64,000 nucleotides of DNA from Astropecten irregularis (Eukaryota; Echinodermata; Asteroidea; Paxillosida; Astropectinidae). The notes beneath the pieces were generated by a model. It ran no database searches. It worked only from the letters and a program-made list of their open reading frames with translations, and was not told the origin of the DNA. Positions 1 to 64,000 of the stretch are shown here, one piece after another. The stretch is from contig OZ020250.1 of NCBI GenBank assembly GCA_963971285.1, positions 9,160,499-9,224,498 of the forward strand, given 5' to 3'. Position numbers and translations under genes: made by a program. The first letter of the stretch is position 1. Every line of letters begins with the position of its first letter.

Positions 1-90
1 AGCACTATCTTCCGAATTCTCCATACCCTGTAAGTTGTAGGTAAATCTGTGAACATTTCTGTTTGGGCGGCATGTTACCAATCATGTACT
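1..90 (-). repeat. Truncated TTAA element, family A, cut by family C copy
   Basis: This is one end of the family A element (ATACCCTG...GTGAACATTTCTGTTTGGG...TTACCAATCATGTA). It is cut by the window edge on the left and adjoins the family C element on the right. Confidence 0.7.
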
Positions 91-473
91 GGCATTGCAT
101 ACGTTTGGTAATAACTCTGACAATTTATGGCAATAAAAACTTACTTGGTGAGAAGTACAGCTGCTTTGGATAGTATAATGCATATTGAGAAACGTTCAAT
201 TCGAAGTACCGCGGTTATGGAAAAATATGTCACTTTTTATCTCCAAAAATTATGAAAGTCTTAGAAGCGTTATGGCCGTAACGCTTCTCAGCTATTGACT
301 AACTGTTCTCTGGCGTGAAATAACCGCTCTAGTTTGTCGCCAAAATCTCAAAAACGCTACCACCTTCTGAATTGAAACTTTTACAGGTTATAGTTTTATG
401 GTATATATATATAATTATATTGGTTTGAAACAAACAGTAGGCTCAAATTACCAAACGTATGCAATCCCTTTAA
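91..473 (-). repeat. TTAA-flanked MITE, family C
   Basis: A 380-bp element that is an inverted near-identical copy of 3840-4221. Its ends are inverted repeats (GCATTGCATACGTTTGGTAA and TTACCAAACGTATGCAA), and a central palindrome around AGAAGCGTTAYGGCCRTAACGCTTCT is conserved in both copies. No coding capacity. Confidence 0.85.
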
Positions 474-782
474 GAATGCAATATCTAGATTTGAATAGGC
501 CTATGTGATGTTGTGAAATCCCCACATGAAAAACACTATTGAATGAGTAAGAAGATAATTTAATGCTCCATGTAAATACAAAGATTCTAATTTGCAAGAC
601 TAAAAAGCAATGAGCTATTATAATTAAATCAAAATGTGGCCATTACGTACCAACACGTCGTGAACCAAGACTAGGTCATGGTTCGATGGGGGGCGGGACA
701 ATGCAAATTATACTTACAGTACATATCCTAATAAGGAGATGGTTATGCACGGGCGCGTATTCCAAAATTGTTAGCCTGGGGA

Positions 783-1209
783 AAAGGGTACGGAAGCTTG
801 AATTGCCTTCCGAGTTTCCGAGATAATTTATCTCGGAAACAATGAATGTTTTCATGGTAACATGGAATTCAACGATAGGAAACTTGGAATTCAATGTTAG
901 TGCATCTCAGTAATACGGAAAAATATCTCAGTAATACGGAATTCAATGATAATTTTTCTCAGTAACACGGAATTCAATGAATATCATTGAATTCCGTGTT
1001 TATAAGATAAATTATTATTGAATACCGTATTACTGAGATAACTCATCATAAAATTCTGTGTTGCTGAGATGCATTAACATTGAATTCCAAGTTTCCTAGA
1101 TATTCTATCGTTGAATTCCATGTTACCATGAAAACATTCCGTGTTAGCAGGATCATGTTATCTCAGTAACGTGGAAACTCGGAAGGCAATTCAAGCTTCC
1201 GTAAAAGGG
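783..1209. repeat. Foldback (long inverted repeat) element
   Basis: Almost the whole segment is one imperfect palindrome centred near 982-996. The outer 30 bp (790-819 and 1173-1202) are perfect inverted repeats starting ACGGAAGCTTGAATTGCC. Inside, iterations of GGAATTCAATG mirror across the centre. No open frame. Confidence 0.8.
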
Positions 1210-1716
1210 AGTATGGTCTCCCCTCCCCACTTTCTCTGTTCTTTCTCCGTCTTCCCTTCCCCCCTCCCCGTCGCTCCCCTTTTTCTTTCTTTCCTCCCTT
1301 TTTTCGCGTCCCTAAGTTTTTTCGTTCTCCGTCCCCGGCCATTTTAGTAGTCTGGGCCAGCCCCCTTCTGGATACGCTACTGCTTATATAGCCATGGAGG
1401 AGTTTTCCTCGAGGTCACTCATGATAAACGTCAACTTCGCACAAAGATTTTGCTGCAAGAATCCCTAAGTTCGTTTGGGTTCGTTTGACGTCATCGTGAC
1501 GTCCTTTCCCCAGCATTTTGCACGCTTGAATAAGTAAATTAAAACTATGTATCCATTAAAGTTATACCATTAATTATCAATTGAAAATCTCACGGTCTCC
1601 AGTCTCCACATAGCCCCAGCTGCCCTTACCATCATGCTCGATTTTATATTGAAATTGTGCAAGTCATAATATTAGCCGCGTGCATGTGTACATAATTAAT
1701 AAGTTATACATCAATT

Positions 1717-2098
1717 AAAGGCAGTATCATACTTTGGTTTTTATCAAATTGAGAAAAACAGATCATACAGATCCATGGGCAAAAATACCAAGACAGATAC
1801 AGTAACAGAGTCCAGACATCTCTGGAAATTTCAGTCCCATACGTTGCCGCCCACTTTTTGAGAAAACAGTGAAAAGCAGCCATTAGTCTTTTCTCTTTTA
1901 TTTTTGATCTTTTAAAAGATCAACAAGATTTTCGGTCATTGTTTTACTATTTTATGGATAAATACACCATTTCAGGCGGAAAACGTTTAACGTTATGTTT
2001 CTACCAGCACCATCTTCATACCGTGTACATGTAAGTTATATGTAAATCTGTGAACATTTCTGTTTTGGTTTCTTACCAAAGTATGATACTACATTTAA
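1717..2098 (+). repeat. TTAA-flanked MITE, family B
   Basis: About 375 bp, flanked by TTAA. Inverted ends read AGGCAGTATCATACTTTGG and CCAAAGTATGATACTAC. The interior contains GATCTTTTAAAAGATC and the conserved half shared with family A (CATTTCAGGCGGAAAA...TTTCTACCAGCACCATCTTCATACC). Confidence 0.8.
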
Positions 2099-3346
2099 TC
2101 AGCGAGGGTTTTTGTAGTATCCCCTCCATGATAAGCCCACTATTCATAACCCGAGAACGAGAAGTTTGTTTCTCAAAGGTGTCAAAGGCCTGATTTCTCA
2201 AAGAAAAAATAATGACAAACAAACCTAGTTTGAAAACCAAATATATACACTAATTATGCGTAACAGCATCCATAGCCAATTTTAGGATGACACAAACACT
2301 AGTGTAATGTGTAGGGACAGAAAGAAGGCGAGAGTTGTAGTAATATTATACTTTATTTGGTAACAGTCAGGGCGAGTTTTGACTTCTCATAATTAATAAA
2401 AAAAAAACAGGTTTTTAACATGTTGGAAACCGCATCAACATATTTCTATAAAAGGAGTTGTATTTTTGTATTGGACCCTCGATCGTGAATATTAAAGTGA
2501 ATTATCAGACAATTATTACGCAATATATATACCACTGGTCATTATGGGGGGGGGGGGGCGGGACAATTATGCAAATTATACTTACATAGTATCCTAATAA
2601 GGAGATAGCTACATGCTACAATGTAAACGTCAACATCGCACAAATGATACTTGCTGCAGGTGCAAGTGAATTTTACATGAACTCAATCTGCGCGTGTTTG
2701 ATTTCAAGGTAAACTTCAACAATGAAATCAACTGAACGTTCGTGAACCATGGCCACTGTCATTGTCAGTGATTTCTACATAGCGTCTCATTTGCATAACC
2801 AATACGCACCATATAAGGGTATGACACAGATGCCTACACAGAACACATGTACATTAAAATGCCCCAGTACACATTTAATACACTACAGCACAGGTGCATT
2901 TGATTTGTGCGTAGTTATTACTCACTTCCTCGTTAATTGCACCCTAGTGTGTTCTCAGTAAATTAAATTCAATGAAATAACCATAACGTAGTTAAAAATA
3001 GTTAAGATAATAAAGCTGAGGTGCATAGAATCATGATAGATTAGTGTCGACCTCACTGTGACTCAGACCATGGAGGTAGACTATCAGTCGCAAATATTAA
3101 ATGCATATCGCATATTGGGAGCTCTATGTCAACAAATCAGGTACAGAGCCATATCCCATGCAAGCAACTATGAATATGCAACAGTCAGTAAGCAAAGGTT
3201 CCGCCCACTGTCCGAAGTTCACATAATAATGACCAGTGTTTGTTGTTGTATTTACAGCAATGATCTTGTTTGTATAATTGAGCCAATATTTTGTCAGGGT
3301 TGTCATCAGCTGGAGTTTCTCGTCACGTTGTGGCTGCATAGGGGTT

Positions 3347-3377
3347 TATATAAATGTAGACAATTTTGAGCTCAGAG
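3347..3377 (+). promoter_or_regulatory. Core promoter of the cholinesterase-like gene
   Basis: A TATATAAA box lies at 3347-3354 and an initiator-like TCAGAGT at 3372-3378, about 25 bp further on, which is normal TATA-to-start spacing. The predicted 5' leader is only about 35 nt before the ATG at 3408. The placement is inferred from motif spacing. Confidence 0.6.
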
Positions 3378-3407
3378 TATAATTCTCTCAAACTTAGATC
3401 TCGCGCC

Positions 3408-10487
<7,080 letters not shown>

Positions 10488-10692
10488 GACCGAAGTACGC
10501 CGCGTATTCAGGTTTTAACCGTAGTCTTTCGGCGTGAAAAACCCACAGAATATGTATTTTTATCGTTGAGATATTTTTGTCAAACTGTTGGATGTCTAAC
10601 ATTTTTTATCTGTTCACATTATCATCCTATAAATTTATATGCACTTTTAACCTTTACCATCGAATGAACACAAGCTATTTTCCATATCTTGT

Positions 10693-10997
10693 TAAAGGTA
10701 TAATACACGATTGGTAAAGGTCACAGAACAACACTGACACTTTGTCCAATAAAACATGTACACGAAATAATAAACCTGTGAAAATTTGAGCTCAATCAGA
10801 CATCTGAGTCACAAGAAAATAGTGAAAACCCGACTCAAAACATAAAGGTACGTTTTGATCTTATCCCGAGATCAAAACTGTTTTCAGTCTTCGTTTTACC
10901 GGTATGTTTCTTCCAGCACCATATTCATACCCTGAAAGTTATACGTAAATCTGTGAACATTTCTGTTTGGGTATGTTACCAATCCAGCAATCCTTAC
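10693..10997 (-). repeat. TTAA MITE, family A, downstream of the esterase gene
   Basis: The left end is TTAAAGGTATAATACACGATTGG; the opposite end (TTACCAATCC) is decayed. It contains an AATAAA at 10748-10753 that could serve the esterase transcript. The rest of 10998-12179 shows no gene or clear repeat. Confidence 0.7.
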
Positions 10998-11411
10998 CTG
11001 CTCTTATATCAACTGTCTTGTTGTACATGTATTTGTATATTAGTAATAGCATTGGGCAATTGGTGGCGTTTTTCGTCCACTTATTCTATGGAAGGGTAGA
11101 TTTTGTACAAGTTTGTTTTTATATTATTAGAAATTGGTTTACCGGTTAGAGATTTTGAAACAGACAAACAAACAAACTATGGTCTGGCACATGGCATCAC
11201 CCATTACTAATTATACCGTTTGCGTTTTCCAGAAAATGAATTGAATATTCCAACTTGATTACAACTTTTCAAGCTTTTCACTAACGATGTTAATGTTGTT
11301 CTTATTTTATTTTCACTCAACTTGAGGGTAAACAATACATGTATATAATTAATTCTAATCCTGCATTATTATGTACAGGGTATATAGTAGAAGAGTAATG
11401 CAAACTCTTTG

Positions 11412-11421
11412 AATAAATAAA
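11412..11421 (+). terminator. Candidate polyadenylation signals of the cholinesterase-like gene
   Basis: Two overlapping AATAAA hexamers lie about 925 bp after the stop codon. Another AATAAA at 10748-10753, 260 bp after the stop, lies inside a TTAA-flanked repeat and is the nearer alternative. Which is used cannot be told from sequence. Confidence 0.35.
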
Positions 11422-12179
11422 GCATATATACTGGATTGAAAACAAGTGAGTTGTTGTTTGCTGTTCTGTGCACCGTGAGCTTTTATTCATCAGAAGTTAT
11501 TTGTTTCATTTGGTCACTTTGTGGAAATTGGCACATGCATGGCAAGGCCTACTGGACTTTGTACATTAACCATCCTATCATAAGCTCTTTCGTAACGGAC
11601 TTTTCCATTAAGTCAGTGATAGGAGTCTTAATAAGTGAAGTAACCCTTGCCCTGGAGGGGCTTGAACGACGAATAATGCTTGCAGATATTCCTTTTGCCT
11701 GCCCCTTCTGACCAAGTCACTGATTCTAGTTGCTTGAAATCTTTTTAAATGTGTATTGAATGCATTTTTACCTTGACCATCCGCAAAAACTATTTTCCAT
11801 ATCTTGTTGCTGAGTCCTTTTACCTGTTCTTATTATAGTAATAGCATTGGGCATTCTTTTTCGTCCAGTTATATATATATGATTGGAGGGGCAGTATTAT
11901 GAGGAGATAATGTAGAAGATACGTCAGTTGGTGCTCACAACTTCGTTTGAAGGTTATAAAAGTCAAGGTCCCACTTCGAATAATTTTTTCTTTGTTCACT
12001 TTTCAATGGCATAGAATTTGATTAAAACTGATGAAATACCCTTTCAATGTTTAAAAAAAATTTACAAAACGTTTTGTGCCCATTTACACTTTCATTTCAA
12101 AGTTAAATATGTTTCATTTAAAAGGTAGCATCCACCGTGATGTTAATAAAACTGAAAACATCAAACGCGATTATCAGAC

Positions 12180-15100
12180 TCAAATGACATTCTTCATCAT
12201 GAGATCCAGTGTAGCCTTGGTTCGAAGCTTCTTGGGCATCTTGAACTGGTTATAACTGGCCGTAGAGGTCGCTATGATGAACTCTTTCAATCTCTGGAAG
12301 GAGCCTGGAGCAACGAGAAACACCCGTGCCTCGCAGATGGTGCCAGCCTGGCGGTAGTTGTCGTAGATCTCGTGCTGTTTTCGCAGGGATTTGTCGAACT
12401 GTGTGTACGATAGATACATTCAAAGGTAAACATTTCAAACTTCAGTTTTTCCCAAAGAAATGCAGATTAATGGGCAAAAATATCTGGAAAGATACAGTAG
12501 GCCTAAATAACAGTCATCTATGACATTCCCAGTGCCATACGGGATACCTTTTGAGAAACAAGTGACAACGCCCACGGTATTTTTAAGAATCTTTTCACAG
12601 GCCTGATTTTCCGAAGATCAAATTGTTTGGTCATTGGTTTTACTCTTTTCTGGATAAATACAGCATTTCAGGCAAATAACTGTCTGTTTCTACCATCACC
12701 ATCTTTATACCCTGTTATATGTGAAGATTTCTGTTTCGGAATGCTACCAAAGTAGGATAGTACCTTAAAAAGACATGATATACAAATAAACAATGCATTT
12801 AAAAGTACAGTACAGGACCAGTAATACCCAAACAGAAATGTTCACAGATTTACGTCGTAAATCTGTGAACTTTCAGGGTATGAAGATGGTGCTGGTAGAA
12901 ACATATACCAAAATATTTCTGCCTGAAATGGTGTATTCATCCAGAAATTATTCAAACAAAGACCGAAAACAGTTTTGATCTCAGGGTAAGATCAATACCA
13001 TTATTTATGTTTTATAAGAAAAAGTTAGTAAGATTCTCGCTATTTTCTCGTGATTCAGATGTCCGATTGAGCTCAAATGTTCACATTATTATTTCATGTA
13101 CATGTTTGACCAGACAACGGTGTGAGTGCTAATTTGTGACCTTTACCAATCATGTATTATACCTTTAAGGAAAAGCCTCAAAATTACGCAAACGTTTTGG
13201 AACACTCGACTGGTCTTGAAATAATGACGCACTTAATGAATTTTGCAAAATCATACCATAGATTTCTGCTCCGCTGACAAAAGCACATCTGACTTTGACT
13301 CCAATTCTACAAAGAGTAGGTAGAACATGTCATATTCAGCAGCTGAAACGAAGAAAAATACATTTCGTATAAAACACTTTTGAAAGTTGGATCAACCAAT
13401 GATTTAATTGTTGAATAACCGATTACTTTCGTGATCTCTTACCATCACTATCTCCATACATGAGTGGACTTTCTGAACACGTCCATTCGACCAGTGATGC
13501 ATTCTTCCAGCCCGTCAAGCTCTCGCGCACGGCGGTGCTCACCACCAGCTTGTCTATCTTCTCGCTGCGTAAATTCAAAATCTCACCAGTCCTGCATCAT
13601 GTCAATGGTAGATTGAATTCATAGAGGTAAGACTGGGATGAAGACTGCACAGCCAAAGATTTGCCGTGGCGTAGCTAAGGCCACATAAAAAATTACTTGT
13701 TTAGCGTCCCCGCCCGACCTGTATTATTTTTTTATTTTGTATTTGTCTCAAAAAAAAAAAATATTGGGGGAAACAATTATTTCTTGTATGTAAAAGCAGT
13801 GTGCGCTAATATCTACCGTAATTTTCGGACTAAACATCATGAAGGCCACCTGGAGTAGAAGCCGCAGCATGCGAAAAATGTACAAATTTAAGCGGAAGGG
13901 ACATTTGATAATCAACGTTCCGGAAATTTGTACCGATGTGGCGGACTGAAGGAATATCAGCCGAGCGCATGACTAGAACTACCGTAACCCGACTTGAGTC
14001 AAGTCTACATATACTTTCTCTAGTCTACTGAAATTTCCAATGGTCAGATATCTAGCTTGAAAGCTTCTATGGTCTTCAGTATCTTCCTAACATGTTTTCT
14101 GACCATGAATACCATGTATCTTTTCTTTCACAGGCATGTTGCCATTCTATCCTTAAAATAAAAAATAAAAATAAAAACCTCCCTCCCTACCTAGAAAATT
14201 TGGAAGAGGTGGACGCTAAACAATTTTTTTTTTTATGTGGCCTAAGCTAAGCCAGTATATGAGACTGTATAAGTAGTCACTCAGTGCTTCATAACGAACT
14301 TAAAGGATCAGTATACAGGATAGGTAACATACCCAAACCGAAATGTTCAAAGATTTACGTATAACTTTCATGGTATGAAGATGGTGCTGGTAGAAACCGT
14401 TCAAAATGTTTCCGCATGAAATGGTGTATTTATCCAGAAAGAGTAAAACCAAACACCAAAAACATTTTTGATCTTGGCAAGATCAAAACTCCTTCTTAAG
14501 TTTATGTTTCATAAGAAAAATTGAGTTGGGTTCAGTCGCTATTTTCTCTTGACTCAGATAGATGTCCGACTGAGCTCAAATGTTCACATGTGTTATTTCA
14601 TGTAAATGTTGGATTAGACAAAGTGTGAATGCCGTGACCGTTTACCATTCACGTAGTATACCTTCAAATCTGTTGTGATCCGAAAAACTCAACAGAGATT
14701 CAATCGGACGGGAAACCATAAACTTAAGATTTCGATTGACATGTACCCAATACTCTACATAAACTACTATGTAATCATGTAGGCCTACATTTCGTGTTTC
14801 CAAGAACGAATTCATAAACTGCATGTGCAGAACGGGCGATTCCAAATAGTGCGCCACCAAGAGTTTGAAATGCGCAGGCCAATCACAATGGACGGAATTT
14901 CGATGAACCAACTGCGCATCTCGCTGGAAAGGGTCGACAGATTTCGCGCATTGTGATTGGCCAACACTATTTTGGAATCGCCAGTATTCCTTCGCTATTT
15001 GAACACAGTCATCTATAAATTTCATTGAAACACTCTTTCGCTGTACTGAAGTGGCATATCTAAAAGTCAAACCTGTATTTCACTTGGATTACGGGGCAGT

Positions 15101-18100
15101 TCTGGTGGAAGTCTACAACCTCGACGACGTCACCCACACGATACCGGTAAAAACCCGACGGGGCAGTCATTACTATCTCGTAGCGTTTGCCAACCTCGAC
15201 CTCATCGATGAGCAGCGTGTCTGGGTTGTCCTCGCCACTGAAGATCGGGGAAGAAAAAAATGCATGACCTTACCCTTATGAAAATTTACCCCTGTCGACA
15301 CAGTGTGTTCTCTGTGTGATCACACAGTCACACTGTGATGACTCTATGAACACACAGAGAACACACAGTGACCAATGCACACTGTGAATGTCCACTATGT
15401 GAACACACAGTGGAATCACTATGAACTTTCCACAGTGTCCGTTCACACAGAGATCACCCTGTGAACACACAGTGGAATTACTGTGAATTTCCACAGTGTC
15501 TGTTCACACTTACATCACTGTGTGAACACACAGTGAAATTATTGTGAATTTCCACAGTGTCTTTTCACACTTAGATCACTGTGTGAACACACAGTGAAAT
15601 TACTGTGAATTTCCACAGTGTCTTTTCACATATGATATCACTATGTGAACACACAGTGGAATTACTGTGAATTTCCACAGTGTCTGTTCACACTTAGATC
15701 ACTGTGTTAACACACAGTGGATTTACTGTGAATTTCCACAGTGTCTGTTCACACTTACATCACTGTGTGAACACACAGTGAAATTACTGTGATTTTTCAC
15801 AGTGTCTTTTCACACATAGATCACTGTGTGAACACACAGTGAAATTACTGTGAATTTCCACAGTGTCTGTTCACACTTAGCTGTGTGAACACACAGTGGA
15901 TTTACTGTGAATTTCCACAGTGTCTGTTCACACTTAGATCACTATGTGAACACACAGTGAAATTACTGTGATTTTTCACAGTGTCTTTTCACACATAGAT
16001 CACTGTGTGAACACACAGTGAAATTACTGTGAATTTCCACAGTGTCTGTTCACACTTAGCTGTGTGAACACACAGTGAAATTACTGTGATTTTCCACAGT
16101 GTCTGTTCACACATAGATAACTGTGTGAACACACAGTGAAATTTCAACAGTGTCTATTCTCAAATAGATCACAATTTCCACAGTGTCTGTTCACACATAT
16201 TTCGCTGTGTGAACACACAGTGAAGTTACTGTGATTTTCCACAGTGTCTGTCAGACCATGGGGTCAGACACTGTGGAAAATCACAGCTACGTATACACAG
16301 TTAACACGAGTGTCAACTGATACTCTATGAGCATACTGTGATATTACTGTGAATCGTCCAGCTTCAGGGATAATCGTCCAGCTTTAGTGATAATTATACC
16401 ACATGAAGAACAATGTTACCACATTGTGTTCACACAATTTTAAATGTAGAGTTTTACTACCAGCCTCCAAGCCCTCCATAATCGTATCCCATAATAATCA
16501 TAGAGAATAGGAATTTTAAACCATTGCGTGCTAAATATCAAAAAGTTGTGCTAGTCTAATTTGCTAGTCTTTAGTTTTCCAAGTAATTTTCGGAATGTGA
16601 CGTTTTGTACAAACAACGTTCTGTTAATATTAATTGTACTCGTCAGAGTCTGTTTTTATTGTCGTATAATTGAGAATTGAAATTATTAATTTGCAGTTTA
16701 AAAGTAATTTTAATGGAAAAGTCATGTTTCAAATAGGAGAAAACTAGGATCATCGCGACGCTAAAGGACTTGTCAAGTTTACTAGCCAGTGTAAACAAAG
16801 TATACACAGGATGTACGCATTACGCAACGATCAACCGTTATTATAATTAGTACAGTTGAATGTACAGTTACTCATTGTTACGGTGTCGGTCCAGCTTGCT
16901 CAGGAATTCTTCATGATTTGGTGAAAACCGTGAGTATTTACACATTTCTTTTGTATATTCCCGCATTCTTATAAGTCCCCTGTATTTATATTCATAGGTT
17001 GAGCCCAATATTAGGTGGGGAAAAGGGATTATTTACGTCAGACTTCGATCGCCTGGTCCTACTAAATTTACCACGATGCACAACATGGCCATTATGACGT
17101 TGCATATGCAGTCCTGTGAATATTCTCCACTGTTCTTGGTCAGAATTGAGTGATGCACACCTATACTATAGACCTATCTGATGTTTTATTCGTACCCCCT
17201 ACTTCATTATCAAGCCCATTTAAAAAAGAATGATTCTCAGTCATGATACTTGATTATTTCTATTTCTTCCTCCAATCTCCATGATTAGTGGTAGGCCTAA
17301 TCATGCAAAACGGATGAACTTATTCACGTTCTAGCATGTCATAAACTCGAGGGTCCCGAATTAATTGTAGTATAACCGACTATATTTAAATTATAGTTGA
17401 CTAATATAAAGTTCCAAAATTGTGTGGGTCTATACGCCCTAAAATTATGGGTCTTTCCGACTTCTGTACATTGATTTAGAACAGATTCCATGTAATTGAT
17501 GTATTTGATATGCAGTGTACACTTCAGGTTTGAGAAAATACGTCCATATAAATTATTGCAGTGTACAGCAAGATGTACATGTATTCTGAGAAGATGGCTA
17601 TGAGGCAGTGATTAAGTCAGTGTGTTCTTCTTGTACTTTACTCCTTTATGGTAAAGCTTTGCTGGTGTTCTTCTTGGAGACTAATTGGGAGAGAGAAACT
17701 TTGGTCACCTTTGTCAAGCGGACTGCAGAGTGCAGTTACAGATGGCTACAGACTGTGTGTTTCATTGTAGCCCTATAGGACATCTGGTGGAAAATGTGCT
17801 TCGTCTTGCCTTTGAAGATTGTAAGTTTTGATGTTGAGGACATTCTTGGTATTTTCTAAAACAAATTCTACATAATGTAATGCAGGTCCAACCAGAGTTT
17901 ATTGGCCTCAAGGTTGACAACGTAAGGCTGTACATTGATTTAAAATGACAGACGAATATCTTAAAATCTCAGTGTTTGTGACTGAATTTATAATAATATC
18001 ATATAAGCAACTGGACTATCCTTACCTATAGGCTGTTTACAGCGCAACCTTTATAAACAGCCACACACATGCAACTGTGTATGCTGAAACATGATCCCAC

Positions 18101-21100
18101 AGAGGAGCACATTACATGCTTGGCAGGGTCGATGTAACATGTAACAAGTGTCCTTGACATGGTGGTAATACTAGTAGTAGTAACATATGCAGGGGCTAGT
18201 TTGACCAGGGATCTCTACCCTTAATACATGCATGGAGCTATAAAACAGATACATGTACACCAGTGCAATATTTTGGTGTTATCTTCTGGCTCCCTCTCTA
18301 TGGACTGTGGTCGACAATTGGCAAACCTTAGTGTTTGTGACTTCGTTCTAGTTTTCTACATAATAGTGTCAATCGTGGTTCATTGGAATGTAGCATTTAA
18401 CTGTGGACCTATGTCAAGAGGTGTAGGTCTATGGATTTGATGACTGCATGATTTAGGTATATTTGTTTTCACCCCAAGACCAAATTTCAAACAATGAGTA
18501 AATAGGCTATAATTATGATGTGCATTAACGGATGTTCTGTTGTTTGTTTGATGCATTTTGCAGAAGCTGTAAAGAAGACTTGGAATGAGTGGCTCGCCGG
18601 TGTAGGAGTTAGTGGTGGTAGTTGAACCAACTGGAGAATGATGGCTAGACAGAAAGTGCCTATTTACAGAGCAGGCATCTTGATTTTTCAGGCAAAGCTA
18701 AAGCTGCTATTAACTTCAATTTATATTCATTTACGCGTACAATTTGTACTGTAAACAAATGTAAACAAAGTTATATATTGTGAGGTTTAAATTAAATCTC
18801 ACTTTCCAGCTTTCATATAATTACAAAATAATAAGGTACATCAATTACAGGTTGGCTGTGCTTATTTTCTTGAATAGGCACGTGACTTAAGCCTGAAGGT
18901 ATTTTTCAGCTTTCAATCGTAATGTGAATATACTCTTTGCATTGTCATAAAAATGTCTTTCTAATTGAGGATCCGAATGTAAAAAAAACCAATATTTTTA
19001 AAAGGTAAAAAAAAAGTAAAAAAAGAACAACTCAAAAAATAAAAATGTCTAATGAAACTAGTATTTTGCAAATGGAGAACTTTGCCCCTCACAAAATGAC
19101 TTTTATTCTTAGTTGAATTTTGTCAACTGTTGCTTAGTTTCGGTTGAATAAAGTATGTGCATTTTTCTATGATGACAATATATGCAATTGTTTGTGACTT
19201 CATATCATTGATTTACGTTTCCTTTTGTTTCCATCCCTAATTCACAGGCCGGACTGGTAGTATGACATCGGGACAACTGATTATTACTTAGCCGAGGGTC
19301 TGTCCACATTTGACGAAAACACAGCCCAGATGTGGCTATTATTACGTGGCAACAGACTGGAAATTAATTTGAAAGCAAAGGGTCAGTCAGTGTAGATAGT
19401 AACTCACGTCGCACTAAACCTACATATTAGTCCAACATCGAAACAATCAGTTGTCCCGATGTCAGCCAATATGGGGAAACTGCAAAATCTGTATGGTCAC
19501 ACTGTGGGGACACTGTGATCTCTGTATGGTCACACTGTGGGGACAGTATGATCTCTGTATGGTCACACTGTGGGGACACTGTGATATCTGTATGGTCACA
19601 CTGTGGGGACACTGTGATCTCTGTTTGGTCACACTGTGGGGACAGTATGATCTCTGTATGGTCACACTGTGGGGACACTGTGATATATGTATGGTCACAC
19701 TGTGGGGACACTGTGATATCTGTATGGTCACACTGTGGGGACAGTGTGATATCTGTATGGTCACACTGTGGGGACACTGTGATATCTGTATGGTCATACT
19801 ATGGGGACACTGTGATATCTGTATGGTCACACTGTGGGGACACTGTGATCTCTGTATGGTCACACTGTGGAGACACTGTGATTTCTGTATGGTCACACTG
19901 TGGGGACGCTGTGTTCTCTGTATGGTCACACTGTGGGGACAGTGTGATATCTGTATGGTCACACTGTGGGGACAATATGATCTCTGTATGGTCACACTGT
20001 GGGAACACTGTGATCTCTGTATGGTCACACTGTGGAGACTATATGATCTCTGTATGGTCACACTGTGATCTCTGTATGGTCACACTGTGGGGACACTGTG
20101 ATCTTTGTATGGTCACACTGTGATCACCACAGAGTTCACATAGTGGCCATACTGTTCCCCCACTATGTGAACACACTGTGTACTCTGTGTGTGACACTAT
20201 GAATTTGGAACAAAACCATACAGTCGTCACAGTGTGAACACACTGTGTTCATATACTGAACACAGTGTACCCACAGTGTGACCATACAGACCATCACTGT
20301 GGGGACACTATGATCTCTGTATGGTCACACTGTGGGGACACCGTGATCTCTGTATGGTCACACTGTGGGGACACTGTGATCACTGCAGAGTGACACTGTG
20401 GTGACACTATGAACTTTATGGTCACACTATGATCTCTGTGTGGCCACACTATGGGGACAGTGTGATCTTTGTATGGCCATACTATGGGGACACTGTGATC
20501 TCTGTATGGTCACACTGAGGGGACAGTGTGTGTTCAGTATATGAACACAGTGTGTTCACACTGTGACGACTGTATGGTTTTGTTCCAAATTCATAGTGTC
20601 ACACACAGAGAACACAGTGTGTTCACATAGTGGGAGGACACTGTGGCCACTATGTGACCTCTGTGTGTTCACACAGAGGTTTCACACTGTGGTGACTAGG
20701 GGGAATTTTCATAAGGGTAGTTTTTAGTTGCTACAGATTACAGAAGCTGGCTTACGGAGGAGCCCTTGGGTTATACATGATTACTGTGCATGCCTTATTA
20801 TGGGGACATAAGCGATATATACGACTAAGTCATATCCACGACTGATTTTTGTACCTGCAATATTCAGGAATGAACTCCACTAGGTTTTCGTTGGGCAGAA
20901 TGACATACTGCTGTGGCCTGCCGTCATTCCATAGATTCGACCCAAGCACCCCCTCAGTTGTGCCGTAGGTAATGCTGAAATGTCTGATGCCTATAATCAA
21001 AAGAAAACACATGTCTAAAAGAGCACCAGTTACTATCAATGTAGCCTCATTACTCTCTAAATACAAAATAGTGAAAAGCCTCTCTTTGAAGAGCCATAAT

Positions 21101-23013
21101 CATGAAGGACAACAGACTCTTTTTCGAGCTGTCTTCCACTCTTTTAGAGTGAAATTTTGATAGTTTTGAGTGATTTGTCACTCTGGCCCAGAGTGAAAAC
21201 CACTTCAAAAGAGTGAAATATCCACCACTCTTTTTCAAGAGCCGTATGAAGAACAACTCGATTTTGAACGAGTGGTATTTTTCACTCTTTTGCATTTAGA
21301 GGGTTGCCAGTGGCGACTAAAAAATGGTCTAGTACGAAAAATGAAAGCATTTTTGTCTTACAACCAGTTTTCCTTTGGTTTCATCAAAACAAAATTCATA
21401 TTCCAAACTGGCGAATATGATTTTGTAAGCATCGCGGCTTACACGGGGTAAGGGGATTTTGTCCATCAGATACATGTATATGAAGGTATAAACTCAAGTA
21501 GAACATTGCCTTCAAACCATACTCTGTTTTCACTTGAGATTATAACAATTAACGTCAACGGATTCATGATAACAAATACCTTTAGCGTATCTTGCGTTGA
21601 GCTTTTCCATGTATCCAGAAATGTCAATGGTTAAGAGGCAATCAATATGCGGCCAGATTCTGCCTACGATTCCCACAAAGCCACGTTCCATCTCCTCCTT
21701 CAGCTCTTTGGCTCTGGTCGGGTTTGGCTTTAAGGCTGCATCCAGAGAGCGCCGTATCTCATCGTCTATGTTCAGTCTGGGATTGACCCGCCCCTCAGTG
21801 AGATCCTCCAGCAGCATGTCCTGTTCGTCTTCCAGCATGGCGAACGCTCGGTACACCTGGGACGCAAAAGGCGCCATGAAAGTGGACAGGTTTTTGTCCC
21901 TTAAAGCAAAGAGAAGATGGACGTAGGTAGCTTCGAAATCTGTGGAAATCTTGAAGACGCTGGATGGTGTATCCTGAACAACCTCCATCAAGACTATTGG
22001 AGGGGCCATTGAATTGGGGTCTTCTTCTTTGGTAGTTGGTAAGAATAGCATTGGCGCAATGGGCAATTTCGATTGTGTAAACTTTAAAGCGGGTTTGCAG
22101 TACAACATGCAGTATTTCTGCACTGGACTTGACTTGGCAAGCCCTACATGTCGGGAAACAAAAGAAATCAACATTTTGATGCTCGAAGAGAATACAAATG
22201 GAATGAGCTTCCCCTTGCCCGTTGTGCCGGAGGATATCCCGAACCTTTCTACTCCACCAGCCACGCAGACATTCTTCTCCCCATCAGCAAGTCTCTTGAA
22301 GTATTCCTCGTAGTGATCGTACTTGGTTAGCGGATGCTTCTTGCGGTATTCCTCCAACGAGTCAATGCCTTTCAAGTAACGTCTACCGTACTCTGTGTCA
22401 GCATCCCGGGCAATTAGCTTCAGCAGAAACGCCTTCTGCTCCTTCCGCGGATGCTTCCACACCTTCGCCATCTTCCACAAGAAATACGGAGCGTAGAAGC
22501 TGACTCCCTGGAAGATGACGTACTGCATCAGAAGCGTCTTCAAGGTGTGAGACTCGGAACATCGCAGCGTTGAGATGTGAAAAGCTATCAGGGTGGATAA
22601 TGAGCCAAAAGTCATCGGGATACCTGTAGAGTGATGATATAAAGAAAGTAAAATAACTCAGTTATGTGTCTGGTATACATACTAAGTTGTATTATGCCGT
22701 ATAGATCCAGAATGACGGTTCTGCACTTGGCAGCTGCAACACCGTAAAACCCATACGCATACGGATCATTACTATGGAACTTAATTGACAGTACGTCATG
22801 TGTATTTAAAAGACACACGTATAGTTATAGGTTCATTGCTCTTATGCTACAATGGATTATATTATAACACGGCCTGGAAATGAAGCATATACCTGCAATG
22901 GCTTTCCACACCACAGCCACATCGCTCATGATGAGAAGTTTAACCAGATATGCAGTTGCAGATGCAGATACGATACCCCACAGCAGAAAGCGTGATGTCC
23001 ATGATGCAGCCAT
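12180..23013 (-). CDS. GHDC-like: GH3 domain-containing protein, copy 1 (GHDC-like), 639 aa
   Basis: Seven exons in transcription order: 23013-22893, 22623-21580, 20990-20855, 15237-15073, 13591-13443, 13342-13257, 12398-12180; phases close and total 640 codons. An N-terminal hydrophobic segment (about residues 9-28) suggests a signal anchor. GH3/ANL adenylation motifs are complete: motif I ISSGTTGKGK (170-179), motif II YGTTEG (397-402), motif III YRYRVGDVVE (464-473). Plant and bacterial GH3 enzymes adenylate carboxylic acids and join them to amino acids; the animal role is unknown. Length exceeds human GHDC (about 530 aa). Motif II here is the canonical type, unlike copies 2 and 3, and exon 3 is the most divergent exon of the trio. 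Intron 3 is enlarged to 5.6 kb by a satellite-rich transposon that starts 35 bp from exon 4. The gene is convergent with the esterase gene. Confidence 0.92.
12430..13172. repeat. Neighbouring TTAA MITEs (B then A) in intron 6 of GH3 copy 1
   Basis: Family B occupies about 12430-12772 (ends CTACCAAAGTAGGATAGTACC) and family A 12795-13172 (AAAAGTACAGTACAGGACC...ACCAATCATGTATTATACCTTTAA). Confidence 0.7.
13676..14249. mobile_element. Nonautonomous DNA transposon, about 575 bp
   Basis: Inverted ends AAGGCCACATAAAAAATTACTTGTTTAGCGTCC (left, shortened here to its first 20 bases AAGGCCACATAAAAAATTAC) and GGACGCTAAACAATTTTT...TTATGTGGCCTAAGC. No coding frame. In intron 4 of GH3 copy 1. Confidence 0.6.
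14302..14667 (+). repeat. TTAA MITE, family A
   Basis: Starts TTAAAGGATCAGTATACAGG and ends TACCATTCACGTAGTATACC. Full length, about 365 bp, in intron 4 of GH3 copy 1. Confidence 0.75.
14837..14981. repeat. Small palindromic MITE
   Basis: Left CGATTCCAAATAGTGCGCC and CCAATCACAATG are mirrored by CATTGTGATTGGCCAACACT and TTTTGGAATCG. Related to the longer element at 27778-28476. Confidence 0.7.
15300..16330. repeat. 61-bp tandem satellite
   Basis: About 14 units of the form CACTGTGTGAACACACAGTG-AATTACTGTGAATTTCCACAGTG-TCTGTTCACACTTAGAT, with variation. Each unit is itself palindromic around CACACAGTG/CACTGTGTG. Confidence 0.9.
19263..19464. repeat. Perfect 20-bp inverted repeat bracketing 162 bp
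   Basis: TGACATCGGGACAACTGATT at 19263-19282 is mirrored exactly at 19445-19464. It lies just outside the 33-bp array, inside the 5.4-kb element. Confidence 0.85.
19486..20125. repeat. 33-bp tandem satellite
   Basis: About 19 units of GGTCACACTGTGGGGACACT-GTGATCTCTGTAT. Because 33 is a multiple of three, both strands stay open for about 200 codons without being genes. Confidence 0.95.
20125..20690. repeat. Long palindrome with 33-bp-unit core
   Basis: About 120 bp at 20150-20270 (with GACACTATGAATTTGGAACA, GTCGTCACAGTGTG) recurs inverted at about 20522-20640. The loop holds a few 33-bp-type units. Confidence 0.85.
21055..21302. repeat. MITE with CTCTAAAT...GTGAAAA ends
   Basis: Ends CTCTAAATACAAAATAGTGA and TCACTCTTTTGCATTTAGAG are inverted repeats, and the interior is rich in GAGTGAAA words. 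In intron 2 of GH3 copy 1. Confidence 0.7.
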
Positions 23014-23409
23014 CTTGCTGAATTTTACGTTCAGTAACTTTTAACTCTGAATGCCGGATGGGCCACTACAGGCTTGTAACAATAGAGGAAAATTCTATTA
23101 TAAAAGTATTCATCCGAGTGAATGAATCGTGGTGCATACATATAGGCATGCGTGAAGGCCACAACCACTACGGGTCAGGTCAAAGAGGGCTATTAAAGGA
23201 TCTCGTTTACTGCATAGGCCTATCTATAACACTTGGCGCTAGCTCGGCCCGCCAGTACTGTGCCACACGCATTATGCGTGTTCAACCAACCAAGTTCAAC
23301 CAATTGCCAACCGACTATAGGGACCTTACGAAGCTCTAGAGGTGCCATCCAACTTGTTGAGATCCCGAGATGAAACTATCATGGGTTTACGACACAAGAA
23401 TTACAAGTA

Positions 23410-24225
23410 TTATCCTGAGATCATTTATCACGAGATGACTCCCTAACTCAAGATGACGACATCCTGAGATAATTTATCACGGGATGACGACATCCTAAAC
23501 TCAAGATGTCGACATCCTGACATAATTTACCACGGGATGACGACTTCCTAAAATCAAGATGTCTACATCCTGAGATAATTTATCACGAGATGACTTCCTA
23601 AACTCAAGATGACGACATCCTGAGATAATTTATCATGGGATGACGACATCCTAAAATCAAGAAGTCGACATCCTGAGATAATTTATCACGGGATGACGAC
23701 ATCCTAAAATCAAGATGACGACATCCTGTGATAATTATCACGGGATGACGACTTCCTAAACTCAAGATGTCGACATCCTGAGATAATTTACCACGGGATG
23801 ACGACTTCCTAAAATCAAGATGTCTACATCCGGAGATAATTTATCACGGGATGATGACATCCTAAACTCAAGATGTCGACATCCTGCGATAATTTACCAC
23901 GGGATGACGACTTCCTAAACTCAAGATGACGACATCCTGAGATAATTTATCACGTGATGATGACATCCTAAACTCAAGATGTCGACATCCTGAGATAATT
24001 TATCACGGGATGACGACTTCCTAAAATCAAGAAGTCGATATCCTGAGATAATTTATCACGCAATGACTACTCCTAAACTCAAGATGTTGACATCCTGAGA
24101 TAAGATAATTTATGACGGGATGACGACATCCTAAACCCAAGATGTCGACATCCTGAGATAATTTATCACAGAATGCGATGACGACTTCCTAAATCAAAAT
24201 GTCGATATCTTGAGATAATTAATCA
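23410..24225. repeat. 53-bp minisatellite upstream of GH3 copy 1
   Basis: About 15 units of CCTGAGATAATTTATCACGG-GATGACGACATCCTAAACTC-AAGATGTCGACAT, with indels. It starts about 400 bp upstream of the copy 1 ATG. Confidence 0.9.
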
Positions 24226-24354
24226 GAATTCCCTTGAATACGCCCATACTGTAATTGGTCTGGTGCCGTGGCACGCCATTTATTGTTAGCTCTGGCTGAC
24301 GTTCAGGTTCATGACTACCGGAGCTCCCCGCTACCAATCTATCAAACTGCAGCT

Positions 24355-24592
24355 GCGCTAAGCACCAGGGGAAAATTTCACGGCTCTGCTTAGCACAAAA
24401 AAGGAAGTTTCTGTCTTAATAAAACATAATTAACAACTAAATGTTCACGTGTTGTTTCTAATTTGTGGTTGTTTTTATTTTAGCTGTTGTTCACTAACCA
24501 TGAATATCAAATGGAATTTTGAATAGTGGTTTATTCTATTGGGCAAGACATCTTTGTGCTAAGCATTTTTTGTGTGCTTATAGCAGCTCCAG
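24355..24592. repeat. MITE-like segment with GCTTAGCAC ends
   Basis: GCTTAGCACAAAAAAGGAAG near the left is mirrored by GTGCTAAGCATTTTTTGTGTG on the right. Boundaries are approximate. Confidence 0.45.
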
Positions 24593-24599
24593 TTGATGT

Positions 24600-25900
24600 C
24601 AAGTATTTTCCTATACACCAATATCCCTCAAGATATATGTGTCAAAGCCTGTTCCTCGACTCTGTCCGGGGGACACTCCACACAACCCATCCATGATCTC
24701 GAATATCTCATGAAAATTGTACTGACTAAAAACAACTTTTCCTTCATGCATGGATAACACAGGCACATAATATATGACACCAATGGGAACCCGCATGGCC
24801 CCCTCCTGTGCATGCATCTTCGTGTCAGAACTGGAAGAGTGCATGCTAGCCTCGGCGCCTTGCCGCCCCTGCATCTGGTAGCGGTACATTGGTGATGTAT
24901 TCTTTATCTGAACCAGAGAGGAGAATTGCCGAGGTTCTTCCATTTAAACCACATCAATTCTTCCCATATGACTGTCAAATTCACAGCAGAAGTCTCCCAC
25001 CACCAGGCCCAATTCATTGACGTCACCATGCATCCGCAAAGATATTAGGACACACTACCGGTAATCACTGACCTGTAAACCAAGCCCACCGAACCTCCAT
25101 GCCACTAGTTGCCACCCAAAACATTGCTAGACTGGTATCCGTATTTTCAGGCCCTCAGACTCAGACGAATCTGTTCTAATGGCTCGGATTTCTCCAAACA
25201 AGCATTTGCGCTCTTTCCACATCTGCAGTTCTCAAGGCGAAAACCCCTAGCGATAATACATTACAGTACTGACAAGCAAGTTGATCTAGAGCCCACTTTC
25301 CATCCCGCTTCCCCTTACTGAATCACTAACGAAAGCCATCACCATTTTCCACTTCTCAGACCGTCTCCCCATCGTGGCCTACAGACGTCCCGCAACCTGG
25401 ACTTGATTGTCAGGGCTGAGGTCATACCTATCATTAATAATGTTTCTTCCCCATCCAGCATGGCACTTCTAAGTGCAGTTCGAAGTGTGTGGTCACCAAG
25501 GACAACATTCATATGTCTGATTCTTTCACGGACTATGGCTCATCCCATAGGACCAAGGGGAATGTTAGTTCTACATGTAATATTCATGGACATTTATAGT
25601 GCAGGGCAAAATGCACAATTCAAAATACAAAATGATACGGGTAAATATTTGCAGTAGATCTGAAGCACTAATCGGGACACAGGTGACAATTCATCAAAAC
25701 GCGAGAAACAGTCCAAATAATTCACTCTAAATAAACCTACAGGTTGACACAGTGAATCCAAACTAGTTTTAAAGATTTTTTTTTCAAAAATGCGGCATAG
25801 AATTTTATTAAAACTGATCAAAAATAAAAACAATAAAAACTTAAATATACCCTTTAATGTTTTTTTCAAATGTTTTACTATTTGCCCCTTCACAATTTCA
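24600..25900. other. Spacer between GH3 copies 1 and 2, possible retroelement scraps
   Basis: No host gene recognised. A minus-strand open frame of 110 codons (24611-24943) matches nothing I know. Minus-strand words around 25400-25600 faintly recall an integrase region of BEL/Pao LTR elements. If so it is an old, heavily decayed fossil fragment. The call is weak. Confidence 0.25.
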
Positions 25901-25948
25901 CTTTAACGCTTTTATGAAAACTGAAAACATCTTACGCGAGTATCAGAC

Positions 25949-28900
25949 TCAAATTATATTTTTCATCATGAGATCCAGTGTAGCCTTGGTTCGAAGCTTC
26001 TTGGGCATCTTGAACTGGTTATAACTGGCCGTAGAGGTCGCTATGATGAACTCTTTCAATCTCTGGAAGGAGCCTGGAGCAACGAGAAACACCCGTGCCT
26101 CGCAGATGGTGCCAGCTTGGCGGTAGTTGTCGTAGATCCCGTGCTGATTGCGCAGGGATTTGTCGAACTGGGTAAGCGATAGATACATTTAAAGGTAAAA
26201 ATCAAGGACCAAGCACAGTGAAGTGAATGAAATGATAAGGGAAAGCCCCAAGATATGACTCGACAGTCCTCTACGTAAAGGCTGACTGGTCTACATTCAA
26301 AGATAAAAATCAAGGACCAAGCAAAGTGAAGTATTGATTCATGTTAAATGACATGATACATTATTGATTAAACATGGGTAACCTAAGCCTCAACGCCGAC
26401 AACGCGACGTTTTAGAACTTTGGCCACATGACGCACTTAATAATTGATAATACGCAAAATCCTACCATCAATTTCTGCTCCCTTGACAAATGCACATCCG
26501 ACTTTGACTCCAATTCAACAAAAAGTAGGTAGAACATGACATCAGCAGCTGAAACGAAAGGGAATGATTCACAGAGTAACCACTGCTGTCGAGTGTTTAG
26601 ACTCGCTCTAGTCATTGGTCAGTGTGCTGTCATGTGCCTTCTAGTTCATGCTCCAGCAATTTCGAAAAAAAAAAAATCAAATTTGGCAGCCCACAGGGTA
26701 CTAAGACAGAATGACCGAACAAATGTTTCATCCTCTGCTTAGGAGTTGCCATTCTGACAGACACAGAACGACTAATTGTCTGGTCTCACTAAATCTTGTT
26801 GAAGTACTAGACATAGACAGTCTAAAGGTATAATACATGATTGGTAAAGGTCACAGAACAGCAGACACACGTTGTCTGGTCCAGCATGTACGTGAAATGA
26901 TAAAGCTGTGACAATTTGAGCTCAATCGGACATCTGAGTCACGAGGAAATAGCCCAAAAAACGACTCAATTATTCTTATAAAACATATAAGAATGGTTTT
27001 TGATCTTACCCCTATCAAATAAATAGTTTTTGGTCGTTGTTTGACTAATACAATTTCTGGAAAAATACAGCATTTCAGGAAGAAATCTTTTTTAACGGTA
27101 TGTATCTATACGTACCAGCACCATCTTCATATCCTGAAAGTTATACGTCAATCTGTAATTGTAAATGTCTGTTTGGGAATGTTACCAATCCTGTACTGAA
27201 TCTTTAATGCTACAATGACTGAACATTGAAGTTGTTATGATAGTTTTCATATGAAAGAAAGGCAGTTTGATTCCACGGGACATAACATTGGATCACACTA
27301 TTCAGTGTGCCGATTTCATGTCAGTGTTCGGGACAGTTAGGTCAAGACTGATTTCAAATCAAGTTACCAAATTTTCCAGCCCTACCGCCACTATCTTCAT
27401 ACATGAGTGGACTCTCTGCGCATGTCCACTCGACTAGTCTTACATCCAGCCAAGCCGTCAAGCTCTCCCGTACAGCTTTGTCCACAACAAGCTTGTCTAT
27501 CTTCTCGCTGCGTAAATTCAAAAGCTCGCCAGTCCTGTATAGTATGGACAATAATTATTGTATTAAATTAAACCAAAATATCATTCCAGTGATTTTTAAT
27601 CAAATAACGTTTAAAACCACAATGAGCGTACAAGGCATTCATTGCATTTTGTTAGTTTTTTTTTTGTTCTTCAATACATAACTATCAAATCAAAATTTCA
27701 TAAAAATCACTTTCATGAGAAAATGCAATATTACTTCATGCTATTACGAGTGACTTTGTGCACGGTTGTTGCCATTCGGGCGATTCCAAATAGTGCGCCA
27801 CCAAGAGTTTGCAACGCATTGACCAATTACAATGCGCGGAATCTGTCGACCATTTCCAGACGCGAAATCTCTGGGTTGCACCCAAAATCATTTAAAAATA
27901 CACAGAACTCAACAAAAACTGCACAGAAAAATGATGATGAACATGTCGCCTTTCATTTTCTTTTCATTTTATGGTGGGTTGACCATTGAATTTTTGAGAT
28001 ATACTCATTCTCAGCTGACCACCTCTAAAACAAGGTATGGATCACTCCAGTCAAAGAAGCCATTTTCAAAAAAATATCCCTCTGCAAAGCGGCTGAAATA
28101 GACCCATTTTCTCACCCAATTGCATCACAAATGGTCACAAATGGAAGCCCAGAGTCCAGGCAGGAGGTCCAGTGCCATATTTCTTCAATCCCTCATTTTC
28201 ATAGCTCTCAGAACTCTCTCGTTTATAATATATTGAGTGCTTAACTTTTATTAATGAGCTCGGCGGACGGATTTTGGGACTATTTACTTGAGTGCAACCT
28301 CTGGCTGCAGCCGCAATTACGTTTTATTACACACAACTTTATGGAAGCGGCTGCAGTCACTGGCTAGTGGTTGTCATGGGTTCGTGTGTAATTTTCGGCC
28401 ACAGCCAGAGATTTGGGGCACGGCCTGCGTTGGCCAACACAATGCTAACTCTTGGTGGCGCACTGTTTGGAATCCACAGAGTTGGAATCAGCCGGTGCGA
28501 TTTGTGGTCAGTTTTTTTTTTTTTCAAATGTTTTTTAGTTCTTGAATACGGCAGCAGTTCAGGTGGAAATATTTCACAAAAAATATGATTGTTTATGAAT
28601 TACTTAAAGGTATTATCATACTTTTGTAAAAGACCAAAACAGAAATGTTGTATAACTTTCAGGGTATGAAGATTATGCTATCTTTTAAAAGATCCCCCCA
28701 AAAAAGAGAAAAGACTGAAGAAATACAGTGGCTGTTTTTCACTGTTTTCTCAAAAGGTGGGCACCGTGTGGGACTGAAATTTTCACAGATGACTGTTGCT
28801 GTATCTGTCTTTATATTTTTGCCCATGAATCTGTATTTCTTTGATAAAAACCAAATATGATATTACCTTTAACAATGACGTTTGTATACTATCTAATTAG

Positions 28901-31900
28901 TTTAAGCTAGTGCAGGAAAAAGTTAACACAGACTCAGTGACAAAATCATGCTCTATACAACTGGAACTGGCGAAACATTAAGTATCCAATTCTCCACATT
29001 ATGGACCTACCTCTAGAATCCTATAAATCTGGCCTCAGTTTCCTTGCCCTTCATAGTTCTATACCAAATAATTCACAAACTGTGCTGAACTAAATTACTC
29101 GACAGTCAGAACAGAGGTGGACAGTCAAACCTGTATTTCACTTGGATTACGGGGCAATTCTCGTGGAAGTCAACAACCTCGACGACGTCACCCACACGAT
29201 ACCGGTAAAAACCCGATGGGGCAGTCATTACTATCTCGTAGCGTTTGCCAACCTCGACCTCATCGATGAGCAGCGTGTCTGGGTTGTCCTCACCACTGAA
29301 GAGGAAGAGAAATGAATGGTTAGACACAAAACGTCTGACAGATTTTGTTTAAGTTGCTACAGAAGCTCGCTGATGGCAGGGCAATGACAACATTATGAAA
29401 ACATACGTGAGAGAAATGGATAGGCCTATATCAGTCATCTCAGTGACCATCATCATCATTAAAACCATCATGTCACGTCTTCCAAGCAAAGTTCCAAAGG
29501 AAGGTTGGCCACCATGGTTCACCCTCTGCTTCTGTTTTCAGCAGTTCTTTTGCTTTCCTCTACTATATAGTATTAGTATTAAACCTCCCACGATTGCGTT
29601 TTGGTGTGCTTCATTGCTGCCTTAAGGACATACCAAGCATACATTAACATTCGTTGCGTAAGATCAGACACCAGTGATCTCACAGTTTGATCTAGGGCTT
29701 CCCTATCGTTCACTATCTTTCTCAACATGACAGTGTTTACCACTGACTTTTAATACCTGCAATCCTCGGGAATGAACTCCACTAGGACCTCGTAGGGGAG
29801 AATGACATACCGCCCTAGACTGCCGTCATTCCAAAAGTTCATTCCGACAACAGCCTCCGTACAGCTATAGTCAGGGCTAAAATGCCTCAGATCTGTTAAT
29901 GAAGCGTTTTAAACAACAAAAAGCACAGAGTAAATGCAGGATTAATCACACTTATTGTGAACAGCCTGACAATAATGACGGTTTCTCTCTTTGTTACACA
30001 GATTTGTTCTTGCTAAAAACCAAGATACGGGTCTTCAATGACTCTTCGGGTGATGCCCTGTCTTCAGTCTGTCCCCGTTTGTGGTGAGAATGTGGAATTG
30101 GTCGACGGGTTCACTTTTTATCTCGGCAGTAATGATATCCATTTCTCTGCAAGCTGTTATCATGAAAGGGCTTGTGGAGACAGTGGAGTGATGGTCTCAC
30201 TGGACCGGTACGGCGTTCGCGATATCTATGCAAGAGGACAAAGATTCGGGTCCCGGGTCTTGCCAGTCTTACTCTATGGTTGTGAGACATGAACTTTGAC
30301 TGGGGAAACGAAGGTGGAGCACTAGTGGATGATGTGGTGGGCAGTCTGTTCCTCGGCTCCGCATGGGCAAGCTGCTGATGGGCGCAGACCCCAGCGGTGC
30401 ATGTTGGCATTGAATCGGCCAACACCCGTCCGTTATACCCGGTTTAGTGTTGACTAGTTCTTGCGAGGAAGGTCAGCGCCAGGTGGTAGGCTTGTGTTTG
30501 GGTTGACTGAGAGTTGAGGGGTTCTGGGGGTCTCCTGCCAGCTGGTTCTCCATGCTTCAAGTGTGTGTTGAATAGCTCCGTAGGGTCCACCAAGAGTTGC
30601 TTTGTGGCGGGAGAACGGGCGCCGGGAAGGTAGGCATTGGCGACCAAGGTCTTGGGAGTCTGCAACAAGCTTGTGCAAGAGATGTGTTGGGTCCTGCGAG
30701 GCCTTACTCACAAGTCTGTGTGTATATATGGTTTTCCCTGCGTAGGGCGGATGGTGCTATGCAAGATAGTACCGGGAGGAACCCCGTTGGGATGGGTTTC
30801 AGGCAGCCGAAGTGACAATGCTCATGGTCTCGTTGAGGGTGGTGTCGAGTTTCCTGGCGTGTGCACTGCGACTCCATGCAGGGGAGGCATATTCTGCCGC
30901 GCTGTACACCAGGGCAAGGGTGCCGGTTCTTAAGGTGGAAGCGTTTGCTTCCCAACACGAGCCTGCAAGTCGTTGCAGGTTGTTCGTGGAGGAGACTTTG
31001 GCGCGCAACGATTCAAGGTGTTGTTTGTACGTCAGCTGCCTGTCCAGTTTCACTCCGAGGTATGTGGGAGTTGGGTTGTGCGGCAGGGGTGACCCGTTGA
31101 CGTTGACTGTGAGTTGGCGGTGGGCCTCCTTTGTATTGAGATGGAAAGCTGTGGAGGTTGTTTTTGCACTCACTCAGTTTCAGTCTCCACGTTTTCAGGT
31201 ACCCTACAATTTGTGAAATGTCTGAGGTACGGGTCTCCTTTACTGTTGTCCAGTTTCTGTCTGAGTATAAGAGGGCGAGGTCGTCTGCGTATCCGTACTG
31301 CCTTGATGTAGTTGAGGGCTGATCGCTGATGTACAGGTTGAAGAGCAATGAGCCAATACTGATCCTTGGGGGACTCAATTTTTGAGGCGCCGAGGGCGGC
31401 TGGCCTGTCCATCGCTTGTCTTCAGTTTACATAAGAGGATAGTACATTATGAACCGTACTAGGCGGCGGTCTGGAACACTCCGGAGGAGCTTCAAGGTAA
31501 GGCCCTGGTGCCAGACGGTGTCATAAGCCGCGGTGGGGTCCACCAGAACAACGCCAACTTTGTGACGTTTTTCGAAGCTGTCTTCGATGTCGTTCGCCAG
31601 CTTTACGATTTGGTGGACGGTGCTGCGTCCGCGGCGGAATGCTGCTTGTTGGTCGGGTAGTTGGGGGTCTAAAATGGGGTCCAGGCGGGCCAGGAGGAGT
31701 CGCTCCAGGATCTTGAATGGAACGCAGAGAACTTGGCCGGTAATTCTTGCGGTTGTCTGTTGGTTTGTTGGGTTTGGGTTGGGCAATGATTGTTGCCCTT
31801 CGCCAGATCTTGGGTATAGTGTGTTTACGCATTTTTGAGGCAGTCATGACATATGACATTATGGGCGAATCGCAACCATTAATTGCAAACTGTTATTGCG

Positions 31901-34900
31901 CTTTTCGCGACAGTTGACCGCCAGTTTCATAACATTTTGTATACATTTCACTTGATTTCTAATTATCGTAAACTAAAGCATCAACGATTATTCAGAAAAA
32001 AATCATGCCACTATTAAAACACACAAAGAAAATGTGCGCAGATTTGGGATGTTCGATGTATCTTTAATGAATGTGCAAACATCGCCTAACAAAACTGCGC
32101 AGATATTTGTGAATTTGTGACGGTAAGATCTGTACCAAACATCACGAATATGTGGGAAGATATTTCTGATGTTCGATGTTCCTCCTGCGCCCCCTTTCTT
32201 TGCCGTCTTGCGCATGATATGCATAGTTAATATCACGCTGTGAATAATGTAATGCACGCTCCAAGTGTCATGTGTCATGGCGACCACCGCGTCTCGCACT
32301 GGATACGAAACCACACTATCGCTAGCCTGTGTGAGGCAGGAAGAGTGAAACTCCTTGAGCCAATTCTGTCATTTTTGGCCACAGTGTAGCAAGAATTCTG
32401 GTGGAATGTTGTATGGCCCTTGGGCTTTCCCGATCTTCAGTTGTCCGATGGCAGTGGAAGGCTCTCCAGATCTGAAGGGTGTTGACATGTGGCCATCTGC
32501 TCCTGGGGCTTGCCAGATGTTTGTGGTTTCCTGCTTGACGGAACGGGTGTGGCCTTTTGCAGTATCCGTGAATCGTCCATTCGCAAGAAGATGTTCAGCA
32601 CCTGAGTTGGCTGATACAGGGCATTGTGTTGGTCTGGAGCTTCTGCCTGTGAGGCGGTTGAAGGTCTTCCAGGCCATTCTGCTGGAGTGGGTGAAGTCGA
32701 TGCCTTGGACAGTTTCCTCCCATCGCTCTCTGCGCTTTTTGTCAAGGCACTCCGTCAGGTCTGATGCTTTTGAGGTTGCCTCTTCGCCGGGTTCAGCATG
32801 CAGGTATATTGTAGTGTGCGTCACACTCCTCATCCCAGTTGGGTATCTACCGACGGCGGAAGCCGCGAGGGATGACCTTCTTTGCTGCCGTGATGGTGAG
32901 TTTGCAGTAGGCAAGGTCGGAGTTGGAGGAGGATGGAGAGGGAAGGTTGTCTATTCCTAAGTCCACCAGGTTTGTGAACTGGTTCCATCTAGCCTTGCGG
33001 AAGTTCCACCTCTTCACGGGTTTGGTAAGTATTGGTTCAATTGGGTTGTCTGGAGTGATCAGTGATGGCCTGGGCTGGGACCTGGGAAAGGGTTGCAGAA
33101 TAGTGCGGTGAGGTGAGGGGACATTGAGTTTTGCAAATGCAAGGTCGGGGTTTGAGCTGGTGTTCCCTCTTCCGGAGTGGAAGTTGTCTGGTTGCTTGGG
33201 GTCAAACAAGAGTTGCACACCGGACACCGAGGCCCAATCATCGAGTGCTGCTTCGTCTGGGTTTGTTGAGCTGTATCCCCAGGTAGTGCTTCGGCAGTTG
33301 AAGTCGCCAGCGTAGATGCAAGGCGAGTCAAAATAAATGCAGGGATAGTGTCTGCGAGGAGCCGGGGTTGTAGGGGCTTGCATATACATTGATGGTGGAC
33401 ACGCCTTCGATTTTGGTAGCTGTCCTTTCCACTGCGGAGTTTTGAGGGGAGGTAGCAATCGCTGTCCACCTTGCAGAGCTCCTGACGAAGGTGGCAATCC
33501 CATGGATGTCACTCTCCGTAGAGGCGGCCAATGTGAAACCGGGAATTTTGAGTCGGGAGCTTTCACTCGTGGGTTTCTTGAAGGAGGATGGCGGTAGGAT
33601 TATTGTCGACCTCCTCGTGGTGAGCCCTGGTATTAAACTGATTCGTCAGGCGAACGACAACAACCAGAGACAGCAGCAACAGCTACAGCTATATAGCTAC
33701 AGCCTAAACTTCCAACTCACTGCATCACGCATCAGTCCCTGTGAGTGATCCTGCCAGGCGGAGTATCTTCTCGATAGAACCTTCTGGCAGGTCTCGGCCG
33801 GTAGGGCGTCTACATGACACGTGGTTGCGTCAGGTGGATCGTTATTTTGCTGAGATGGGGGATGGGTCGCGTGGCTGCCGGGGGATTGCCGGAGTACAGC
33901 TCGATAGATGCGGCAACGCGCTACCGCGCGTGCTCCCACTTATTGATTGATTGAATCATAGGGCCTTTTCGAAACGGAGGCTTAGGCTCAGGCTCAGTCT
34001 CCAGCTCTGACATCCACATGCTGAAAATATAGGTTGTGGTTTTTCATTGAAGCTGAAACTCTATTATCCTTTTCAAACCGGAGAATCTACTTTAGAACCG
34101 CAGCCAAAAGTCTCTATTTTGATGCCCGTTATTTCAGAATGGATTCACGAAATGGAGCTGGAGCCTGAAACGGAGCCTGAGCCTCCGTTTCGAAAACGCC
34201 CTAGTAGACCATGTCAAGAGAATTTTAAAAGTTTCAGTTGAAGTTGAACGTGCTTCACATCAAATGAATAACATTGCATATCATTCTTATCAAACATTAT
34301 TAAGAAAACCAAACAACCAAGCAAAACAAATAGACTGGCTACAGTAATATTCTTCATACTTCATACCTTTAGCGTATCTTGCGTTGAGCTTTTTCATGTA
34401 TCCAGAAATGTCAATGGTTAAGAGGCAATCAATATGCTGCCAGATTCTGCCTATGATTCCCACAAAGCCACGTTCCATCTCCTCCTTCAGCTCTTGGGCT
34501 CTGGTCGGGTTTGGCTTTAAGGCTGCATCCAGAGAGCGCCGTATCTCATCGTCTATGTTCAGTCTGGGATTGACCCGCCCCTCAGTGAGATCCTCCAGCA
34601 GCATGTCCTGTTCGTCTTCCAGCATGACGAACGCTCGGTACACCTGGGACGCAAAAGGCGCCACGAAAGTAGAAAGGTTTCTGTCCGTCAAAGCAAAGAG
34701 AAGGTGGACATAGGTAGCTTCGAAGTCTGTGGAAATCTGGAAGGCACTAAAAGGTGTATTCAGGGAGATATGCACGAGCAGGGCTGACAGGCCGCCACTT
34801 CCATTAGGGTCTTCTTCTCTGTTAGTTGCTATAAAGGTAGCTGCACAAATAGGCAATCTTGATTGTGTGAACTTCAGAGTGGGTTTGCAGTACAACATGC

Positions 34901-35806
34901 AAAATTTTTGCACCGGACTTGACTTGCCAAGGCCTACATGTCGGTAAACAAGAAACATCAACATTTTGATGCTCGAAGAGAATACATATGGAATAAGCTT
35001 TCCCTTGCCCGTTGTGCCGGAGGATATCCCGAACCTTTCTACTCCACCAGCCACGCAGACATTCTTCTCCCCATCAGCAAGTCTCTTGAAGTATTCCTCG
35101 TAGTGATCGTACTTGGTTAGCGGATGCTTCTTGCGGTATTCCTTCACCGAGTCAATGCCTTTCAAGTAACGTCTGCCGTACTCTGTGTCAGCATCCCGGG
35201 CAATTAGCTTCAGCAGAAACGCCTCCTGCTCCTTCCGCGGCTGCTTCCACACCTTCGCCATCTTCGACAAGAAATACGGAGCGTAGAAGCTGACTCCCTG
35301 GAAGATGACGTACTGCATCAAAAGCGTCTTCAAGGTGTGAGACTCGGAACATCGAAGGGTTGAGATGTGAAAAGCTATCAGGGTGGATAATGAGCCAACA
35401 ATCACCAGGATACCTGCAGAGTGATGATAATGTATAAAGAAAGGAAAATAACTGTCTGGTAGGCCTATACCGTAGTTATTTAACGCCGTGTAGATCCCAA
35501 ATGGCATTGTATTGCACTTGGCAGCTGCAACTCCGTCAAAACCCATACGCAAAATGATTTGGAACTTGGCAGAACTTCCTGTGCCATAAAAGACACACGG
35601 CCCTTAGTGTTATATAGGTTCATTGGTGCAAATGCTAGAATGGATTATAAATTATTGTAACACGACGTAGAAACTAAGCATATACCTGCAATGGCTTTCC
35701 ACACCACAGCCACATCGCTCATGATGAGAACTTTAACCAGATATGCAGTTGCAGATGCAGATACGATACCCCACAGCCGAAAGCGTGATGTCCACGATGC
35801 AACCAT
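25949..35806 (-). CDS. GHDC-like: GH3 domain-containing protein, copy 2 (GHDC-like), 639 aa
   Basis: Same architecture as copy 1. Exons: 35806-35686, 35413-34367, 29892-29757, 29295-29131, 27534-27386, 26548-26466, 26167-25949; 640 codons. One extra codon in exon 2 is balanced by one fewer in exon 6. It starts MVASWTSRF with a hydrophobic N-terminus. Motif I ISSGTTGKGK and motif III YRYRVGDVVE are intact. Motif II reads YSCTEA, with Ala where copies 1 and 3 have Gly; the key Glu is kept. Intron 2 (29893-34366) contains nested LINEs and a short inverted-repeat element. A TTTATT (AATAAA on the minus strand) at 25804-25809 lies about 140 bp past the stop and is a reasonable poly(A) signal. Its 5' flank resembles that of copy 1, so the duplication included the promoter. 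Confidence 0.92.
26823..27212 (-). repeat. TTAA MITE, family A, in intron 5 of GH3 copy 2
   Basis: Left end CTAAAGGTATAATACATGATTGG, right end TTACCAATCCTGTACTGAATCTTTAA; near full length. Confidence 0.75.
27778..28476. mobile_element. Nonautonomous DNA transposon, about 700 bp
   Basis: Ends are inverted repeats of about 45 bp with mismatches: CGATTCCAAATAGTGCGCCA then CCAAGAGTTT on the left, AACTCTTGGTGGCGCACTGT then TTGGAATCC on the right. Inner CTGCAGCCGC and GCGGCTGCAG also mirror. In intron 4 of GH3 copy 2. Confidence 0.7.
28605..28875 (-). repeat. TTAA MITE, family B, internally shortened
   Basis: TTAAAGGTATTATCATACTTTTG at the left, CCAAATATGATATTACCTTTAA at the right; about 100 bp shorter than full copies. 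Confidence 0.7.
30230..30315 (+). mobile_element. Fragment of a host-to-insertion LINE (LINE 2), RT thumb region
   Basis: The plus strand encodes RVLPVLLYGCET followed by TLTGE, a signature just after the reverse-transcriptase domain in many LINEs. The fragment stops where the minus-strand LINE begins. Its partner is at 33741-33950. Confidence 0.6.
30316..33740 (-). mobile_element. Non-LTR retrotransposon (LINE 1), Jockey/CR1-like, broken
   Basis: Minus-strand order: endonuclease (AILLQETH near 33580; AGDFNCRSTTWG, NPDLAF), linker, reverse transcriptase (VDPTAAYDTVWHQGL near 31540; GYADDLALLYSD near 31280), thumb (TPTYLGVKLDRQLTYKQHLE near 31060), and a C-terminal CPCG...HH zinc-knuckle-like stretch near 30340. 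The frame shifts repeatedly, and about 450 bp at 31860-32330 interrupts it before the RT core, so it is dead. It sits in intron 2 of GH3 copy 2, same strand. Clade assignment is tentative. Confidence 0.85.
31860..32330. mobile_element. Insertion within LINE 1
   Basis: LINE-like coding similarity stops at about 32330 and resumes at about 31860. The intervening DNA is AT-rich and unlike the GC-rich LINE. No clear inverted ends were seen, so its type is unknown. Confidence 0.5.
33741..33958 (+). mobile_element. C-terminal end of LINE 2
   Basis: The plus strand encodes RSRPVGRLHDTWLRQVDRYF and, in a shifted frame, terms like AATRYRACSHLLID, the typical C-terminus of LINE ORF2 proteins. It ends in ATTGATTGATTGAA, a LINE-style short-repeat tail. 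It is separated from 30230-30315 by LINE 1. Confidence 0.6.
33960..34205. repeat. Short inverted-repeat element, GGGCGTTTTCGAAACGGAGG family
   Basis: Starts GGGCCTTTTCGAAACGGAGG and ends CTCCGTTTCGAAAACGCCC; abuts the LINE 2 tail. Confidence 0.85.
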
Positions 35807-36228
35807 CTTGCTCAACTTTTCGTTTCGTAAAATAACTCTGCAGGCGATTTCACGAAAGTAGTAAAATCGGCTGCTGAATGCCCAATTGGCTCAGACAAGG
35901 CTATGGAAGAAAACAAAATTCCATTATGAAAGTATTCACCCGGATGAAAGAGTCGTGGTGTATACATAGGCACGATGGAGGCCGCAGTGACTATGGGTCA
36001 ATATTATGAATACATCTCGTTTTCTGCACATATGCTTTAAAGTTCAGCCAACCGGATATAGGGGCCTTGACATGAACGAGGCATTCTGTCAGCTGTAGTG
36101 AAATACTGTCGTTTGCTATATCCATTGTCACTACTGGACTATGTTTATAGTGCAATAGCTGGAAAGTACAACCATTTTATATTAGACCAAGGACTTTACA
36201 GTATAGGGCCTATACAACGTTACCGACA
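35807..36228. promoter_or_regulatory. Shared divergent promoter region of GH3 copies 2 and 3
   Basis: The two start codons are 422 bp apart on opposite strands, so both promoters must lie here or overlap the first exons. On the plus strand a TATA-like TTTTATATTA near 36174-36183 precedes the copy 3 ATG by about 50 bp. No clear TATA box is visible for copy 2. The half next to copy 2 resembles the DNA upstream of copy 1 (23014-23210). Confidence 0.55.
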
Positions 36229-39200
36229 ATGGCTGCATCGTGGACAACGCGGTTTCTACTGTGGGGGATTGTATCTGCGTGTGTTACTGCGTATGTGCTT
36301 CAAGTTTGCTTGATGGATGATGTTGGTGTGATATGGAAAGTCCTAGCAGGTATGAGTCCTTTTCCCTTCATGTAATCTATGGCATTGGTTTTATGGTATC
36401 TGTGGCATTGACAAAAGACGTGTAAGAAGAGAATTGTACTTAAAAGTTAGCAAAAAGGAATGGGAAGGCTTGTTTTTATATTCATGTAGATTATTCCATG
36501 ATTATTCTCGGCCCGTGTTGACCTGTGTGAACTGTATTCAGTGGGTCCGTCGACAAGTAGTTTTTAGCGTGGTCTTGCGCCATTATTGTTATGGCAAGCT
36601 GGGACTTACGGTGACCCAGAAGTGCCATATGAGTTGTGTTTGACAGTGACTAGAACCTTATGAAAGACCGGACCCCATACGTATTAATAAACGGTGGGCT
36701 TCCAGGATGTATTATTCTATGTATTTATTTTTTCATTTAATTATTAATGTACTTCATGATGAAACTATAGGTATACGCCGACTGTTCGTGGCCCGCGAAC
36801 TGCGTGCCAACTCCTCGGGGAATTACCTTAATAGTGATCATCATTGAACGGTTCATTTTCTTTCTCAAAAATGTCTCCTCTAGAAAATTGGTTCACCATG
36901 ACTGTGTGTCCGCTTGCACCACTTTAGTGCGGTGACGGGGCACGTGCTCATTGTTTGGGTTTAGGGAATGAGTAACGGGCTTGTTGGAATCATTTATAGG
37001 CCGTATCGTAGGTATATTGTGTAATTCTTAGTTTTTGTTGAAAAGTCTCTCAAAATAGAGTATCCACTTCGAAAGAGTAGCCAAAAGCCCAGGCCAAAAT
37101 ATTATACTGTCTTCTTAGTATTTAATGGTACAAAGATGGTCCGTCCTAGAAAAGTAGCCGGGCTACTTCATTTAGATAACTCACAATCAGTGTTAGATAA
37201 CTCACAATCAGTGTTCTGACCTCCAATATGATACCTCCAAATATCCAAAAAGGAAGACATTATTCATAACGTAGTCATGAAGAGATGAAAGTTCAGGCTC
37301 CACTTATCTTTTCTGCCGTGTTGAAGTACTCGTACTCGTACTCGAGTACAACTCGAGTACAGACAAATACTCGGTCCGTACTCGATTAAAAGTACTCCAA
37401 AATAAAATGTACTTGACCCGTATACTCGAAAAAAAAAATCCAAGATAAATGTACTTGGCCCGTACTCGATTCCATGTACTCCAATTTTTGGAGTACTTGA
37501 CCATTTAGTGCAAATTTAATTTTCGTTACAATTTAACGGTAGTGTTGCCGATTTCCGATAAATTATACAATGGGAGTATGGAGATCATCGGGAGTTTAGT
37601 ATCAAATGGAGTAAGCAGCACAGTGTCATTTGCAAGGTTTGAAAAACATTTATTTTTTGAGAAGAGTGGCACAACATGATCAACATCCAATTATAAACAT
37701 CTTTGTGAAACAAAATGTAATTTTTGGCACTGTGATGTTTGTTTACGTACTCGGACGCGGACTTGGACTCGGCCCTGTACTCGACCATGAATGTACTCGG
37801 ACTCGATACTTAGGACTTGGACTCGACAGCAATGTACTCGGACTCGGCCTAGTACTCAAGTACTCCGAGTACTCTGTACTCTGATCTGAGGACTCTACTC
37901 CAACATTGCTTTTCTGTTTGCAGGTATCCTGGTGATTGTAGGCTCGCTATCCACCCTGATAGCTTTCCACATCTCAACGCTGCGATGTTCCGAGTCTCAC
38001 ACCTTGAAGACGCTTCTGATGCAGTACGTCATCTTCCAGGGAGTCAGCTTCTACGCTCCGTATTTCTTGTCGAAGATGGCGAAGGTGTGGAAGCATCCGC
38101 GGAAGGAGCAGGAGGCGTTTCTGCTGAAGCTAATTGCCCGGGATGCTGACACAGAGTACGGCAGACGTTACTTGAAAGGCATTGACTCGGTGAAGGAATA
38201 CCGCAAGAAGCATCCGCTAACCAAGTACGATCACTACGAGGAATACTTCAAGAGACTTGCTGATGGGGAGAAGAATGTCTGCGTTGCTGGTGGAGTAGAA
38301 AGGTTCGGGATATCCTCCGGCACAACGGGCAAGGGAAAGCTTATTCCATTCGTCAGATCTAAACGCATTATTTTCTCAATATATTTGGGATACAAAGAAG
38401 TAGGCTTGGTCAAGTCAAGTCCGGTGCAAAAGTACTGCATGCTGTACTGCAAGCCAACGGTGAAGTTCACAAAATCAAGACTGCCTATTGCTCCAGTTAA
38501 CTTTATAGCAACAAACAGAGAAGAAAACCCTAACAAAAGGGGCGCCCTGTCAGGCCTTGTGCGTATTATCCAGACTTCACCCTTTAGCGCCTTCCAGATT
38601 TCCACAGATTTCGAAGCTACCTACGTCCACCTTCTCTTTGCTTTAAGGGACAGAAACCTTTCCACTTTCATGGCGCCTTTTGCGTCCCAGGTGTACCGAG
38701 CGTTCGCCATGCTGGAAGACGAACAGGACATGCTGCTGGAGGATCTCACTGAGGGGCGGGTCAATCCCAGACTGAACATAGACGATGAGATACGGCGCTC
38801 TCTGGATGCAGCCTTGAAGCCAAACCCGACCAGAGCCAAAGAGCTGAAGGAGGAGATGGAACGTGGCTTTGTGGGAATCGTAGGCAGAATCTGGCCGCAT
38901 ATTGATTGCCTCTTAACCATTGACATTTCTGGATACATGAAAAAGCTCAACGCAAGATACGGTAAAGGTATGAAGTATGAAGAATATTAATGTAGCCAGT
39001 CTATTTGTTTTGCATCTTGTATTGGTTGTTATTTTTCTTAATAGGCCTTTGCTTGAATGTCATCCATTATGTGAAGCACGGTTTAATTACTTCAACTTAA
39101 CTTCACAAGTAACTTTCTTGGTCTGCTGCGATGAACAAGATGAAAACTGTGTAACTTGAGAAAATAATCGCCAGGGGTAGATTTCACCAAACTCATCGTA

Positions 39201-41701
39201 ACTTAATATTAATCGTTGGACTTATAGTGCATTGCAGTTCTACGTATGATACGATGGGACATCCTTCGTAACTCGAGTTACGATCAATCGTAGGGCTTTC
39301 TGAAATCGTTCCCTGGAGAGATGAGCCGTTTGTTACTACACTTGTAATGTTTCGGCTTTTCACAATGAGTGTAATTAATCCTGCATTGACTCTGTGCTTT
39401 GTGTTGTTTGTATCACTTGATTAACAGATCTGAAGCATTTTCAACCAATCTATAGCTGTACGGAGGGTGTTGTTGGAATGAACCTTTGGAATGATGGTAG
39501 TCCAGGGCGGTATGTCATTCTTCCCAACGAGGTCCTAGTGGAGTTCATTCCCGAGGATTACAGGTATTTGAGTCAGTGGTAAACACGGTCATGTCGAGAG
39601 AAAAAGTGAACGATAGGGAAGTCCTATTATAGATCAAACTGTGAGATCACTGGTGTCTGCATCTTACGCAACGAATGTTAATGTGTGCCCTTAAAAAGGC
39701 AGAAGTGGGGCACACCAAAACGTAATCGTGGAAGGTTTAATTGAAGGTACAAGAGTGCGAGAGGTTGGCAGAGGAACGCAAAAGAACTGCTGACAAGCAG
39801 AGGGTGACCCATGGTGGCAAACCTTCGCTTGGAACTTTGCTCAAGTTGAAGACGGCACATGGTGGTGTTAATGATGATGACGGTCACTGAGATGACTGAC
39901 ATTTTTTATAGGCCTATCCATTTCTCTCACACGTATGTTTCCACAATGTTGTCATTGCCCTGCCATCAGCGAGCTTCTGTAGCAACTTAAACAAAATCTG
40001 CCAGACGTTTTGTGTCTAACCATCCATTTCTCTTCCTCTTCATTCAGTGGCGAGGAAAACCCAGACACGCTGCTCATCGATGAGGTCGAGGTTGGCAAAC
40101 GCTACGAGATAGTAATGACTGCCCCGTCGGGATTTTACCGGTATCGTGTGGGTGACGTCGTCGAGGTTGTCGACTTCCACCAGAAGTGTCCCGTGATCCA
40201 AATGAAATACAGGTTTGACTGTCCAATTCAGTGTAATTGTGCCAACAATTTAGCACATGTATATTGTATCATATTAAATGTTTTAATTTAATGTTTTAAT
40301 TTTCCACATTATACAGGACTGGCGAGCTTTTGAATTTACGCAGTGAAAAGATAGACAAGCTTGTTGTGGACAAAGCTGTACAGGAGAGCTTGACGGCTTG
40401 GCTGGATGCAAGACTAGTCGATTGGACATGCGCAGAGAGTACAATCATGTATGAAGATAGCGACGGTAAGCGAATTTGGTAACTTGATATGAAATCAGTC
40501 TTGACCTTAATACTCGGCACAATGGTGTAATTTAGCATTTATCTGTGAAATCAAACCGCCTATCTTCCATTGGAAAACCATCCTAAGAATAATTACAGTA
40601 CTTCGATGTTCAATCAAGTAAATCTTAAAAAAAAACCTAGTCATACTGTTGTCTGTGAGAATGGCAACTCCCATTTTTATTTTTATTTTCGAAATTGCTG
40701 GAGCATGAACTAGAAGGCGCATGACAGCACCTGGCCAATAATTACCAGAGGGAGTCGAAACACTTGACAACAGTCTAGTTTTACTCTGTGAATCATTCCC
40801 TTTCATTTCAGCTGCTGAATATGACATGTTCTACCTACTCTTTGTTGAATTGGAGTCAGAGTCAGATGTGCTTTTGTCAGCGGAGCAGAAATCTATGGTA
40901 GGATTTTGCGTATTCATCAGTCATTAAAGGAATGGTACAGAATTGGTAAGACAAAATACACTTCAAGATCACAGATTCACATAAAACTTACACAGTATAA
41001 TGGCGATGATAGGAGAAAACATCCCATGTTTTTGTCTGAAATGCCATATTGTTGAGAAATAAATGAAACTATTTTTCCGATTGGAATAAATCGCTTCGAA
41101 GCGTTTTATTATGAACGCATAATATCGTTGAAATGTGTAAACGGGTTTTCACAATTTTCTCGTGACCCCGATGGCTGATTGACCTCAAACTTCTACAGGT
41201 TTGTCAGTTAAGGCATATGATGGATTACATAATGTGCTTTCACTGTGTGTCAGCAACGGTTTTGTTGCAAAAACCAGTTCTGTACCATCCCTTTAAGTGC
41301 GTCATTTGGCCAGTCAAAGTTCCAAAACGTCGGATCATCTTGAGGCTTTTCTTTAAAGACGAATTGTAGGTCTAGGCTAACATGTTTAATCAATAATGTA
41401 TCATTTCACTTTAACCTTAATAAATACTTCACTTTGCTCGGTCCTTGATTTTTACCTTTGAATGTATCTATCGCTTACCCAGTTCGACAAATCCCTGCGC
41501 AAACAGCACGAGATCTACGACAACTACCGCCAGGCTGGCACCATCTGCGAGGCACGGGTGTTTCTCGTTGCTCCAGGCTCCTTCCAGAGATTGAAAGAGT
41601 TCATCATAGCGACCTCTACGGCCAGTTATAACCAGTTCAAGATGCCCAAGAAGCTTCGAACCAAGGCTACACTGGATCTCATGATGAAGAACGTCATTTA
41701 A
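36229..41701 (+). CDS. GHDC-like: GH3 domain-containing protein, copy 3 (GHDC-like), 639 aa
   Basis: Exons: 36229-36349, 37924-38967, 39428-39563, 40048-40212, 40317-40465, 40812-40897, 41483-41701; every exon has the same length as in copy 1 and the total is 640 codons. Residues 1-40 start MAASWTTRF and differ clearly from copies 1 and 2, while the beginning and end of exon 2 are nearly identical to them. Motif I ISSGTTGKGK, motif II YSCTEG and motif III YRYRVGDVVE are intact. Residues about 183-265 (DNA 38350-38590) are the most different part relative to copies 1 and 2. Introns 3-6 are recognisable inverted copies of the copy 2 introns. Intron 1 carries a TACTCG-rich element ending about 12 bp before exon 2, and intron 6 a 370-bp TTAA-flanked element. 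Probably membrane-anchored; substrate unknown. Confidence 0.93.
37322..37912. repeat. TACTCG-rich inverted-repeat element next to exon 2 of GH3 copy 3
   Basis: Both ends are built from GTACTCG/CGAGTAC words (AGTACTCGTACTCGTACTCG on the left; CTCGGACTCGG...GAGTACTCTGTACTC on the right) with AT-rich DNA between. It is absent from the same position in copies 1 and 2, whose first introns are under 300 bp. Confidence 0.6.
39172..39315. repeat. MITE, CAGGGGTCGATTTCACC family
   Basis: CAGGGGTAGATTTCACCAAA at the left and GAAATCGTTCCCTG at the right. A relative lies at 44912-45038. In intron 2 of GH3 copy 3. Confidence 0.7.
40924..41296. repeat. TTAA-flanked MITE, family D, with paralogous empty sites
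   Basis: Between two TTAA copies the element begins AGGAATGGTACAGAATTGG and ends CCAGTTCTGTACCATCCCT. The matching intron in GH3 copies 1 and 2 has a single TTAA at this point followed by GTGCGTCAT, so the 4-bp duplication is directly visible. An inner TCGCTTCGAAGCG palindrome is present. Confidence 0.9.
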
Positions 41702-41965
41702 AGGGTTCATGCAGTGTTTTTTTTTTTTTCAGTCAGGTGAGGGGGCTAACGTTTTCAAATGATATTGAATAGTATTGGCTGGTTTCCACCTATACAATTC
41801 AATTGGGGTATTTACTCCTAGAAAACAAGTAGACAAGAGATAACTTTAAATGTTTAGGTTATTATTTTTATTTGGGAAATAGAATTATGCGAATAAGGTT
41901 TGCCCTTCTTCACAGATGTATATGTGTATCAGCACGGCATACCTAATGTAAGTTGAAAAAAGAAA

Positions 41966-42052
41966 ATCATGCCCTGGCTCAGATGGGATTCGAACCCTCA
42001 ACCTCCTGTTTACTAGTGCAGATGTCATACCACTAGACTACCAAACTATAGC
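41966..42052 (-). mobile_element. tRNA-like SINE head
   Basis: On the minus strand TGGTAGTCTAGTGG (A box) and GGGTTCGAATCCC (B box) are present. The T stem and acceptor stem pair poorly, so this is a SINE head or tRNA pseudogene, not a working tRNA. Confidence 0.6.
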
Positions 42053-42189
42053 TGGTGACAGTAGGGAAAATCGAATTCAATATCCTGGCTGGTACCGAAA
42101 TCAATCATCAGTAATTAATGATTTTCGTCGGGGAGTTCAAGGAAATATGCAAATTAGGCTTGTCTAGGTTGATGAAATGGATCACGCCT

Positions 42190-42455
42190 GGGACCAATTT
42201 CATTAAGCACAAAAATGTGCTTAAGCATGAAAAGTTTTCCTTGATCAAACAGGATTACCAACCAAATTTGTATGTGATGTTTACTGATTTTGACTTGTAT
42301 TTGGCCATTGTTTGCTGAGCATATACATTCACAATGAGTCTTGTTCTGGCACACTAATTATATTATTATTAATTTTATTAAGGTTTTTGGTGCTTAAACA
42401 AATGTTGGTGCTCAAGCAAATTTTAGTGCTTAAGCAGCTCTATGACATTGGTCCC
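42190..42455. repeat. MITE, GGGACCAATTTCAT ends
   Basis: GGGACCAATTTCATTAAGCA and TATGACATTGGTCCC are inverted ends; the interior repeats TGCTTAAGCA words. The rest of 42460-43700 shows no gene or repeat that I can support. Confidence 0.65.
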
Positions 42456-43714
42456 TGTTTGTTTAAAAAAAATAACAAAATGGCACATTATATATTAAGA
42501 AAAATCAACAGAAAGGTAATAAATGTACTGTATATATTGTATAAAACATTTAACCTTTTATTTTCCAATTAGTAAATTCTTACAAGCATAATTACATACA
42601 GTCAAGTCGAATAACAACTACTAACTTTTAATATTCAGGTTTTACTATTACATTATACTGCTGGGATGATTGATTGTCATTTTAAAACAATGGCAATTTC
42701 AAGTACAAAACACGAATTCCGTTTGCCAGTCAAAGAGAAAGAAAGCATTTCTAAAGGAGGCACACAATGTTCATGCATAATGGCAAAGGTATAAAGCATT
42801 TTAAATCCATATACACTGTAAACATTGGATGGTGTGGGTTGGTATCCCACCACTGCCACCAAATAAACCAATGACCCTGCACCAAGAAGTTCTTGTACAC
42901 TCTACCCTGTTCAATGGACCAGACATCTAATCATGTCCGACGGTACAACTTACACACAAGTTTTACAGAATCAAAAGCCTACTTGTACATAAGAACAGAC
43001 TCCCAACAGCAATTTCCTTCACACACACAGAAATATAACCTTGCATTCAAACTGCAAATTGCATTATGTATCTTTTTGTGCAAAAAAAGTGGTTGATAAG
43101 GCATTGTGACATTACACTTTTTAACTGCACTTGACAGTGCTCTGTGAATACAATACAATCAAGGATACGAAATTTGCACCAGGCGTTTTGCTATGATCAA
43201 CTAATTAATGATAAATGCCAGCATTTTATTATTCGGATCGACATGTTTTTTTTTTTATCAATTCCTCTGCATGTTTCCTTTGAAGGAATAGATAATCACC
43301 GGTGTGAGTTTTTGTTTTCAAAAAGTTCAATGTATGATGTAGTCTTAAATGTTACTCATAAAAGCCAAGGTTTCAGCAAACACAAATCAAATACTGTAAT
43401 CTTTCTTGTACCAGTGTCGACCACAGACCATAACTCACATAAATACCAAACTTAAATACAGATAACTTAGAGAAGGCTATTATACGTAAACCACTTTTAG
43501 GACCTTGTAAATTTTCAAAAATAAGAAGCGGAACATGTTTTACTTCACAATCTACCCTGAACACTAATGAAGCACTGTCTGGATACTCCAGATAACAAAA
43601 ACGCTGCAGATTTGTTTTTCAAGAACATCCTATGGTTGACCTGGTCAATCCTGTATTAAACATTTATTTATGTTAATTTATGGTCCCATTGGAATTTGAC
43701 CTTAGGTCTAGCTA

Positions 43715-43912
43715 TGAGGGTTTACGAAGAGGCTCGGTCTCAGGCTCAGTCATCCATAAGCTGTAATGATAAGTTTTCCATTGAAGATGAAGCTCTGTTT
43801 TCCTTTCCATACCAGAGAATCAACTTCCAAACCGCAGCCAGAAGCCTTTATTTGGATAACATTTTTAAAGAATGGCTTCAGGAAATGGAGCCGGCCCCAT
43901 GAGCCTCAATGC
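43715..43912. repeat. Diverged GGGCGTTTTCGAAACGGAGG-family element
   Basis: Shares GAGGCTCGGTCTCAGGCTC, CCATTGAAGATGAAGCTCTG and AGAGAATC words with the copy at 10030; the ends are eroded. 43913-44900 shows nothing more. Confidence 0.55.
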
Positions 43913-44911
43913 AAGCTGTATTGTCTGTATTCCATGGGTCCCTCAGTACAGTATTTATTAATAATATAATATACACGTAATTCGCACTTGAAACTGGCTA
44001 ATTCAGCAATCACCACACTGTGCATGCCTGTAATTATTCAAGGTCTATGGCTTCAAGTAATTCTTCATGAGCCAGCGCAATTTATTTTTACAGAGCTGCT
44101 AAGCATGAAAACGTTTCACTAAGCAAATGTGGGTTACCAATCTACATTCCACATTAACATATCCTGCATTACCTGGTACCCTACTACTTTCTGCTTAGCA
44201 ACTCATTCTCCTGCTTAATAACGACTTCTGAGAATGAAAACAGACACATAATCTGTCTAGAGGAAAGATTGCTGGATATTCCCAGTCCAACATACAGTTT
44301 GCAGTGGCCTAGGATTTCTACATCTGAATTCACTTCCAAATACATGTAACAATCTTACTTAAGGGAAAACTCTGTGTCCCGTAACCAGCAGCAGTTCAAA
44401 AGGAAAGAAAGTTATAAAGACAGAAAATAACCCTACAAATAATCATAAATTCACACAGAAGATTCCCTCCTAAATAGTTTCCCTCCAAAAGTACTGAAAA
44501 GGTTGCACATCTTTGAGATGGATGAAAGGACAGGGCAGACGACAAATCCACTACTGACAAAATGTTGCATTATTCGACAACAATCAAAAACAAAACGAAA
44601 GCAAGGAAATTTCCAAAAAAAAATTATCATCTTTCCCTTCTAGCAACTGAGATGGGTCATTCCTTGTACAACTGCTCTCGTTGGAGAGGGGCATAAAACT
44701 GTTCGTATCAAAATCTAGATTTAGACACACGGAACACCGATAAACTTATTATTAGCGGGGGGACTTTTTTGGTCACATCTTTAGTTGTCAAACACCAACC
44801 ACCACATGTTTTTTACATTGGATGCTACAAATTCTGCTTGAAGGGTGAGATTCAATTTGAATTTTGGGGATGACATATCTTGAGACAAATCTGATACAAA
44901 ATTTAGACGAT

Positions 44912-45038
44912 CCTGGGGTCAATATCACAGTGCCCTACGATCAATCGAAAAGTATAACCCATCATATCTCACGTAGAGCTCATCACAAGTCCTACGATTG
45001 ATAAGAAGTTACAATGAGTTTGGTGAAATCGACCCCTG
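44912..45038. repeat. MITE, CAGGGGTCGATTTCACC family (second copy)
   Basis: CTGGGGTCAATATCACAG at the left, GGTGAAATCGACCCCTG at the right. Downstream of the cathepsin L stop. Confidence 0.65.
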
Positions 45039-45375
45039 AACGATTCACAAAATGAAAAATAGATCTGAAAGAATTCTGGCGAGTCAATATTCTCTCCCTA
45101 ACAATTCCCGAGAGAAACAGCAACTGCTGCCTTTTAAGTAGCATTGTCAAGGACTATAAGTTATTGCCGGAAGGAATGATCCAAATTCATGTGCTATTAA
45201 TTCTTGAGCAAAATATTTCATTTATTAAATTTAGATTTTTAATAATGGGCACCTGTTCTCAAATGTTCACTTCGCAATTTTTTTCACCTAGTAGCATAAA
45301 GAGATCAGCTTTCTGGAGAAGGCGTGGCATAGGGCCTAGAGTTTTGGAGAGATGGGGAAGGCTCTGTGGCATTCC

Positions 45376-53024
<7,649 letters not shown>

Positions 53025-53500
53025 GATGATTGAACTTGTCAGTTGTAAGGTCGACTGCACAACAATTTATAAAAATTAAAATGAAAGAATGGCAAATAAA
53101 CTTCTTTTTCTTTTATAAATTTGTGGATGGACTATGAATTCGTCTTGAGACACCAACTATAATCTGATTTGTGAATACTAATTGGTATAAAATAAGACAG
53201 AATTTCGAAGTTGAATTTGACCTCAGCTTGCCTTGGTCGACGTCGTGCACTCGAACTCGAAGTGATGAACAGAAAAGTGAACAATTTGTTTTCCCCAGTC
53301 CAGAGTTAATCATATTTCTAAGTTCAACGCTGCTCTAAATATAATAATTAATATAATCGTCTTAAGACTGATGATTGTATGTAAACTAAACTTCAAAGAT
53401 GGGAATAACATCTGTGGAATTCTTTTCAAGAGATGACAGTAAACTTACCTTCTAAACTTCGCTTGAATCTCTCTAAACGCAACCAATACCAACCGTGTCA
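53025..53500 (-). promoter_or_regulatory. 5' leader of cathepsin L with probable untranslated first exon
   Basis: On the minus strand a good donor (GAAG then GTAAGT) ends a possible noncoding exon at 53449, and an acceptor (TTGTGCAG) opens the first coding exon at 53054, 30 nt before the ATG. Alternatively TATAAA on the minus strand (plus 53066-53071) could serve a start within this intron. The two readings conflict; the spliced leader fits usual TATA spacing better. Confidence 0.4.
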
Positions 53501-54340
53501 CGTAACACAATAATGCTGAATGAACTATGCACCTGCACTACACGTACACAATGCAATTTGTATGTTGACAGAAAGTCTCGTGACTTGCCTGTGGTCTGGT
53601 TCACAGTGTCCTTCTCATTACAATACGTAAGGGATGGGTGCCACCAGACTATAGTGGTTCAGCTTTCACGTGACTTGTTTTATCCTGAAAACTGGCTACG
53701 TCATCATCGGTCACACTGCTGCCCACGTGATGCATAATGTAACATCACTTTGCCATTCACTTCGACCTCGGTTTTCAACGGGGCCCACATCCATGCGGGA
53801 CACCATGCATAATAAAGCTTTTGTATCATAAAAAAAAATTACAAAAGAGATAAAAGTTGACTCAGGGGCTAACAATCTGCCAAGTTTGCATATTATGGTT
53901 CGATCATGACAAAGCAACCACCCACACAGAATAAAGCAATACATGTACCTGGAGTTATGTTCTCAAACTTTTCAAGATATGGGTTTGATTGCTTTGATCC
54001 GGGTCCAAACCCGCCGCGATGTTTTTGGACATTGTGAAAGACCGTTGCGTGGCTGTGAAGGGTCCGACTACTTCATGTGTGAATGAAGTTGTATTATTAG
54101 CTAGGAAATTGAAACTACTTTTTGTTTCTCTGTCACTTTTTTCATGGGGGGGGGATCATCGCGTCAAATTCAAATTTCCGGTCCTGAATTTCGTTCACGG
54201 GCATCTCTTGAAAAGAACTCCACAGAATGTTATCCACCTTTAATTTCCATGACATTATGTCAGTGTTTGTTTAGACAATAATACGATTAGAGCGCACTGA
54301 ATACGGGCAGCCGCTTACTAAAATAATGTTATTTTTGCAT

Positions 54341-55160
54341 TAAGGTAGTCATGAATGATCATACTTTGGTTTTTATCAAAGAAATACAGATTCATGGGCA
54401 AAAATATCAAGAGTAACAGTCATCTGTGAAAATTTCAGTCCCATGATAATTATGGTGCCCACTTTTTGAGAAAACAGTGAACTTCAGCCACGGTATTTCT
54501 TTAGTCTTCATAAAGGTAGTATCATACATTGGTATTTGTCAAAGAAATGCAGATTCATGGGCAATGAAATATCAAGGGAAATACAATAATAGTCATCTGT
54601 GAAAATTTCAGTCCCACACGGTGCCAACTTTTTGAGAAAACAGTGAAAAAAGGTCACGGTATTTCTGAAGTCTTTTCTATTTTATTTTTGATCTTTTAAA
54701 AGATCCAAAAAAAAATCGGTCGTTGTTTTACTAATTGCTTGATAAATACACCATTTCAGGCGGAACATTTTGAACAGTATGTTTCTACCACCACCATCTT
54801 CACGCCCTGTAAGTTATAGGTTATGTGAACATTTCTGTTTTGGTGTCTTACCAAAGTATGATACTACCTTTAAGATTTTCGGTCGTCGGTTGTTTTACTA
54901 ATTTCTGGTTATACAGCATTGCAGGCGGAAAAATTTTAATGGCATTTTTGTACCACCACCATCTTTATACCATGTAAGTTTTACCTAAATCTGTGTGAAC
55001 ATTTCTGTTTTGGAATTTTGGTGTCTGTGACCAAAGAATGATACTTTTCATCGTTACTGTCTTTTTTATCTTTAAAAGATCGAAATTGTTTTTGGTCATC
55101 GATTTTACTCTTTTCTCGATAAATACAGCATTTCATGCAGAAAAACTTTAACGGTACACT
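54341..55160 (+). repeat. Nested family B MITEs
   Basis: A left half (54341-54511) and a right half (54874-55042) of one family B copy surround a complete copy at 54511-54874 that ends CTACCTTTAA. A further partial copy lies at 55048-55155. 53500-54340 shows no gene. Confidence 0.7.
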
Positions 55161-55424
55161 GTAAAATCGATTTGCACCTCTTGCACATAACATCCATCAC
55201 CTTTTTGTCCCGAAAAAACTGTCACATGAGGTGCTTCCTATTGAGCATTTGAGGCGCTTCAGGTGCTCAATATTTAGCACATAACCGACACATATTACTG
55301 ATTTTAATCCATCGCCAATTTGTCCCAAAAAAACTGGCACAGCAAGCACCTGAAGTGCTTCAACTGAAGGATCTGTGTCTTGCTGTGCACCTGAGCTGCA
55401 AGAAAGTCAAGATGGACACATCAT

Positions 55425-57364
55425 TTCAAAGTAACAAGATATCTTTATTAAACAAACAGTTAAAACAGTTCCAACAGTTCAATGTACACTGTCACTCTCA
55501 ACATCTAGTAATTATACAACAGGTAATGTGATAAAGGCAGCCCTTTCAGTGCAAATTGTGTGTTTGTTTGGAAGGTTGGCTTGTAAAAAAAAATCGCAAA
55601 CACAAGTCAAATCAAACCAATCATCTTAAAATTTGTTTAAGATGATTAAAATCACCTTCCAAAGCATCAACTTGATGCTCTACTGTAGCTTTTTCAAATT
55701 GTTTTATAATAATGTATCTGATGAAGTAGTTGTTGGTAACAACTTGTTACTACGAAAGCTTCAGCCCATGTACGGATTCCTCCAGTTAGTCTTTACGTGC
55801 TACCTTTATTTTCTTCATCAATTTAAAGTGGAAGATAAAAAGGAAACCAGAAAATGATACAATAATATAAACCTATAAAATATGTAATGGTTCGGTCTTA
55901 GATTGGACATCTCAATTGTCATTGTATACGCTTGCTTCTTCTGGCAATCTGTATTATAACTAGAGATGGAAGTATCCTTATTGTCCTGTTTTTCATTTTA
56001 AGGAGGATATTCTCACTTTTGTAACTAATACTTGAATTGATGTATGAGAAGGTTATAGATTTAATTACATCAAATGAACATCAATTAAATACAGTGTTAG
56101 GCCCAATGCTATACAAAGCAGTTAACAGGCAATTAGTTCCATTGTAAGTTCCATGACTGGCATACCAAAGCTTGTCAGGTGGAGTGATGTTGGGTTGTTA
56201 GTCTCCTCCACTGTCGCAATGAGAATCGGTGCCTTGGAAGACGTCACTGGCTTGTCAAATACATTTGACGACTTCTTCATCTTCAAAGAGAAAAAAAATG
56301 ATATAATGCAATGGTGAGATATTGCAAAGCTTAATATTGCTAAAGAAGAACTTCATGATTTGGGATCTTTATCTGTTTATATCATGCAATACAGTCAGTT
56401 TCTGAATAGTGAATTTTTTAGTTGTCTTTGGTGGGTGATTTGCTTAAAATAACTTACCTCAAGTTGATCACTCTTGCTTTATAGTAGACGTTCTCTTGTT
56501 TAGTGGCAACTTCATCTTCAACACTTTCAGCTCATCCTGTTTTCATACAAACAAAATACAATTCTATTCTAAAACATTCACCATTCATTTTTCACAAAAA
56601 AATAGGTGGTAATGATGCCATTGAACTTAATAATATGGCTATATTCCTTCCTCCATGGATAGTTGTAGTAGGCCTAGTTAATGCAGTATGAGTACCATGA
56701 CCATGACTTGTAATTGTAACAAATACATTTGCCCTTTAATGGGTTTCACTGTTCACATCAATAATGTGTAACGTTACATGTCTGGTTTGAAGAACTTTAA
56801 TGTAAGGTTTGTAGGCCTAAGCCTACTTGAACTTTGAAGTGTGTATAATCATGATTATTTATAGGCCTACCGATGCAAGGTACTGTACTTGGCCTGTAAC
56901 ATTACTCAGTAGGCCTTAGCCGTATTGTATTGGCCTAGGCTAGGCCTATTGATTATTCAAGATGTTCACTCACAGTAAAACAGGGACTAAACCTAGCCCA
57001 AATAGTGACCTGTAAAAGTAACATAAAACGGGATAATGTTCCCTAACGGTACCTTTGAAGTTATCAATGTCATCTACTTCCCCTGCTGCATGGCATCAAT
57101 TCATTCTTCGTTGTCCATATGATGTAAATCCGTCGTTTTTGTTTTGATTTCACCAATCGACGTTGACATACGCGTGATGACAATATGTACAAGCTGCAAT
57201 GGCGTCTCTACAGTCAGTGTTGTTGTATAGTACGCAATGAAACTTGAAAACCCACAGCGTATAATGAATACGCGTACGGTCGTACAGTATGTGTACACAA
57301 AACACTCACCCACGACACAAAGTTTACGCGCGTAGATGTGCTGATCTTGGATGTCTGCCAACAA
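55425..57364 (-). ncRNA. Possible spliced transcript without a convincing reading frame
   Basis: Minus-strand signals line up: a donor after 57053 (CAAAG then GTACC), an exon 56536-56458 with acceptor AAAACAG and strong donor GTAAGT, a last exon opening at 56280 after TTTGAAG, and AATAAA (plus TTTATT 55444-55449). Joining these exons gives only short frames (longest about 29 codons across exons 1 and 2), so this is either noncoding or a misread. The open minus-strand frame at 57101-57364 matches nothing I recognise. Plus-strand 55160-55420 holds a diverged direct duplication (TTTGTCCC then AAAAAACT, and GTGCTTC, each twice). Confidence 0.25.
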
Positions 57365-57409
57365 AAGTCATTATTTGGAAACAAGTTCGCTGCGCACAGT
57401 ACAACTAAC

Positions 57410-60400
57410 TAGACATTTCAGTGTTCGTGAACGAACACGGAGCTGTTCCGACTTATTTGATCAGTTTTATAAGCTCTGATGACGTCATGATGACGTCACG
57501 CTCAATTAAAAAAAAACATGCTATCTAGAGGATTTAACAAAGCTTTTGCAAAAAGAATTATCTCCATAGCATTTTGTTGTTCACGAGATATGCTAGAGAC
57601 AAAAATCAGCCTTTTGATGACGTCATGATGACGTCATGTTCATTTTCATAGCAGCATGTACAACTACAAGATTTAACCTATTTTTTACAAAAAGAATCAC
57701 TGTCATAGCATTTTTCGTTCTCGAGATATGCTGTAAACAAAATTTACTGATTAAATGCTATTCAAATGAGTTGTCACGTGCTTAATTAATTAAGAATTTA
57801 ACCCTTTACTTCTAGGTCATAACAAAGTCATCACTAAAACATGCTTGGGGTAGCACAGACGTCACACCTACTAAGTTTCATGACGATCAGACATTCTTTA
57901 CGATATGAAATACAATTTTAGCTTTTTATGACATCATTATGACATCACACTTATTTTCACAGTCGCATGCACATCTTCACGATCTAACAAAGCTTTTGCA
58001 AAAAGAATCATTACCATAGCACTTGTTGTTCTCGAGATATGATGCAAACAAAATTCAGCCTTTTCATGACGTCACGGTCAATTTCATGGAACAGAGACCG
58101 ATCCTCAACAGATTCGGCCGGATGCAGCTCTGTCATTTGTCACAATTTAAGTTAAAATGCTATAGGTGGCGCTATTGATCTTCTTCTATCGACCCCGATC
58201 TACGTGTATTTTCATATCTCAAGCCATGGTCACGAGACGTTACACAAAGCGGGAGTTTATTCTTTCTTTTTGAGGAATAAGGCCTAAAAGGTGTATTTTA
58301 ACAATCAGTCGTTAATGTTTCACGTAGCAATTCCATCAGTAACTCCAATCTCAATGTACCATTCTCCGACAAATGATTTTAAGTAAATTTTAGAATTAAC
58401 CGTAGAAAAAAATCAACAAATTACTTATCTTTAAATAGGAAACACACATTTCGAGTTCGATGACGTCATGATGACTTCATAATGACGTCACGGTCATTTT
58501 CGTGGCAGCATGCACAACTGCATGATATAACCAAGCTTTTGCAAAAAGAATCATGTCCGTAGCATTTGTCGTTCTCGAGATATGCTGCGAACAAAATTTA
58601 CTAATTAAATATTCAAATGACTGTCACATGACTAATTAATTAAGAATGTTAACAAACCCAGTCTTAGGATTAACTTCAGCTTATAAGCTTTCATAAGATA
58701 CCACATATAAGCTTACCAGAAAAAGGTTATAAAAGATTAGGAATAAACAAACTTATCACACAAAGCTATGGAAGCAAAAAGTGCGAAGGTATAATAATAA
58801 CTAGACATTTAAGTGTTCGTGGACGAACACGGAGCTGTTCCGACTTATTTAATCAGCTTTATAAGCTCCGATGACGTCATGGTCATTTACAAAGCAGCGT
58901 ACATCTGCAGTTTCTAACAAAGCTTTTGTGAAAAGAATCATTACCATAGCTTTTGTCAATCTCAAGATATGCTGCAATCATAAATTATGCCTTTTGATGA
59001 CGTCATAATGACGTCACAGTTAATTTCACAACAGCATGCAAATCTACAGGGTCTAACAAAGCTTTTACAAAAAGAACCAATACCGTAGCACTTACCGTTC
59101 TCGAGATATACTGCTATAAACCAAAAATTACCTTTTTTGATGACGTCATGATGACGTCACTGTAAATTTAGGGGCAGCATGCACAACTACATGATGTAAC
59201 AAAGCTTTTACAAAAAGAATCATTACCGTAGCACTTACCGTTCTCGAGATATGCTGCTAATAATAAAATCAGCATTTTTGATGACGTCATGATGACGTCA
59301 CGGTAAATTTTTTGGCAGCATGCACAACTACATGATGCTACTAAGCCTTTGCAAAAAGAATCATATTCATAGCCTTTGTTGTTCTCGAGATATGCTGGTT
59401 ACAAAATTGACTAATTAAATATGCAAATGAGCTGTCACGTGCTCAATTAATTAAGAATTTTAACAAACTCAGTCTTAGGATTAACTTCAGCTTATAAGCT
59501 TTCATTAGATACCTCATCTAAGCTGATCCGAAGAAGCTAAGTAAGAGATAAGGAATAAACAAACTTTGGGTGATAAAGTATAATAATAACTAGACATTTA
59601 AGTGTTCGTGGACGAACACGGAGCTGTTCCGACTTATTTGATCAGCTTTATAAGCTCCGATGACGTCATGATGACGTCACGGTCATTTACAAAGCAGCGT
59701 GCATCTAAATTGTCTAACAAAGCTTTTGTGAAAAGAATCATTACCATAGCTTTTGTCATTCTCAAGATATGCTGCAAACATAAATTATGCCTTTTGATGA
59801 CGTCATAATGACGTCACAGTTAATTTCACAACAGCATGCAAATCTACAGGGTCTAACAAAGCTTTTACAAAAAGAACCAATACCGTAGCACTTACCGTTC
59901 ACCAGATATAATGCTCTTAACCAAAAATTACCTTTTTTGATGACGTCATGATGACGTCACTGTAAATTTCGGGGCAGCATGCACAACTACATGATGTAAC
60001 AAAGCTTTTAAAAAAAGAATCATTACCGTAGCACTTACCGTTCTCGAGATATGCTGCTAAAAATAAAATCAGCATTTTTGATGACGTCATGATGACGTCA
60101 CGGTAAATTTCTTGGCAGCATGCACAACTACATCATGCTACTAAGCCTTTGCAAAAAGAATCATATTCATAGCCCTTGTCGTTCTCGAGATACGCTGCTA
60201 ACAAAATTGACTAATTAAAAATTTAAATGAGCTGTCACGTGCTTAATTATTAAAGAATAAAAAAATACCTTTTTTGATGACTTCATGATGACGTCACTGT
60301 AAATGTTGGGGCAGCATGCACAACTACATGATGTAATAAAGCTTTTACAAAAAGAATCATTACCGTAGCACTTACCGTTCTCGAGATATGCTGCTAAAAA

Positions 60401-62589
60401 TAAAATCAGCATTTTTGATGACGTCATGATGACGTCACGGTAAATTTCTTGGCAGCATGCACAACTACATCATGCTACTAAGCCTTTGCAAAAAGAATTA
60501 TTTTCATAGCATTTGTAGTTCTCGAGATACGCTGCTAACAAAATTGACTAATTAAATATGCAAATGAGCTGTCACGTGCATAATTAATTAAGAATTTTAA
60601 CAAACTCAGTCTTAGGATTAACTTCAGCTTATAAGCTTTCATATGATACCTCATTTAAGCTGATCAGAAGAAGCTAAGTAAGAGATCAGGAATAAACAAA
60701 CTTTGGGTGATAAAGTATAATAATAATAATAATAATAATAAAAATCAGAACAAAAACAAAACCTGTTCCGACATCAGCAATGTCGGAACAGCTAACTAGA
60801 CATTTAAGTGTTCGTGGACGAACACGGAGCTGTTCCGACTTATTTGATCAGCTTTATAAGCTCCGATGACGTCATGATGACGTCATGGTCATTAACAAAG
60901 CAGCGTGCTTCTAAAGGCTATAACAAAGATTTTGCGAAAAGAATCATTACCATAGCTTTTGTCATTCTCAAGATATCCTGCAAACATTTATTATGCCTTT
61001 TGATGACGTCATAATGATGTCCAGTTAATTTCACAACAGCATGCACATCTCCAGGGTCTTTCAAAGCTTTTACAAAAAGAACCCGTTACCGTATCACTTA
61101 CCGTTCTCGAGATATACTGCTAACCAAAAATTACCTTTTTTTAATGACGTCATGATGACGTCACGGTAAATTTCTTGGCAGCATGCACAACTACATGATG
61201 TAACTAAGCTTTTGCAAAAAGAATCATATTCATAGCCTTTGTCGTTCTCGAGATACACCGCTAACAAAATTGACTAATTAAAAATTTGAATGAGCTGTCA
61301 CGTGCTGAATTATTAAAGAATTAAAAATTACCTTTTTTGATGACTTCATGATGACGTCACTGTAAATTTTGGGGCAGCATGCACAACTACATGATGTAAC
61401 AAAGCTTTTACAAAAAGAATCATTGCCGTAGCACTTACCGTTCTCGAGATATGCTGCTAATAATAAAAATCAGCATTTTTAATGACGTCATGATGACGTC
61501 ACTGTAAATTTCTTGGCAGCATGCACAACTACACGATATAACGAAGCTTTTGGAAAAAGAATCATTTCCATAGCATTTGTAGTTCTTGAGATACGCTGCT
61601 AACAAAATTGACTAATTAAATATGCAAATGAGCTGTCACGTGAATAATTAATTAAGAATTTTAACAAACTCAGTCTTAGGATTAACTTCAGCTTATAAGC
61701 TTTCATAAGATACCTCATTTAAGCTGATCAGAAGAAGCTAAGTAAGAGATCAGGAATAAACAAACTTTGGGTGATAAAGTATAATAATAATAATAATAAC
61801 TAGACATTTAAGTGTTCGTGGACGAACACGGAGCTGTTCCGACTTATTTGATCAGCTTTATAAGCTCCGATGACGTCATCATGACGTCATGGTCATTTAC
61901 AAAGCAGCGTGCATCTAAAGTTTCTAACAAAGCTTTTGTGAAAAGAATCATTACCATAGCTTTTGTCATTCTCAAGATATGCTGCAAACATAAATTATGT
62001 CTTTTGATGACGTCATAATGACGTCACAAGTAAATTTCACAACAGCATGCAAATCTACAGGGTCTAACAAAGCTTTTACAAAAAAAACCAATACCGTAGC
62101 ACTTACCGTTCTCGGGATATACTGCTATAAACCAAAAATTACCTTTTTTGATGACGTCATGATGACGTCACTGTAAATTTCGGGGCAGCATGCACAACTA
62201 CATGATGTAACAAAGCTTTTACAAAAAGAATCATGACCGTAGCACTTACTGTTCTCGAGATATGCTGCTAATAATAAAATCAGCATTTTTGATGACGTCA
62301 TGATGACGTCACGGTAAATTTCTTGGTAGCATGCACAACTACATGATGCTACTAAGCCTTTGCAAAAAGAATCATATTCATAGCTTTTGTCGTTCTCAAG
62401 ATATGCTGCTAACAAAATTGACTAATTAAATATGCAAATGAGCTGTCACGTGCCTAATTAATTAAGAATTTTAACAAACTCAGTCTTATAATAAACTTCA
62501 GCTGATAAGCTTTCATATGATACCTCATATAAGCTGACCAGAACAAGATTATAGAAGATTAGGAATAAACAAACTTTGGGTGATAAAGT

Positions 62590-62620
<31 letters not shown>

Positions 62621-64000
62621 TCAGAACAAAAACAAAACCTGTTCCGACATCAGAAATGTCGGAACAGCTAATAATAATAACTCTAACAACAACGATAGGG
62701 GGAAATTTCCATAGGGTCATGCACAAACTTTATTTACCTATTTCTAAATATCCTCCAACCCGATCGACTTGAAATTGATATATTTTCCTAATGGGTGCAT
62801 TCTCCATCTTATATCAAAAAACGGACAATAAAAATGTTTCTTTAAAAGGTAATGAAAACATTAGGGGGAAGTGGAAATTTCCCCCTAACAGCCGATTTCC
62901 CCCTAACGTCGACTTTTAATGCAAACCGTTTCCCCCTAACGTATTCATTAACAATATAATAATAATAATAATAAAAATCAGAACAAAAACAAAACCTGTT
63001 CCGACATCAGAAATGTCGGAACAGCTAACTAGACATTTAAGTGTTCGTGGACGAACACGGAGCTGTTCCGACTTATTTGAAAAGCTTTGTAAGCTCCGAT
63101 GACGTCATCATGACGTCACGGTCATTTACAAAGCAGCGTGCATCTAAAGTTTCTAACAAAGCTTTTGTGAAAAGAATCATTACCATAGCTTTTGTCATTC
63201 TCAAGATATGCTGCAAACATAAATTATGCCTTTTGATGACGTCATAATGACGTCACAGTAAATTTCACAACAGCATGCAAATCTACAGGGTCTAACAAAG
63301 CTTTTACAAAAAGAACCAATACCGTAGCACTTACCGTTCTCGAGATATACTGCTATAAACCAAAAATTACCTTTTTTGATGACGTCATGATGACGTCACT
63401 GTAAATTTCGGGGCAGCATGCACAACTACATGATGTAACAAAGCTTTTACAAAAAGAATCATTACCGTAGCACTTACCGTTCTCGAGATATGCTGCTAAG
63501 AATAAAATCAGCATTTTTGATGACGTCATGATGACGTCACGGTAAATTTCTTGGCAGCATGCACAACTACATGATGCTACTAAGCCTTTGCAAAAAGAAT
63601 CATATTCATAGCCTTTGTCGTTCTCAAGATATGCTGCTAACAAAATTGACTAATTAAATATGCAAATGAGCTGTCACGTGCCTAATTAATTAAGAATTTT
63701 AACAAACTCAGTCTTTTAATAAACTTCAGCTTATAAGCTTTCATATGATACCTCATATAAGCTGACCAGAACAAGATTATAGAAGATTAGGAATAAACAA
63801 ACTTTGGGTGATAAAGTATAATAATATCTAGACATTTAAGTGTTCGTGGACGAACACGGAGCTGTTCCGACTTATTTGATCAGCTTTATAAGCTCCGATG
63901 ACGTCATGATGACGTCACGGTCATTTACAAAGCAGCATGCATCTAAAGTTTCTTACAAAGCTTTTGTGAAAAGAATCATTACCATAGCTTTTTTCATTCT
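57410..64000. repeat. Higher-order tandem array with paired TGACGTCA palindromes
   Basis: Units start at about 57410, 58801, 59590, 60796, 61800, 63028 and 63828, each with CTAGACATTTMAGTGTTCGT and GACGAACACGGAGCTGTTCC. Spacing is 789-1391 bp; the last unit runs off the window. Each unit is built of 130-145-bp subunits: (T)GATGACGTCATGATGACGTC, GCAGCATGCACAACTACATG, AACAAAGCTTTTRCAAAAAG, CTTACCGTTCTCGAGATATG. A unit tail has GCTGTCACGTG, TTAATTAAGAATTTTAACAA and (TAA)n. Later units are much more alike than the first. Confidence 0.95.
62665..62985. repeat. Foreign segment inside one array unit
   Basis: About 300 bp unlike the rest of the array, rich in TTAGGGGGAAA/TTTCCCCCTAA in both orientations, bracketed by two copies of an AATCAGAACAAAAACAAAAC module plus the CTGTTCCGACAT hairpin (62610-62665 and 62970-63025). 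Confidence 0.7.

Follow-up and report, generated by a model that had tools for sequence, protein, structure and literature searches.

Three gene-converted animal GH3 genes of Astropecten irregularis differ most in a putative acid pocket

The window analysed here, a stretch of 64,000 nucleotides from Astropecten irregularis (GCA_963971285.1, contig OZ020250.1), holds three intact GH3 genes, A, B and C, that form a gene-conversion mosaic, with gene B put together by recombination from A-like and C-like parts. The most divergent part of the three is the putative acid pocket, which is the best functional clue here; the first reading of the sequence overlooked this mosaic. With moderate confidence, we propose that the three genes encode acyl-acid amido synthetases anchored in a membrane, in which gene conversion maintains a common chassis while the acid pockets differ. 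As far as sequence can tell, their near-identity over much of the length, combined with a differing pocket, suggests related enzymes with different substrates.

Results

Spliced protein-to-DNA alignment gives A, B and C seven exons each, with introns that are all GT-AG, exon entry phases of 0,1,1,2,2,1,0, and 639 open codons with the stop immediately next (Table 1). The intact copies, their 639 codons, seven exons and equal phases were thus correctly predicted, and the predicted outer ends, 12180 and 41701, are exact. The exon structure, which had been called identical, is so in count and phases but not in lengths: A and C agree (121/1044/136/165/149/86/216, without the stop), whereas gene B differs in exons 2 (1047) and 6 (83), so that its 639 codons reflect one gained and one lost. 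By itself, the common structure is uninformative on function, since duplicates would be expected to have it and so would the family: five of the 12 other GH3 gene models of the genome have an identical set of seven exons and phases, and the shared exons of the rest mostly keep them.

Table 1. Positions of the GH3 genes and their parts within the window
Feature	Position	Strand	Basis or remark
GH3 gene A	12180..23013	-	spliced alignment, GT-AG, 639 codons; Pfam GH3/GH3_M/GH3_C
Gene A exons, stop included	23013-22893, 22623-21580, 20990-20855, 15237-15073, 13591-13443, 13342-13257, 12398-12180	-	
Divergent island, gene A	21947..22198	-	coordinates by hand
GH3 gene B	25949..35806	-	spliced alignment; Pfam; recombinant of A-like and C-like parts
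Gene B exons, stop included	35806-35686, 35413-34367, 29892-29757, 29295-29131, 27534-27386, 26548-26466, 26167-25949	-	
Divergent island, gene B	34734..34988	-	holds best A-like/C-like break; coordinates by hand
Spacer, start codon of B to start codon of C	35807..36228		422 bp; divergent transcription; gene models
GH3 gene C	36229..41701	+	spliced alignment; Pfam
Gene C exons, stop included	36229-36349, 37924-38967, 39428-39563, 40048-40212, 40317-40465, 40812-40897, 41483-41701	+	
Motif I SSGTTGKGK, gene C, residues 171-179	38313..38339	+	sequence; alignment to OsGH3.8; coordinates by hand
Divergent island, gene C, aligned codons 184-268	38349..38600	+	coordinates converted from alignment by hand
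Gene C exon 3	39428..39563	+	motif II and M337/A339/Y344 columns (OsGH3.8 numbering); second divergent block
Gene C exon 4	40048..40212	+	motif III YRYRVGDVV; homogenised block

The genome holds 15 GH3 gene models in seven loci, the 12 beyond the window being aligned to the query end only and not as far as a stop codon. Elsewhere in the genome, c19a_1 and c19a_2 are one residue apart, and the mitochondrial COX1 can be read by the echinoderm code. A tree was built from the 15 paralogues and one bacterial row, sampled by one contig scan that gave a single locus (L026, 32-34% identical to exon 2); the meeting of two long branches leaves both its root and the position of c20_1 uncertain. The vertebrate GH3_N_vert model (PF25146, cut-off 34.1 bits), scanned against A, B, C and c20_1, scored 27.2, 22.0, 26.7 and 35.8 bits, respectively, with c20_1 alone above the cut-off. 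GHDC, a name implied for the genes by the original prediction, is therefore probably the wrong one, and by sequence A, B and C do not appear to be the best GHDC candidates within this GH3 set. A neighbouring carboxylesterase was considered as a conjugate-splitting partner and rejected, as tblastn with four ORF pieces gave no match near other GH3 loci; it belongs to a large family, with at least 86 exon-level matches.

Membership of A, B and C in the GH3 family is indicated by PF03321, PF23571 and PF23572, all above the curated cut-off in each protein (198-208.5 bits for GH3, whose cut-off is 23.6; 79-83 bits for GH3_M; 50-54 bits for GH3_C). All ten of the ten PDB sequences matching the gene C protein are plant GH3 enzymes (best E 6.8e-48), matched within residues 97-639. 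Motifs I-III and two conserved lysines presumably include the catalytic residues. The motifs predicted for A, B and C are indeed present in sequence and alignment, with motif I SSGTTGKGK, a motif II TE core and motif III YRYRVGDVV, as are the SEK and NQFK lysines. In the alignment, all 15 models keep the GT of motif I, the TE of motif II, the GD of motif III and both lysines, motif II being SE in the two plant rows aligned; S341 and E342 of this motif are assigned to phosphate and Mg in a review (PMC10747189). The hydrophobic N-terminus also proved real, with a segment of ~60 residues preceding the GH3 domain in A, B and C. AlphaFold2, applied to exon 2 of C only and given four sequences (those of the three genes and a bacterial one), produced no confident structure (mean pLDDT 35.3).

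Synonymous divergence between A and C is 0.04-0.07 over most of exon 2 and ~0.85-2 in the pocket-aligned stretch, here called the island. In 60-nt windows of exon 2, most flank windows hold 0-3 base differences, and the island reaches maxima of 28 (A-B), 25 (A-C) and 24 (B-C). Four-fold sites show the excess too, the island differing more often than the flanks (A-B, 6/19 against 7/109, p 0.004; A-C, 10/16 against 6/113, p 2e-7; B-C, 6/22 against 5/111, p 0.003), and the identical runs exceed in length those of all 5000 shuffles in each of the three pairs. The synonymous sites of the flanks are not frozen: when A is compared with c8_1, dS there amounts to 1.28 and 0.82. The best single break between A-like and C-like sequence in B falls after aligned codon 219, within the island. 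In its 5' part B shares introns with A, and in its later part with C; between A and C, alignment of the introns stops a few to about 35 bases past the exons, barring short pieces. Exons 1 and 5 are also divergent among the three genes, and are not part of the pocket by the residues used.

Codon analyses covered seven of the 15 models (A, B, C, c14b_1, c8_1, c19a_1 and c19a_3). Purifying selection acts on the exon 2 flanks of these seven paralogues (one-ratio omega 0.19; omega = 1 rejected, p 1.4e-47), in agreement with the predicted selection for maintained copies; the description as three maintained copies is apt as regards intactness and constraint but understates the size of the family. Positive selection was not supported, M2a being no better than M1a in the island, flanks and exon 3 (p 1, 1 and 0.77).

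The island is aligned with plant alpha5 and with the OsGH3.8 pocket residues L137, V174 and L175, an alignment that is uncertain in alpha5, where A/B/C-type genes are ~7 residues shorter; a pairwise PDB alignment of C would shift L137 by two residues. Pocket columns were taken from the published OsGH3.8 work (PMC10747189); R130 is without counterpart in two of three alignment modes and was omitted from the count. The columns L137, V174, L175, M337, A339 and Y344 read L/L/S, M/A/V, L/T/N, T/D/I, G/S/S and V/V/V in A/B/C, so that across these six mappable columns the three genes do not reproduce the OsGH3.8 pocket of the plant auxin-conjugating subgroup. Five of the six vary among the three genes, compared with 128 of 638 columns (p 0.0015), the Y344 column being V throughout; three different residues occur in 3/6 against 12/638 (p 1e-4), and 12 of 641 rotations, true place counted, do as well as the true placement. 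This enrichment is absent in c19b (1/6, p 0.49) and in the c27 pair (3/6, p 0.42). With aligned codons 1-47 excluded, the island and exon 3 contain 49 of 83 replacement codons between A and B, 56 of 80 between A and C, and 38 of 66 between B and C. The island exceeds the flanks in replacement codons in 8 of 11 pairs (c19b_4, whose exon 2 model is broken, c14b_1 and c20_1 omitted), and in 8 of the 9 within A/B/C, c8/c19a and c19b.

Discussion

It can be hypothesised that the hydrophobic N-terminus of ~60 residues holds these GH3-fold enzymes at the membrane, where motifs I-III and the lysines, by homology, would activate a carboxylic acid with ATP, the acyl group then being handed to an amine, with an amino acid as the likeliest acceptor, as in acyl-acid amido synthetase chemistry. 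Gene conversion keeps the copies close to identity in exons 4 and 7 and in most of exon 2, and the pocket stretch of B is A-like at alpha5 and C-like in the segments that follow. Purifying selection, the complete domain set, the nucleotide-site signatures and the hydrophobic N-terminus make adenylation the likely chemistry; the original prediction of an amido synthetase at a membrane gains to this extent from the domains, motifs and N-terminus, and its acid-to-amino-acid conjugation stays conjectural. Since the pocket-aligned segments hold the majority of the amino-acid differences among A, B and C, whereas most of exon 2, exon 4 and exon 7 are homogenised, different acids are the most likely substrates.

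One alternative, possible though in our view unlikely, is that the three are active but redundant amido synthetases, in which a weakly constrained island carries no specificity and heteroduplex rejection bars conversion once the copies have diverged. It would fit the one-ratio omega of 0.45 in the island, where 54% of sites fall in the omega = 1 class and the extra class of M2a lies at 1.002, none being clearly above 1, as well as the escape of the non-pocket exons 1 and 5 from homogenisation. The island also exceeds the flanks at four-fold sites against c14b_1 in all three genes (p 0.004, 0.0005 and 0.048 for A, B and C), which may reflect either an island that evolves faster or earlier conversion involving c14b_1. 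However, an island that is simply mutable is argued against by its dS between A and c8_1 (0.84 and 1.26; codons 184-203 saturated), which resembles that of the flanks, and by a four-fold excess in only one of nine comparisons of A/B/C with c8/c19a (0/3 for c14b_1 with c8/c19a). Redundancy is further opposed by the constraint on the remaining 46% of island sites (omega 0.18), by the enrichment of published pocket residues, and by the recurrence of the pattern across three gene groups.

Rather improbable is a second alternative, in which acids are adenylated but amino-acid conjugation has been wrongly transferred, the adenylate itself being final or the acceptor being a protein, a thiol, a polyamine or an aminolipid. 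It draws on the hydrophobic segment, which has no equivalent in the portion of plant GH3s that aligns, and on a mention of IAA conjugation with proteins in the review (PMC10747189); against this, the characterised GH3 reactions in the source portions consulted otherwise involve amino acids, OlsH included, and all 15 models retain the two lysines that they have in common with the plant sequences. That the proteins are pseudo-enzymes, retaining the fold for binding or scaffolding with catalysis lost, is very unlikely: the literature searched revealed no animal GH3 protein with an established reaction, but the motif I GT, motif II Glu, motif III Asp and both lysines are invariant in 15 of 15 models. 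An assembly artefact, in which duplicated haplotypes or chimeric joins gave rise to the three copies and the mosaic, is scarcely credible, as A and C have barely alignable introns beside near-identical exon sequence and the introns of B match A and C in turn where haplotypes would share all, even if c19a_1 and c19a_2 could be such a pair.

Returning to amido synthetases with different acid pockets, A, B and C would be natural variants differing mainly in the putative pocket, which makes the reaction of an animal GH3 directly testable. If the proposal is true, animals would possess an equivalent of the conjugation to amino acids by which plants switch acid hormones on or off. More tentatively, the ~15 genes could constitute an echinoderm small-molecule conjugation system like that of the plant hormone GH3s, with most members bearing a hydrophobic N-terminal anchor, a converted chassis, and acid-pocket segments kept apart or recombined (B being a natural pocket chimera) to accept different acids, possibly making or inactivating N-acyl amino acid signals.

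Among known systems, A, B and C come close to the plant acyl-acid amido synthetases OsGH3.8 (7dk8), VvGH3-1 (4b2g) and AtGH3.5, AtGH3.6, AtGH3.11/JAR1, AtGH3.12/PBS3 and AtGH3.15, with which they have in common the domains, motifs I-III, the motif III Asp, the hinge and C-terminal lysines, and more than 500 aligned residues. Unlike them, A, B and C carry the hydrophobic N-terminus, TE rather than SE in motif II, a shorter alpha5 stretch and pocket residues other than those of OsGH3.8. One report describes OlsH, a GH3-like protein of Singulisphaera acidiphila with the GH3 nucleotide motifs, as an N-acyl-ornithine synthetase that couples fatty acids to ornithine (PMC12493201). By that description, OlsH may be likened to A, B and C in its GH3 motifs and as a fatty-acid precedent, and by analogy a reasonable starting assumption for the three would be acids of a lipid-like kind. 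Vertebrate GHDC, compared by Pfam model only, resembles them in a stretch of ~38 residues that matches the model at 22-27 bits, under the cut-off that c20_1 exceeds. Plant resistance genes and the MHC are gene-conversion mosaics, in which a homogenised frame surrounds a protected, divergent recognition segment. The three GH3 genes are alike in combining a homogenised frame with a divergent segment, and differ in that they encode enzymes and that positive selection is unsupported here.

Results

Gene models and the GH3 family

Spliced alignment bore out the three intact GH3 genes of the window, here designated A, B and C: each has seven exons, GT-AG introns and 639 codons followed by a stop, B retaining this total because exon 2 is one codon longer and exon 6 one codon shorter. 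B and C are divergently oriented, with 422 bp between their start codons. As originally predicted, the cores of motifs I (GT), II (TE) and III (GD) are kept in all three, as is a hydrophobic N-terminus (residues 1 to ~60), in which the best 19-residue Kyte-Doolittle windows score 1.74, 2.23 and 2.19 in A, B and C; this segment may be a membrane anchor. All three GH3 Pfam domains are present in each protein.

A search of the genome (475.7 Mb, 168 contigs) returned 16 exon-level GH3 matches, giving 15 gene models at seven loci: three in the window, c14b_1 on the same contig 5.2 Mb away, c8_1 on C8, three (c19a) and four (c19b) at two places on C19, a pair on C27 and c20_1 on C20. None contains an in-frame stop, the 12 models outside the window having been traced without their stop codons. 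The exon 2 model of c19b_4 is broken, and this copy may have decayed; the exon 6 region is uncertain in the c19b and c27 models, and c20_1 was modelled without its first exon. The GT, TE and GD cores and two lysines are identical in 15/15 models; c20_1 is without the last Lys of motif I. In the tree, A, B and C group with c14b_1 (97/98) and next with c8_1 and c19a (98/99). The second group comprises c19b and c27 (94/93, below the program's star mark). The model c20_1 stands alone, but its branch meets the long branch of the bacterial sequence, so that its place is uncertain. Among the four proteins scanned (A, B, C and c20_1), c20_1 alone passed the cut-off of GH3_N_vert, the Pfam vertebrate-GH3 model, and is therefore, rather than A-C, the best GHDC candidate of this analysis.

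In the mitochondrial COX1 of this genome, AAA, ATA and AGA occupy positions that we take to be conserved Asn, Ile and Ser, respectively, which indicates the echinoderm code; the sequence resembles that of a sea star or sea urchin. The carboxylesterase neighbour of gene A was not found in the DNA examined around the other GH3 loci.

Coordinates of the GH3 genes and of other features (window positions unless a contig is named)
Feature	Position	Strand	Remark
GH3 gene A	23013..12180	-	
GH3 gene B	35806..25949	-	
GH3 gene C	36229..41701	+	
Carboxylesterase-family exons (PF00135)	3360-9099	+	adjoin 3' end of A
Carboxylesterase matches (PF00135)	14.26-14.36 Mb, same contig		far larger cluster
Inverted repeat, 166 bases	91-256 / 4051-4216		98% complementary; flanks first carboxylesterase exon found
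Endonuclease/reverse-transcriptase fragment (PF14529)	32850-33599	-	B intron 2; GC-richer stretch (~30-34 kb)
Minisatellite, 61 bases	15393-16143		A intron 3
Minisatellite, 33 bases	19488-20530		A intron 3
Minisatellite, 53 bases	23412-24225		
Repeat array	57477-63640, on to window end		units mostly 138-143 bases, with repeated TGATGACGTCATGATGACGTCA, i.e. dense TGACGTCA palindromes
COX1-like stretch	C25 9951047-9952018		7 in-frame TGA; contig large and nuclear; probably mitochondrial DNA copied into the nucleus
Cytochrome oxidase subunit I, bacterial-looking	C131		no in-frame stops; contig possibly of bacterial origin (contaminant or symbiont)

Mosaic divergence and recombination

The divergence of A from C varies along the coding sequence. 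Within exon 2, a divergent island (aligned codons 184-268), aligned with the plant acyl-acid pocket, lies between nearly identical flanks.

Synonymous divergence between A and C (codon alignment; high values are rough, owing to short segments and saturation) and numbers of sites uniting two of the three genes
Segment	A-C dS	AB	BC	AC
Exon 1	0.57	28	2	
Codons 48-183 (exon 2 5' flank)	0.073	5	11	
Codons 184-203	2.01	25	2	
Codons 204-224	1.41	5	5	
Codons 225-268	0.85	9	33	
Codons 269-388 (exon 2 3' flank)	0.036			10
Exon 3	1.08	7	32	
Exon 4	0.11	6	0	
Exon 5	0.62	6	24	
Exon 6	0.11			12
Exon 7	0.042			6

The flanks are free to change synonymously, their dS between A and c8_1 being 1.28 and 0.82. With 400 bases searched per side, the A/C alignment runs no further than 3 to ~35 bases past the exon ends, short aligned pieces by exons 5 and 6 excepted; homogenisation thus ends where homology ends, as expected of gene conversion. 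Four-fold sites differ more in the island than in the flanks (nominal p <0.05) in 3/3 A/B/C pairs and 3/3 comparisons of these genes with c14b_1, in 1/9 comparisons of A, B and C with c8/c19a and in 0/3 of c14b_1 with c8/c19a.

B is recombinant, being A-like in exon 1 and at the start of the island (codons 184-203), evenly split in codons 204-224, and C-like in codons 225-268 and in exons 3 and 5. The best single break falls after codon 219 and was reached by 0/1000 shuffles, on a shuffle grid coarser than that of the data. The introns fit this switch, A and B having common sequence 5' of exon 2, and B and C around exons 3 and 4. Exon 4, which is opposite to its neighbours, the exon 2 flanks and exons 6-7 depart from a one-break pattern (B is the odd one out in the 3' flank and exons 6 and 7), which means more than one recombination event. 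In exon 5, dS between A and c14b_1, 5.2 Mb away, is 0.25, lower than between A and B (0.51) or A and C (0.62); long-range conversion is a possible cause.

The putative acid pocket and selection

Seven acyl-site residues of the plant enzyme OsGH3.8 are given in a review (PMC10747189). Six columns, placed alike by three MAFFT modes, were used (the phmmer alignment sets L137 two residues off); R130 was dropped, its placement being inconsistent. At these columns A/B/C carry L/L/S, M/A/V, L/T/N, T/D/I, G/S/S and V/V/V. Five of the six vary, against 128/638 columns overall (p 0.0015), and three are all different, against 12/638 (p 1e-4), both p values being optimistic since the columns are clustered; a rotation control gave 12/641, the true place counted. 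Among c8_1, c19a_1 and c19a_3, 4/6 vary (p 0.008; 11/641 rotations), none all different; neither c19b (1/6) nor the c27 pair (3/6) showed significant enrichment.

Replacement codons exceed those of the flanks in the island in 8/11 pairs (nominal p <0.05), pairs within one gene group not being independent: ABC 3/3, c8/c19a 3/3 and c19b 2/3, with no excess in the old c27 pair or the near-identical c19a_1/c19a_2. As the island limits were drawn on the A/B/C alignment, the ABC excess is a post hoc finding, and the test lies with the remaining groups. Synonymous codons show the excess in 6/11 pairs (ABC 3, c8/c19a 1, c19b 2, c27 0, c19a_1/c19a_2 0). Diversifying selection is possible but found no support: across seven paralogues, M2a was no better than M1a in flanks, island or exon 3. 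One-ratio omega was 0.19 in the flanks, 0.45 in the island and 0.25 in exon 3, with omega = 1 rejected in each (p 1.4e-47, 1.2e-7 and 7e-11). Purifying selection therefore acts on the genes, less strongly in the island.

Discussion

The GH3 set is genuine and intact, and what makes it interesting is the mosaic of the pocket. The enzymatic role originally proposed is supported in part: homology indicates complete adenylation machinery in A, B and C, and purifying selection has maintained the genes. The acid would be activated with ATP and the acyl group would then be moved onto an amine, as in plant GH3s, which use hormone acids, and in the bacterial GH3-like enzyme OlsH, which uses fatty acids and ornithine (PMC12493201, PMC11253546). 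PMC12096059 and PMC4294127 were also consulted. That the pocket diverged while the chassis stayed common suggests that A, B and C accept different acids. Among the literature matches listed for GHDC or animal GH3, a weak sample covering few subscription papers, none was seen to give a reaction for an animal GH3. At E <=0.001, C matches ten PDB sequences; all are plant GH3s, whose alignment begins only at residue 97 of C.
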